Below are positions 1 to 64,000 of a stretch of DNA of 64,000 nucleotides, in pieces. The notes under the pieces were generated by a model that worked only from the letters and a program-made list of their open reading frames with translations, was not told where the DNA came from and ran no database searches. Position 1 is the stretch's first letter. The number at the start of each line of letters is the position of its first letter. The DNA comes from Crossaster papposus (Eukaryota > Echinodermata > Asteroidea > Velatida > Solasteridae): assembly GCA_037893245.1 (NCBI GenBank), contig JBAIAA010000441.1:1984001-2048000 (forward strand), given 5' to 3'. The translations under genes were made by a program, and so were the position numbers.

Positions 1-77
1 TCGGATCGAGTTTCGTTAAAAATAATCCCGCCCGTCGGCTCGGCGATGTAAAAATAATCCCGGCGCGAACTGGTTAA
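1..77. mobile_element. Right end of a TTAA-flanked MITE, cut by the window edge
   Basis: Bases 1-73 match the right half of the complete element at 57854-58087, ending in the same CCGGCGCGAACTGG terminus followed by TTAA at 74-77. The left end lies outside the window. The TTAA flank suggests mobilisation by a piggyBac-type transposase. That is inferred from the target site only; no transposase gene is visible. Confidence 0.7.
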
Positions 78-199
78 ATGCATCAGCAATTTCTTTGTTA
101 CTGTCAATCGTTACACCATCTTGAACAAAGTGCGAGGGGTTACGTTTTTGCTTACCCTTGTTTAATACATAATTTAATACATAATGTGACCACAGTGTT

Positions 200-315
200 C
201 CCACAGTATGAACAACGTGTTGTCACAGTGTTTTCATAGCGTGAACATACTTGATTCCACAGTATGAACACAGTGTTTTCATAGTGTTTGCATAGTGTTT
301 TCGTAGAGTGGACCG
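200..315. repeat. Degenerate short tandem repeat
   Basis: Repeated variants of CATAGTGTTTTC and CACAGTATGAAC follow each other at about 12-15 bp spacing. No coding potential is supported; the short open frames across it come from repeat composition. Confidence 0.55.
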
Positions 316-338
316 TGGACAGAACATGTTCACGTAGC

Positions 339-488
339 CTTGAGAGTAGTCTTGTTTGCAAGACGATGCAGCGTGCGTAGGCCGCCGATGCGGGCGTCCT
401 CTAACGTACGCCGTGGCCGTACCATACACACAATGACCAGGGCGCCCCGCATCGCGAAGATCGTCTTGAAACAAGACTACCTTGAGAG
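339..488. mobile_element. Short MITE with 7-8 bp target duplication
   Basis: The element (about 346-480) has ends GTAGTCTTGTTT and, inverted, AAACAAGACTAC; the next bases CAAGACGAT/ATCGTCTTG are also inverted. It is flanked by direct CTTGAGAG copies at 339-346 and 481-488, partly overlapping the element end. The interior is GC-rich compared with its surroundings. The duplication length fits a hAT-like family, by inference. No transposase is present. Confidence 0.7.
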
Positions 489-1040
489 ATGCGACTGTGA
501 ATAGAAATATACACGTACAAGGTATGCAGCTCAGTCGCAGCTGAAACAGTTGACGACAGACCGAAAGTTGCTATTTTCTATATTGTAGGCCTAACGGTTT
601 ATTTCTGAAAGCCACGCAAAATATTTGATTAGGGAAGTCCAGCTGTATCGGTGCACCAGTATGCTTTGCTTGTAGAAACAACTCACACAGAAATAATGGA
701 CGTGTCCTGCTGGTTCGTATTTTCTGTAAAAAAAACCAAAATAAATAATTTTTGATCAAGTAATTGCTGTTTATTTTGTAACAATTACATGAACTTATGT
801 GGAAAACTTAAGGATGGAATGTAGTGAAACACAGTTTTACGAGCCTCAGTGGCGATAATATCAGCTCCAAATAAACCCGATAAAAAAAGCCCTCTGCTGG
901 TTTTCTTAGGATAAATGGGATTTTTATCACATCTTGTTGGGAGGGGGGGGGGGGGGACCGATCCAGGATTACGGGCGATTCACAGTACTTACTACACACT
1001 GTGGTGCCAAAGACGACAGTAGGCGACGCGATATGTTGTC
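489..1040. other. Non-coding stretch, possible poly(A) signal
   Basis: No supported gene. TTTATT at 770-775 reads AATAAA on the minus strand and could serve a longer 3' UTR of the Death-domain gene if transcription continues past 2211; this is speculative. A G-rich homopolymer run lies near 942-957. Confidence 0.35.
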
Positions 1041-1760
1041 TTAACAACGTACAATGCAGTGCGCCACCAAGAGTTTGCCACAGCGTATCCGTCGACAAAA
1101 CAAAATATTGGGATACATGCATACTGATATAGGAGATGCCATGGAGGTTCCAACCGGCTGTTCAAATAATTCATCCCGCCATCAAAAGCATGGTCAGGGG
1201 TGAGGTAAGGGGTGAGGTAAGGGGTGAGGTCGGTGCGGTCCTTGAGGTCCTTGAGGGTGGGGTTTGCTTGAAGTCTGTCCTTGGCCGATGGTGTTTGCAT
1301 CGGACCTTGGGACATTGGTAAGGAGGTAGACGACGTCGAAGCTGACCATGGTGTCGTTCGGCTGGAGAGGGTGATGCTTTGGAGGATGGTGGTAAACTGG
1401 TAGAAGTTATTGGTGTGGTGTTCGGTGTTGCCTATACCAGGGGGGTGAACAATTGGCGAGATGGGGTCTTCCTGGAAGCAAGGTTTAAGCCCAACGACAG
1501 AACTTTGGTGTCATCCGGGGATAGGGTACGTTGGCTCATTGTATAGGTTCGTGATCCCATTACCTGGGACAGGGGCTGCAGGCGTGGGCGTATAGGTAAT
1601 CCCATTACCTGGGTCCGTAGCGCACGCTTGGTGATGTTCAGGAATGTCTTGATTTGGTGGCTGTGGGATTCATTAAAGGCGTGGCTACTAGAAGATAGGG
1701 CGAGCTGCCGAATCGAACGCAGCGCAATACGTGCACAACGCACTGTGTGCATATGCACCC
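1040..1760 (-). pseudogene. Penelope-like element reverse transcriptase fragment
   Basis: Minus-strand peptides in different frames match conserved parts of Penelope-like reverse transcriptases. One stretch near 1500-1540 reads LSPDDTKVLSLGLNLA, like the conserved start of the PLE RT region. One near 1318-1352 reads MVSFDVVYLLTNVP. One near 1180-1290 reads RLQANPTLKDLKDRTDLTP, with the short LTPY unit locally triplicated (GGTGAGGTAAG copies at 1199-1230). The RT core and GIY-YIG endonuclease are not intact and the pieces are frameshifted, so this is a dead fragment. The assignment rests on recognised motifs, not a search. Confidence 0.6.
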
Positions 1761-1949
1761 GGATTTACGATCATGCCGATAATATGGACCTTGTCGTCAT
1801 AATACTTAGAGATTTTTATAAAGTGGCGCAAGAAACACTAGGTGATTGTATTTTGTCAAAGCTTATTTTCAATAACTTGCCTATTGATTTTGGACAGGAG
1901 GACTTATGATTTAGCTTGCAAGCGATTTTAACTTACAATAAGCTATTTT

Positions 1950-2135
1950 GTTTAGGGAATTCGGGCTATAGCGGTTCTTCCCGTGCATTTCACCACTATG
2001 ACCTGGGTTCGAATCCTGAATCCCGTTTGGGTACATCCGTGGGTTTCTCCCAGAATATTCTTCTTGGGTTTTTCTCCAACCTCTACTGTAACTGTAACTT
2101 CTTCTACAGTGTGCACAGTAAGTATAGCTCGAAAG
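1950..2135 (+). repeat. tRNA-derived SINE-like sequence
   Basis: A pol III B-box-like motif GGGTTCGAATCC lies at 2007-2018, downstream of a weak A-box-like region near 1970. A non-tRNA tail with CTGTAACTGTAACTTC follows. It looks like a tRNA-derived SINE rather than a functional tRNA: no clean cloverleaf can be folded by eye. Confidence 0.5.
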
Positions 2136-2210
2136 CCTGAAGAAACCTTTAGAGTGCGTAGTGGCGCTTTTTAGGGATCCTTGTTGGTTTCCTTACCAGA
2201 AAAAAGGTGA

Positions 2211-2522
2211 TTAAATATACATGTATATACAAAAATATGGTATTCGCCGGATAATAGAAATCTCACCATCGAACTGCTGTGCCAGATCATGTAGCCCAAC
2301 CTTCTTCAAAGCCCCAGCTAAGATGCTTCCATCCAACCTTCCACATCGCTGCCTCCACTGCACAAGCATTTCAAATATCTGTTCACCGACGTCACGTTGG
2401 TAGTTCTCTTTTATCTTGTACAGGTCCGCCAGAGTGAAGCCTAACTCTGTGGCCAGTGGCTCCCACTCTATTCCCAATTTCTCTGCAAGCTGACGGAAAC
2501 ATTTCTCGCCAGCAATTTCCGA
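2211..2522 (-). CDS. UNC5C-like receptor, Death domain exon (probable last exon)
   Basis: This exon starts after a polypyrimidine acceptor ending TTTCAG, in phase 0, exactly as required by the preceding 44-nt exon. It encodes a complete Death domain of about 85 residues, including GIEWEPLATELGFTLADL and the closing helix ALKKVGLHDLAQQF. Death domains of UNC5 and UNC5CL proteins are C-terminal homotypic interaction modules for apoptosis or NF-kB signalling. The open frame ends at a TAA at 2211-2213. A GTGAGA site at 2261-2266, just after the domain, could be a donor. In that case about 17 read-through residues are not coding and a further 3' exon exists, but I see no convincing one. Domain call is strong; the exact 3' end is uncertain. 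Confidence 0.85.
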   Translation of the reverse strand, partial: SEIAGEKCFRQLAEKLGIEWEPLATELGFTLADLYKIKENYQRDVGEQIFEMLVQWRQRCGRLDGSILAGALKKVGLHDLAQQFDGEISIIRRIPYFCIYMYI

Positions 2523-2708
2523 CTGAAAAAAAAAATCATAAAGTTAAAGAGACCTGAAAACAAGAAAAGTGACAGATTACATAAAAGAGCGAAAAACAAT
2601 CATCGCAACTGATCATTATCCGTCCGTAATGATTGACCGAAATGAAACGTGTACATGTACGTTTCCTTTTTATATTGACCAGTTGAAACTGTCAAGCATA
2701 ATACTCAC

Positions 2709-2752
2709 GGTTAGCCTATCCGTCGATATGGAGCTCCCTTCAGGCAAAGTTT
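2709..2752 (-). CDS. UNC5C-like receptor, 44-nt linker exon
   Basis: Acceptor TTGCTCTTGCCCTAG and donor GTGAGT bound 44 nt. The preceding exon ends one base into a codon; this exon supplies two bases and then 14 full codons (ETLPEGSSISTDRLT across the junction), handing phase 0 to the Death-domain exon. It reconciles two flanking phases that are otherwise incompatible, which is strong support. The sequence is a polar, Ser/Thr-rich linker. Confidence 0.85.
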
Positions 2753-2966
2753 CTAGGGCAAGAGCAAATAAAACAATAACTTGTATACAAAATATGAAAC
2801 AACATTGTATTTTGTTATTCCGGTGAACCAATAACTAGACTTTTATTTTCCCTGACACTAATTTTGTCTAGGTCAAAACTTCACGTTTTGCCAGATTTCG
2901 GGTTAAAAAATATCCCATAAAGTTAGTCGGAGAAATGTCATTTTCACCCGATATTTTTCTATATAC

Positions 2967-3258
2967 CTGTCACTCGAAGTTTCTTGGAAATGGGCTGGGC
3001 GATTTCAGGCGACGAATCCAGCAGACGCTTTATGGATGTCCCGTCTTTGAGGCCCTGCGCCCTTTCACGTGCAAAGAAGATCTTTAAGGAATCCTCCGGT
3101 TTTATGGAGTTTTTATGGCCGACACCTGCTAGCTCCGCCAGCGCTCCGGTCGTGTTTGGTTGTCGACAGAGAGCGCCCTCCATCTCCTCTGACAAGCCTC
3201 CATAATCACCATCCGTAGACTGTGGATCCTTGCGAACTTGAAAATTCTTTATCTTCTC
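2967..3258 (-). CDS. UNC5C-like receptor, linker exon before the Death domain
   Basis: 292 nt between an acceptor ending TTTTTAG and donor GTATAT. It starts in phase 0 with EKIKNFQVRKDPQ and ends one base into a codon. The product is hydrophilic and mixed-charge, about 97 residues, with a helical-looking segment SLKIFFARERAQGLKDG and a basic end KKLRV. The first residues may complete the last strand of the UPA fold. I recognise no further named domain. Confidence 0.8.
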
Positions 3259-3572
3259 CTAAAAATATAATCAGTCAACATACGTTATCAGTAAATATAC
3301 ACTCTAAAAGTGTTTAACTTTTGAGCTCATAAATAAACGCCTTTTGCAACAGTTTATACATAATTGTCACGCGTTTTAGGGCTCACGTTCGGTGGGTTTA
3401 CAGTGTTTTGTTGCTTCTAGGTATGTCTAAGACTATCAAGAATGTATCAAATTCAGGAAAACAGATTCGATATGTTATAGAACAATGTAGCAGAGATAAT
3501 TAGGATAAAAACAAAAGATCTTTAGCGAAAGGTGACAAAACCGTCTGAAATAAAATGTCTGACTTAATTCAC

Positions 3573-3605
3573 CTTACAGGAAGGGCAGGTTTCGTGGGCT
3601 TCATC
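3573..3605 (-). CDS. UNC5C-like receptor, 33-nt exon with CPSC motif
   Basis: Acceptor GTTTTGTTTCCAG and donor GTGAAT bound 33 nt, 11 codons in phase 0: DEAHETCPSCK. It bridges the UPA exon (ending in phase 0) and the 292-nt exon (starting in phase 0). It lies where the final UPA strands are expected. The His and two Cys could form a small metal site, but this is speculative. Confidence 0.75.
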
Positions 3606-6396
3606 CTGGAAACAAAACAAAATAAATAAGTTTAGGATCCAAGAAGTCCAGTCCAGTAAGTTGTATCAATAAACATGATCGATAGCTATGCAAATACAAG
3701 TATGCATTGTAAAAGTTTATCTTTTACCGTAATACAAATACAACTTGTGTACAAACGGAAGATAGTTTGTCTTAAACCCTTCAAAAAAACTGATATTCCT
3801 CTCCCTAGAAAATTGCTATGGACAACAGAGAATGTTGATGTAAGTGTATACTAAATAGTCACAAAATAATGATATCTAAACCTGGGGCCAATTTCATGAA
3901 GCTGCTAATAAGCAAAACAAAATTGCTCAGCATGGTGAACATTCTTCTTTGGCAAAAACAGGGTGACCAACCAAATGTTCCGGTAAGGCATGTTGTTTGT
4001 GACTGACAGTCAGCTTATTTTTGCTTAGCATAAAAAACAAGTAGAGTTTTGGCTGGTAACCTGTTTTTTCGGAGCAAGACTTTTTGGTGCTCGGCAAATT
4101 TGTGTGCTTAGCAATTCCGTTAAATTGGGCCCTTGTTTCTCACCCTGCTATTCGAAAGATTGTTTGGACATGCATGCAAGTTAGGTAAAGTCGGGTGCCT
4201 GGTTTTTTTGGGTAAAATTAGTGATTGTAGTAAACATACTTAGTTCGTCGCGCGTGAGATCAGCCAGTATTCATTATCACATTAAATAATTAATCTAAAA
4301 GCATACTGGACAAGTCGGGATTGTTTTGAAGTGAAGAGAACGAGATAATTGACATCTCATATTCAAATTCGTGTGCGCGCATCGTTGTCAAAATATCAAC
4401 GGCGCGCCGTTGTTGTTTCGAATCAAGATAATGGGCAACAGTTTCCAATTACTATTGGAAACAAGGTTGAAAATAATGGGGACGAGGTTGGGTGCTTCTG
4501 CTCATTAAACTTAATATTTACGTTTATCAGACTTCCGAATTCCTTTATGTACTGTAAAGAAAGACGTACTTATCCAACCGGCTGGTAACCGGCGGGGTAC
4601 CCGCAGTTGTCCAGTGTCTGAGCATTTTAAAAAGTATGAGCCTACGTCATGAATATTTGTATGTGCAAGAGGTCATCCTGATTAACTATAGAGAGCCAGC
4701 ATGGTGTACAATATAGAAACCACAACTTTGATATCAACTTTACCTGAATACATCCATTATGTCTACCAGAGAGATAAGCCGGGATTATTGGGAAGCAAAA
4801 CACATGAAGTTGTCTCTTTGATTACCCTGCAACAACCCCTACTGCCAGGCAGAGTCGTGCATAACCCTCGGCGCCGGGCGGTGAGGGTGGCCTTACGAAC
4901 ATCGTCCAGGCACGGTACGGAGGCCTTGAGGCACCCGGTCGATGTTTTTCGCCCGGGCGGAGCCCGCCAGGTGAACGAGACGAGGCCGGACGTATCCCGT
5001 ACGAGGACCCCGGACACCGTACGGTCCAGGTGGCCCCCCGAGCCTTTCCGGATCTCTTAATTTGGGGTGGCCGTTAGGCTATTGGACGGCTCCCTTACGG
5101 GTCCCGTGCGGTTAATGTGCGATAAGTTGGGTCGAAAAAAAAGTCTGCCGGCCATCAGGAAAATTATAACTGTGCGTTAAAATTTGGCGGCGGCCCGTGC
5201 GGCATGTAAGATTTCCCCGTTTTCCCGATGCGATTTTATGCAAGAAGCTCGCCGGGCGGGCGCATTTTCTACAATCGGCGTAAATGTGACTATAGACATT
5301 ATGGTCGAAGCCATTTTGCCACAAGTCAATATCTCTCCAATCTGTTAAACTTACCTTTTGACAACGGTTGCACAGACGCTGCTTGTTTGACTGTTGTGTC
5401 GATCTGTTCTGTTTTGTAAAAAAATTAATAAAATAATACCTTTTTTTTCAGCACGAGGGACATATGTTTTACACTTTCAGACTTAATTGTTCATAAGCCA
5501 AAGTAGGTGTACACAATCAAGCATTATATTGCAAGTGTCATGTGGACTAAAACCCTATTGTGGTGGGATCTAAACGCTGAGAAGTTGAATTGCGAAGTAA
5601 AGTGCCTAATATAGAAAGAAGTGGGAACATAATGGGAGCATTCAAAAAGGGTTCCCCCTATGCCCGACACCTCATAAGTCCGACAACATTTCACCGCAAT
5701 TAAATATTAAGGCTTACAGGCCCGACGCCCCAAAGGTCCGACGCCTCATAATTCCGAGATTATTTTGGAGTTATGAGACGTCCGACTTACGATACGGCCC
5801 CGTTCAAAAAAATCTTTAAAAATGTACACCGAATGCATGTTAACATTATAGTTTTTATCTAATTTCTCCCTCAAGTCGTACCTTTGGTGGTATAATGGTA
5901 AATCGAAAGCTGTCTCTGATGCTTGATTTGACTTCCGTTCCGGTGCCACAATGGGATATGAAACTCTCACAATAAGGATCCTCGTTCCAATTTGGGCCCT
6001 CAAGGTTGAAGGTCACCGAGTCCATTGGTGACTCCCAGATTCTTTCGACTGATATTGTCTGTTTCTATTTTATAAACAAACAAACATTGTCTTAAAGGGT
6101 TCTTCTAAAAAAAGAATAATTTTAATCCAATTGCGATACATGGTGTATAAACGTTGTGATCCTTTAACTTTAAGAACTTCAATTGATAAATTATTAACCA
6201 TACAGTTTTTGTTTCTATTATTTATTCGTTAATACAATATGCGTCAAAACATAGGATAAGTGCGTCAACACAGTCACAGCGCAGTGTACTCGATAATGAC
6301 GTACACAGCAACGTTTTACTTGGAGCGAGTTGGCAGTCTCGGGCGTTAGAGAATTCACGAGATTTTAACGTGAGCTCGGATGTGAACCTCGAAAAA
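3606..6396. other. Intron of the receptor gene, no supported exon
   Basis: AT-rich non-coding DNA. A GC-rich island at about 4850-5110 stands out. It carries open frames on both strands (for example 4701-5060 plus and 4763-5017 minus), but neither has a recognisable domain or convincing splice or start context, so I leave them uncalled. Confidence 0.5.
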
Positions 6397-7611
6397 TGTA
6401 GTTTCATTCGGTTGGACGATCAAGCTGCATGCATTCCTACATTACAATGGAATCATTACATAACCCCTTTTCAACGCAGCCATATAAAAGCGTATGGCGC
6501 GAGGCAATTCCTCAGTTCAGGTTATCTAAGTTCAGCTGAGTGCAACGTGGAAGGGGAGTACAGCGCCATGGAACGGGACGATTCGCGGACCGGTGCCGAC
6601 CCGCGGACCGGTGCCGACCCGCGGACCGGTGCCGACCCGCGGACCGGTGCCGACCCGCGGACCGGTGCCGACCCGCGGACCGGTGCCGACCCGCGGACCG
6701 GTGCCGACCCGCGGACCGGTGCCGACCCGCGGACCGGTGCCGACCCGCGGACCGGTGCCGACCCGCGGACCGGTGCCGACCCGCGGACCGGTGCCGACCC
6801 GCGGACCGGTGCCGACCCGCGGACCGGTGCCGACCCGCGGACCGGTGCCGACCCGCGGACCGGTGCCGACCCGCGGACCGGTGCCGACCCGCGGACCGGT
6901 GCCGACCCGCGGACCGGTGCCGACCCGCGGACCGGTGCCGACCCGCGGACCGGTGCCGACCCGCGGACCGGTGCCGACCCGCGGACCGGTGCCGACCCGC
7001 GGACCGGTGCCGACCCGCGGACCGGTGCCGACCCGCGGACCGGTGCCGACCCGCAGACCGGTGCCGACCCGCAGACCGGTGCCGACCTTGTTTTCGGCAG
7101 GTTCAAGGGATGTTTTGATGAACGTTTCAGTGGCTTGCAGGGGCGGCAAGCGGAGCGAGTGAGCTTGAGGGACGTGCAGAACCAATTCAGGGCGGGGGAG
7201 CTCAGGCGACCCGGAAGCGTGGTTCAGTTTGAGACTTTCAGCCGTCTTGAGATTCTTCTAGACGGGGTTAAGGTGGCCGTGCTGCAAGCTGGTCGTGGGG
7301 ATCGGGCCATTCAGGCGGTAGTCGGGGCCGAGGAACTGATAGGGGATCGCGGGCAAGGGATTCGAGTCGCAGACGTGGGCCCTGCAGGTTGGACAGCTGT
7401 TCGGCGTCTCGAGAGGTCGTCCGGGGAGGAGCTGGCGACCGAGCGGAGAGGACGTGTTCGGGCGGCCGAGGAGGGTCCCCTAAAGGACCTGGAGAGACGC
7501 AGGGAGGCCCGGGCTGTCCGGGCGGCGACGCGGGCTCCGGATGGAGGTACTTTTGGGTCGCCTCGTTTCGGTTCTGCTGATCGTGGCTTTTTTCGAGGTG
7601 GAGTACAATAA
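6370..7611 (+). CDS. Open frame with (RTGADP)n repeat inside the split-repeat element
   Basis: 413 codons read across A1 and interior 1, but the true start is probably downstream of the A1 TATA box, for example ATG at 6568. The first part is 28 copies of a six-residue unit, R/Q-T-G-A-D-P. It is followed by about 175 residues without the repeat (7087-7611), rich in Arg, Glu and Gly and ending FFRGGVQ. The GC content and absence of stops in the non-repeat half suggest past coding use. I recognise no domain; position suggests a Gag-like or accessory protein of the element. AATAAA in B1 at 7751-7756 would serve as its poly(A) signal. Confidence 0.45.
   Translation: MSSDVNLEKCSFIRLDDQAACIPTLQWNHYITPFQRSHIKAYGARQFLSSGYLSSAECNVEGEYSAMERDDSRTGADPRTGADPRTGADPRTGADPRTGADPRTGADPRTGADPRTGADPRTGADPRTGADPRTGADPRTGADPRTGADPRTGADPRTGADPRTGADPRTGADPRTGADPRTGADPRTGADPRTGADPRTGADPRTGADPRTGADPRTGADPRTGADPQTGADPQTGADLVFGRFKGCFDERFSGLQGRQAERVSLRDVQNQFRAGELRRPGSVVQFETFSRLEILLDGVKVAVLQAGRGDRAIQAVVGAEELIGDRGQGIRVADVGPAGWTAVRRLERSSGEELATERRGRVRAAEEGPLKDLERRREARAVRAATRAPDGGTFGSPRFGSADRGFFRGGVQ
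6397..6537 (+). repeat. Split direct repeat A1, with TATA box
   Basis: Identical to 7861-8001. It contains CATATAAAAGCG at 6481-6492 with a plausible start region 25-35 bp downstream, so it can act as the promoter of the left unit. It begins TGTAGTTTCATTC, whose core is inverted near the end of the B repeats. Confidence 0.8.
6586..7086. repeat. 18-bp GC-rich minisatellite, about 28 copies
   Basis: Unit CGGACCGGTGCCGACCCG repeats almost perfectly for 501 nt; the last two units carry CAG instead of CGG. Because 18 is a multiple of three and the unit has no stop on either strand, several frames stay open, producing shadow frames on both strands. The homogeneity implies recent expansion. Confidence 0.95.
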
Positions 7612-7714
7612 TACAATTTTCAAACTATTTCAGATCTAATAGTGATCAAAATTAGATGATGCAGTTGGCTAACAACCCACAGTTGCAAGATTGGTCTTTG
7701 TCGTGTATTTCAAT

Positions 7715-7860
7715 AGTCACCTACGATACACCTTCTCTCCCATGCTGCTAAAATAAATTCTGAGATTCAAATTGTCTTTTGTTTCTGTTATCTTTCTTGA
7801 TTGTCTATTAGGAATGAAACTGTTTTTCATGCGGATGAGCGCAGCGAAGTAGCATGAAAA
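7715..7860 (+). repeat. Split direct repeat B1, with poly(A) signal and terminal hairpin
   Basis: Identical to 8923-9068. It contains AATAAA at 7751-7756 and ends in an inverted repeat TTTTTCATGC...GCATGAAAA around a loop of about 19 nt. GAATGAAACT at 7811-7820 is the inverse of the AGTTTCATTC at the start of the A repeats. Confidence 0.8.
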
Positions 7861-8001
7861 TGTAGTTTCATTCGGTTGGACGATCAAGCTGCATGCATTC
7901 CTACATTACAATGGAATCATTACATAACCCCTTTTCAACGCAGCCATATAAAAGCGTATGGCGCGAGGCAATTCCTCAGTTCAGGTTATCTAAGTTCAGC
8001 T
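7861..8001 (+). repeat. Split direct repeat A2, with TATA box
   Basis: Second copy of the A repeat, directly abutting B1. Its TATAAAAG near 7947 could start a transcript through interior 2. Confidence 0.8.
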
Positions 8002-8083
8002 TTCCCTCCCACCCCCCCTATTATGTTTTCATATTGTTTCTTGGCTTGGTTTGCTCGTTCGTGTAATTGTTTTCTGTTTACAG

Positions 8084-8286
8084 GCATGCACACTTTTAAC
8101 TCGTGCTTCAGTTGCGGAATGCAAGGCCACTGGTCTAGATACTGCCCATACACCACAAACCCCGCAATGTTTGGCGGTAGAGTCAAGTCCAGAGCCAACA
8201 CCAGCCCTTCGATTGGGTACTACAATCCCCACTCCAGATTTGCACCCTGGCGGGTTCCCGTTTATCAGCAGGCGCTACTCAGTTAG
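8084..8286 (+). CDS. CCHC zinc-knuckle (Gag-like) fragment in interior 2
   Basis: The frame contains CFSCGMQGHWSRYC, a perfect C-X2-C-X4-H-X4-C knuckle as found in retrotransposon Gag and nucleocapsid proteins, which bind nucleic acid. It ends with VPVYQQALLS and a stop at 8284-8286. A strong acceptor (TTTCTGTTTACAG) directly precedes the knuckle-coding stretch, so it may be the 3' exon of a spliced transcript. The unspliced open frame runs from 7876 through A2. It is short for a Gag, and no RT follows. Confidence 0.6.
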
Positions 8287-8922
8287 CAAAAAAGGGTGTA
8301 TCGGAAGAATCCATTATTCAACAAGGTAGATGGAAAACAACCAGTGCAAAGAATAGATATGTTCAAAATGAAGTAGACAAGAGATTAGAAATATCTTCTT
8401 TGATTCTTTCTGAATGAATTATTATGTATACAATATACTACACAGTCTGATATTTATGATAGAAAACCAAAAACGTGTGTATGTACAAAAGAATATCGTG
8501 GAGATAAAGCCAGAAGGGCTGAAATGAAAGCGTTGTTTGTAGTGAAAATATAATATGGATAATCTGTAATGTTCAAAGTATCTATAATCTGTAGAAAAGA
8601 AATTATTTTCATGTAAAATGTCTAATGTTTGATTGTTTTTTAAACATTTTGGTGTGTTAGGTAACTTTTGCCGGGGAGATACCTGAAGGGCTTAAAGAGC
8701 CAAGAAGTATAACGATGTACCCATGATTGCCGGGGAGATACCCGAAGAGCCAGAAGGGCTGATCTGAAAAGATCGTTTGTATTGTTTGTGATAAATATAA
8801 ATCTATAAATCATTTGTAATTGTCTATATACATTGGTTTATTTCCTTTCTGAATTTAATTTTCAGTTTCAAACATTGTTCAGATACGTTTAATAAGTACC
8901 AAGTGGTTTGTCTTTTGCACTC
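8287..8922 (+). other. Interior 2 untranslated part with internal repeats
   Basis: No coding frame. Two related blocks (near 8500-8530 and 8670-8790) share GCCAGAAGGGCTGA and GGGGAGATACC motifs, with a small GATC-TGAAAA-GATC hairpin near 8762-8776. Role unknown. Confidence 0.45.
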
Positions 8923-9068
8923 AGTCACCTACGATACACCTTCTCTCCCATGCTGCTAAAATAAATTCTGAGATTCAAATTGTCTTTTGTTTCTGTTATC
9001 TTTCTTGATTGTCTATTAGGAATGAAACTGTTTTTCATGCGGATGAGCGCAGCGAAGTAGCATGAAAA
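8923..9068 (+). repeat. Split direct repeat B2, right end of element
   Basis: Identical to 7715-7860, with AATAAA near 8959 and the terminal hairpin. The right boundary is defined by loss of identity after GCATGAAAA. Confidence 0.8.
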
Positions 9069-9419
9069 CGGACATAAAATCTCTTCATGCGCATTAACGT
9101 TCGTGAAACTTAAAATGTCTACAAATATACTTATATACATCAAATTAAAGCCTGTGAAAAGACAAAGATAATAACGGGAAAAGCAATTAAAAACAAGCTT
9201 GTATTAAAAACATTGTAGGCCCTACGTCACTTACAATTTTGAAATATTTTAATTATAGTCCCGATCGAGTGATATTAGTATGTTCAGCCATCCTGCACTC
9301 AATGCACGCTGCCGCATTGTAGTCCCTCGACTTTTTATAATTTCACTCGGTGCCATAGGCTATACTTCGGACATGGGAAAGTGCCGAAACTATAATACTC
9401 TGATTTGCGGGTATACTAC

Positions 9420-9551
9420 CTTGTTTTCCAGTTCCCAGCCACGCTTGATTTTCTCGATTTCAGCCTGTACGTCTCCTGATCTGCTCACTTTCAGATATCG
9501 GTAAACGTCCAACCGCTTGGAGCCAGTTTCGTTTTCCATCTCCGTTACTTT
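9420..9551 (-). CDS. UNC5C-like receptor, UPA-domain exon
   Basis: 132 nt between an acceptor ending GCTCAG and donor GTAGTA; 44 codons, phase 0 at both ends. The product starts KVTEMENETGSKRLDVY and includes RYLKVSRSGDVQAEIEKI and RGWELENK. With the end of the ZU5 exon (FRIHLWNDEPVVKQ) this gives the typical UPA pattern of a strand, a helix, then L-K-V and G-W-E. UPA packs against ZU5 and the Death domain in UNC5-type proteins. The junction is in frame without any adjustment. Confidence 0.85.
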
Positions 9552-9811
9552 CTGAGCAGCATAAATAAAGCAAATTAAACTTTACAGGCTCATGTTCAGT
9601 ATTTATTTGCTGCCTACGAATTACTCCATATTCAAATTTAACTCGGTTTTAAGTTACAAGTATGGGCCTGGATGTGTTAATGCTCAATCCCATCAGTCGG
9701 TTTTATACTGATGGAATTATTTAATACAGGCCAACCACATTTTGTTCTATTCATACAAAGTCAAAACAACAAAAAAGAAGAGTTAAAAAAAAGACACCGT
9801 CAACCTTAGTA

Positions 9812-10214
9812 CTTTAGTAACTGCGCAATAGTCGTAGCCTTGTTGCCATTTTGTGATTGAACAATTAACGACGTTCGTTTGCTGGAGATGCGGTGTTTTC
9901 ATATCTCCAGTGAGCGCGCTAGCTCAGCATGCATGCAGCAGGCTCGCACTGCGCGCTGCATGCTTTCTGATTCCACACATCATATGCGGTATCCAGAGCT
10001 ACACCATATAGAAAACTAAAAAGACACCCGTACCACGCGCACCGTACCAGTCTCAAACGTCCGCTTTTCGATATACGGAACGGCACCTCGCAATCACTGT
10101 CATTGATTTATTTTTGTCATTTATTAATTTTACAGTTGATGCATTAGCCGAACGGCGTTATTTGTCCAATCACAAAATGGCAACAAGGCTACGACTATTG
10201 CGCAGTCTTTAGTA
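9812..10214. mobile_element. hAT-like MITE with perfect 8-bp target duplication
   Basis: The element at 9820-10206 is bounded by perfect inverted ends (ACTGCGCAATAGTCGTAGCC on the left, its complement on the right, pairing continuing through about 40 bp). Direct repeats CTTTAGTA flank it at 9812-9819 and 10207-10214. It is 387 bp with no open frame, so non-autonomous. Confidence 0.9.
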
Positions 10215-11190
10215 CTCACACGCCATCTTGGTTCAACCAGCTATAGGTATGTACCTCACGCAAGTGTCATTATGACGCGTGCGTTCCACCTAATGGTCGA
10301 TATGGAGTGATGTGTGTTGCAGAGTAATTGAGGACTATTAATATATGCACTAAAATTGCGCATGCCGTGTGATACTTCAACAAATAAAAGGTTCATGAAC
10401 CAGACTTCATAGGACTCCAAATATAATCTAACACCGAAAATGCGTTAACAACTTTGTGGGCCATGTTTTACCGGTCGTTTAAACATACCGACGTGTCGAG
10501 CTCTTGACCAATACGAATGGTTATTGTCTCAGGTATTTATGAATGAATAATAATGTCAGTGTGTTTTCCTTTACCCAGTCTCTCTGCTTCCTCTTACCTA
10601 TATACTTTAGCTGTGTAGAGATATAGAACAGAGAGATACTCTAATTGTGTTTTTTTCACGGTCTGTCTCTCTTTGGACCAATTTGCCCAGTAGTTATTTT
10701 TCCCCTTCTTATGATTTGGCCTTTTTTTTAAAGGGAGGATACACCATGTGCACATATTGAGAAAATCAATGACTACCAAATTACCAAGAAATATCGTAGT
10801 TATTTGAAAGTAAATAATGATTCCAGGCATCCAGCAAAATTATTGCGCTAGAAATCCTATAATTATTCCGAAAAATAAATTTTATTTTAAAAAATCAATT
10901 TAAAAAAAAAAACATTCTCGGCATCCAAAATACAATCCCCAAAATCCACCCATTCCTGATAGTTGAAGCAATTACCAATGGTGTATCCTACCGCTAAGAG
11001 AAATATCAATTCCTTTTTTCAGTTTTCCTGATTTGTTTTCTTTTTTTCTGTAGCCCTTTGCCTATAGTGGCTTTTTAGCCTTACATTTACGATATTACAT
11101 TTACAAAAATACCAAAATAGTCCCGACGCTTGCATTGTGCCCCCAAAATATAGATAGAAAGTGTCAACCCTTAAAACAAAGAAACAGGGA
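10215..11190. other. Intron sequence, no exon seen
   Basis: AT-rich. The stretch from about 10735 to 11005 contains GGATACACCATG and, inverted, ATGGTGTATCCTACC, related to the dispersed repeat also seen at 53570-53600 and 57160-57180. No splice-supported exon was found. Confidence 0.5.
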
Positions 11191-11196
11191 GTTTAC

Positions 11197-11855
11197 CTGT
11201 TTTACAACTGGTTCGTCGTTCCAGAGGTGGATCCGGAAGGGATAGTGGCTGTGCTTCTCAGACGGATCAAAGGGGCTCCCAAACACTCCTGCCTCCATTA
11301 TTTTGGTGCTGGTTTCGGATGGTTCGCCAACTAAAGCTGCCCCTGTGAAATGCTTCATCAGGAGTACGACGGTCTGGTCTTTGGTAGACACCAGCATGCC
11401 GTCGTCGTCTGCATCAAGAGTCTTCCAGGATTTTGGCGAGCCTCCTTCGTCATTGCACAACTGTACGTTCAACTTCCACCCGCTCCCCTCCTGGGCAAAG
11501 TGTGGGTAAGACAGCACCACACTGTCCAGAAACTTCAGACCTGTTGGGCCGCACTGGATCATCGGCGACAGGACACAATCCGACGGACCGACCCCGTCAA
11601 CTGTCGGCGCGTTGGGGTTGACGTAGATGAACACCTGCTGCAGTCGACCTTTGGGTAGTGCCCGGCGGGGGATGTACAGGTGGACTTTGTACTCGAACAA
11701 GGACAGGCTCCCACCCTCCTGGTCAAAGTAACCGATTGCAATGTACACCAACTGGAAGGTGTTCTTCCTCAGCGTCTCTTCGCTGCATCCTTTGGCAAAT
11801 TGGTCGTGTTCCTCGAGGATCCTTTTCAGGAGAGTTGGCAGAGCGGACGAACTGT
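11197..11855 (-). CDS. UNC5C-like receptor, ZU5 and early UPA exon
   Basis: A 659-nt exon from acceptor TTTGTATTACAG to donor GTAAAC. It begins with two bases completing a codon (D) and ends in phase 0. ZU5 spans roughly the middle: FEYKVHLYIPRRALPKG, VLSPMIQCGPTGLKFLDSVV and YPHFAQEGSGW are characteristic. LLMKHFTGAALVGEP follows, then the UPA start VFGSPFDPSEKHSHYPFRIH. An His-Phe-Thr triplet (codons at 11344-11352) occupies the position where PIDD and UNC5CL carry the autoproteolytic His-Phe-Ser. The N-terminal 40 residues form a helical lead-in (LPTLLKRILEEHDQFAKG). The long exon and unbroken frame make this the most secure part of the gene. Confidence 0.93.
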
Positions 11856-12855
11856 CTGTAATACAAATCATGATGCATGTACGTTAAGCCCGGTTCATAC
11901 TCGGCGCAAAAAGCCAGTTGAACACATTTCAGCACCGGCGAAATTCGCAGCGAATGCTTTATTATGACGTCAAATTCGCAACGCATTTGCATTTGCAAAT
12001 GAACCACCCTTTAAAAGTGTAATAAACCACTAAGTAAAATCACTCTGTTAGTGATTTAAGTGGCCTTCTGTTCAACATTCGCCTCGTACATTGTAAAAAA
12101 AAAGTTGACAATTGCCTCAAAAATTTGTGACATTGCATTGTAACGTAATACAGACGACATACATGGTGTCTCTAAAAAAAGTATACCCATTTTTAAATTC
12201 ATATTCATAAATACCTGGGACTGTTTAGGCATTCCTATTGGTCGAGAGCCCGTCACGTGGCCGGTATTAAACGGACGATAAAGACATGGCTGGAAGTGTT
12301 TAAAACCACCTGGCAACAAAATTCCGTCCCCAGGGCTCACTTTATTTCCAACCCTGAACCGTACCTCGTCTCCAATAATAAGAGCGGGTAGTGTTGGGCG
12401 CGTACAGCTCGACACCTTGGGAACGAGATTGCCAAAGGCAGTAATAGCCTTCGGCTCGGGTAATTATCAGCACCCAGACTCCAAGCGGTATTAAACAGAG
12501 TGATTAAAACCTCTCGAACACACATTTATTTCCTTATTATTGCAAAAATACTGAATATTTCAGTGCTGATTTCTGTACATTTCATAAATGTCTTGTTTGT
12601 TCAGTCATCCATGTCTTGTTTGTTTGTTTAGTCATCCATGGCAATGACATAATTAACCTTATCACATTGGACAGAGAACATTTTACCGTTTTCACAGACA
12701 TTTGGCTTTTTCTAAAAATAGTATTCAGTAGTTTTGCAATACTACAAATTTTAAAATTGGTATACTTTTTTTAGAGACACCCTGTAGAACATTCCACCAT
12801 CATTCGACGCATATCAATCAGCGTATAGGTAAATATTATCCGTGGATATACGTAC
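11856..12855. other. Intron sequence, no exon seen
   Basis: Non-coding. Contains GTGTCTCTAAAAAAAGTATACC at about 12166 and an inverted partner near 12760, which may bound a further inverted-repeat insertion of about 600 bp. A tandem GTTTAGTCATCCATG duplication lies at 12600-12640. Confidence 0.4.
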
Positions 12856-12910
12856 CTGGAGATGATTGTAAATTCACAGATTTCTCCGCTGTGATAGCAA
12901 AGCTGGTTTC
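12856..12910 (-). CDS. UNC5C-like receptor, 55-nt linker exon before ZU5
   Basis: Acceptor TTTTTGTTTCCAG and donor GTACGT bound 55 nt, coding ETSFAITAEKSVNLQSSP plus one base. The odd base pairs exactly with the two-base start of the ZU5 exon to give Asp. Upstream it requires phase 0, which is what the transmembrane exon and the small cassette exons provide. Confidence 0.85.
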
Positions 12911-12954
12911 CTGGAAACAAAAACGAGGAACTGCAAAATGTGGTGTTTTTTGTT

Positions 12955-13075
12955 CATTCTTAAACGTGCAGCAAAGAAATTGACTGGAACGGGGTTTAGA
13001 CCTGTAACCTCCGAATTGCAGTTACGGTGCTCTACCAACTGAGCTCTCAAATAGGCAATATATTTGTGTTTATAT
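12955..13075 (-). repeat. tRNA-derived SINE fragment
   Basis: The minus strand reads GAGCTCAGTTGGTAGAGCAC (A box) and, about 40 nt on, GGTCTAAACCCCG (degenerate B box), then a non-tRNA stretch CCAGTCAATTTCTTTG. The B box and poor anticodon stem argue against a functional tRNA. Confidence 0.65.
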
Positions 13076-13169
13076 GAGAGCTTTATAATGATAATATTAA
13101 CAATTGTGCTGTTTTTTTTAATCGATACGTCGATGATCAAGCCACAATCGTTGGAATTATTGCAATTCC

Positions 13170-13560
13170 GGGGTAGCATGAATTTCAGACTCCATGAAAT
13201 CCAGACTCATTGGTAGTAATGCGCATGATTAATGAGAGATAATTAGGAGCGTGATGTGTCACGTGAGAGGGTTTAACCAATAACAGGAAAATTTGTATAG
13301 GAGTCTGATGTTCATAGAACACCAGCATCTCAAAGAGATTTAATAACAAGCCCATGGTGATACTCGATTGCATGTCACTTGATAGTGGAATACCACAACT
13401 GTGTTCCAATAACTATTCCAAAAGCCAGTATTTTGCAGGCAGTAGGCCTATCTGCCATTCTAAATATTATTACTTACCCGTAAAAAGCATTGACCACGTA
13501 GGCTAATTTCAAGAGGGAAAATATTCCTTATAGTAATTATACAGGATCCATGAGTGTACT
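13170..13560. repeat. Segmental duplicate of 47435-47870
   Basis: Shares long stretches with 47435-47870, including GGGGTAGCATGAATTTCAGA, GTGTTCCAATAACTATTCC and AGTAGGCCTATCTGCCATTC. In both places the copy directly precedes a block carrying small exons, so the two exon clusters probably arose by duplication of a larger intron segment. Confidence 0.8.
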
Positions 13561-13833
13561 TGACATTTCGGTAAAATTGAAAAACACTGCAGTTTAAAAT
13601 GGAGTTTTGTCTTGCACGACATCAAGTCAAAACAAATAATGTTGCAGCCCTGCAATAGACTTCAACAATGTAAGAGTTATATGGAACCAATGATTTTCAG
13701 ACAGATTTAAACTAACGAAGAAAAATCTCATATACACTGATGACAGTATATCGATCAGATATGGCAAAACCGTAAAATATACTTATATGAACTCTGAAGT
13801 TAAACAGTAAAGGCGAATCGAATTTACACTTAC

Positions 13834-13839
13834 CCAAGT
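13834..13839 (-). CDS. Cassette microexon, 6 nt (TW)
   Basis: Donor GTAAGTG follows ACTTGG; the nearest upstream AG is in CACGCCAG. The usual acceptor position in this unit reads TTTACAT instead of TTTACAG. Phase 0 gives Thr-Trp. It is extremely short, so use in mRNA is unproven. Confidence 0.4.
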
Positions 13840-14883
13840 CTGGCGTGATGAGCCATGTAAAGAAACAAAACAGAAATGTTAGACAAACATTAATTGATAA
13901 AGTTTAAAAGTGTGTATTAAGGGAATACAAACCAAGAAAATGGCACAGGATTCAACACTTTGTCTTCATCTTACGTCTCAATAAATATATTATTACAAAG
14001 TTTCAACGTTTTCTCCTGGATATTTCTTCCTTTCATCTGGACTTTTTGTTATAATTACAATGACATAATTGTATAAAAAAGTTGAATCTGTAAAATCGCC
14101 CTCCAAGAAAAACGCAAAACTCCGCCGTGTAATGAATTCACGAAAACAGACAGATTGAGTGAAGCAAGGCTTGGGGAAACAGTAATACTCAAAAGTTGTG
14201 TTGTTGTTAAAGGAAATTTGACTGGACTTGCTTTTCTTTGTAAATATCTATTTCTGGCTCAGGAGGTTAACTCCTTTCCTTTTTAAAGTTACACTTTCTT
14301 CCCTTCGCTTGCAATCGGGTGATTTATGAGAGGGAGGGCCAGCCCATTATTATCGTGAGTAAAAGGAACAAAATATCGGAAAAAGCACATTGGGTTCGTT
14401 TTCAGCCCATTCAATTTCAATGAAAGGTAATTGAAAGTAAGTCATACGTAGCTGAACCTCTATGAGTACAAACAGACTATCAAAAACAGACTTTTTTACC
14501 CCGGTAAATATGTTAGGTTTTTGTGCAGCATGAAAATGTTTGGGTTGCAACTTTAAAGCAGTTTGACAGTGAAGTAATTACCATTCGTTTGTATGCATTC
14601 TATAATCGTTTTACAGCAAGACAGGATCCATGAGTGTACTTGACATTTCGGTAAAATTGATTAACACTGTAGTTTAAAGTGGAGTTTGGTCTTGCACGAC
14701 ATTAAGTCAAAAGATATAATATTGCAGCCCTGCAATTGACTTGAACAATGTAAGAGTTTATATGGAACCAATGATTTTCAGGCAGATTTGAACTAATGAA
14801 GAAAAATCGTGTTTCAAAACCGTGAAATACACTTATATGAAATCCGAAGTTAAACAGTAAAGGCGAATCGAATGTACACTTAC

Positions 14884-14895
14884 ATCATCATCAAA
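14884..14895 (-). CDS. Cassette microexon, 12 nt (FDDD)
   Basis: TTTGATGATGAT between CACGCAAG and GTAAGTG. Phase 0 reads Phe-Asp-Asp-Asp. Same shifted acceptor type as 13834-13839 and 19451-19459. Confidence 0.45.
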
Positions 14896-16788
14896 CTTGC
14901 GTGATGAGCCATGTAAAGAAACAAAACAGAAATGTGAGACAAACATTAGTTGATGAAGTTTAATAGTGTGTATTAAGGGAATACAAACCAAGCAAATGGC
15001 ACAGGATTCAACACTTTGTCTTCATCGTACGTCTCAATAAATATACTATTACAAAGTTTCAACGTTTTCTTCTGGATATTTCTTTCTTTCCTTTGGACTT
15101 TTTTATAATTCCAAAGAACCTGTAAAATCGCCCTTCAAAGAAAAAACGCAAAACTCCGCCGTGTAATAAAATCACGAAAACATAAAGATTGAGTGAAGCA
15201 AGGCTTGGGGAAACAGTAATACTCAGAAGTTTTGTTGTTGAAGGGAATTTGACTGGACTTGCTTTTCTTTGTAAAGATATATTTCTGGCTCGGGAGGTTA
15301 ACAAATCTTTTCTTTTTAAAGTTATACTTTCTTCCGATTGCTTGCAATGGGGTGATTTATGAATGCTTCGGTGTGATTTGTAAATTCCAAAATGTGTCTA
15401 TTAGCTGGAGGTGAAATGTAACTGTTCTAGAGTATTATGGTATCTACATGTATACTTCTTGGTGGGTTAAAACAACAAGTAGTAACTTTTACATGACAAA
15501 ATGTTGAACTTAAGATAAAACCTTTTGAGAGGGCTAATTGAGACCTCTTTTGTACTCGTTTGTACGTTTTCGGGTGATCGCCATAAGATTTTCACACGAG
15601 TCGGAATCGGGGACCTTGGCGGAATAGGGGACCCTATTGTCCTCTTTTGTTATACGTCCCCTATTTCAATCAAAAACAAACTCACATGAAATTACACTAT
15701 AAAAAAACGCACCACGATACGATACTGTGGACATTCAGGTACAAAACATGTAGTTAACAACAGCTTGGCTAAGTACTATTTTTTTCTCGCATTCTGAAAA
15801 TGTTTTCAAGCCCAAATTTGGATTCTGATCCACTCAAGTGTCCCCCTTCATTTATACACAAACATGTATAACTCTAACCCCAATTCCCTCTAAAGTTCCT
15901 TTTCAGAGATTGGGAAAGTGACTTTGGATGTGTACTGCATCCATCAGTTGACACATTGTTGTTCACAACTTCTTTCCTTTTTAAAGTTACACTGTCTTCC
16001 CTTCGCGTGCAATTGGGTGATTTATGAGAGGGAGGGCCAGCCCATTATATTATCGTGAGTAAAAGGAACAAAATATCGGGAAAAGCACATTGGGTTCGTT
16101 TTCAGCTCATTCACTTTCAGTAGAATGAAATGGAATGTAAGTCATACGTAGCTAAACTTCTATGAGTAAAAATAAACTATCAAAGACAGGGAAAAAACAC
16201 TAGTTTTTAGTTAAAAACAAGGCAGCTAGTCTGGTTTCCTGACAAAATAATTGATCATGTATTGATCATAATAGTATTACATAGTTGGTTCTATATTCAC
16301 TCATACCTGTATGCAACGAGAACTCAAACATGGCATGGCACAAAGTTGTGATCGTTCTGCCACTTTTCAGAGACCTTTTCCGGTAAATATGTTAGGTTTT
16401 CGTGCAGCATGGAAATGTTTCGGTTGCATCTCTAAAGTAGGTTGACAGTGAATTAATTACAATTCGTTTCTATGCACTCTATAATCGTTTTACAAGACAG
16501 GGTCCATGAGTGTACTTGACATTTATTAACACTGTAGTTTAAAGTAGAGTTTGGTCTTGCACGACATTAAGTCAAAAGCTATAATATTGCAGCCCTGCAA
16601 TTGACTTAAACAATGTAAGAGTTTATATGGAACCAATGATTTTCAGGCAGAGTTAAACTAACGAAGAAATATCGCATATACATGTACACTGATGACAGTA
16701 TACCGACCAGATAATATGGCAAAACCGTGAAATATACGTATATGAACTCCGAAGTTAAACAGTAAAGGCGAATCGAATGTACACTTAC

Positions 16789-16812
16789 CGATGGCCCCGA
16801 ATATAGTGGGCC
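16789..16812 (-). CDS. Cassette microexon, 24 nt (GPLYSGPS)
   Basis: Strong acceptor TTTTGTTTCTTTACAG and donor GTAAGTG bound 24 nt, reading GPLYSGPS in phase 0. This unit keeps the ancestral-looking ACAG acceptor. Confidence 0.6.
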
Positions 16813-17539
16813 CTGTAAAGAAACAAAAGAGATTTTAGAAAAAAATCCATTGATAAAGTTTAATTGTGTGTATACAGGGAATAAAACCCTAGAAAATGGC
16901 ACAGGATTCAACACTTTGTCTTCATCTTACGTCTCAATGGATATATTATTACAAAGTATCAACATTTTCATCTGGATATTTTCTCCTTTCCTATGGATTA
17001 ATTTTGTTTAATTCCAATGACATCATTGTAAAAAGAAGTTGAGTCCTTCAAGAAAAACGCAAAACTCCGCCGTGTAATGAAATCACGAAAACATAAAGAT
17101 TGAGTGAATCAAGGCTTGGAAAACAGTAATACTCAGAAGTTTTGTTGTTTGACTGGACTTGCATTTCTGTGTAAAGATATTTTTTCTGGCTCGGGAGGTT
17201 AACTTCTTTCCTTTTTAAAGTTACACTCTCTTCCTTTCGCTGGCAATTGGGTGATTTATGAATGCTTCGGTTACAACTTAAAAGCAGGTTGACAGTGAAA
17301 TATTTACAAGACACGATCCAGGGATGTACTTGGCACCCAGAGGCTCCTAACATGTATTGACGATTTTGTTATCGAAGCAATTATGTCATTTCCTAACAGG
17401 GACAAATACTTCTGAATTCAGAAATTATGTAAATGCCATAATTAGTGACAGAATATCGACCAGATTATGGCGAAACCGTGAAATAAACTTATATGAACTC
17501 CGAAGTTACAAAGTGAAGTAGAATCGAATGTACACTTAC

Positions 17540-17560
17540 CCGTGACGACATGGGTAGGGG
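17540..17560 (-). CDS. Cassette microexon, 21 nt (PLPMSSR)
   Basis: Acceptor TTTTATTTCTTTACAG and donor GTAAGTG bound 21 nt, reading PLPMSSR in phase 0, a proline- and serine-rich linker with a basic end. Confidence 0.6.
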
Positions 17561-18924
17561 CTGTAAAGAAATAAAAGAGATATGAGAATAACATCATTTA
17601 ATAAAGTTTAATTGTGTGATTACAGAAAAGAAATGTCAAGAAAATGACTTACGATTGAACACTTTTTATTCATCTTACGTCTTCAACTGATACATCATTA
17701 AAACAGATGAGCGAATAATTCTAGACAGAAAATTCCTAAACGCCCAGAGACATTGTGTGTAAACAGACGTATCAAGATAATCTCGATCATTTTGACCAAG
17801 TAACTGTTCTGTATATTATTATGGTATCTACATGTATACTTCTTGGAAGGTTAAAACAACAAGTAGTAACCTATACATAACGAAAGTTTTTGCACCGAGT
17901 CATATCAAGATAATCTCGAAAATTTTGACCCAGCGACATTCGTTGGATGCTGGTAGCATTTTCAGTCAGTCTATGGTTGCCTTGAATCTCAGTAAAATAA
18001 CCGATAAGAAGGGAATGAGCAATAAAAGACAACGCAGACGAACACAATTATGTAGGCCCACTGTATTACAATGTATATTAGGGAGATCACAATTAAATAA
18101 ATACGTATACGTACGTATCCGCGTAATACATAAGATTATTCGATTTGATAAGCCCGATGTTCTTCGACTGTTCTCATCATTAGGACTTTCGAACAACATT
18201 ACGTTCACAAACGGTACAGCGGTAGGAGTTGAGGAGATTTTCACTGTATGAGACGACTAGCATACCATAACCGCCTGAAGGACATTTGACCAACATTTGG
18301 ACGTCTGGTTTTATTTTGGCATGAATTTCAGACTTTATAAAATCCGGACTTATTGGTATAGTTTTGCGCATGACTAAGTGAAGATAATTAGAAGAGTGAC
18401 CGGCCACGTGGGAGGGTTTAACCTGATATTCATATGACACTGGCAAAATGAACTCTCACGAGTGATAAACAAAGTGATTCAACTCCTTTTTGATGACCAT
18501 AATGGAACAGGTTGTCTAATCTGAACCAACCCTGGCCAAACCATGAACAATTGACTCTTTATAACAAATCCGACTAAGATTAATGAACTACGTAGGTATG
18601 TATGCGGTAAAATAAAAAGCGATCGATACTGACGAACAATAGAGCTAAACCACAAGGTAGCCAATCTACAAGGCATCATAAATCAGTATATTTATGAAAT
18701 TAAAAAAACTGATGATTTCATACTTTTGTTGGTATTCCAAGTCAAGCGTCTTAAAATGTTTTCAACATTTGAGTTAAACTTGATTTGAAACACATGCAAC
18801 CACACACATGCGCTTAAGATGACAACTAAGAACGTGTCTTTTTTGTTGGTAAACTGATAGTATGCTTACGTATACACGCACATGCATATAAATCTCAACC
18901 TCTCTAATGACAGCATAATCTTAC

Positions 18925-18945
18925 CCTGTTTTCATCCAGTGACAT
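18925..18945 (-). CDS. Microexon, 21 nt (MSLDENR), outside the repeat unit
   Basis: Acceptor CTTTCATTCCTTTGCAG and donor GTAAGA bound 21 nt, reading MSLDENR in phase 0. Its flanks do not belong to the repeated intron unit, so it may be an original constitutive exon of the gene. Confidence 0.65.
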
Positions 18946-19450
18946 CTGCAAAGGAATGAAAGAGATGTGAACATTACAATAGTAAGAAAACATCTTTAAG
19001 AATATACATTGTTTTTATCTGACGATACAAATAAACTTTATTGTAACCAATAAAACGAAAGTTGGTTCTATTCACTTATACCGATATGCAAAATAAACTT
19101 TGTAAAATATTTATTTCTGGCTAGGGAGGCTAACTTCTTTCCTTTTTAAATTTACACTTTTTAAAGCAGGTTGACAGTAAAATCATTACCATTCGTTTTA
19201 ATGCATTCTATAATCGTTCTACAAGACAGGATCCAGGGATGTACTTGGCACCCAGAGGCTCCTAACATGTATTGACGATTTTATATCGTAGCAACTATGC
19301 CATTTCCTGGCAGGAACACATTCTGAATTTATAAATTATATAAATGCCATAATTAGTGACAGAATATCGACCAGATTATGGCGAAACCGTGAAATAAACT
19401 TATATGAACTCCGAAGTTAAAAAGTAAAGGCGAATCGAATTTACTCTTAC

Positions 19451-19459
19451 CGGATCAAG
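19451..19459 (-). CDS. Cassette microexon, 9 nt (LDP)
   Basis: CTTGATCCG between CACGCAAG and GTAAGAG, phase 0 Leu-Asp-Pro. The normal acceptor position reads ACAT; the used AG would be 15 nt downstream. Confidence 0.45.
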
Positions 19460-20392
19460 CTTGCGTGATGAGCCATGTAAAGAAACAAAACAGAAATGTT
19501 AGAAAAGCATTCATTGATAAAGTTTAATTGTGTGTATACAGGGAAAAAAAACCTAGAAAATGGCACCGGATTCCACAATTTGTCTTCATCTTACGTCTCA
19601 ATGAATATATTATTACAAATTTTCAACGTTTTCTTCTGGATATTTTCTCCTTTCCTATGAATTAATTAATTAATTTCAATGACATAATTGTAAAAAGAAG
19701 TAATGTTGAACCTGTAAAATCCCCCCCCCCAAAAAAAAAAAAAAAAAAAAACCCAAAAAACACCAAACAAACCACCGCAAAATTCCGCCGTTTAATGAAA
19801 TCACAAAAACAGAAAGATTGAGTGAAGCGAGGCTTGGGGAAACAGTAATACTCAGAAGTTTTGTTGTTGTTAAAAGGACATTTGACTGGACTTGCTTTTC
19901 TTTGTAAATATCTATTTCTGGCTCGGGACGTTAACTTCTTTCCTTTTTAAAGTTACACTCTCTTTCTTTCGCTTGCAATTGGGTGATTTATTATTGCTTC
20001 GGTTACAACTTTAAAGCAGGTTGACATCAGTGAAATAATTACAATTTGTTTGTATGCATTCTATAATCGTTTTACAAGACAGGGTCCATTATTGTACTTG
20101 ACACTTCGGTAACATCTATTAACACTGTAGTTTAAAGTGGGGTTTGGTCTTGCACGACATTAAGTCAAAAGATATGATATTGCAGCCCTGCAATATTGAC
20201 TTCAACACTGCAATATTGACTACAACAATGTAAGAGTTTATATGGAACCAATGATTTTCAGGCAGAGTTAAACTAACGAAGAAAAATCTCATATACACTG
20301 ATGACAGTTTATCGACCAGATATAGCAAAACCGTGAAATATACTTATGAACTCTGAAGTTAAACAATGAAGGCGAATCGAATGAGCACTTAC

Positions 20393-20402
20393 CCCTGCAC
20401 CC
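20393..20402 (-). CDS. Cassette microexon candidate, 10 nt, phase-breaking
   Basis: GGGTGCAGGG between CACGCAG and GTAAGTG is 10 nt and would shift the frame. An internal GTGCAG would leave a 3-nt exon instead. It is the single exception to the multiple-of-three pattern and may be dead, skipped, or a poison exon. Confidence 0.3.
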
Positions 20403-21056
20403 CTGCGTGACTGATGAGCCATGTAAAGAAACAAAACAGAAATGTTAGACAAACATTAATTGATAAAGTTTAAAAGTGTGTATTAAGGGAATACAAACCA
20501 AGAAAATGGCACAGGATTCAACACTTTGTCTTCATCTTACGTCTCAATAAATATATACTATTACAAAGTTTCAACGTTTTCTTCTGGATATTTCCTCCTT
20601 TCCTCTGGATTTTTTATATAATTCCAATGATATAATTGTATAAAGAAGTTAAATCTGTGAAATCGCAATGCAAGAAAAACGCAAAACTCTGCCGTGTAAT
20701 GGAATCACGAAAACAGAAAGATTGAGTGAAGCAAGTCTTGAGGGAACAGTAATACTCATTTTAAAACATTTTGTATACAATTTCACCAACATTTTGGTAA
20801 AATTGAATAACACTGTTGTTTAAAGTGGAGTTTGGTCTTGCACGACATTAAGTCAAAAGATATAATATTGCAGCCCTGCAATTGACTTCAACAATGTAAG
20901 AGTTTATATGAAACCAATGATTTTCAGGCAGAGTTAAACTAACGATGACAAATCGCATATACACGGATGACAGTATATCGACCAGATATGGCAAAAACGT
21001 GAAATATACTTGAACTCGGAAGTTAAACAGTGAAGGCGAATCGAATGTACACTTAC

Positions 21057-21080
21057 CAATGACTCCGGATCTATTCCGCC
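21057..21080 (-). CDS. Cassette microexon, 24 nt (GGIDPESL)
   Basis: Acceptor TTTTGTTTCTTTACAG and donor GTAAGTG bound 24 nt, reading GGIDPESL in phase 0. It aligns position by position with the 24-nt exon at 16789-16812 while flanking introns are more similar than the exons. Confidence 0.6.
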
Positions 21081-21845
21081 CTGTAAAGAAACAAAAGAGA
21101 TTTTAGAAAAACATTATTTGAAAATGTTTAATTGTGTGTATAACGGAAATAAATACCACAAAAATGGCACAGGATTGAACACTTTGTATTCATATTTCGT
21201 CTTCAACTGATACTTCATTAAAACAGATGAGGGAATAATTATAGACAGAAAACTCCCTAATTGCCAGAGACATTATGTGTAGCCTAGTATGAGAAAGTTT
21301 TGTGTGTACAAAAGTTCAGTGAAGTCTGTGCCATTAAATGTGCTTGATCGTGTTTAACTCTAGCGAACCTATGCAAAGCTGACAATCAATCAAATCGCAG
21401 TATAAGTACTAACTAATATCTACCGTACCACTTGGGGGCGCACTTTTTAGAGCTATTTTAATCTCTGGGTTCGGATTTGTCTTCGTCTTAGGATCAAGGG
21501 GATTTTAGCGTACTGCGAGAACTCCAGCCACATTCTGGTGCCTGTTGTGCTTTAGAAACATTCAACCAGTTGATATGAACCTATACAAAGGTCGGATATT
21601 TCTATTTCCTTCATTTCTATTTACTTCTCAGTGATTCCGAAGTCGCAGGCGAACCGAAGCCTAACACGCTAAGCAAAGGTTTAAGTACGCGTAGCAGACG
21701 ACCAAATGCGCGGCGCAAGAGATCTTTGCCCGAACATTTCACTTGCATTTTAATAGTGGTTGTTCATTCATTTTATCATAACTGAACATTTTATTCTTCA
21801 CTTCCATCACACAGAAACAATAACGAATAACTTCAGTTGGCCGTC

Positions 21846-21960
21846 AATTAAGACTACAACCCACAATCGGATCGCAGCACATCTCAACAGAGGTGGTGTT
21901 TGTCTTGTCCAAGGTTGATCCCGTTCACCACGATTTGATGCGATCTGTCGTTATAATGTC
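21846..21960. repeat. Direct duplicate of 22855-22965
   Basis: The block from AAGACTACAACCCACAATCGG through GGTTGATCCCGTTCACCACG occurs here and again at 22855-22965. The second copy lies downstream of a TATA box inside the inverted-repeat element. Confidence 0.8.
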
Positions 21961-22794
21961 GAACATTTTGACCAAGCGACATTCGTTTGATGTTGGTGAG
22001 AGTTTCTCTCAGTCTTGGTTGCTTTGAACCTCGGTAAAATAATGTAAAATCGCCCTCCGAGAAAAACGCAAAACTCCGCTGTGTAATGAAATCACGAAAA
22101 CAGAAATATTGAGTGAAGCAAGGCTTGGGAAAACAGTAATACTCATTTTTAAACATTATTTTTCGTAAAACGGCGCTCATGGTGCTTTTGCATACACAAC
22201 TAAAAATATAACTGCCCGCAAGCAGAATATAGCAAATACACTATGCGAGTTCTACAATGTTGCACACTGATCTATTCAGCATGAACAAAGAAGTTTAAAG
22301 CTCAAATAGCCTCTCTAAATAAAAGGGTCTTTAGCTTTTGCTTATGCTAGGTTCCCACTGTCGTGCGGTCCGTTACGAACGCCACGACTGGCCATTCGTA
22401 GCTGATCGTGGAAGTTTCGTTTTCTTTTCTGAAATTTCACGTTTTGATGTTTTGAGTTGATGCGAGTCGATACGATCTGGTACGATTTGGTGCGCTTGGA
22501 TGCGATATAGTCACGATTGGTCAATTTCAAGTGTCGCGATCTGGTCTTCCGTTCAGATACGATCAGATACGTTCCGATAGAATTGTCCCGATTGAGTCCT
22601 TGATTGGGTCCCGATCTGACACGATCAGCACAATCGGGATCCCCGATTTGGGACGATCTGGTACGTTCCGATACGTTCCGATACGATCATCATGAACTGA
22701 TGCGCTCTGTTGCGATCACATATGATTGTGGTCGCGATGTCTTTCACGATCGGGATCGAGAGTGATCACGATTTGAGCCACGGTTGGATCCCGA

Positions 22795-22860
22795 CGGGTA
22801 TATATACAGCCCGACTGACCATGGACTTCATTGTTTCTTGAACTTCTACAGAGTGAAGAC
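22795..22860 (+). promoter_or_regulatory. TATA-type promoter inside the inverted-repeat element
   Basis: GGTATATATACAGCCCGACTG, with a plausible start region and ATG at 22821, followed by the duplicated block beginning at 22855. Prediction from motif only. Confidence 0.4.
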
Positions 22861-23479
22861 TACAACCCACAATCGGATCCCAGCACATCTCAAAAGAGGT
22901 GGTGTTTGTCTTGTCCAAGGTTGATCCCGTTCACCACGATTTGATGCCATCTGTCGTGCTTTGTTACGAACCATTACGATTTGATGCGATGATCATGATT
23001 AAAAATTAATCGTGTTGATTGTAGAAAATGTTTGAACCGTTCAAAAATATTCTACGATCAACACGATTGCCACGACTGACCTCAAGATCTGATAAGATCT
23101 AATAGGATCGCCACTATTACTCCACGACTGCCCCTATTCCACACAGACCACGAATCCCACGAACTGCCACGAATTAATAAATTGTAGGATTCGTAAGGAT
23201 TCGTGGAATATTGAACATTTGTTGTCCAAATCGTGACGCTCTAAGATTCTGTTACGATACAGGTACGATAGAGTTACGAATATTCGTGAGATTCGGCTCG
23301 AATCGCTCAAATATTGTCAAGAATTCACTACGATTTACAAGAATAGATTACGAATACTGCATTAACGTAAGGAATCAGTTACGAATCAGTTAAGAATATG
23401 CCGAATGCATCTACGAATCAGGTACGATTAAAATTGAATTCGTGACTATTCTTGACAATTCGTGGGATTTTCCCTCAAG

Positions 23480-23530
23480 ATAGGTATAAAAAGGCCCTCA
23501 TCCCTGCTTGGGCATCAGTTCCAAAATGGA
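23480..23530 (+). promoter_or_regulatory. Second TATA-type promoter and short ATG leader
   Basis: GGTATAAAAAGGCCCTCATC, with ATGGATGTTCAACGTACCTG 40 nt downstream at 23527. The arrangement (TATA, about 30 bp, leader, ATG) parallels the one at 22795. No extended product follows. Confidence 0.4.
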
Positions 23531-23842
23531 TGTTCAACGTACCTGCTTCGGTGTGTATTCGTGGGATTCGTGACATATTCGTAGCCGATTCGTGGTCAAG
23601 CCACGAATTCACGAATCCCCGAATGAGTTAAGATGAATGAACGTGCGTATACACACACACACATTTATTTTCATGTTGATATACAATGCAAGTTGACAAT
23701 TGATAATCTATGGAGTAAACAATATTATTCATAAAGTTATCTAATTGTAATAGTTAAATCAGTAATATAGTATAACAATTACTATACAGAGCATTACGAA
23801 CATGTAGGAAGAGCGAAGCAAGCTTTTATGTTCTCCCTATAA

Positions 23843-23912
23843 GACAAATTACACAAAACTTTATACCCACATAGAGGCACAAATTACACAAAATTTTCTA
23901 CCCACATAGAGG
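23843..23912. repeat. 35-bp tandem duplication in LINE 3' region
   Basis: ACAAATTACACAAAACTTTA with CCCACATAGAGGC occurs twice in a row with small differences. It lies between the ORF2 stop and the presumed 3' end of the LINE. Confidence 0.7.
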
Positions 23913-24110
23913 CAGTGATATTACGAGACCAAATATTATGAGACCAGATTATACATGTATGTAGGATGATACATCAATAATTATTAGTGACAAGTGTTTA
24001 CGGACAAGGGACAACAATACAGAAATGTACTTGAATGGTATATGATAAGAATTTGTTTTTTTATTAAAATAAACAAGTTGTTACTCTGAACTAATTTTAA
24101 AAAACAACGA

Positions 24111-27068
24111 CTAGTATTGACTTAGAACATTATCTTTAAACTCCTTTGCAAACACTTTCAAACTGGTGGTGTTTTTAAGTTTTCTGTCTAATTTATTCCA
24201 AAGGAGAACACCCCGAGTTTTTAAGCTTTGTTTTGCAAGCGATGTTCTGCGGTAATGTATATAAAGATCACCTTTTGATGCACCACGAGTACTGTATGAG
24301 TGAACAGATGAAGACATTGTGAATATGTTGTTGAAGTTTGGAGGCAGCATTCGATGGTTGTACTTAAACATAAATTTACCCAAGTTAAGATTGTATAAAT
24401 CTTTAAACTTAAGTACTCTCAGTTTTGAAAACAAAGGAGAGGTATGTGCCAAATAATCGGCCTTTGTAATTATTCTAACTGCTCTCTTCTGTAAAAGAAA
24501 GAGTTTCTGACACTGAGTGCTTGAGCTGCCCCATAATAGGATTCCGTAGTTAAGATATGATAGAATAAGGGAATTATAAATTATTAAAAGAATATCGGAG
24601 GGCAAAAAGAACTTCAACCTATTCATAACGCCAATATTTTTGGATATTTTGTTGGACAAAGTTTCTATCTGCTTGTTCCACATTAGGTTTTCATCAATAT
24701 ATATTCCAAGAAATTTGGTATTTTTAACTTGATTAATGGTTTCACCATTTATAATGACAGATTTTCTGCATACATATTTATTTTGTCTACAACTAAATAT
24801 AATATAATTTGTTTTTGATAAGTTGACTGAAAGTTTATTACATAAAAGCCATTTATTTACTTTAACAAGTTCTTGGTTTATCGTCTCTACAGCAACATTA
24901 GCGTCATGGTGGTTATGAAGTAAATTGGTGTCGTCAGCAAAAAGGCAGAATGAAATTATATTACTTGACTTGCAGATGTCGTTCATGTAAATGATAAACA
25001 ACAGTGGCCCTAGAACAGATCCCTGAGGAACTCCGCGTGTTATTACATCTTGCATTGAACTCGTATTGTTGTAGGCCTATGTTACAAATTGCATTTTATT
25101 TGATAAATAGCTTCGAAACCACTGTAATGTTACACCACGAACACCAATGTAAGCTAACTTATGGATTAAAATATTATGATTGACAGTATCAAATGCTTTT
25201 GACAAGTCTAAAAATACGCCAATGGATACTTGTTTATTTTCTATAGCATTGATAATTTGATTTACTACACTTATTATTGCTAATTCAGTAGATCGTTTAC
25301 TTCTGAAACCATATTGTGAACTTGATAGTAATCCATATTTTTCGATAAAGCATAATAATCGACTATGAATCAGCTTTTCAAAGACTTTAGAAAACACAGG
25401 TAGAATGGAGATTGGTCTATAATTGCTAATATCGTGTTGATTACCTTTTTTATATACTGGTACCACCTTACCTATTTTCAGTCTGTTTGGGAAAACCCCT
25501 GTCGTAATAGATGTATTAAAAATTAAGGCTAATGGTTTGACTAAAGCACTATTTGCCTCTTTAGTAATAATAGATGATATACCATCCCATCCTGGCGCTT
25601 TATCAGAGGCAAGATTACAGATAATTGAAGATATTTCATCTTCAGTAATTGGATTTAGGAATAGAGAATGTGGGCATCTGTCATCAAGAAACGATTCAAA
25701 GCATTAATCACACGTCTGAAGTTCACTTGCAATCTTATTACCAACATTAACAAAATAATTATTAAAAGTATTCGAAATATCAAGATCGTTGTCTATTTTG
25801 TTACCATCTTTAACAAAATAAGTTGGAACCGATTTGTTTTTAGATTTACATAATAATGAATTAATTAGTTTCCAAGTATTTTTGTGGTTACTTTTTTCTT
25901 TATTAAACTGAGTTTCTAAGTACTTCTTTTTTGCACTTCGTATTACTTTAGTAAGCATGTTTTTATATTGTACATAAGTCATTTTGTTTTCTGCTGTGGG
26001 TCTTTTGAGATAGTTTTTATACTTGTAATTCTTTTGCCTGATAGAATTAAAAATTCCCTTATTTATCCATGGTGATTAATTTTTGTTTAAAGTAGTTTTA
26101 TTATGACTTAGAGGAAAATCCCTTTCATAGAAGTTTAGAAATATGTCTAAGAACATATTATAGCTAGTATCAACATTATCTGAGCTCAGCACATGATCCC
26201 AGTCAGTACCGTTAAGGTCCCGAATAAAACGTTGGATGTTAGCTATATTGAAGTCTCGTTTTGGTTTGTTTATTTGGTTTGTACCTTTTTCTTTACATTG
26301 ATCAATCGTCATAAACACTGGTAAGTGGTCACTTATATCAGTGAGTAATATTCCTGATTTATGACTAAGCATGTCATTGGTGAAGATGTTATCTATTAGC
26401 GTTGCGCTTTCCCTTGTGATTCTTGTGGGTTTATTAATTAAAGGATAAAAGGGATGTGAAGATAGGATTTCAATAACAGTTTGAACATTACTATCTGTGT
26501 CATAGTGAAGTAGATTCATATTAAAGTCTCCCATTAAATAACATTTTTTATTAATATTACTTGTTTTGTTACGTATGTCATCAAAGGCATCTAAAAACTG
26601 GGTATATGAAGTATTAGGGGGTCTATATATTACCCCCACTATAAATGAGCTGCCATTGGTGCTTTCGATTTCAATGAAACTTGATTCTATTTCTGTCGAG
26701 TTAATACATAAATCTACTCGAGTTTTATAAGTACAATTATCTCTTATGTATAATGCGACCCCACCGCCTCGCTTATTTTGTCTACAAGAGCCTTCTAATA
26801 CATAGCCTGGAATTTTTATTAAAGTATCGTCAAGATCTTTTAGCCAAGTTTCTGATATTCCGATGATGGAGAAGTTGGTTTTTAAGAGAGATAGATAATA
26901 TCTCAATTGATCAATATTTTTGGCGAGACTCCTTGCGTTAACATGTAGTAATTTGAAGTCCTTATTAGTGACAAATTTATGAACGAATTGATCTTGATCA
27001 TAATACTCGCAGGATATATTGGGAAGGTTTAGGTTGTCATCTGGATCTATATCCGTAGTGTGTATCAT
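24111..27068 (-). pseudogene. LINE ORF2: endonuclease and reverse transcriptase with three in-frame stops
   Basis: 986 codons remain in one frame from 27068 to the TGA/TAA-type end at 24111, broken only by TAA at 26076-26078, TAA at 25704-25706 and TAG at 25077-25079. The N-terminal part is an AP-type endonuclease (LLHVNARSL, GISETWL, GVIYRPPN, GDFNMNLL, SDHLPVFMT). The middle links through SPWINKGIFNSIRQ. RT motifs include APGWDGISS, NYRPISILPVFSKVFEKL, LDLSKAFDTVNH, GVPQGSVLGPLLF and the catalytic FADDT. There are no frameshifts, so inactivation is recent. The C-terminal end lacks an RNase H. Confidence 0.9.
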
Positions 27069-27354
27069 TTAGTACAAGATATAATACATATATATATATT
27101 TGGTCTGGTCTCAACAACAAAAGACACACATAAAACATATGGACACTGTTACTAATATAAGTAGAGTTAAATAAAAAACAATAAAGGACGGACATTGATT
27201 AAGAATACCAAATCATGTTTGCCCTTTTACACCAGGAGTTAAGGATAGCAAAATGTTATATTTCATAAATGAACAACATAGCTAACAAATTACAGTTGCA
27301 GCAAATTAAAATTGTGAGTGGAAAAGGATATGGCAAATAAGGGTATATGGCGAA

Positions 27355-28100
27355 TTACATTTTGTTAAGCTGGGTGGCCGTTGTGATAGGTACCTTGCGC
27401 TTGTTGGGTAGCAGGCAGATGATACGGCCGTCGGATGTCCACGCACTTTCAACTTTGGGGTGATTTTGAGCTGCCTTGAGCAAGGTTAGGCGAGTTAGTG
27501 TGAGGCTCTCAGTGATGACTATGCCGGTTCCCTTGAGAAGTCGTTTTTGGCTGAAGGCACTGTGTCGTTTTCTATAGCTGACAAACTCTACAATCATTGG
27601 TCGCGGACGTTGTTCTCGTCTCTCATTGCCTTCCCTAGCTTTCCCCATTCGATGTGCCCGATCGATGTCCTTTACAGCTATGTTAAGATTTGGGATGATT
27701 CCGTTCAACCGTGATATCACGTTCAGTTCCATTCCTGCTATGTCATGTGTTTCGTGTAGTCCATGAATTTCTATGCAGTTGCGACGGCTATATTGTTCTA
27801 ATTCGTCGATTTTGCTATTGAGGTCTCGATTAGTGTTCTTAATTGCGGCGCATTCATTCTCCAGAGACGAGATTTTGTTATCCGATGTGACGGTGTCCAT
27901 TTTAATGGATTTGTATAGTTCTTGTTTGACGTCAGAATCCAGGATTGTAGCTACCTCGGAGATCAGAATGTCGGAATGGCTAGTTTGTCAATAATCTTGT
28001 TGATATGCTCGGTGGTAGACAATAACTTGGTAACGAGTACCTCTGCCACTGCTGTGATGATAGGTTTCAGAATAGCCGGGTCAGATAGAATTACCCCAGC
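27355..28100 (-). pseudogene. LINE ORF1, coiled coil plus RRM-like region, 5' frameshifted
   Basis: From 27900 the open frame gives 181 residues: a coiled coil (ISSLENECAAIKNTNRDLNS), then YSRRNCIEIHGLHE, the usual start of the RRM-like fold in LINE ORF1 proteins, and a basic C-terminal domain ending ATQLNKM. Upstream coding sequence continues (AVAEVLVTKLLSTTEHINKI) to about 28100, but in another frame, with the shift near 27980. ORF1 proteins bind RNA and form trimers in related elements. Confidence 0.75.
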
Positions 28101-28739
28101 GAGAATACCTACGAATGCCTACGAATCTATTACGATTCAGGTACGATGCCTAAGAGCACTACGAATTTGTTACGAATTAACTACGATTTATTTTTAATCG
28201 GGAGTTCGTGGCCAACATTTTGAACGGCTCAAAACTTTTGCCACAAATTCCAGATCGCTCAAGAATTGAAAGAACTGACTACGGATAAATACGAATCAGT
28301 TAAGAACTTCACGAACTGATTACGATTCAACTACGAATCCTAAAATGTATCAATTCGTGGCGGTTCGTGGGATTCGTGGGATTCGTGGTCTGTGTGGAAT
28401 AGGAGACCACGATTTCAATCGTGGCGCGAATCGTGATAATGGGAACCTAGCATTAAATATCTGTTAATACTTGAGGATTTCGTAGTCTCGGGCAAGCTGT
28501 TGTATAATTTCGGTGCTCCGGTCACCCCAGTGGTTGTTGGTACGAATCACCTTGATAAGCAACTGTTGCGAGGAACGAAGACAACTTTGACTGGGAGTAT
28601 AGATCTCGATAGCATCAGATAAATACACTGGAGCCATTCCATTCAGTATTTTGTAAATGAAAAGACAGTGTTTGTATTTGATTCTTTGTCACACATGTAG
28701 CTAGTGCAACCCCAGTTATACCCTATATTTTGCCCAATA

Positions 28740-28860
28740 TTTGGACGTCTGGTTTTCAATGAATTTTAGACTTTATAAAATCCGGACTCATTGGTATAGT
28801 AATGCGCATGACTAAGTGAAGATAATTAGGAGAGTGGCCGGTCATGTGAGAGGGTAATTA
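28740..28860. repeat. Dispersed repeat copy
   Basis: TTTATAAAATCCGGACTCAT, ATGCGCATGACTAAGTGAAG and nearby sequence recur at 18299-18425, 13176-13270 and 47437-47540. Unknown family. Confidence 0.65.
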
Positions 28861-28954
28861 CCCCTCAGAGGCACCCACCCAAACAAAGCCCCATCGTTGC
28901 ACTTTGGTGCTCACGCGAGAGGCATATGTGTAATAAGTAAAGAACTGTTGTTTT

Positions 28955-29109
28955 TTAGCTGTTTCGGTTTTTCACCGAAACAGCTTTTGTTTTCGTTAAA
29001 GTTTTTTTAGCTGTTTCGGCCTTTCAGCCGAAACAGCTTTTGTTTTCGTTAAAGTTTTTTTTTTTTAGCTGTTTCGGTTTTTCACCGAAACAGCTTTTGT
29101 TTTCGTTAA

Positions 29110-29125
<16 letters not shown>
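28955..29125. repeat. Cluster of AGCTGTTTCGG hairpins
   Basis: Three hairpins in succession (near 28957, 29010 and 29069), each with an 11-bp stem AGCTGTTTCGG/CCGAAACAGCT and a TTTTTCA or CCTTTCAG loop, followed by TTTTGTTTTCGTTAAAG and T runs. Further clusters lie at 30510, 32658-32900, 34656-34770, 40434, 41366-41450 and 42315. Confidence 0.85.
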
Positions 29126-29141
<16 letters not shown>

Positions 29142-30552
29142 CCACTTTTAGTGTTTTTACCCATAGGATTTACACACGTTTGTTCTGCCAATACACTTTG
29201 GCACTTTGGTAAATCCAATCGACTTGAGACTTGGTATACACTTAGACCTCCACCCACAGATGGTCCTAGAAGAAATTTGGCTCGATTGCGTCATTCAAGG
29301 TCACGTGACGTCACGTTAAAGGTTTAATTTTCCCCATAGGTTTTGTACACGTTTTTCTTCAGACTATTGACTTTGGCACTTCGGTAAATCCGACCGACTT
29401 GAAACTTGGTATACACTTAGAACACCACCCCCAGATGTTTCTGAAAGACATTCGGCACGATTGCGTCATTCAAGGTCACGTGACGTCACGTTAAAGGTTC
29501 ACATTTTTCTCCCATTGGTTTTGTACACGTTTTTATTTAGACTATTGACTTTGGCACTTCGGTAAATCCGACCGACTTGAGACTTGGCATACACTTAGAA
29601 CACCACCCACAAATGATATTGGAAGAAATTCGGCACGATTGCGTCTTTCAAGGTCACGTGACGTCACGTTAAATGTGAAAATTATTCCCCCATAGGTTTT
29701 GTACACGTTTTTCTTCAGAATATTAACTTTGAAATTTTCGTAAATTTTATCGACTTCAGACTCAGCACACACCTCAACCACCATCCCCAGGAGGGCCAAG
29801 GGAAAAATCGTCACGATGACGTCATCGTGGGTCATGTGACGTCACATTAAAGGTGCAGTTGTTAGGCCCCTCTATCTCTGGAAGTACAGGCCCGATTGGG
29901 GTCAAACTTGGTATGCAAGTATTCCAGGATGTGTTATAGACGAACATCAGGGTGACGTCATGATGACATCATCGTGGGTCATGTGACGTCACATTAAAGG
30001 TGTAGTTTTTAAGACCCTCTATCTCTGGAAGTACAAGTCCAATTAGGGTCAAACTTGGTATTCAGGTATTCCGGGATGTGTTATAGACGAAAATTAAGAT
30101 GACATTGTGATGATATCATCGGGTGTCATGTGACGTCACATTAAAGGTTCACATTTTTCTCCCATTGGTTTTGTACACGTTTTTCTTTAGACCGTTGACT
30201 TTGACACTTTAGTAAATCCGATCGACTTGAGACTTGGCACACACTGAGACCACCATCCACAGACGGCCCTAGAAGAAATTCGACACGATTACGTCATTCA
30301 AGGTCACGGGGCGTCACGTTAAAGTTTCTATTTTTTTCCGTTAGGTTTTGTACACGTTTTTCTTTAGACTATTACCTTTGACACTTTAGTAAATCTGATC
30401 GACTTGAGACTTGGCACACACAAAAAACGACCACACACACATTAAAAGTAATTTTAGACACTCGAAACAGCTCTGTGTTTGTCCACAAACACATGTCTAG
30501 TCTTTTTTTAGCTGTTTCGGTTTTTCACCGAAACAGCTTTTGTTTTCGTTAA

Positions 30553-30583
<31 letters not shown>

Positions 30584-32702
30584 CCACTTTCAGACTTTTC
30601 CCCATAGGATTTGTACACGTTTTTTCAGCCAATACACTTTGACACTTTGGTAAATCCGATCGACTTGAGACTTGGCATACATTTAGACAACCACCCAAGG
30701 ACGGTCCTAGAAGAAATTAGTCGCGATTACGTAATTCAAGGTCACGTGACGTCATGTTAAAGGTAAAATTTTCCCCATAGGTTTTGTACACGTTTTTCTT
30801 CAGACTATTGACTTTGGCACTTTGGTAAATCCGACCGACTTGAAACTTGGCATACACTTAGAACCCCTCTCCCAGATGTCCCTGAAAGAAATGCGGCACG
30901 ACTGCGTCTTTCAAGGTCACGTGACGTGACGTTAAAGGTGTACATATTTTCCCCATAAGGTTTGTACACGTTTTTCTTCAGACTATTAATTTTGACACTT
31001 TCGTAAATTTGATCGATTTGAGACTCAGCACACACCTCGACCATCATCTCCAGGAGGGCCAAGGGGAAAATCGTCATGATGACGTCATCGGGGGTCATGG
31101 GACGTCATATTAAAGGTTCAGTTTTTGGGACCCTCTATCTCTGGAAGTACAGGTCCGATTGGGGTCAAACTTGGTATGCAAGTATTCCAGGGTGTGTTAT
31201 AGACGAAAAATAAAATGACATCATGATGATGTCATCGTGGGTCATGTGACGTCACATTAAAGGTTCAGTTTTTAAGACCCTCTATCTTTAGAAGTACATG
31301 TCCGATTGGGGTCAAACTTGGTATGCAAGTATTCCAGGATGTGTTACAGACGAAAATTAAGATGACATCATGATGACATCATCGGGTATCATGTGACGTC
31401 ACATTAAAGGTTTAATTTTTCCCATAGGATTGTACACGTTTTTTCAACTAATATATCTTTGGCACTTGTGTAAATCCAATCGACTTCAGACTTGGCACAC
31501 ACAGACCAACACACGCAAGTGGGTAAATGCCGTCAATAGGGGACGGGGCATTGTCCGACCGTCTTCCCTATTTTGTTTGTACACTAACGTTTTCGGATGA
31601 TCGCCATAGGATTTGCACACGAGTCTGAATCGGGGACCTTTGCGGAATAGGGGACCTTTGCGGAATAGGGGACCCCATTGTTCCCTTTGTCATACGTCCC
31701 CTATTTCAATCAAAAACAAACTCACACACATATTGAAAGTAACGTTAGACCGTCGAAACAGCTCGGTGTTTGTCCACAAACACATGTCTAGTTTTTTTTT
31801 ATTATTTGTCATTTTTCCCCATAGGATTTGTACACGTTTTTTCTGGCATAGCACTTTGACACTTTGGTAAATCCGATCGACTTGAGACTTGGCATACATT
31901 TAGACAACCACCCAAGGACGGTCCTAGAAGAAATTCGTCGCGATTACGTCATTCAAGGTCACGTGACGTCATGTTAAAGGTAAAAATTTTCCCATAGGTT
32001 TTGTACACGTTTTTCTTCAGACTATTGACTTTGACACTTTGGTAAATCCGACCGACTTGAAACTTAGCATACAGTTAGAACACCACCCACATATGGTCCT
32101 TGAAGAAATTCGGCACGATTGCGTCATTCAAGGTCACGTGACGTGACGTTAAAAGTGCAATTTTTTCACCCATAGGGTTTGTACACGTTTTTCTTCAGAC
32201 TATTGACTTTGACACTTTCGTAAATCCGATCGACTTGAGACTTGGCATACACTTAGACCAGCATCCCTAGGAGGGCAAGGAGAAAAATCGTCACGATGAC
32301 GTCATCGTGGGTCATGTGACGTCATATTAAAGGTGCAGTGTTTAAGACCCTCTGTCTCCGTAAGTACAGGTTCGATTGGGGTCGAACTTAGTATACAGGT
32401 ATTCCGGGACGTGTTATAGACGAAAATAAAGGTGACGCCATGATGACGTCATCAGGTGTCATGTGACGTTAAATTAAAGGTGTAGTTTCCCCAATAGGAT
32501 TTGTACACGTTTTTTTAAACCAATATATATTTGGCACTTTGGTAAATCCGATCGACTTCAGACTTGGTACACACATAGACCACCACCCACATTATTCAAA
32601 GTCATTTCAGACACGCGAAACAGCTCTGTGTTTGTCCACAAACACATTTCTAGTTTTTTAGCTGTTTCGGTTTTTCACCGAAACAGCTTTTGTTTTCGTT
32701 AA

Positions 32703-32737
<35 letters not shown>

Positions 32738-33679
32738 CTGTTTCGGCACTTCAGCCGAAACAGCTATTGTATTCGTTTTTTTTTTTTTTAGCTGTTTCGG
32801 TTTTTCACCGAAACAGCTTTTGTTTTCGTTAAAGTTTTTTTTTTTCTTTTTTTTTTAGCTGTTTCGGCCTTTCAGCCGAAACAGCTTTTGTTTTCGTTAA
32901 AGTTTTTTTTTTTCTTTTTTTTTTTTTTTTTCTTTTTTTTTTTTTTATTTGTCATTTTTTCCCATAGGATTTGTACACGTTTTTTCTGCCAATACACTTT
33001 GACACTTTGGTAAATCCGATCGACCTGAAACTTGGCATACACTTAGACAACCACCCAAGGACGGTCCTAGAAGAAATTCGTCGCGATTCCGTAATTCAAG
33101 GTCACGTGACGTCATGTTAAAGGTACAATTTTCCCCATAGGTTTTGTACACGTTTTTCTTCAAACTGTTGACTTTGACACTTTAATGGTTCCGTTCGACT
33201 TAAGACTTAGCATACACCCAGAACACCACCCACAGATGGTCCTGGACGAAATTCGGCACGATTTGCGTTATTCAAGGTCACGTGACGTGACGTTAAAGGT
33301 GTACATTTATTTCCCATAGGGTTTGTACACGTTTTTCTTTAGACTATTGACTTTGACACTTTCGTAAATTTGATCGACTTCAAACTTAGCGCATACCTCG
33401 ACCACCATCCCCAGGAGGGCCAAGGGAAAAATCGTAATAATGACGTCATCGTGGGTCATGTGACGTCACATTAAAGGTTCAGTTTTAAGGACCCTCTATC
33501 TCTAGAAGTACATGTCCGATTGGGGTCAAACTTGGTATGCAAGTATTCCAGGATGTGTTACAGACGAAAATTAAGATGACATCATGATGACATCATCGGG
33601 TATCATGTGACGTCACATTAAAGGTTCAATTTCCCCATAGGATTTGTACACGTTTTTTTCAACCAATTTATCTTTGGCA

Positions 33680-36600
33680 CTAAATTCGATCGACTTTAGA
33701 CTTGGCACACACTTAGACCACCACACAAATATTGAAAGGCATTTTAGACATGCGAAACAGCTCTGTGTTTGTCCACAAACACATTTCTAGTTTTTTCTTT
33801 TTTTTCTTCAGACTTTTACCCATAGGATTTGTACACGTTTTTTCTGGCATAGCACTTTGACACTTTTGTAAATCCGATCGACTTGAGACTTGGCATACAT
33901 TTAGACAACCACCCAAGGACGGTCCTAGAAGAAATTCGTAGCGATTACGTCATTCAAGGTCACGTGACGTCATGTTAAAGGTAAATTTTTCCCATAGGTT
34001 TTGTACACGGTTTTTTTCAGACTATTGACTTTGACACTTTGGTAAATCCGACCGACTTGAAACTTGGCATACACTTAGAACACCAGCCCCAGATGTTTCT
34101 GAAATAAATTCGGCACGATTGCGTCATTCAAGGTCACGTGACGTGAAGTTAAAGGTGCAGTTTTTTTCCCCATAGGGTTTGTACACGTTTTTCTTTAGAC
34201 TATTGACTTTGACACTTTCGTGAATTTGATCGACTTCAGACTTAGCACATAACTCGACCACCATCACCAGGAGGGCCAAGGGAAAAATCGTAATAATGAC
34301 GTCATCGTGGGTCATGTGACGTCACATTAAAGGTTCAGTTTTAAGGACCCTCTATCTCTAGAAGTACATGTCCGATTGGGGTCAAACTTGGTATGCAAGT
34401 ATTCCAGGATGTGTTACAGACGAAAATTAAGATGACATCATGATGACATCATCGGGTATCATGTGACGTCACATTAAAGGTTCAATTTTCCCCATAGGAT
34501 TTGTACACGTTTTTTTCAACTAATTTATCTTTTGCACTTGTGTAAATCCAATCGACTTCAGACTTGGCACACATATAGACCACCACACATACATATTGAA
34601 AGTAACGTTAGACAATCGAAACAGCTCTGTGTTTGTCCACAAACACATGTCTAGTTAGCTGTTTCGGCATTTCAGCCGAAACAGCTTTTGTTTTCGTTAA
34701 AGTTTTTTTTTTTCTTTTTTTAGCTGTTTCGGCAATTCAGCCGAAACAGCTATTGTATTCCTTCTGATTTTTTTTTTTCTTTTTTTTTTTTTTTCAGACT
34801 ATTCTCCATAGAGTTTGTGCACGTTTTTCTTCTGGCATGGCACTTTGGCACTTTGGTAAATCCGATCGACTTGAGACTTGGCACACAGTTGACCCATCAC
34901 CCAAGGATGGTCCTAGAACAAATTCCTCGCGATTACGTCATTCGGTGTCACGTGACGTCACGTTAAAGGTGCATTTTTTCCCCATAGGATTTGTACACGT
35001 TTTTCTTCAGAATATTGAATTTGACACTTCGGTAAATCCGATGGACTTCAGACTTAGGACACACCTCGACCACCATCTCCAGGGGGGCCAGAAGAAAAAT
35101 CGTCATGATGACGTCATCGTGGGTCATTTGACGTCACATTAAAGGTGCAGTTTATAAGACCCTCTATCTCTGGAAGTACAGGCCCGATTGGGGACAAACT
35201 TGATATGCAAGTATCCCGGGATGTGTTATAGACGAAAATTAAGATGACATCACGATGACGTCATCGGGTGTCATGTGACGTCACATTAAAGGCGCAGTTT
35301 TTCCTATAGGTTTTGTACACGTTTTTCGTCAGACTATTGAATTTGACACTTTGGTAAATCCAATCGACTCGAGAATTAGTGCAAACCTCGACCACAATCT
35401 CTAGGAGGGCCACAAGGATAATCGTCATGATGAAGTCATCGTGGGTCATGTGACGTCACTTTAAAGGTGTAGTTTTTAAGACCCTCTATCTCTGGAAGTA
35501 AAGGTCTGATTAGGGTCAAACTTGGTATGCAAGTATTCCAGGATGTGTTATAGACGAAAATTAAGATGACGCCATGACGACGTCATCGTGGGCCATGTGA
35601 CGTCACATTAAAGGTGACGTCACATTAAAGGTGCAGTTTTACCCATAGGATTTGAACACGTTTTGTTCAACTAATATATCTTTGACACTTTGGTACATCC
35701 GATCGACTTCAGACTTAGCACACACCTCGACCACCATACCCATGAGGGCCAAGGGGAAAATCGTTATGATGACGTCATCGTGGGTCATGTGACGTCACAT
35801 TAAAATGGCAGATTTTAGGACCCTCTATCTCTGGAAGTAAAAGTTTGATTGGGGTCAAACTTGGTATGCAAGTATTCCAGAATGTGTTATAGACGAACAT
35901 TAAGATGACATCATGATGACATTCCCAGGTGTCATGTGACGTCACATTAAAGGTGTAGCTTTCCCAATAGGATTTGTACACGTATTTTTCAACCAATTAA
36001 CTTGGGTAAATCCGATCGATTTCAAACTCGGCACACACATAATAAAGGTCATCTTAGACACCCGAAACAGCTCTGTGTTTGTCCACAAACACATTTCTAG
36101 TTTGTTTGTTTTTTTTTTTTTTTTTTTCCTCTTTCAGACTTTTTCTCATAGGATTTGTACACGTTTGTTCTGGCATAGCACTTTGACACTTTGGTAAATC
36201 CGATCGACTTGAAACTTGGCATATATTTAGACAACCACCCAAGGACGGTCCTAGAAGAAATTCGTCGCGATTACGTCATTCAAGGTCACGTGACGTCATG
36301 TTAAAGGTAAAATTTTCCCCATAGGTTTTGTACACGTTTTTCTTCAGATTATTGACTTTGACACTTTGGTAAATCCGACCGACTTGAAACTTGGCATACA
36401 CTTAGAACACCAGCCCCAGATATTTCTGAAAGAAATTCGGCGCGATCGCGTCATTCAAGATCACGTGACGTGACGTTAAAGGTGCACTTTTTTTCCCCAT
36501 AGGGTTTGTACACGTTTTTCTTCAGACTATTGACTTTGACACTTTCGTAAATTTGATCGACTTCAGACTTAGCGCATACCTCGACCACCATCCCCAGGAG

Positions 36601-37840
36601 GGCCAAGGGAAAAATCGTAATAATGACGTCATCGTGGGTCATGTGACGTCACATTAAAGGTTCAGTTTTAAGGACCCTCTATCTCTAGAAGTACATGTAC
36701 GATTGGGGTCAAACTTGGTATGCAAGTATTCCAGGATGTGTTACAGACGAAAATTAAGATGACATCATGATGACATCATCGGGTATCATGTGACGTCACA
36801 TTAAAGGTTTAATTTTCCCCATAGGATTTGTACACGTTTTTTTCAACCAATTTATCTTTGGCACTAAATTCGATCGACTTTAGACTTGGCACACACTTAG
36901 ACCACCACACAAATATTGAAAGGCATTTTAGACATGCGAAACAGCTCTGTGTTTGTCCACAAACACATTTCTAGTTTTTTCTTTTTTTTCTTCAGACTTT
37001 TTTCCATAGGATTTGTACACGTTTTTTCTGGCATAGCACTTTGACACTTTTGTAAATCCGATCGACTTGAGACTTGGCATACATTTAGACAACCACCCAA
37101 GGACGGTCCTAGAAGAAATTCGTAGCGATTACGTCATTCAAGGTCACGTGACGTCATGTTAAAGGTAAATTTTTCCCATAGGTTTTGTACACGGTTTTTT
37201 TCAGACTATTGACTTTGACACTTTGGTAAATCCGACCGACTTGAAACTTGGCATACACTTAGAACACCAGCCCCAGATGTTTCTGAAATACATTCGGCAC
37301 GATTGCGTCATTCAAGGTCACGTGAAGTGAAGTTAAAGGTGCAGTTTTTTCCCCATAGGGTTTGTACACGTTTTTCTTTAGACTATTGACTTTGACACTT
37401 TCGTGAATTTGATCGACTTCAGACTTAGCACATAACTCGACCACCATCACCAGGAGGGCCAAGGGAAAAATCGTAATAATGACGTCATCGTGGGTCATGT
37501 GACGTCACATTAAAGGTTCAGTTTTAAGGACCCTCTATCTCTAGAAGTACATGTCCGATTGGGGTCAAACTTGGTATGCAAGTATTCCAGGATGTGTTAC
37601 AGACGAAAATTAAGATGACATCATGATGACATCATCGGGTATCATGTGACGTCACATTAAAGGTTCAATTTTCCTCATAGGATTTGTACACGTTTTTTTC
37701 AACTAATTTATCTTTTGCACTTGTGTAAATCCAATCGACTTCAGACTTGGCACACATATAGACCACCACACATACATATTGAAAGTAACGTTAGACAATC
37801 GAAACAGCTCTGTGTTTGTCCACAAACACATGTCTAGTTT
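33680..37840. repeat. Higher-order duplication inside the repeat block
   Basis: The sub-block at about 33720-34655 is nearly identical to 36900-37840, including shared unusual variants (CACGGTTTTTTTCAGAC, CACCAGCCCCAGATGTTTCT, CATAACTCGACCACCATCAC). The intermediate stretch also repeats parts, which points to unequal exchange of multi-unit segments. Confidence 0.8.
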
Positions 37841-40800
37841 TTTTTGTTTTTTTTTCTCCTTCAGACTCTTCTCCATAGGGTTTGTACACGTTTTTTGTTC
37901 GGACAATACACTTTGGCACTTTGGTAAATCCGATCGACTTGAAACTTGGCATACACTCAGACCACCACCCACAGATGATCCTAGAAGAAATTCGTCACGA
38001 TTACGTCATTCGTGGTCACGTGACGTCACGTTAAAGGTTCAGTTTTTCCCCATAGGGTTTGTACACGTTTTTCTTCAGACTATTGACTTTAATACTTTGG
38101 TAAATGCGATTGACTTGAAACTTAGCACACACCTCGACCACCACCCCCAGGAGGTCCAAGAGAAAAATCGTCATGATGACGTCATCGTGGGTCATGTGAC
38201 GTCAAATTAAAGGTGCAGTTGTTGGGACCCTCTATCTCTGGAAGTACATGTCCGATTGCGGACAAACTTGATATGCAAGTATCCTGAGATGTGTTATAGA
38301 CTAAAATTAAGATGACATCACGATGACGTCATCGGGTGTCATGTGACGTCACATTAAAGGCGCAGTTTTCCCTATAGGTTTTGTACACGTTTTCCCTCAG
38401 ACTATTGATTTTTACACTTTGGTAAATCCCATCGACTCGAGACTTAGTACACACCTCGACCACCATCCCTAGGAGGGCCACAAGGGAAATCGTCATGATG
38501 ACGTCATTGTGGGTCATGTGACGTCACTTTAAAGGTGTAGTATTTAATACCCTCTATCTCTGGAAGTAAAGGTCTGATTGGGGTCAATCTTGGTATACAA
38601 GTATTCCAGGATGTGTTATAGACGAAAATTAAGATGACGTCATGATGACGTCATCGAGGGTCATGTGACGTCACATTTAAGGTTTAGTTTTTAAGAACCT
38701 CTATCTCTGGAAGTACAAGTTCGATTGGGGTCAAACTTGGCATGCAAGTATTCAAGTGTGTGTTATAGACGCAAATTAAAATAACATCCCGATGACGTCA
38801 TCGTTGGTCATGTGACGTCTCATTAAAGGTTGAATGTTCCCCATTGGTTTTGTACATGTTTTTATTTAGACTATTGAATTTGACACTTTGGTCAATCCGA
38901 TCAACTCGGGACTTAGTACACACCTCGACCACCATCCCCAGGAGGGCCAAGTGGAACATCGTCAAGATGACGTCATTGTTGGACATGTGACGTCACATTA
39001 AAGGTGTAGTTTTTAGGACCCACAATTTCTGGCAGTACAGGCCCGATTGGGGTCAAACTTGGTACATGCGAGTATTTTCAGACTTGGCACTCTCCTAGAC
39101 CACCACTCACAGATAGTCCTAAAAGAAATTCGGCACGATGACGTTATTGAGTGTCATGTGACGTCACGTTATGTTTTTCCCTATAGGGTTTTTAAACGTT
39201 TTTCTTCAGACAATAGATTTGTACACTTTGGTAATTTCGATTGACTTGAGACTTGGCACGCAGTTAGTCCACCACCCACAAATAGCCCAAAGAATTTGGC
39301 CAACCTACAAATTGAGGGGTCAGCCCGATGTTCCTAGTGTCTATGTGTTGATATTTTACAATAATTAAATTGCGTTTTTTGCTAATATAGGCCCCTATAT
39401 TTGGCACTTGTGTAAATCCAATCGACTTCAGACTTGGCACACACATAGACCACACACACACATATATATTGAAAGTAACGTTATACAATCGAAACAGCTC
39501 TGTGTTTGTCCACAAACACATGTCTAGTTTTTTTGGGTTTTTTTCCACTTTCAGTGTTTTTACCCATAGGATTTACACACGTTTGTTCTGCCAATACACT
39601 TTGGCACTTTGGTAAATCCAATCGACTTGAGACTTGGTATACACTTAGACCTCCACCCACAGATGGTCCTAGAAGAAATTTGGCTCGATTGCGTCATTCA
39701 AGGTCACGTGACGTCACGTTAAAGGTTTAATTTTCCCCATAGGGTTTGTACACGTTTTTCTTTAGACTATTGACTTTGGCACTTCGGTAAATCCGACCGA
39801 CTTGAAACTTGGCATACACTTAGAACACCACCCCCAGATTTTTCTGAAAGAAATTCGGCACGATTGCGTCATTCAAGGTCACGTGACGTCACATTAAAGG
39901 TTCACATTTTACTCCCATTGGTTTTGTACACGTTTTTCTTTAGACTATTGACTTTGATACTTTAGTAAATCCGATCGACTTGAGACTTGGCACACACTTA
40001 GACCACCATCAACAGACGGCCCTAGAAGAAATTCGGCACGATTACGTCATTCAAGGTCACGGGGCGTCACGTTAAAGCTTCAATTTTTGTCCCATAGGTT
40101 TTGTACACGTTTTTCTTTAGACTATTGCCTTTGACACTTTAGTAAATCTGATCGACTTGAGACTTGGCACACACAAAAGACCACCACACACATATTGAAA
40201 GTAATTTTAGACACTCGAAACAGCTCTGTGTTTGTCCACAAACACATGTCTAGTTCTTTTTTTTCTTTTCCTTCTTCAGACTTTTCCCCATAGGATTTGT
40301 AGACGTTTTTTCTGGCATAGCACTTTGACACTTTGGTAAATCCGATCGACTTGAAACTTGGCATACATTTAGACAACCACCCAAAGACGGTCCTAGAAGA
40401 AATTCGTCGCGATTACGTCATTCAAGGTCACTTAGCTGTTTCGGCCTTTCAGCCGAAACAGCTTTTGTTTTCGTTAAAGTTTTTTTTTTTCTTTTTTGTT
40501 TCTTTTCTTATTTGTCATTTTTCACCATAGGATTTGTACACGTTTTTTCTGGCATAGCACTTTGACACTTTGGTAAATCCGATCGACTTGAGACTTGGCA
40601 TACATTTAGACAACCGCCCAAGGACGGTCCTAGAAGAAATTCGTCGCGATTACGTCATTCAAGGTGACGTGACGTCATGTTAAAGGTAAAATCTTTCCCA
40701 TAGGTTTTGTACACGTTTTTCTTCAGACTATTGACTTTGACACTTTGGTAAATCCGACCGACTTGAAACTTAGCATACACTTAGAACACCACCCACATAT

Positions 40801-42357
40801 GGCCCTTGAAGAAATTTGGCACGATTGCGTCATTCAAGGTCACGTGACGTGACGTTAAAAGTGCAATTTTTTCACCCATAGGGTTTGTACACGTTTTTCT
40901 TCAGACTATTGACTTTGACACTTTCGTAAATCCGATCGACTTGAGACTTGGCATACACTTAGACCAGCATCCCTAGGAGGGCAAGGAGAAAAATCGTCCC
41001 GATGACGTCATCGTGGGTCATGTGACGTCATATTAAAGGTGCAGTGTTTAAGACCCTCTGTCTCCGTAAGTACAGGTTCGATTGGGGTCGAACTTAGTAT
41101 ACAGGTATTCCGGGACGTGTTATAGACGGAAATAAAGGTGACGCCATGATGACGTCATCAGGTGTCATGTGACGTTAAATTAAAGGTGTAGTTTCCCCAA
41201 TAGGATTTGTACACGTTTTTTTCAACCAATATATATTTGGCACTTTGGTAAATCCGATCGACTTCAGACTTGGTACACACATAGACCACCACCCACATTA
41301 TTCAAAGTCATTTCAGACACGCGAAACAGCTCTGTGTTTGTCCACAAACACATTTCTAGTTTTTTTAGCTGTTTCGGTTTTCCACCGAAACAGCTTTTGT
41401 TTTCGTTAAAGTTTTTTTAGCTGTTTCGGCAATTCAGCCGAAACAGCTATTGTATTCGTTCTGATTTTTTTTTTTTTTTTTTTTTTTCTCCTTCAGACTC
41501 TTCTCCATAGGGTTTGTACACGTTTTTTGTTCGGACAATACACTTTGGCACTTTGGTAAATCCGATCGACTTGAGACTTGGCCTACTCTTAGACCACCAC
41601 CCACAGATGATCCTAGAAGAAATTTGTCACGATTACGTCATTCGTGGTCACGTGACGTCACGTTAAAGGTGCAATTTTTCCCCATAGGATTTGTACACGT
41701 TTTTCTTCAGAATATTGAATTTGACACTTCGGTGAATCCGATCGACTTGAGACTTAAGACACACCTCGACCACCATCCCCAGAGGGGCCAGAAGAAAAAT
41801 CGCCATGATGACGTCATCGTGGGTCATTTGACGTCACATTAAAGGTGCAGTTTATAAGACCCTCTATCTCTGGAAGTAAAGGTCTGATTGGGGTCAAACT
41901 TGGTATGCAAGTATTCCAGGATTTGTTATAGACGAAAATTAAGATGACATGATGACGTCATCGGGTGTCATGTGACGTCACATTAAAGGTGCAGTTTATA
42001 AGACCCTCTATCTCTGGAAGTAAAGGTCTGATTGGGGTCAAACTTGGTATGCAAGTATTCCAGGATGTGTTATAGACGGAAATTAAGATGACGTCATGAC
42101 GACGTCATCGTGGGCCATGTGACGTCACGTTAAAGGTGCAGTTTTTCCCATAGGATTTGTACACGTTTTTTGCAACCAAGATATATTTGGCACTTGGGTA
42201 AATCCGATCGACTTCAGATTTGGTACACACATAGACCACCACTCACATATTCAAAGTCATTTTTAGACAAGCGAAACAGCTCTGTGTTTGTCCACAAACA
42301 CATTTCTAGTTTTTAGCTGTTTCGGTTTTTCACCGAAACAGCTTTTGTTTTCGTTAA

Positions 42358-42405
<48 letters not shown>

Positions 42406-45400
42406 CCTCTTTCAGACTTTTCCCCATAGGATTTGTACACGTTTTTTCTGGCATAGCACTTTGACACTTTAGTAAATGCGATCGACTTGAGACTTGGCAT
42501 ACATTTAGACAACCACCCAAGGACGGTCCTAGAAGAAATTCGTCGCGATTACGTCATTCAAGGTCACGTGACGTCATGTTAAAGGTAACATTTTCCCCAT
42601 AGGTTTTGTACACGTTTTTCTTTAGACTCTTGACTTTGACACTTTGGTATATCCGATCGACTTGAAACTTAGTATACACTTAGAACACCACCCACAGATG
42701 GCTCTTGAAGAAATTCGGTACGATTGCGTCATTCAAGGTCACGTGACGTGACGTTAAAGGTGCAATTTTTTTTCCAATAGGGTTTGTACACGTTTTTCTT
42801 CAGACTATTGACTTTGACACTTTCGTAGACTTGATCGACTTGAGACTTAGCACAGACCTCGACCGCCATCCTTAGGAGGGCCAAGAGAAAAATAATCAAC
42901 ATGACGTCATCGCGGGTCATGTGACGTCACATTAAATGTGTAATTTTTAAGACCCTCTAACTCTAAAAGTACAAGTCCGGTTGGGGTCAAACTTGGTTTG
43001 CAAGTATTCGAGGATGTGTTATAGACGAAAATTAAGATGACGTAATTATGACATCATCGGGTGTCATGTGACGTCACATTAAATGTTCAATTTTCTCCAT
43101 AGGTTTTGTACACGTTTTTCTTCAGACTATTGAATTTGACAATTTGGTAAATCCGATCGACTTCAGACTTAGCACACACCTCGACACCATACCCAGGAGG
43201 GCCAAGGGGAAAATCGTCAGGATAACGTCATCGTGGGTCATGTGACGTCACATTAAAGGGGCAGATTTTAGGACCCTCTATCTCTGGAAGTACAGGTCCG
43301 ATTGGGGTCAAACTTAGTATTCATGTATTCCAGGATGAGTTATAGACAAAAATTAGATGACATTATGATGGCGTCATCGGGTGTCATGTGACGTCACATT
43401 AAAGGTTCAGTTTGTAGGACCCTCTATCTCTGGAAGTACAGGTCCGATTGGGGTCAAACTTGGTATTCATGTATTCCAGGATGAGTTATAGACACAAATT
43501 AAGATGACATTATGATGACGTCATCGGGTGTCATGTGACGTCACATTAAAGGTGCAATTTTTAGGACCCTCTATCTCTGGAAGTACAGGCCCGATTGGGG
43601 TTAAACTTGGTATGCAAGCATTCCAGGATGTGTTACAGACGAAAATTAAGATGAGATCATGATGACATCATCGGGTATCATGTGACATCACATTAAAGGT
43701 GCAGTTTTTCCTATAGGATTTGTACATGTTTTTTTCAACCAACAATATTTTTGGCACTTGGTAAATCCGATCGACTTCAGACTTGGCACACACTTAGACC
43801 ACCACACAAATATTGAAAGTCAATTTTAAAAACCCGAAACAGCTCTGTGTTTGTCCACAAACACATGTCTAGTTTTTTTGGTTTTTTTTCCACTTTCAGT
43901 GTTTTTACCCATAGGATTTACACACGTTTGTTCTGCCAATACACTTTGGCACTTTGGTGAATCCAATCGACCCGAGACTTGGTATACACTTAGACCTCCA
44001 CCCACAGATGGTCCTAGAAGAAATTTGGCTCGATTGCGTCATTCAAGGTCACGTGACGTCACGTTAAAGGTTTAATTTTCCCCATAGGTTTTGTACACGT
44101 TTTTCTTCAGACTATTGACTTTGGCACTTCGGTAAATCCGACCGACTTAAAACTTGGCATACACTTAGAACACCACCCCCAGATGTTTCTGAAATAAATT
44201 CGGCACGATTGCGTCATTCAAGGTCACGTGACGTCACATTAAAGGTTCACATTTTTCTCCCATTGGTTTTGTACACGTTTTTGTTTAGACTATTGACTTT
44301 GACACTTTAGTAAATCCGATCGACTTGAGACTTGGCACATACTTAGACCACCATCCACAGACGGCCCTAGAAGAAATTCGGCACGATTACGTCATTCAAG
44401 GTCACGGGGCGTCACGTTAAATTTTCTATTTTTTCCCATAGGTTTTGTACACGTTTTTCTTTAGACTATTGCCTTTGACACTTTAGTAAATCTGATCGAC
44501 TTGAGACTTGGCACACACAAAAGACCACCACACACATATTGAAAGTAATTTTAGACACTCGAAACAGCTCTGTGTTTGTCCACAAACACATGTCTAGTTT
44601 TTTTTTTTTTTCCTTTTTTTTTTTTTTTCCACTTTCAGTGTTTTTACCTATAGGATTTACACACGTTTGTTCTGCCAATACACTTTGGCACTTTGGTGAT
44701 TCCAATCGACTTGAGACTTGCTGTACACTTAGACCTCCACCCACAGATGGTCCTAGAAGAAATTTGGCTCGATTGCGTCATTCAAGGTCACGTGACGTCA
44801 CTTTAAAGGTTTAATTTTCCCCATAGGTTTTGTACACGTTTTTCTTCAGACTATTGACTTTGGCACTTCGGTAAATCCGACCGACTTAAAACTTAGCATA
44901 CACTTATAACACCACCCCCAGATGTTTCTGAAAGAACTTCGGCACGATTGTGTCATTCAAGGTCACGTGACGTCACATTAAAGGTTCACATTTTTCTCCC
45001 ATTGGTTTTGTATACGTTTTTCTTTAGACTATTGACTTTAACACTTTAGTACATCCGATCGACTTGAGACTTGGCACACACTTAGACCACCATCCACAGA
45101 CGGCCCTAGAAGAAATTCGGCACGATTACGTCATTCAAGGTCACGGGGCGTCACGTTAAAGTTTCAATTGTTTCCCATAGGTTTTGTACACGTTTTTCTT
45201 TAGACTATTGCCTTTGACACTTTAGTAAATCTGATCGACTTGAGACTTGGCACACACAAAAGACCACCACACACATATTGAAAGTAATTTTAGACACTCG
45301 AAACAGCTCTGTGTTTGTCCACAAACACATGTCTAGTCTTTTTTTTCTTTTCCTTCTTCAGACTTTTCCCCATAGGATTTGTACACGTTTTTTCTGGCAT

Positions 45401-46082
45401 AGCACTTTGACACTTTAGTAAATCCGATCGACTTGAAACTTGGCATACATTTAGACAACCACCCAAAGACGGTCCTAGAAGAAATTCGTCGCGATTACGT
45501 CATTCAAGGTCACGTTATTTGACGTGAAATGTGAAATTTTTCCCATAGGGTTTGTACACGTTTTTCTTCAGACTATTGACTTTGACACTTTGGTAAATCC
45601 GACCGACTTGAAACTTGGCATACACTTAGAACCCCACTCCCAGATGTCCCTGAAAGAAATTCGGCACAATTGCGTCTTTCAAGGTCACGTGGCATGACGT
45701 TAAAGGTTCACATTTTTTTCCCATTGGTTTTGTACACGTTTTTCTTTAGACATTGCCCTTGACACTTTAGTAAATCTGATCGACTTGAGACTTGGCACAC
45801 ACATAGACCACCACACACACATATTGAAAGTAACGTTAGACAATCGAAACAGCTCTGTGTTTGTCCACAAACACATGTCTAGTTTGTTTGTTTGTTGTTG
45901 TTTTTTTTTTTTTTTGGGGGGGGGTCACAATTGTTTGTCTAATGGTATGAGCATATCAATAGACCTTACATAGATACACACACTAAATATTGAAGCATTC
46001 TGGCATACCAAACAGCCACGGTTGCACTAGGGTGCTCACGCGGAAGGCATATGTGTAATATGTATATAGAACTGATTTCACA

Positions 46083-46280
46083 GGACTCGATTGAAGGGTA
46101 AACGAACTCTGTTTCAAACGAGCTTTTACAGCCCATACGGGTTGAATACAGGCATAGTTAGAAAAACAATTCAGCGGAAGTGGCCGAAAGATGTCGTAGT
46201 TATACACGCAAACAATCTGAGGGCTGGATTGAAGGGTGAACGAACTCTGTTTCAAACATGCTTTTACATCCTATACGGGT
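46083..46280. repeat. Direct duplication of about 50 bp
   Basis: GATTGAAGGGTAAACGAACTC with TGTTTCAAACGAGCTTTTAC at 46089 recurs with small changes at 46227. No coding role is supported. Confidence 0.6.
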
Positions 46281-46291
46281 GATATACAAGG

Positions 46292-46853
46292 TTAACCTCC
46301 ACCCGTGACGTCACCCTATTGTCCTACCCCTCCATTATTTTGAACGAATGGAGCGTTGGAGGCGATATCTCTCCATTATTTTGGGAAGGTAACGCAAGTG
46401 AACAAAGAGGAAGTCACTGAAACTAACCAGTGTAGCGGTTTTCGTTGTATTTTTTTAGAAACCTATGTACTCCAATCCGATTTCCCCTTCAATCTTGTTC
46501 TATGGTTAAACTAACTCATACGAAAATGTGTCGAAGAAAAAGACAAACATTATCGATAGTCGGATTCGAACCACAGACCTTTCGATCCATAGCTCTCCTC
46601 TCTACCAACTATGCTATTGACGAGTTGGTGAAAGAAGCCGTTCTTTATAATTCTTTATAGTTATTTAATGTATATGATTTGCCATTGCTCTTTCTCATGA
46701 ATATTTTAATTACGAACCACCCAGCTCCTGAAAAAAAAAATCACGAACCGCTGCACCGGTTAGTATTAAGTGTCTTCTGAACAAAGACGCTCCATTCGTT
46801 CAAAATAATGGAGCGGTAGGACAATAGGTGGCGACGTCCCGGGTGGAGGTTAA
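46292..46853. mobile_element. TTAA-flanked inverted-repeat element carrying a tRNA-like segment
   Basis: Inverted ends of about 60 bp (CCTCCACCCG, then CTATTGTCCTACC and CTCCATTATTTTGAACGAAT) sit between TTAA copies at 46292-46295 and 46850-46853, fitting a piggyBac-type MITE. On the minus strand, 46550-46620 holds TAGTTGGTAGAG (A-box-like) and GGTTCGAATCC (B box), so a tRNA-like SINE or pseudo-tRNA lies inside. Confidence 0.75.
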
Positions 46854-46856
46854 GTC

Positions 46857-46960
46857 GGTTAATACCCTCGGTAACGCGCCATTCGTTGGTAATAATGTCC
46901 CTCGGGCTTCGCCCTCGGGCCATTATTACCAACGAATGGCGCGTACCTCGGGCATTATCC
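46857..46960. repeat. Hairpin with CCTCGG-type loop
   Basis: Arms GGTAACGCGCCATTCGTTGG and TAATAATG pair across the loop CCCTCGGGCTTCGCCCTCGGG, flanked by CCCTCGG on the left and ACCTCGGGC on the right. It is almost perfectly palindromic and abuts the preceding TTAA element. Confidence 0.85.
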
Positions 46961-47434
46961 TATACATAGTTTACAAAAACCGGAATTGCCCATTTTTTTT
47001 CAAGGTTATACACAAAGGTATCAAAACTTGCCTCACGAGTGAGCCCCTGCATGTGTGACACCCGCCTTACCAGTCAAAGCTTTGAAATTCGTGCTAGTTA
47101 GGGCGGAGTAGGGCCTACAAAATACTAATGACTACGGCCTAAACACATCGTTTCGACAGGCCCGGAATTATCATGCGCAGTAGCATGCGCACAAACTAAG
47201 TGGCAGGATGAACATAAGTGTATGTCTGACTGAGATATATAGACAGCTGTACCCTCCAAAGAAATAAAACTTAAAATAAAATAAAAGTTGTCCTTACATA
47301 TACGTCGTCGGAATGGCCTTGATTGCGTCATACATCCATAACACCCCAGACTTACTTCGCAAGCTCGAAAGAATCAACATGCCATATATACACCCCTTTC
47401 AATACACAGAGGCGGTCCTTTTTGCAAATCCGGG

Positions 47435-47870
47435 GTAGCATGAATTTCAGACTTTATGAAATCCAAACTCATTTGTAGTAGTGCGCACGATTAAGTGGAT
47501 ATAATTAGGAGCGTGATCTGTCACGTGATAGGGTTTAAGCAATAATATGAAAAAAGGTCTGATTTCCATAGGAATCTGATTTTCATATGACACCAGCCTT
47601 TCAAAGGGATTTAAGAACAGTCGTCTAGACAACACGTCTGGTTAGATGATACTTATTGTACGTAGCCCATGGTGATACGCAATTGCTTGTCACTTGATAG
47701 TGGACTACCAACACCGTGTTCCAATAACTATTCCAAAAGCAAATCTTCTGCAGGCTGTAGGCCTATCTGCCATTCTAAAGATTATTAATTACTTACCCGT
47801 AAAAAAGCATTGACCATGTAATTTCAAGATGGAAAATATGCTTCATAATTATATAGACATTCTATTGTAG
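47435..47870. repeat. Segmental duplicate of 13170-13560
   Basis: Counterpart of the block at 13170-13560; together with the following small-exon units it marks an ancient duplication of intron material on either side of the mobile-element block. Confidence 0.8.
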
Positions 47871-47936
47871 CGAGTCTTTGAAACAAATTATTGAATCTAA
47901 GACAAGTTTGCAAAAGAATGCGAATTGTACACTTAC

Positions 47937-47966
47937 CTCAGTCGATGGCCGTCGGCGTCCGCCCAC
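47937..47966 (-). CDS. Microexon, 30 nt (VGGRRRPSTE)
   Basis: Acceptor TTTCATTTTCTTAATACAG and donor GTAAGTG bound 30 nt, reading VGGRRRPSTE in phase 0. It is basic and has possible phosphorylation residues next to an Arg triplet. Its 3' intron flank resembles the repeat unit's donor side but the acceptor side differs. Confidence 0.65.
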
Positions 47967-48424
47967 CTGTATTAAGAAAATGAAACAGGTGGCAAAAAAC
48001 ATTAATTGTAAAGTGTTGTTATACAATCGTAAGCATTAAGAAAACCATACTGGGATAATATCATTGGAATTGACAGTTTGTAATGTAATTACCTAATTTA
48101 GACTTCATTTTGAACCTAGGTTGACAGTGAAATAATTACCATTCGTGTATATGCATTCTATAATCGTTTTACAAGACAGGATCTATGAGTTTACTTGACA
48201 TTTCGGTAGCATTAAGTCAAACGAATTAATATCACAGCCCTGCAATTAACTTCAACAATGTAAGAGTTTATATGAAACCAATGATTTTCAGGCAGAGTTA
48301 AACTAACGAAGAAAAATCGCATATACACTGATAACAGTATATCGACCAGATATGGCAAAACCGTGAAATAAACTTATATGAACTTCGAAGTTAAACAGTA
48401 AAGGCAAATCGAATGTACACTTAC

Positions 48425-48433
48425 ACATCCCAC
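48425..48433 (-). CDS. Cassette microexon, 9 nt (VGC)
   Basis: GTGGGATGT between TTCGGCAAG and GTAAGTG; phase 0 Val-Gly-Cys. The usual acceptor position reads GCAT. Confidence 0.45.
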
Positions 48434-49079
48434 CTTGCCGAATAAGACATGCAAAGAAACAAAAGAGATGTTAGAAAAACTTTAATTGATAAAGTTTAAT
48501 AGTGTGTATAAAGGGAATACAAACCAAGACAATGGCACAGGATTCAATAATTTGTCTTCATCTTACGTCTCAATGGATATATTATTACAAAGTTTCAACG
48601 TTTTCGTCTGGATATTTTCTCCTTTCCTATGAATTAATTTTGTTTAATTCCAATGACATAATTGAAAAAAAAAGTTAAATCTGTGAAATCGCAATCCAAG
48701 AAAAACGCTAAACTCTGCCGTGTAATGAAATCACAAAAACAGAAAGATTGAGCGAAGCAAGTCTTGAGGGAACAGTATTACTCATTTTAAAACATTTTTT
48801 ATACAATTTCAGCAACATTTTGGTAAAATTGAATAACAGTGTAGTTTAAAGTGGAGTTTGGTCTTGCACGACATTAAGTCAAAAGATATAATATTGCAGC
48901 CCTGCAATTGACTTCAACACTGTAAGAGTTTATTTGGAACCAATGATTTTCAGGCAGAGTTAAACTAACGAAAATATTTTGCATAATCACTGATTACAGT
49001 ATATCGACCAGATGGAAAACCGTCAAATATACTTTAACTTCGAAGTTAAACAGTGAAGGCAAATCAAATGTACACTTAC

Positions 49080-49088
49080 CATTTCCCA
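49080..49088 (-). CDS. Cassette microexon, 9 nt (WEM)
   Basis: TGGGAAATG between TTCGGCAAAG and GTAAGTG; phase 0 Trp-Glu-Met. This copy has one extra base, but it falls before the shifted acceptor, so the 9-nt exon stays in frame. Confidence 0.45.
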
Positions 49089-51197
49089 CTTTGCCGAATA
49101 AGACATGTAAAGAAACAAAAGAGATGTTAGAAAAACATTAATTGATAAAGTTTAATAGTGTGTATATAAAAGGAAAACAAACCAAGAAAATGGCACAGGA
49201 TTCAACACTTTGTCTTTATCTTACGTCTGAATGGATATATTATTACAAAGTTTCAACGTTTTCAACTGGATATTTTCTCTTTTCCTATGGATTAATTTTG
49301 TTTAATTTCAATGAAATAATTGTAAAAAGAAGGTAAACCTGTAAAATCGCCCCCCCCCCAAAAAAAAAAAAACAACCCAAAAAACCCAAAACACCGCAAA
49401 ACTCCGCCGTGTAATGAAATCATTAGTGAAGCAAGTAATAATCAGTGTTGTTGTTGTTAAAAGAAATTTGACTGGACTTGCTTTTCTTTGTAAATATCTA
49501 TTTCTGGCTCGGGAGGTTAACTTGTTTCTTTTTTAAAGTTAACTTTCTTTCTTTCGCTTGCAATATTGGGTGATTTATGAATGTTTCGGTAACAACTTTA
49601 GAGCAGGTTGACAGTGAAATCATTACCATTATTTTAAATGAATTCTAGAATCGCTCTACAAGACAGGATCCAGAGGGTGTACTTGGCATCAGAAAGGCAT
49701 CCATTTACACCATAAACAAACGCGCGCACACATACATACGATACTGTGGACATTCAGGTACAAAACATGTAGTTAACAACACTTTGGCTAGTAAGTACTA
49801 TAAATGTTTTTAACCCCAAATTTGGATTCTGGTCCACTCAAGTGCCCCCCTTCATTTGTACACAAACATGTATAACTCTAACCCCAATTCCCTCTAAAGT
49901 TCCTTTTCAGAGAGTGGGAAACTGACTTTGGATGTGTACTGCATCCATCAGTTGACACATTGTTGTTCACATGTCAGGTATGGAATAATTCTAGACAGAA
50001 AACTCCTCATCGCCCAGAGACATTGTGTGTAAACAGTCGTATCAAGATAATCTCGATCATTTTGACCCAGCGACATTCGTTGGATGTTGGTAGCATTTTC
50101 ACTGAGTCTGTAGTTATTTTGAATCTCAGTACATGTATATCAACTACATTGATACCCCTCAAACCAATGTTTTGATGCGAATAGAAAACAAAATAAAAGA
50201 ATAGTGGGAAAACGTATTTGACAAGCGTAGACAAATAAATACCATAATAATAATACGACTGAACGAACACAACAAAACAAGGGTGGCAACTTGCAATCAA
50301 CGACACTCAAATTATCTCTATTATAGTATTGATCAAATTAGATGGTGTATTTTATTTAGTCTCGGCCCCGGACGCCCATACATACACACGGACGCTCACC
50401 ACAGGGTTCCTATAGTCAGAGAGGGAGGGCCAGCCCATAATTATTATCATGAGTAAAAGGAACAAAATATCGGAAAAGCACATTGGGTTCGTTTTCAGCT
50501 CATTCAATTTCAATGGAAGGTAATTGAAAGTAAGTCATACGTAGCTGAACCTCTATGAGCAAAAACAAACTATCAAATACAGGAGAAACAAGTACTAGTT
50601 TTTAGTTACAAACAAGGCAGTTAGTCTGGTTTTCCTGACAAAATAATTGATCGTGTATTGATCATAATAGTATTACATAGTTGGTTCTATATTCACTCAT
50701 ACCTGTATGCAACAAGAACTTAAACATGGCATGGTACAAAGTCGTTAACACAAAATTAAAAGTCGTTCTGCCACTCTTCAGATTGTTTTCCCGGTAAAAA
50801 TGTTCGGTTTTTGTGCAGCCTGGAAATGTTTCGGTTGCAACTTTAAAGCAGGTTCACAGTGAAGTAATTACCATTCGTTTCTATGCATTCTATAATCGTT
50901 TTACAAGACAGGATCCATGAGTGTACTTGACATTTCGGTACAATTAATTAACACTGTGGTTAAAAATGGAGTTTGGTCTTGCACGACATTAAGTCAGAAG
51001 ATTTAATATTGCAGCCCTGTAAATTGACTTCAACACTGTAAGAGTTTATATGGAACCGATGATTTTCAGGCAGAGTTAAACTAACGAAGAAAAATCGCAT
51101 ATACACTGATGACAGTATACCGACCAGATATGGAAAACCGCGAAACATACTTGAACTTTGAAGTTAAACAGTGAAGGCGAATCGAATGTACACTTAC

Positions 51198-51206
51198 CTC
51201 CATGTC
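51198..51206 (-). CDS. Cassette microexon, 9 nt (DME)
   Basis: GACATGGAG between TTCGGCAAG and GTAAGTG; phase 0 Asp-Met-Glu. It is the first cassette after the transmembrane exon in transcript order. Confidence 0.45.
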
Positions 51207-51935
51207 CTTGCCGAATAAGACATGTAAAGAAACAAAAAAGATGTTAGAAAAACATTCATTTATACAGTTTAATTGTGTGTAGGCCAATAAAGGGAATACA
51301 AACCAAGAAAATGGCACAGTATTCAACACTTTGTCATTATCTTACGTCTCAATAAATATATACCATTACAAAGTTTCAACGTTTTCTTCTGGATATTTCC
51401 TCCTTTCTTCTGGACTTTTTTATAATTTCAATGACAAAATTGTATAAAGACGTTGAATCTGTAAAATCGCCCTTAAAGAAAAACGCAACCTCCGCCGTGT
51501 AATGAAATCACGAAAATAGACAGATTGAGTGAAGCAAGGCTTGGGGAAACAGTAATACTCAGAAGTTTTGTTGTTGATAAAGAAAATTTGACTGGAATAG
51601 AAAACAAAATAAAGGAATAGTGAAAAAACATCTTTGAAAATAGTGGACAAATTAATACCTTAATAATAATACGACTGAACGAACACAACAAAACATGGGT
51701 GTTTGCTTCTTATAATTCACAAACGCTATTCAACATGACAATGCAATCAAAGACCAATCAGATCCCGTGGTTCGAAAGCAGCGCATTCATAAACATAACA
51801 ACAAAACATGGAAGTATGACTAAAACTTCAAGGCTGTGAATGAAACTGCAGTGATTAGACTCCACATGGGTATAGTACACACGTACAGCACAGCCTTGCA
51901 CTCAAGGCTAGTGTGATTTGTGAATTATAACTGTG

Positions 51936-53208
51936 TCTATAGTCCAGGCAAAATACATAATTTTGTTTTGTTGACCTCAAACAAATTGCAACAAATTGTT
52001 TTTCACCACAGTGCACTTCTATAAGGTCCCTAGAATTACATACTAAAAGTCTACAAAAATCCAAGTGGTGAAAATATGTCTAATTTGCATAAGTCGTCTA
52101 TAATCCCTGTCGTGTAATATGTTTATTCCCATATTTGGGTATATATTTTATTTTTATTTTTTAAAAAGTTTATTTTGGCGATTATACTTACACATTCTTA
52201 CTTCAATAACATTTTCTAAAGCATTTAATAAGTGACTAAATAATTATGAAAATATAGTAATGGTCTAAAATGACTACAATTATACCACATAATTTGCACG
52301 CATTTACCGGGTCTCCAGATATCATCAAGTAGTCAGTATTGATGTGCTTCAAATTCTCCAAGTTGCTTACTGGCACAGTTATCCTATTAAAACCTTATGG
52401 AAAACCATATTAACAATGATAACATTGTGATATTTAGCCTAGCAAACAAAAACTGGGGAAAAATGGTGTGTCCCTAAATTGGGCTAAAAGGTAGGTGAAG
52501 GGTTGCCTAAGGTGGGAGACTGGAACAATTTCAATGAAACCCCCCAAATTAAAGATTGTTGTTGCTTACAATAATCCAATCTACGTTAAAATGTATTTTG
52601 GGGATTTCCTTGAACTTGTTCAAGTCTCCCGTGTTAGGCAACCCTTTAACTACTTTTTAGCCCAATTTATGGACACACCATTCCCCCCCCCCCCCCCAGT
52701 TTTTGTTTGCTTGGCTAAATATCACAATGTTATCATTGTTAATATGATTTTTCATAAGGTTTTAATATGATAATTGTGCCAGTAAGCAACTTGGTGAATT
52801 TGAAGCTCACCAATACTGACTACTTGATGATATCTGGAGACAGTGTAATGTGCGCACATTTATAGGGTCACGAAGTTGTCATTTTGGATAATTACTACTT
52901 TTTCATAATTATTCAGTCACTAATATACTTTAGCAAAATGGTATTGAAGTAAGGATATGTAAGTAGAATCACCAAAATAAACCTTTTAAAAAATAACAAA
53001 TGTATATATACCCAAATATGAGAATAAATATATTACGCGGCAGGGATTAACGATTTATGCAAATTAGTCATACTTCCACCACTTTAATTTTTAAAGACTT
53101 TTAATATGTCATTGTGGGGACCTTTTAGAAATGCATTGTGGTGAAAAAAAAGTTGTTGCAATTTGTTTGAGGTCAAAACTTATTGTTCCTGGACTACTAT
53201 TAGCTGGA
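51936..53208. mobile_element. Foldback element with arms of about 600 bp
   Basis: The left arm starts TAGTCCAGGCAAAATACATA; the right arm ends, inverted, with TTCCTGGACTA. Pairing can be followed through many blocks, for example AGTAAGCAACTTGG on both arms and AACAATGATAACATTGTGAT. The centre is near 52570. Possible CTA target copies flank it. A C-run near 52683 interrupts the right arm. No open frame is supported. Confidence 0.8.
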
Positions 53209-53569
53209 AGTGAACTGTAACTGTTCTATAGTATTATGGTATCTATACATGTATACTTCTTGGTAGGTTAAAACAACAAGTATTAACCTTAAACCTATAT
53301 ATAACGAAATTTTGCACCGAAGATGACACCTTTTGAGAGGGCTTATTGAGACTTATATACAGTTGCGTCCTCTAAAAGAAATTCAACTAAAACTCTATTT
53401 TAGTTTGAGTCGGTATGAGATTTTGTTCGATAAAATCGATGAACACTGTAGTTTAAAGTGGAGTTTGGTCTTGCACGACCTTAAGTCAAAAGATATAATA
53501 TTGCAGCCCTGCAATTGACTTCAACAATGTAAGAGTTTATATGGAACCAATGATTTTCAGGCAGAGTTA

Positions 53570-53830
53570 AAGGTAGGATACACTATTGGTAATTGCTTAA
53601 ATTATCATGAATGGGTGGATTTTTTTTATTTATTTATTTTTTTTTTTTTTGGGGGGGGGTTTGTATTTTTATAAAATATCGTTTATAACTGGCCTGTCCG
53701 AAATTTTACAATCATGGGTGCTGGGAAAAGCAAGAAAAACGGCATTCGTTTTCAACCGGCGTCAGGCAGTGGTTCGTATATATAATATGTTGTTAATTAC
53801 TGTTGTTTTTTTGACTTGACTACAGCGATC
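53570..53830. repeat. Dispersed repeat with T-run/G-run junction
   Basis: AGGATACACTATTGGTAATTG is the start of a dispersed repeat also found, inverted, near 10970-10995. A T run followed directly by a G run lies at about 53637-53660. Confidence 0.5.
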
Positions 53831-54464
53831 GCGAAGCCCGAAGCCAATTACGGCGTGGGGGTCCGGGGGCCGCTCAGAGAAGGGCCCGTGACAATTTTGA
53901 ATTCCAGATGCTCTGTGGTGCGATCACGAGGTGATTTCTAGGCCACTTTACTCGGAAATTACGTAATATGTGCAACAAACGACAAATTTACGGAAGTTTT
54001 GATTTTATTTACAATGACAAAACTTTGCTCATCAGCCCTTATTCCTCCATGATCAATAGAAGGGAATGGAAAGTAAGTCATACGTAGCTGTTAAGACAAA
54101 CTATCAAAGACAGAGGAAAACAATACCAGTTTTAAGGCAGCTAGTCTGGTTTCCTGACATTTTCCCCAACGTCTATAATTGCACCGCTTTGTCTCTAGTA
54201 TTGGGTCAAGAAACCAGACTACAAGAACGGAATTTTCTTTCACGGTTTTTAGCATCCATGAACACAACACTTTCCACAGGTCATTGAGACAATATTTGTC
54301 ATAAACTATTAACCCCCAAATCTATCCATTTCTGAAAGTTACAGCATGCAAAGGAAAATGTTATTTATCACTTTTTAATTGAGGCCTATTCAACTCCGAT
54401 CGTTATTGTGACTGTTTTTTATTTCAATCTCGGCCGCGGAAAAATTTTACAGGCTTTTACCAAA

Positions 54465-54668
54465 CCAATTTAGTCACTTTATATCATTCAATTTCAAAGT
54501 TTGGTCACTCTTTTTTAAACACCAGGTCGGAAATATTCGTCATTTTAGATCAAATTTGTCTGAGCAACATCTTGGACGAATTGGATCTGTAATGGCGAAT
54601 ATTCCCGAAACAACGTTTAAATAGAGTGACCAAAATTTAAAATTGAATGATAAATGACTAAAGCGTGT
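54465..54668. mobile_element. MITE with inverted ends of about 47 bp
   Basis: The left end TTTAGTCACTTTATATCATTC and the right end, inverted, AATGATAAATGACTAAA, with the blocks GGTCACTCT/AGAGTGACC also pairing. Non-coding; lies just downstream (in transcript sense) of the transmembrane exon. Confidence 0.75.
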
Positions 54669-54769
54669 AATGTTTTTCATCGGACTAAATTTAATGTAAG
54701 AGTTGGTGAATTTGTATTAATTTTGTTTTTCAAATAGCCGGGAAAACCTATATAGATCTTGAAACTCAC

Positions 54770-55108
54770 ACAAACGGTTTTTATACGCCATAAGCAATAA
54801 CAGAAAGTCGCCACCAGCAAGAAGACCAGAACAACGGCTGCAACAATTGCGATAAAGCCAGGGACGCCTCCCACGTCAGCGAACGGATTTGGGTGGCACA
54901 TTCCCTGGCCAGTTCCCCTCACCAAAGACAGGCTGAACCCTTCGTTGCATTTGGTACACTCGTCTTCCGCTGGACCAAGGCATTCGACACAGTTCGGACT
55001 ACAACCACCACTGTATTCCTCGGCAGCAATGGTAGAGGAAGGTGGTTGCGTCTCCACTGTAGACAGCACTTTGGTTGGGAACTTGGGTGGTTCTTCAGTA
55101 GTGACATT
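54770..55108 (-). CDS. UNC5C-like receptor, furin-like repeat and transmembrane exon
   Basis: 339 nt, 113 codons, phase 0 at both ends, from acceptor TTTTGTATCTTGCAG to donor GTGAGT. A Thr/Pro/Ser-rich stalk with an N-glycosylation sequon (NVT at its first residues) leads into one cysteine-rich unit, CSPNCVECLGPAEDECTKC then a final Cys. This spacing is that of furin-like (FU) repeats. A hydrophobic helix follows (GFIAIVAAVVLVFLLVATFC), then a short basic stop-transfer WRIKTVC. With the signal-peptide exon this makes a type I protein with an ectodomain of only about 80 residues. No Ig or thrombospondin domains, unlike UNC5 itself. Confidence 0.9.
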
Positions 55109-55319
55109 CTGCAAGATACAAAATAGAGCAAATCAAGTTACGGTAATTGTTCTTTCAGTATTAGATGTGTTGTCCTTCACTGTCGCGTATTTACAATGTT
55201 GTGTCAGTGTTGCCCCAAAGGGCAAAGAAATCTGATATTGGATTTACATCTCCCGACGCAAATTCATTTTATGAAACATTTGGTTGCGATACACCCTGCT
55301 AATCGGATTTGAGTCGGTT

Positions 55320-55964
<645 letters not shown>

Positions 55965-57020
55965 GCAGGAGGTTATACGTTCGAGTCCCACCAGGGTCAG
56001 GGATTGTTTTCGATTTACGAAAGAATCCCTTGGAACAAAACTCAGCAGTGTAAATACTCGTAGGCGAAGGGCAAACAAATCTAATATTGAATTGAATTGA
56101 CACTTTAAAATGAAACCAAATTTTGTCGCACCTATGGTGGCCTTGACGGAACATAATCATTGGTGTTTATTTTTTGCAATGTATTAAACATTTACGAAGT
56201 ATTTGGTGGCATCGTGAATTGTTCACAACTAGTGAATATTTTTGCCACGTCGTGAACAATTATGACTCCGCCAAAAAATATTTACAACTATTTGTAAATA
56301 AATTCACAACGTCGCATACAAATATTCACCACCGATTATATGTCCCATCAGGGCCACTGCATTCGTCAGGAATTGTTCGCGAATATCACCGAAGCCCCGG
56401 AAGTTGATCTTGGACACAAAATAGAAGGCGATTTTGAGGTATTTTGTTAAGTATTTTCATGGTTTTGGCGACTTTTTTTTAGATGCATGCTAGGAGATTT
56501 TGCTTATTGTTTTGCGTGGGGATCTAGTACGACAAGCTAAATCAACAATTCAAAAAAGAGGAGATACAGGGCACCAGTCAGTGGGTCTAAAAATAAACAT
56601 AGTCTTGTAGAAGATTTTATCATAAGTGAATCGAAAAGTAGCAGCGAAAAGCAACTTGGAAAGGTTTACAAATACTTCACAGAAGCATGTCCATTAAGAG
56701 TGGATATTTTAGTTATGCAGGATTTGTAGACGTCGAACGCCGCTAAAGTAACGTACGTGACTGCCTGCGTGACCGTGTAACATTTTGAAAGTATTGTTTC
56801 CGACTCTATGAATGCCTTACAAACTCTCTCAACAAGAGTACGACATAATTCACTACGACTGCTTTGACTTGTGGAAATTTGTTTTACATTTTGAAAATAC
56901 TGTGGTGATCAAAATGAGACAACGAATTCCCCCCCCCCCCCCCCCACCCCACCAAAACCCCCACCCCAACCGATTGCCGGTTCCGAATTATTCACAACCC
57001 ACAATGCTGTTAAATGGCGG
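55965..57020. other. Intron 1 sequence, no exon seen
   Basis: Non-coding by inspection. A T-loop-like GTTCGAGTCCCACC at 55979-55992 follows the microsatellite and may belong to a SINE. A C-run lies at 56929-56945. Confidence 0.45.
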
Positions 57021-57024
57021 ATAA

Positions 57025-57320
57025 CATCAAAGTTTTGGTTCGTTGCAACATTCGCGCCATCAGTTTGTAAAGAAAAAGTGGGAATTCCCCCGAAAAAAAA
57101 CCGAGGATTATTTCGCAACAACCCCCGATTGGTGGATTTCCCATTTTTTGGTTCCCATTATTAAAGGTTGTATACACCATTTGCTTTTGTTGTAATTTTC
57201 ATAAATGGATGGGTTAGGAGATTTAGATTTTATAGTAAATAATGCGACGCTGACATTTTGTGTTCATATGATTATAAATGCTGGAAAAACCAATACAAAT
57301 ATTGTTCTTGTATAGTCTGG
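57025..57320. repeat. Dispersed repeat, copy 1
   Basis: Almost the same sequence as 59549-59808: ATTCGCGCCATCAGTTTGTA, GTGGGAATTCCCCCGAAAAA, TTCGCAACAACCCCCGATTG, and GATGGGTTAGGAGATTTAGA. A diverged third copy is at 57620-57760. The two good copies lie on either side of exon 1. Confidence 0.85.
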
Positions 57321-57849
57321 TACGCTGACTTCCTTTAGACGAAACAAAGCAATGTTGTGTCAGGAAATTATCGGGTTAAGAAACCAGACTATAGGCTCTA
57401 CTTGGCTTGTACCTTTCGCGTTTATACCCAGCACGATATGTGGCAGAGGGGTACCCCCCTCTTATCCCTATACTTTATACGCACTCAACACTATTGTAAC
57501 CTAACCCATCCCCCTTGAAACCTAAAAGGAATTCCTGAGATCCCGGGAACACAATGGTCAACACAAAAGAGGGGGGGGGGGGGGGGGGGGGTTCTCTGCC
57601 ACATATCGTGCTTCATATGTTCGCGTTCGAGTTTGTAATAAAAAAGTTGGAATTTTCCTGAAAAAAATAATCACCGAGGATAATTTCGCAACAACCGCTG
57701 ATCGGTGGAAGTCCCATTTTTTTCTAAAATTATTAGAGGTGGTATACACCACATTTCTTAACTTGAGAACACTTGCAATGATTTTACCGAATGATTGAGA
57801 CTGTTATTTACGTACATGCAGTTAAGTAATGTATTTCAATAATAATCCA

Positions 57850-58091
57850 TTAACCAGTTCGCGCCGGATGACGTATATAAACGCAAAGTTTTCCCCAAAT
57901 TCAAAACGGATGACGCATAAACACGAAAAGTTCAAGTTCGGAAATGTCTGTCAGCAGCGACCAAGGCCGGAAATGCGTGGGTGTGCTTCCCGGCACTATC
58001 GGCCTGAACCCGCTTCGGATCGAGTTTCGTTAAAAATAATCCCGCCCCTCGGCTCGGTGATGTTAAAATAAACCCGGCGCGAACTGGTTAA
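57850..58091. mobile_element. Complete TTAA-flanked MITE
   Basis: Inverted ends CCAGTTCGCGCCGG and CCGGCGCGAACTGG sit inside TTAA at 57850-57853 and 58088-58091. The right half matches the fragment at 1-77. Length about 234 bp, non-coding. Confidence 0.85.
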
Positions 58092-58928
58092 ATGTCTTTT
58101 TATTGTTATGTTTGCAAATGTGTACCCTACAAAACATACCCATATATCGCTCGAGTTTGTGTGTGAACGGGAATCTGAGAGAGACGTTGTTTTTCGAAAT
58201 TCAGTGGAATGTGATGTTATAATTTTTTGTTTAAATACACATTGTTTTCATTGTCATTCAGTAAACACGATATAAAAGGATTTACTCAATATATTTTTTT
58301 TCCAAGAGAAACAAAAACACCAGTGCAAACAATATTAGTACGCTACCCTCAAACTAAAAGACCTTCGAGAGACAATTTTTATTTTTATTTTTTTTTATTT
58401 TTTTTTTGGGGGGGGGTCATTTCCAAATGTTTTGTATTATTCTCGTATTGCAATTTCTGTCAATCCAAAAGTGATATACTGGGGACAAGGCGATTAAAAG
58501 TTTAATCGTTTCATTTTAAAATCAAAATAATATCGTCACAAGCATGAGTACTTTTCGAAATCCTTACGTTACTCTGTAGTATTGTATTGTCTCCATTGTT
58601 CAGACGAGTGCTATTTCACGATTCGAGAAATGGATCTTAACCAGGTCGATCTCCAGGTTTGAACTTACTAAATAATTATTCTAACATAAATTTGAATAAT
58701 AAATGTTCGAACATGCAGTTATTCTAACTAACTGGATTAAGCTACATGAGATTTCTGACTTTCATATCCAGTTCTGTAACTTCTATGCTTCCTGGAACTT
58801 AGCCTCACACTATACGTACATGTATCATGATGGCACCCGTATGCTGCGCTAGTATACGCGCTCCCTACGGGGACCACAACCGCAGAGAATGTTGTTTGAA
58901 TCCCATTGGACCTAAAAGTGATTCTTAC

Positions 58929-59012
58929 CTGGGCTTTGCCGACTGACATCAACGGTGTAAACCCAATCACCACCATCACAAATAGCCTAGCTCCTGATCT
59001 TGTCCACGCCAT
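58929..59012 (-). CDS. UNC5C-like receptor, first coding exon with signal peptide
   Basis: ATG at 59010-59012 begins 28 codons ending in phase 0 at donor GTAAGA. The sequence has the three signal-peptide parts: a basic start (MAWTRSGAR), a hydrophobic core (LFVMVVIGFTPLMS) and a small-residue end (VGKAQ). Joined to the next exon it gives ...GKAQ-NVTTEE with no adjustment. I found no other minus-strand exon between 55.1 and 58.9 kb, so the short ectodomain appears complete. Transcription start not identified; no TATA box seen upstream. Confidence 0.8.
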
Positions 59013-59548
59013 TTCTCAAGTATGGATATTCTCCTCACTTTATTTTTACAAAAAAGCACTAATGTTTGTTTCCAATAGCCAAAGTGCAGATTCGTGTTAT
59101 AAAGCACAGGTAGCCCTATACGATGAACGCGTCGCCCGTACCGTGAACACTGTGAAATTTGAAAAGGAATGAGGCCTTTTATTTATGTCGTCCGCCCAAG
59201 GTTGGTAGGTTAGTATTGGTTCCACGACGTTACTATTGTACTTTCTACTCTTTTTTCTTTCTTTTTTTTTCTTTCTTTTTTTTCCTTTCTTTTTTTGGGG
59301 GCGGTTCTCAACACAAAGCCTGTTGCGTTTGGGGTGTTGTTGTTTGGTGTGGGGTGTTTTGGGGTTTTCCCATAAGCGAAAAAAACTGCTGATTCGTATA
59401 AAATCAACAAGATCCAGCTCCCAGTGCGTTCTTAACGGTTGGCGTCACTTTCTGAACGTGAACAAAATAATGGAATTCCCCTTCAAAACCAACCATCATT
59501 TCACAATCGCCTCTGTCCGTATAATTTACTCAGAGGTTAACAGTCACA

Positions 59549-59808
59549 TCAAAGTTTCGGTTCGTTGCAACATTCGCGCCATCAGTTTGTAAAGAAAAAG
59601 TGGGAATTCCCCCGAAAAAAAACGAGGATTATTTCGCAACAACCCCCGATTGGTGGATTTCCCATTTGTTGGTTCCCATTATTAAAGGTTGCATACACCA
59701 TTTGATTTTGTTGTAAATGGATGGGTTAGGGGATTTAGATTTTATAGTAAATATTGCGACGCTGACGTTTTGTGTTCATATGATTATAAATGCTGGAAAA
59801 ACCAAGTC
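59549..59808. repeat. Dispersed repeat, copy 2
   Basis: Near-identical to 57040-57300; see that entry. Includes the same run of A after CCCCCG and the same GATTATAAATGCTGGAAAAA end. Confidence 0.85.
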
Positions 59809-59879
59809 GATCTCCAGCTAACACTTGAGGGGTTAACTTACTAGAGGCTATAGAGACTATTAAGACTAGAGACTAAAAT

Positions 59880-60235
59880 AGATTATAACACCTCACTCAC
59901 ATATTCTGTGTCTTGATTGGCCGAGAGCGCGGCACGTGTCACTTGCTATTTTTACTATTTTTTACTTGCGCTATCCAAAAAGACTATACCACGCAAAAAG
60001 GACTATGCGCATAGCAACACACGAACTATGCGCATAGCAACGAAAGCGTGACTGAAACCCAGACGTGTGTTTCGGTGCATTGCGTAAACATTGCTCTATC
60101 ACCTTCGCACCCGTTCATCAAGGCAACAAAGTACACGTATGATCGAGAGACGTATAATTCGGAGATTTTTTGTCATTACTATACCTTCAGGAAGCTTCAA
60201 TTGTGCAGAATCTGTGAGTGAGGTTTTATAAAACA
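59880..60235. mobile_element. Inverted-repeat element of about 350 bp
   Basis: The left end ATAACACCTCACTCACATATTC and the right end, inverted, CTGTGAGTGAGGTTTTAT pair over about 25 bp with few mismatches. The interior has a duplicated ACTATGCGCATAGCAAC. No coding frame. Confidence 0.6.
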
Positions 60236-60398
60236 AATATTGACTGCTTTATTTCGCGGTATAGTAAAACTAGCCTCCCTCGGTGATCCATGGAGCATTC
60301 TATTTTCCCTCGGCTTCGCCTCGGGAAAATAGAATGCTCCATGGATCACCTCGGGAGGCTAGTTTTACTATACCACTCAAAGCAGTCAATATTTGTAT
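60233..60398. repeat. Large hairpin with CCTCGG-type loop
   Basis: Arms of about 75-80 bp (CAAATATTGACTGC, TATAGTAAAACTAGCCTCC, TGATCCATGGAGCATTCTAT) pair across the loop CCCTCGGCTTCGCCTCGGG. The stem also carries CCTCGG at its inner junctions (CCCTCGGTGATCC and GGATCACCTCGGG). Confidence 0.9.
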
Positions 60399-60404
60399 AC
60401 TAGA

Positions 60405-60515
60405 GATATAGTCTAGAGATAGAGACTAGAGACTATATAGAGACTAGAGACGAGACTATAGGGACTAAAGAGACTAGAAACTGACTATTATGAGACTAGA
60501 GACTGCATATAGACT
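60405..60515. repeat. AGAGACTAG-type minisatellite
   Basis: Irregular repeats of GAGACTAGAGACT occur here and, more briefly, at 59845-59880. Non-coding. Confidence 0.75.
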
Positions 60516-60724
60516 ATCATATGGTGCATCATTTGTGGCAGCGATTATCTCTATATATAATCTGTAGAATCCTACAGTCCTACAAAATGGTTTCCCGCAT
60601 ATACTGCAACGTGTACCAGTGATCAGTGAATAGGCGCAGCATCTACTTGGACGTGTACCCGTGAAAGGCACGTACACATACACAATTACACATACAAGTA
60701 CATGTAAACGGCCATTGTTGTTCC

Positions 60725-61015
60725 GTGTATAATTTGAAATGGGGTGGGAGAGCTGGTTGCCGCTTGTTCACGACACGATTTTTTTTGTCCGTTTCTGACT
60801 TTGTGTCAAACTTGTTTTACTATTTAGCTAAGAAATGGCAGCATTTGAAAAATAGCCCACGCAACGTGCTGGACATAGTGATAGAATGTCGAAATTCCGT
60901 AATGCTGATGATCTCATCTACGGACGAAGTCGAAGAGATAATAATAAGAGGCTTTCTCGAAACTACGGTTCATAAAATTACTCGAGACGGAATTCAAAAA
61001 TTGTCAACCTTATAA
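60725..61015 (+). CDS. Unrecognised 96-codon open frame, low support
   Basis: The second half reads like protein (VLDIVIECRNSVMLMISSTD, EVEEIIIRGFLETTVHKITR) and uses codons evenly, but I see no domain, no clear splice sites and no homologous context. It lies 740 bp upstream of the next plus-strand gene and could be a decayed transposon piece. Confidence 0.2.
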   Translation: MYNLKWGGRAGCRLFTTRFFLSVSDFVSNLFYYLAKKWQHLKNSPRNVLDIVIECRNSVMLMISSTDEVEEIIIRGFLETTVHKITRDGIQKLSTL

Positions 61016-61756
61016 ATAAGCTTGTAATCACATAGTTCAAGTTGCAGTCTTGGTGAGCAGATATGGTATGAAATTTGTAAATGACGCAATTAATGCAAAT
61101 AGCTGATAAACTCTCGGCCTCCCATGTCAGCGACTCAGCGGCGTTTCATTTTTTATGTACATGTAATTGTAATAATAATAACTGTTAGTGTTACTGTTAA
61201 GAAATTGTGTGGATTTTGGCGACATTTTGAACCACATTAAATTTAAAGAGATAATCATTTGTCAATATTCGTCTCGCTCGGCCTCTAGTACTAGCACAAG
61301 ATAATGCCCAAATGTTAAAAGAGCGATAACTATACTATAGGCCAGTAACAAGGTACATGTATGATGTACTGTCATTGTGGGCTTGAATGGGAATTCATGA
61401 TGAATGGGAATCGCCTGGGACGATTCCGATTATTGTGTTCATTCGTGATGTTATTTTTGGTAGGCAATGAAAACATAGAAGTTCATTGAAGTTGTTGCTA
61501 AATACAAAAATGAATGTTCATTTGGCTGTTACTTGAACCTAGGGCTAGGCTTCGTTCCGTGTATGTCCAGCGTTACTGCCAAACTGCATCATGAATAAAG
61601 CCAAAACTGAAACACAATTTCGTTTAACAAAACGGCACTTGCTTGCGACTAAACCTAAATTGTGACAAATCGGAAATACTGTGTTAATATGAGTCTCCAT
61701 CGACATCCAATCAGCGCTCTCATTACGCACAGTTTCTGACCCGTTGTACAACGGAC

Positions 61757-62159
61757 ATGGCGGCTTCTGAAGACGGAAGACCGCGCCGATATCAAAGACT
61801 CGCCTCTGCGTTTACATGCATGTTGCACTGTGATGCAGGAGCCAAAAGCAGTGTTTCAACATTTTCCATACAAAGCTGGTCTGAGTGGTCTCGCTTCCTC
61901 GAGTTTGCAGACAAATGGAAGATTTTGAAGGGAAAACAACAATCGAATATAAAGAGAGAAATTCTGGTCAACGTTCAAAGGTCTAGACTCCGACCAGTGC
62001 AGTGGCAGAAAGCGGATGGTTTAACAATAACATCGGCAGGCGGACCACCAAACAATGCTGGATATCGTCTATCTTGCTACGCTTGGTTCAGGGATATGAA
62101 TAAGATCGAGAAAGTCACAGCTGTCCAAGAGAAACGACAAAGGGAAATCTCCGAAACCG
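61757..62159 (+). CDS. Second gene, exon 1: uncharacterised metazoan protein
   Basis: ATG at 61757 lies in a good context (GGACATGGCG), giving 134 codons plus one base before donor GTAAAT. Notable segments are SVSTFSIQSWSEWSRFLEFA, DKWKILKG and GYRLSCYAWFRDMNKIEK, followed by a charged EKRQREISET. This resembles an uncharacterised invertebrate family with a conserved Trp/Phe helix and a G-Y-x-x-C-Y motif, often followed by Cys pairs; that memory is weak. The phase-1 end matches the exon at 62900. Confidence 0.7.
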
Positions 62160-62899
62160 GTAAATGTCGCATGTTTACAATTACATTACATATGATAAAC
62201 GTTTAGGGCCTAGACCCTCTCTATGATTTTATTTTCTTCCTTTAAGAATTCATGATCCTGCCGCTACTTGAGACTTTTGACTTTGTCGGGGCGATTATGA
62301 AGTTCAAAACACCTCGTTTCTTTTGTGTGGCTCCTAAAAAGATTTTGACACTCTAATAAGTAATATGATAAGACCACAGTCCTTATTCTCCTAACAATTG
62401 ACCTTCTCCTCAATAGTGTGCCCTGGTAAGCCGTGCTTTTACGGGGCCACACATTTGGACACACTTTGGTTAATAGTTACATGTAAACTGCTTGCTTTGC
62501 CGTGCGTAATTTGTCCGAGGAACTGTGGAGTTGTAATTATAATGGATGTGTTCTGTAGTAAAATCGCTCAGCTTTTTTACTATTTGCATTTATGCTTAAA
62601 TCTCGCCTCCAAAATTTTGAGAAATGTTGGCATCTGTTCTTACTTGGACGAAATGCACCGTGCAGTGGGCAATGGTAACTGTCATTTTGTAACCCAAAAG
62701 CCTTTTTGTAAACCCCGGCTTCTATGTTTCGGTCCGGCTACATCACCATTGCCAAACTGCATGAATGAAGCGCAAAGTGGGGTTATATTGACCTTGTTTT
62801 TATTTTGTATTTGTTTTTTTGTATCGAGTCATTTCGCTAAAATCCCTCATTGATTTTTTTTTCCCTTCTTGTTTCTCTCCATATTCAACCTATATGCAG
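62160..62899 (+). other. Intron 1 of the plus-strand gene
   Basis: 740 nt from donor GTAAATG to an acceptor ending CCTATATGCAG. The open frame at 62398-62853 inside it is not supported as an exon. Confidence 0.6.
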
Positions 62900-63096
62900 A
62901 TGCTAATCAGGAGACGAGCAGTGATGATGACAGACCTACAAAAAAGACTTGTGTTCACACAGATCCAGTGCCAGCCTACCATCTAAGCCCCAACGTTAAG
63001 CCCCAGTCCCACCGAAAGCCGGATACGCTACGGCCTACGGATCACCCCGGATGCACTACGGTTCATATCCGGGGTTATCCGGGAGTGGAACCGTAG
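62900..63096 (+). CDS. Second gene, exon 2, running into a transposon
   Basis: It begins two bases into a codon, completing Asp with the last base of exon 1, and reads ANQETSSDDDRPTKKTCVHT, then PVPAYHLSPNV. Host coding ends at the transposon boundary near 62998. The frame then continues for about 32 codons inside the element (KPQSHRKPDTLRPTDHPG and on) to TAG at 63094-63096. Either the last residues are transposon-derived or an upstream donor is used; a poor GTTAAG site lies at 62995. Confidence 0.6.
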
Positions 63097-63610
63097 TCAA
63101 ACCGTGATAAACCGTAGCCAATCCTGGACCATCCGGGACCATCCGGGGACATCCGTAGTACGTCCGGGAAGTCGAGCGTCACCCCGGATCAACATCTAGC
63201 ATCCGGTGTGATCCGGGGCCATCCGGGAAGGGAGAGGTGGCGGCGGAGAACCGTAGTGAAACCGTAGTGAAACCGTAGTGATGACCACGGATGACCACGG
63301 AAACACTATGGATCACCACAGATTCACTACGGTTTCACCACGGATGTGCCACGGTTCACCGGGGTGAACCGTGGCACATCCGGGATGAACCGTGGCAGAA
63401 CCGTAGTGAATCCGGAATGATCCGGGCCCATCTGTGGCGAAACCGTAGTAGAACCGTAGTAGAACCGTAGTAGGACCGTAGTAGGACCGGGGAACATGCC
63501 ACTTTTTTTTCGATTGCCTTTCCGGACCACCCCGGATCAAACGTCTGTTTCATCCGGGGCGAACCGGGGCGAACCGTAGCATATCCGGCTTTAGTGGGAC
63601 TGGGGCTTCA
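62996..63610. mobile_element. Inverted-repeat element built from CCGTAG/ATCCGG words
   Basis: Ends AGCCCCAGTCCCAC at 62999 and, inverted, at 63594-63607. Pairing continues about 36 bp through AAAGCCGGATA and GCTACGG. Flanks TTA and TCA resemble a 3-bp target copy. The interior is a shuffle of short words such as ACCGTAGT, ATCCGGG, CACGGAT and GTGAAACCGTAG. No transposase. Confidence 0.8.
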
Positions 63611-64000
63611 GAAGCATGTCCTACCGGCCATGTGCAGTATCTGCAAAAAATTGCATGGGTTGTGAAAATTGTAACATTAATGTGCTCACTTCAGTGATTT
63701 TGAGAATGATATACATGTAATTCCTAATTTTAATGGAAAAGTTGAGAGAATTATTCTCGAACTGGTTTTTGTGTACTAACTGACAATATTTAGGACAAGT
63801 CGGGAATCATTTTTTAGACACTTTTCATTCTTTTCATTCTTTTCATTCAGTTAACTTGCATTTTTCCTGTTCCACATGGCAACTATTTTCAAGGCTCTTT
63901 CTACATGTAATTGAAAAGTGTAACCTAGTTGAAACTTAATGGAACTACATACTGAAACATCCATTATGGAGTAAGAATATCCCTCTTTTTAAGAAAATAT
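63611..64000 (+). other. Flank after the transposon, possible continuation of the second gene
   Basis: Directly after the element, one frame reads HVLPAMCSICKKLHGL before a stop at 63661-63663; the C-x-x-C pair would suit a zinc-binding segment of the gene interrupted by the insertion. The frame differs by one from exon 2 as I join it, so the link is unproven. The rest is AT-rich and shows no gene. Confidence 0.3.

Follow-up and report, generated by a model that had tools for sequence, protein, structure and literature searches.

Most known microexons are conserved cassettes of neuronal genes, and the SRRM4-type neural microexon programme has a UGC motif shortly before the acceptor. The exon arrays of Dscam encode parts of Ig domains, and their exons are mutually exclusive. 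UNC5 receptors typically have an Ig/TSP1 ectodomain, and the FIIND of NLRP1 and CARD8 has a ZU5-UPA make-up, the diversity of these two proteins arising via substitution and not via exon arrays. For the microexons of the nank genes of Tuber melanosporum, the source study is said to be that of Iotti et al. from 2012. Excerpts of the literature describe this NACHT-ankyrin NLR family as containing codon-sized 3-bp microexons with reported alternative splicing (PMC4986451, PMC10197012), and a further excerpt describes the micro-exon genes (MEGs) of schistosomes as highly variable, with many short exons (3-36 bp) per gene (PMC10399815). Here we describe a microexon array in a window of 64,000 nucleotides from Crossaster papposus (contig JBAIAA010000441.1, positions 1,984,001 to 2,048,000).

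The window contains a receptor-type gene in which twelve microexons lie between an exon with a putative membrane helix and the exons for a ZU5 and a Death domain (Table 1). The TM exon is 52.6% identical to residues 1-100 of the annotated Patiria homolog P0001, and its hydrophobic stretch GVPGFIAIVAAVVLVFLLVATFCYCLW, read by eye, is a putative single transmembrane helix. Five of the seven closest proteins have the UniRef name Netrin receptor UNC5. The UPA match of P0001 itself reaches 19.5 bits, which is under the Pfam cut-off of 27, and a Pfam search of ten window ORFs gave no family above the cut-off. P0001 has an ordinary short linker only, and the AlphaFold2 model of the Patiria homolog has a mean pLDDT of 32. 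A preliminary description of this DNA had listed twelve candidates, and all of them are found at their positions on the minus strand (AG upstream in 12/12, donor GTAAGT in ten and GTAAGA in two). Phase 0, which it had taken as fixed by the large exons, is likewise the phase in which the TM exon ends and the ZU5-N exon starts. Its eleven in-frame candidates stand as well, whereas the remaining one of 10 nt (20393-20402 by list order) had to be revised, as the acceptor of microexon 6 is better placed at the first AG past the pyrimidine tract, matching the paralogs, which gives 18 nt rather than 10. Due to this rereading, all twelve window microexons are open multiples of three. Another 10-nt stretch, 50409-50400, was set aside as a member of the array, since its flanks match another repeat and not the duplicated units.

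Table 1. Exons of the receptor gene in the window, in the order of transcription.
Feature	Position	Strand	Length	Peptide	Remarks
TM exon	54770..55108	-			stretch rich in Cys; hydrophobic, putative transmembrane stretch; phase 0 at its end (RIKTVC, then gtgagt)
Microexon 1	51198..51206	-	9 nt	DME	
Microexon 2	49080..49088	-	9 nt	WEM	
Microexon 3	48425..48433	-	9 nt	VGC	
Microexon 4	47937..47966	-	30 nt	VGGRRRPSTE	
Microexon 5	21057..21080	-	24 nt	GGIDPESL	
Microexon 6	20393..20410	-	18 nt	SRRGAG	paralogs SRIGAQ, SHMHAW, SHMRAW, SHNYVQ
Microexon 7	19451..19459	-	9 nt	LDP	family A
Microexon 8	18925..18945	-	21 nt	MSLDENR	separate unit type
Microexon 9	17540..17560	-	21 nt	PLPMSSR	family B, proline-rich
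Microexon 10	16789..16812	-	24 nt	GPLYSGPS	family C
Microexon 11	14884..14895	-	12 nt	FDDD	family A; identical peptide in two paralogs
Microexon 12	13834..13839	-	6 nt	TW	family A
ZU5-N exon	12856..12910	-		ETSFAITAEKSVNLQSSP	phase 0 acceptor; precedes ZU5
ZU5 exon	11197..11855	-			PF00791, E 8e-18
Coding exon after ZU5	9425..9554	-			ends approximate; alignment to Patiria P0001
Coding exon aligned to UPA region of Patiria P0001	5882..6064	-			ends approximate
Coding exon between UPA and Death	2962..3258	-			ends approximate
Death-domain exon	2268..2543	-			ends approximate; PF00531, E 2.5e-13, match window 2217-2543

The window microexons exceed chance expectation. Scanning the 42-kb intron for splice sites, with weights set by hand, gave seven strong candidates on the gene strand, five of which are open multiples of three, and two strong candidates on the opposite strand, none of them an open multiple of three, while 100 dinucleotide shuffles contained on average 1.6 strong candidates and 0.46 +/- 0.65 open multiples of three (maximum 2). 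The candidates outside the strong set share their duplicated units with the strong ones, with flanks that align over hundreds of bases. Such a unit is a tandemly duplicated stretch of about 0.6 kb, composed of intron flank, microexon and intron flank, and one unit family accounts for ten of the twelve window microexons. The strong candidates 18925-18945 and 47937-47966 have only shorter pieces in common with the units; the former has a homolog, MLMDTPM, in gene G1386, and for the latter, microexon 4, no homologous exon was found among the fetched paralogs, and its shared pieces are short and do not adjoin the exon. A TGC is present within 25 nt upstream in just 6 of 121 units, so that the upstream UGC of the neural microexon programme is not a property of these units.

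Across the family, 135 of the 142 homologous donor sites examined give a microexon, and all 135 are multiples of three (122/122 and, in a later set, 13/13), although these are not independent because the units share ancestry; separate in-frame length changes are visible in a handful of cases only. The first set comprised 131 sites, from which three at locus edges were excluded, and the resulting 128 include six non-exons (acceptor AG lost in one, one truncated, three MSSSSGF-type copies without acceptor, donor lost in one) and 122 exons, 121 of which were used for phase, pN/pS and later analyses, one further exon near a locus end being left out. The later set of 14 sites contains 13 exons and one MSSSSGF-type copy without exon. 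Loci L003 and L006, which were taken in the wrong orientation and to which all 54 reverse-strand matches belong, are excluded from these counts, and L001, L004, L005, and L007 overlap loci that were already counted. Stop codons are absent from phase 0 (0/80 and 0/85 distinct exons) and present in sense frames 1 and 2 (9/80 and 17/80, respectively), the 85 distinct exons encode 85 distinct peptides, and 74/239 gap runs in the flanks are multiples of three. Since each called unit is a phase-0 cassette, any subset of microexons keeps the frame, and alternative exon sets, Dscam- or MEG-like, could yield many linkers per gene, a strategy for which the excerpted work on schistosome MEGs (PMC10399815) and truffle NLR microexons (PMC4986451, PMC10197012) offers alternatively spliced precedents. 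However, the GTAAGT donors in 111 of 122 units suit efficient constitutive inclusion, and such predicted strong splice sites would fit constitutive inclusion as well as subset use. Combinatorial splicing is regarded as possible, at somewhat less than even odds.

The gene is a member of an expanded family with at least 26 ZU5 exons on four contigs, 91-100% identical, some of which are perhaps allelic; copy numbers are lower bounds, with 40 of 364 candidates scored in one search. In all seven genes for which both flanking exons are in hand, all units found are located between the TM and the ZU5-N exon. These seven genes contain 1-17 intact microexons each, giving a predicted linker of 7 to 106 residues if every intact exon is used, and microexon lengths range from 6 to 30 nt across the family. 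When the linker peptides were used in a word-based search of proteins, there were zero matches at E <= 10. Two inverted units in gene G2082 proved unusable as a non-spliced control, since each of them is an open 9-mer and they may be part of a different gene.

At the codon level, the main exon family A shows pN 0.667 and pS 0.280 at an intron divergence of 0.093, and its peptides are near saturation. Its pN/pS is 2.40 in phase 0, compared with 0.88 and 0.71 in the shifted frames. Family B has pN 0.380, pS 0.176 and intron 0.222, its pN over intron being 1.7 with an interval that extends to 0.99. Family C has no replacement excess at all. Among 37 disjoint close pairs, whose unit flanks differ by <6%, 48/518 replacement sites, 7/199 synonymous sites and 297/14457 flank sites are changed (N vs S, p 0.008; N vs flank, p 1e-16; S vs flank, p 0.20, not significant), the pN/pS of these pairs resting on few synonymous sites with 7 changes. 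Replacement change is thus about 4.5x that of the flank in close pairs and 7x in family A. The ZU5 exon (pN/pS 0.43) and the TM exon (0.66) are constrained. Moreover, variation rises abruptly at the splice junctions, and in families A and B third positions are less variable than first and second ones. A permutation of phase asymmetry over all three exon families, performed before the families were redefined for the pN/pS analysis, gave p = 0.0225, which is modest because family C lacks the asymmetry. For the two larger exon families, these patterns are best read as diversifying selection on the microexons. A locally raised mutation rate is a minor possibility, because pS in family A is higher than intron divergence, though S does not significantly exceed flank change in the close pairs.

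Taken together, it is most likely, with a probability of roughly 0.82, that the microexons of the array are genuine and translated, and that they belong to membrane ZU5-(UPA)-Death receptors which form an expanded family and have a variable cytosolic linker under diversifying selection. The preliminary description had proposed a tandemly amplified in-frame array in a death-domain receptor, placed between its membrane helix and ZU5, and this proposal is strengthened by the recurrence of the array in paralogs and by codon-level evolution, which indicates translation; the cytosolic side is assumed from the domain order. An intronic unit of about 0.6 kb with one short phase-0 exon would have been duplicated repeatedly inside the TM-to-ZU5 intron, the units retaining strong splice signals while codons in two larger exon families were apparently driven to change. 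Splicing would then yield a juxtamembrane linker on the cytosolic side, made of short peptides that vary and leading from the membrane helix to the death-signalling module. These peptides may act as baits or short linear motifs, and ZU5-UPA-Death would be controlled when fast-changing partners or outside factors bind or cut them, a role suggested by analogy with the vertebrate UNC5H caspase site and the NLRP1 linker.

The linker might instead insulate adaptors, its variable motifs matching every paralog or isoform to a partner of its own, so that a large set of nearly identical receptors could signal separately with no need for a pathogen. The linkers of paralogs do differ in content and order though ZU5 stays 91-100% identical, and their proline-rich, charged or tyrosine-bearing peptides are candidate short linear motifs, but a replacement excess at a flank difference <6% would be expected of an ongoing conflict more than of a single round of specialisation, and we consider this alternative somewhat unlikely. 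A functional special case of the main reading is a linker that imitates the sites where pathogen enzymes cut or dock, so that a cut by a protease or effector would free ZU5-UPA-Death from the membrane and trigger death signalling. The position of the linker before this module and the diversifying selection in its peptides on the presumed cytosolic side are consistent with it, as are two precedents given in excerpted sources: UNC5H has an in-vitro caspase-3 site at residue 412, from which the downstream death-domain part is released (PMC2361483, PMC8573599), and NLRP1 is activated through cleavage within a rapidly evolving linker (PMC7857732). However, the linker of human NLRP1 is described there as lying between PYD and NLR domain, not beside a ZU5-type module (PMC7857732), and the proline-rich family B resembles docking motifs equally well, which leaves such a tripwire unlikely. 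Still more doubtful is an animal innate-immune receptor family whose germline would diversify intracellular bait peptides through microexon amplification; the hypervariable few-codon exons in the array of each gene, perhaps spliced combinatorially, would serve as interchangeable tripwires for proteases or effectors of pathogens and would activate or release ZU5-UPA-Death. That the exons are spliced in merely as a neutral disordered tether would agree with the length range among the seven genes and with family C, but neutral change should equal intron divergence, and the replacement excess over the flanks makes a relaxed spacer very improbable. Hardly tenable are non-coding tandem repeats with a locally hypermutable core and an exon-like appearance only: tandem duplicates do occur in introns and pS of family A exceeds intron divergence, but the jumps in variation at splice junctions, the quiet third positions in families A and B, the lack of stops in 85 distinct exons, the pN/pS excess in phase 0 only, and exon lengths, unlike flank gaps, all in multiples of three speak against them.

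Read as translated exons under diversifying selection, the microexons of Crossaster resemble a rapidly diversifying, tandemly amplified substrate in death-domain receptors, located on what is presumed to be the cytosolic side. Confirmation would reveal a distinct way for an invertebrate to diversify its receptors, with fast substitution confined to tiny exons and each duplication of a self-contained intron-exon-intron unit adding an in-frame peptide; gene predictors may well miss such linkers. Among known systems, the UNC5 netrin receptors have the order TM, linker, ZU5, UPA and Death, which is also the order predicted for Crossaster (membrane helix putative, UPA region by alignment to Patiria P0001), whereas the Cys-rich stretch in the TM exon, the multi-copy expansion and the microexon array set the Crossaster receptors apart. 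NLRP1 and CARD8 also have a rapidly evolving stretch upstream of an effector part with a death fold, theirs being protease-cut as reported for NLRP1 (PMC7857732) and for CARD8, but they are intracellular, whereas the Crossaster receptors are predicted to be membrane-anchored. Tandem duplicated exons are shared with Dscam-type arrays, in which they provide alternative protein segments; the Crossaster exons, however, encode 2-10 residues and not parts of Ig domains. Schistosome MEGs likewise contain short exons in numbers, but encode, as excerpted, small proteins of 7-20 kDa that are secreted, and microexons make up as much as 75% of the gene, whereas in Crossaster microexons are confined to one intron beside large conserved TM, ZU5, and Death exons. 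Truffle nank genes, in the excerpts, are fungal intracellular NLRs with 3-bp exons in the sensor part, whereas the Crossaster genes encode animal membrane death-domain receptors with exons of 6-30 nt, none of 3 bp, for the juxtamembrane linker in tandem units of about 0.6 kb; the domains found are ZU5 and Death instead of NACHT and ankyrin, and the hypervariability in Crossaster is measured against flanking introns. The lack of precedent assumed in the preliminary description therefore needs tempering, as codon-sized microexons are reported, in these excerpts, for truffle NACHT-ankyrin NLRs (PMC4986451, PMC10197012). Precedents thus exist in the microexons of truffle NLRs and in the schistosome MEGs, and with the truffle family, as excerpted, Crossaster has in common an expanded receptor-type family in which multiple in-frame exons of tiny size serve as a means of diversification.

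In the window the receptor gene runs on the minus strand, and a 42-kb intron separates its transmembrane (TM) exon at 55108-54770 from the short exon before ZU5 (ZU5-N exon) at 12910-12856. Exons alignable to the UPA region of the predicted Patiria miniata protein P0001 are found between the ZU5 and Death exons. The preliminary description had ascribed a Death domain to this gene, which is confirmed by the match listed below, and had taken phase 0 from the two exons flanking the intron. The latter holds in the window and in the paralogs: phase 0 is found at the end of the TM exon in all seven genes with both TM and ZU5-N exon in hand, and at the start of the ZU5-N exon in each of the ten genes where it was seen.

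Large exons of the receptor gene in the window
Feature	Position	Strand	Remark
Exon with Cys-rich and hydrophobic stretch	55108-54770	-	3' end in phase 0
Coding exon ETSFAITAEKSVNLQSSP	12910-12856	-	next large coding exon, 42 kb on
ZU5 exon	11855-11197	-	PF00791, E 8e-18
Death exon	about 2543-2268	-	PF00531, E 2.5e-13

All twelve tiny exon candidates that had been described were found within the 42-kb intron, each with an AG upstream and GTAAGT or GTAAGA downstream. Eleven had been read as multiples of three and remain so, but the length of the 10-nt candidate had to be corrected. It has a further upstream AG, the first past the pyrimidine tract, from which the exon measures 18 nt and encodes SRRGAG; its paralogs SRIGAQ, SHMHAW and SHMRAW follow an identical TCATCAG acceptor, and SHNYVQ follows CACCAG. 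Therefore, all twelve microexons are in frame. A scan for strong acceptors and donors 6-36 nt apart, with weights set by hand, gave seven candidates on the gene strand, five of these open multiples of three, and two on the opposite strand, none of them an open multiple of three, compared to 1.6 candidates and 0.46 +/- 0.65 open multiples of three (maximum 2) in 100 dinucleotide shuffles. The microexon candidates exceed chance expectation. The 26.9-kb gap dividing the array in two contains a non-LTR-type retroelement (24111-27068, minus strand) that matches endonuclease and reverse transcriptase and has a frame broken by stops, and long minisatellites with translations of the AGWL and VGTGPR type flank the gene region on both sides (55244-55880 and 6515-7257). 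Two further features were seen by eye: a fold-back repeat of two near-complementary copies of one stretch (about 52190-53060), and a stretch resembling a tRNA, which may be what is left of a SINE (about 12990-13060, minus strand), directly upstream of the ZU5-N exon.

The array had also been called tandemly amplified, and indeed ten of the twelve microexons lie within copies of one tandem unit family of about 0.6 kb. On either side of the exon, the intron flank can be aligned with those of other units across hundreds of bases, mostly with 73-87% identity, and the exons differ. The exons at 18925-18945 and 47937-47966 have merely shorter pieces in common with the units; the former has a homolog (MLMDTPM) in the paralogous gene G1386, and for the latter none was found in the paralogs in hand. 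Searched against the 1.02-Gb genome, one window unit has at least 78 matching stretches, counted from the 40 candidates scored out of 364; contigs C441, C315, C536 and C591 contain all of them. The same contigs carry at least 26 copies of the ZU5 exon including the window's own (91-100% identical), some of which may be alleles. Remote relatives of the ZU5 exon form a separate group on other contigs (C344, C401, C836, C197, C864 and C288; several on C344) with about 41-45% identity, and no microexon-unit match lies on these among the candidates scored. In the seven genes with TM and ZU5-N exons, every unit found in the fetched stretches sits between both exons on the gene's strand. The partly fetched gene G2082 (C441:2082001-2092000) includes two inverted unit copies, and of two broken units (C441:1609365 and C315:1040160) one has no acceptor AG and one no donor GT.

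One rule set the exon ends, the start after the first AG past the last pyrimidine motif and the end at the homologous GT donor; the fixed fallback was TTTACAG plus 15-31 nt. This yielded an exon with GT donor at 122 of 128 non-edge sites (GTAAGT in 111), and all 122 are multiples of three (9 nt: 29; 21: 42; 24: 31; 18: 10; 12: 4; 27: 3; 6: 2; 30: 1). None of the 80 distinct exons contains a stop in phase 0, compared to 9 and 17 of them in the other sense frames and 31, 8 and 5 in the antisense frames. In a prediction test on six further stretches an exon was called at 13 of 14 sites, all 13 being open multiples of three with six new sequences among them, and the combined set comprises 85 distinct exons encoding 85 distinct peptides without any phase-0 stop. 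Since just 74 of 239 distinct gap runs in the flank alignments are multiples of three, the repeats as such do not account for the exon lengths. All the frame counts given here lack full independence, given the common descent of the units and the possibility that some loci are alleles, and in-frame length changes can be seen between related units in a handful of cases only.

Three exon families could be aligned. In family A (last three codons; 41 units, of which 34 are distinct with flank) pN is 0.667, pS 0.280 and the adjacent intron 0.093, with pN/pIntron 7.1 (5.1-10.0) and pN/pS 2.4 (1.9-3.1), and in the proline-rich family B (21 nt; 37 units, 28 distinct) the values are 0.380, 0.176 and 0.222, with pN/pS 2.15 (1.8-2.8) and pN/pIntron 1.7 (0.99-4.2), the intervals being bootstraps over resampled units that are too narrow because these units share ancestry. 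Family C (GPLxxGPS, 24 nt; 21 units, 15 distinct) shows no excess (0.124, 0.113 and 0.157). The cleanest test used 37 disjoint unit pairs with a flank difference <6%, identical-flank pairs being skipped: 48 of 518 replacement sites differ, compared to 7 of 199 synonymous (p = 0.008) and 297 of 14457 flank sites (p = 1e-16), and synonymous and flank sites do not differ detectably (p = 0.20). Read in phase 0, family A has a pN/pS of 2.40; the shifted frames give 0.88 and 0.71. Exon divergence in family A climbs with flank divergence (0.044 at 0.009, 0.126 at 0.032, 0.42 at 0.054, 0.55 at 0.070) and then levels, and therefore the exons change by fast substitution. The large exons of the same genes have pN/pS of 0.43 (ZU5, 10 genes) and 0.66 (TM, 7 genes). 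Weaker evidence comes from a permutation test on third-position variability in the three families together (p = 0.02).

The microexon donors are near consensus, and few units (6 of 121) have a UGC motif close upstream of the exon. Such strong splice sites would be compatible with constitutive inclusion; assuming that all intact exons are used, the predicted linker, the presumed cytosolic peptide from TM helix to ZU5, would be between 7 and 106 residues long across the seven genes for which both flanking exons are in hand. The median length of the introns between units is about 1.2 kb (82 introns). Upstream of the exon, the last branch-point-like motif match lies most commonly at a distance of 23-25 nt for 24-nt exons, 23 nt for 21-nt, 35 nt for 18-nt and 38-40 nt for 9-nt exons, a spacing that fits an acceptor moved to the next AG where TTTACAG became TTTACAT; by this move the exon loses 15 nt and stays in frame (GSSRKIAH vs IAL).

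The closest proteins found are seven predictions from P. miniata; UniRef names five of these Netrin receptor UNC5, and the best-scoring prediction is 50% identical. A second search added an Acanthaster relative. These relatives point to a sea star or another echinoderm as the probable source of the window. P0001 is 52.6% identical in the TM region and has a short, ordinary linker, so the array in Patiria is either unannotated or absent. A protein search with the linker peptides (five-residue words; proteins 0.55-1.75 times the query length) gave 1255 candidates, none with E <= 10. In P0004, a second Patiria prediction, several near-repeats of a motif of about 20 residues (ELSAIGPKDA) were seen by eye before ZU5, and thus the amplification of short exons in this linker may have begun earlier or occurred repeatedly.

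The preliminary description knew of no comparable array. The device itself, a diversifying family that carries many tiny exons in frame, is already known: precedents are the truffle NACHT-ankyrin family with its codon-sized microexons (PMC4986451, PMC10197012) and, as a second one, schistosome MEGs (PMC10399815). No title on such a system appeared in the literature searched on tandem or hypervariable microexons, immune-receptor selection and echinoderm UNC5 or ZU5-Death families; neither the tandem unit nor diversifying selection as measured here nor the setting in an animal death-domain receptor was found in it. The linker would connect the membrane helix with ZU5-UPA-Death, and by analogy we favour a role in which fast-changing outside factors would contact or cut its short peptides, or in which these would give paralogs private partners. 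The caspase-3 site of UNC5H lies between membrane and ZU5. For vertebrate UNC5H, reviews report that this site at residue 412 is required for killing and that the death-domain part downstream of it is released (PMC2361483, PMC8573599). NLRP1 is described as activated by viral proteases that cleave a rapidly evolving linker, but there the cleaved linker joins the PYD to the NLR domain (PMC7857732).
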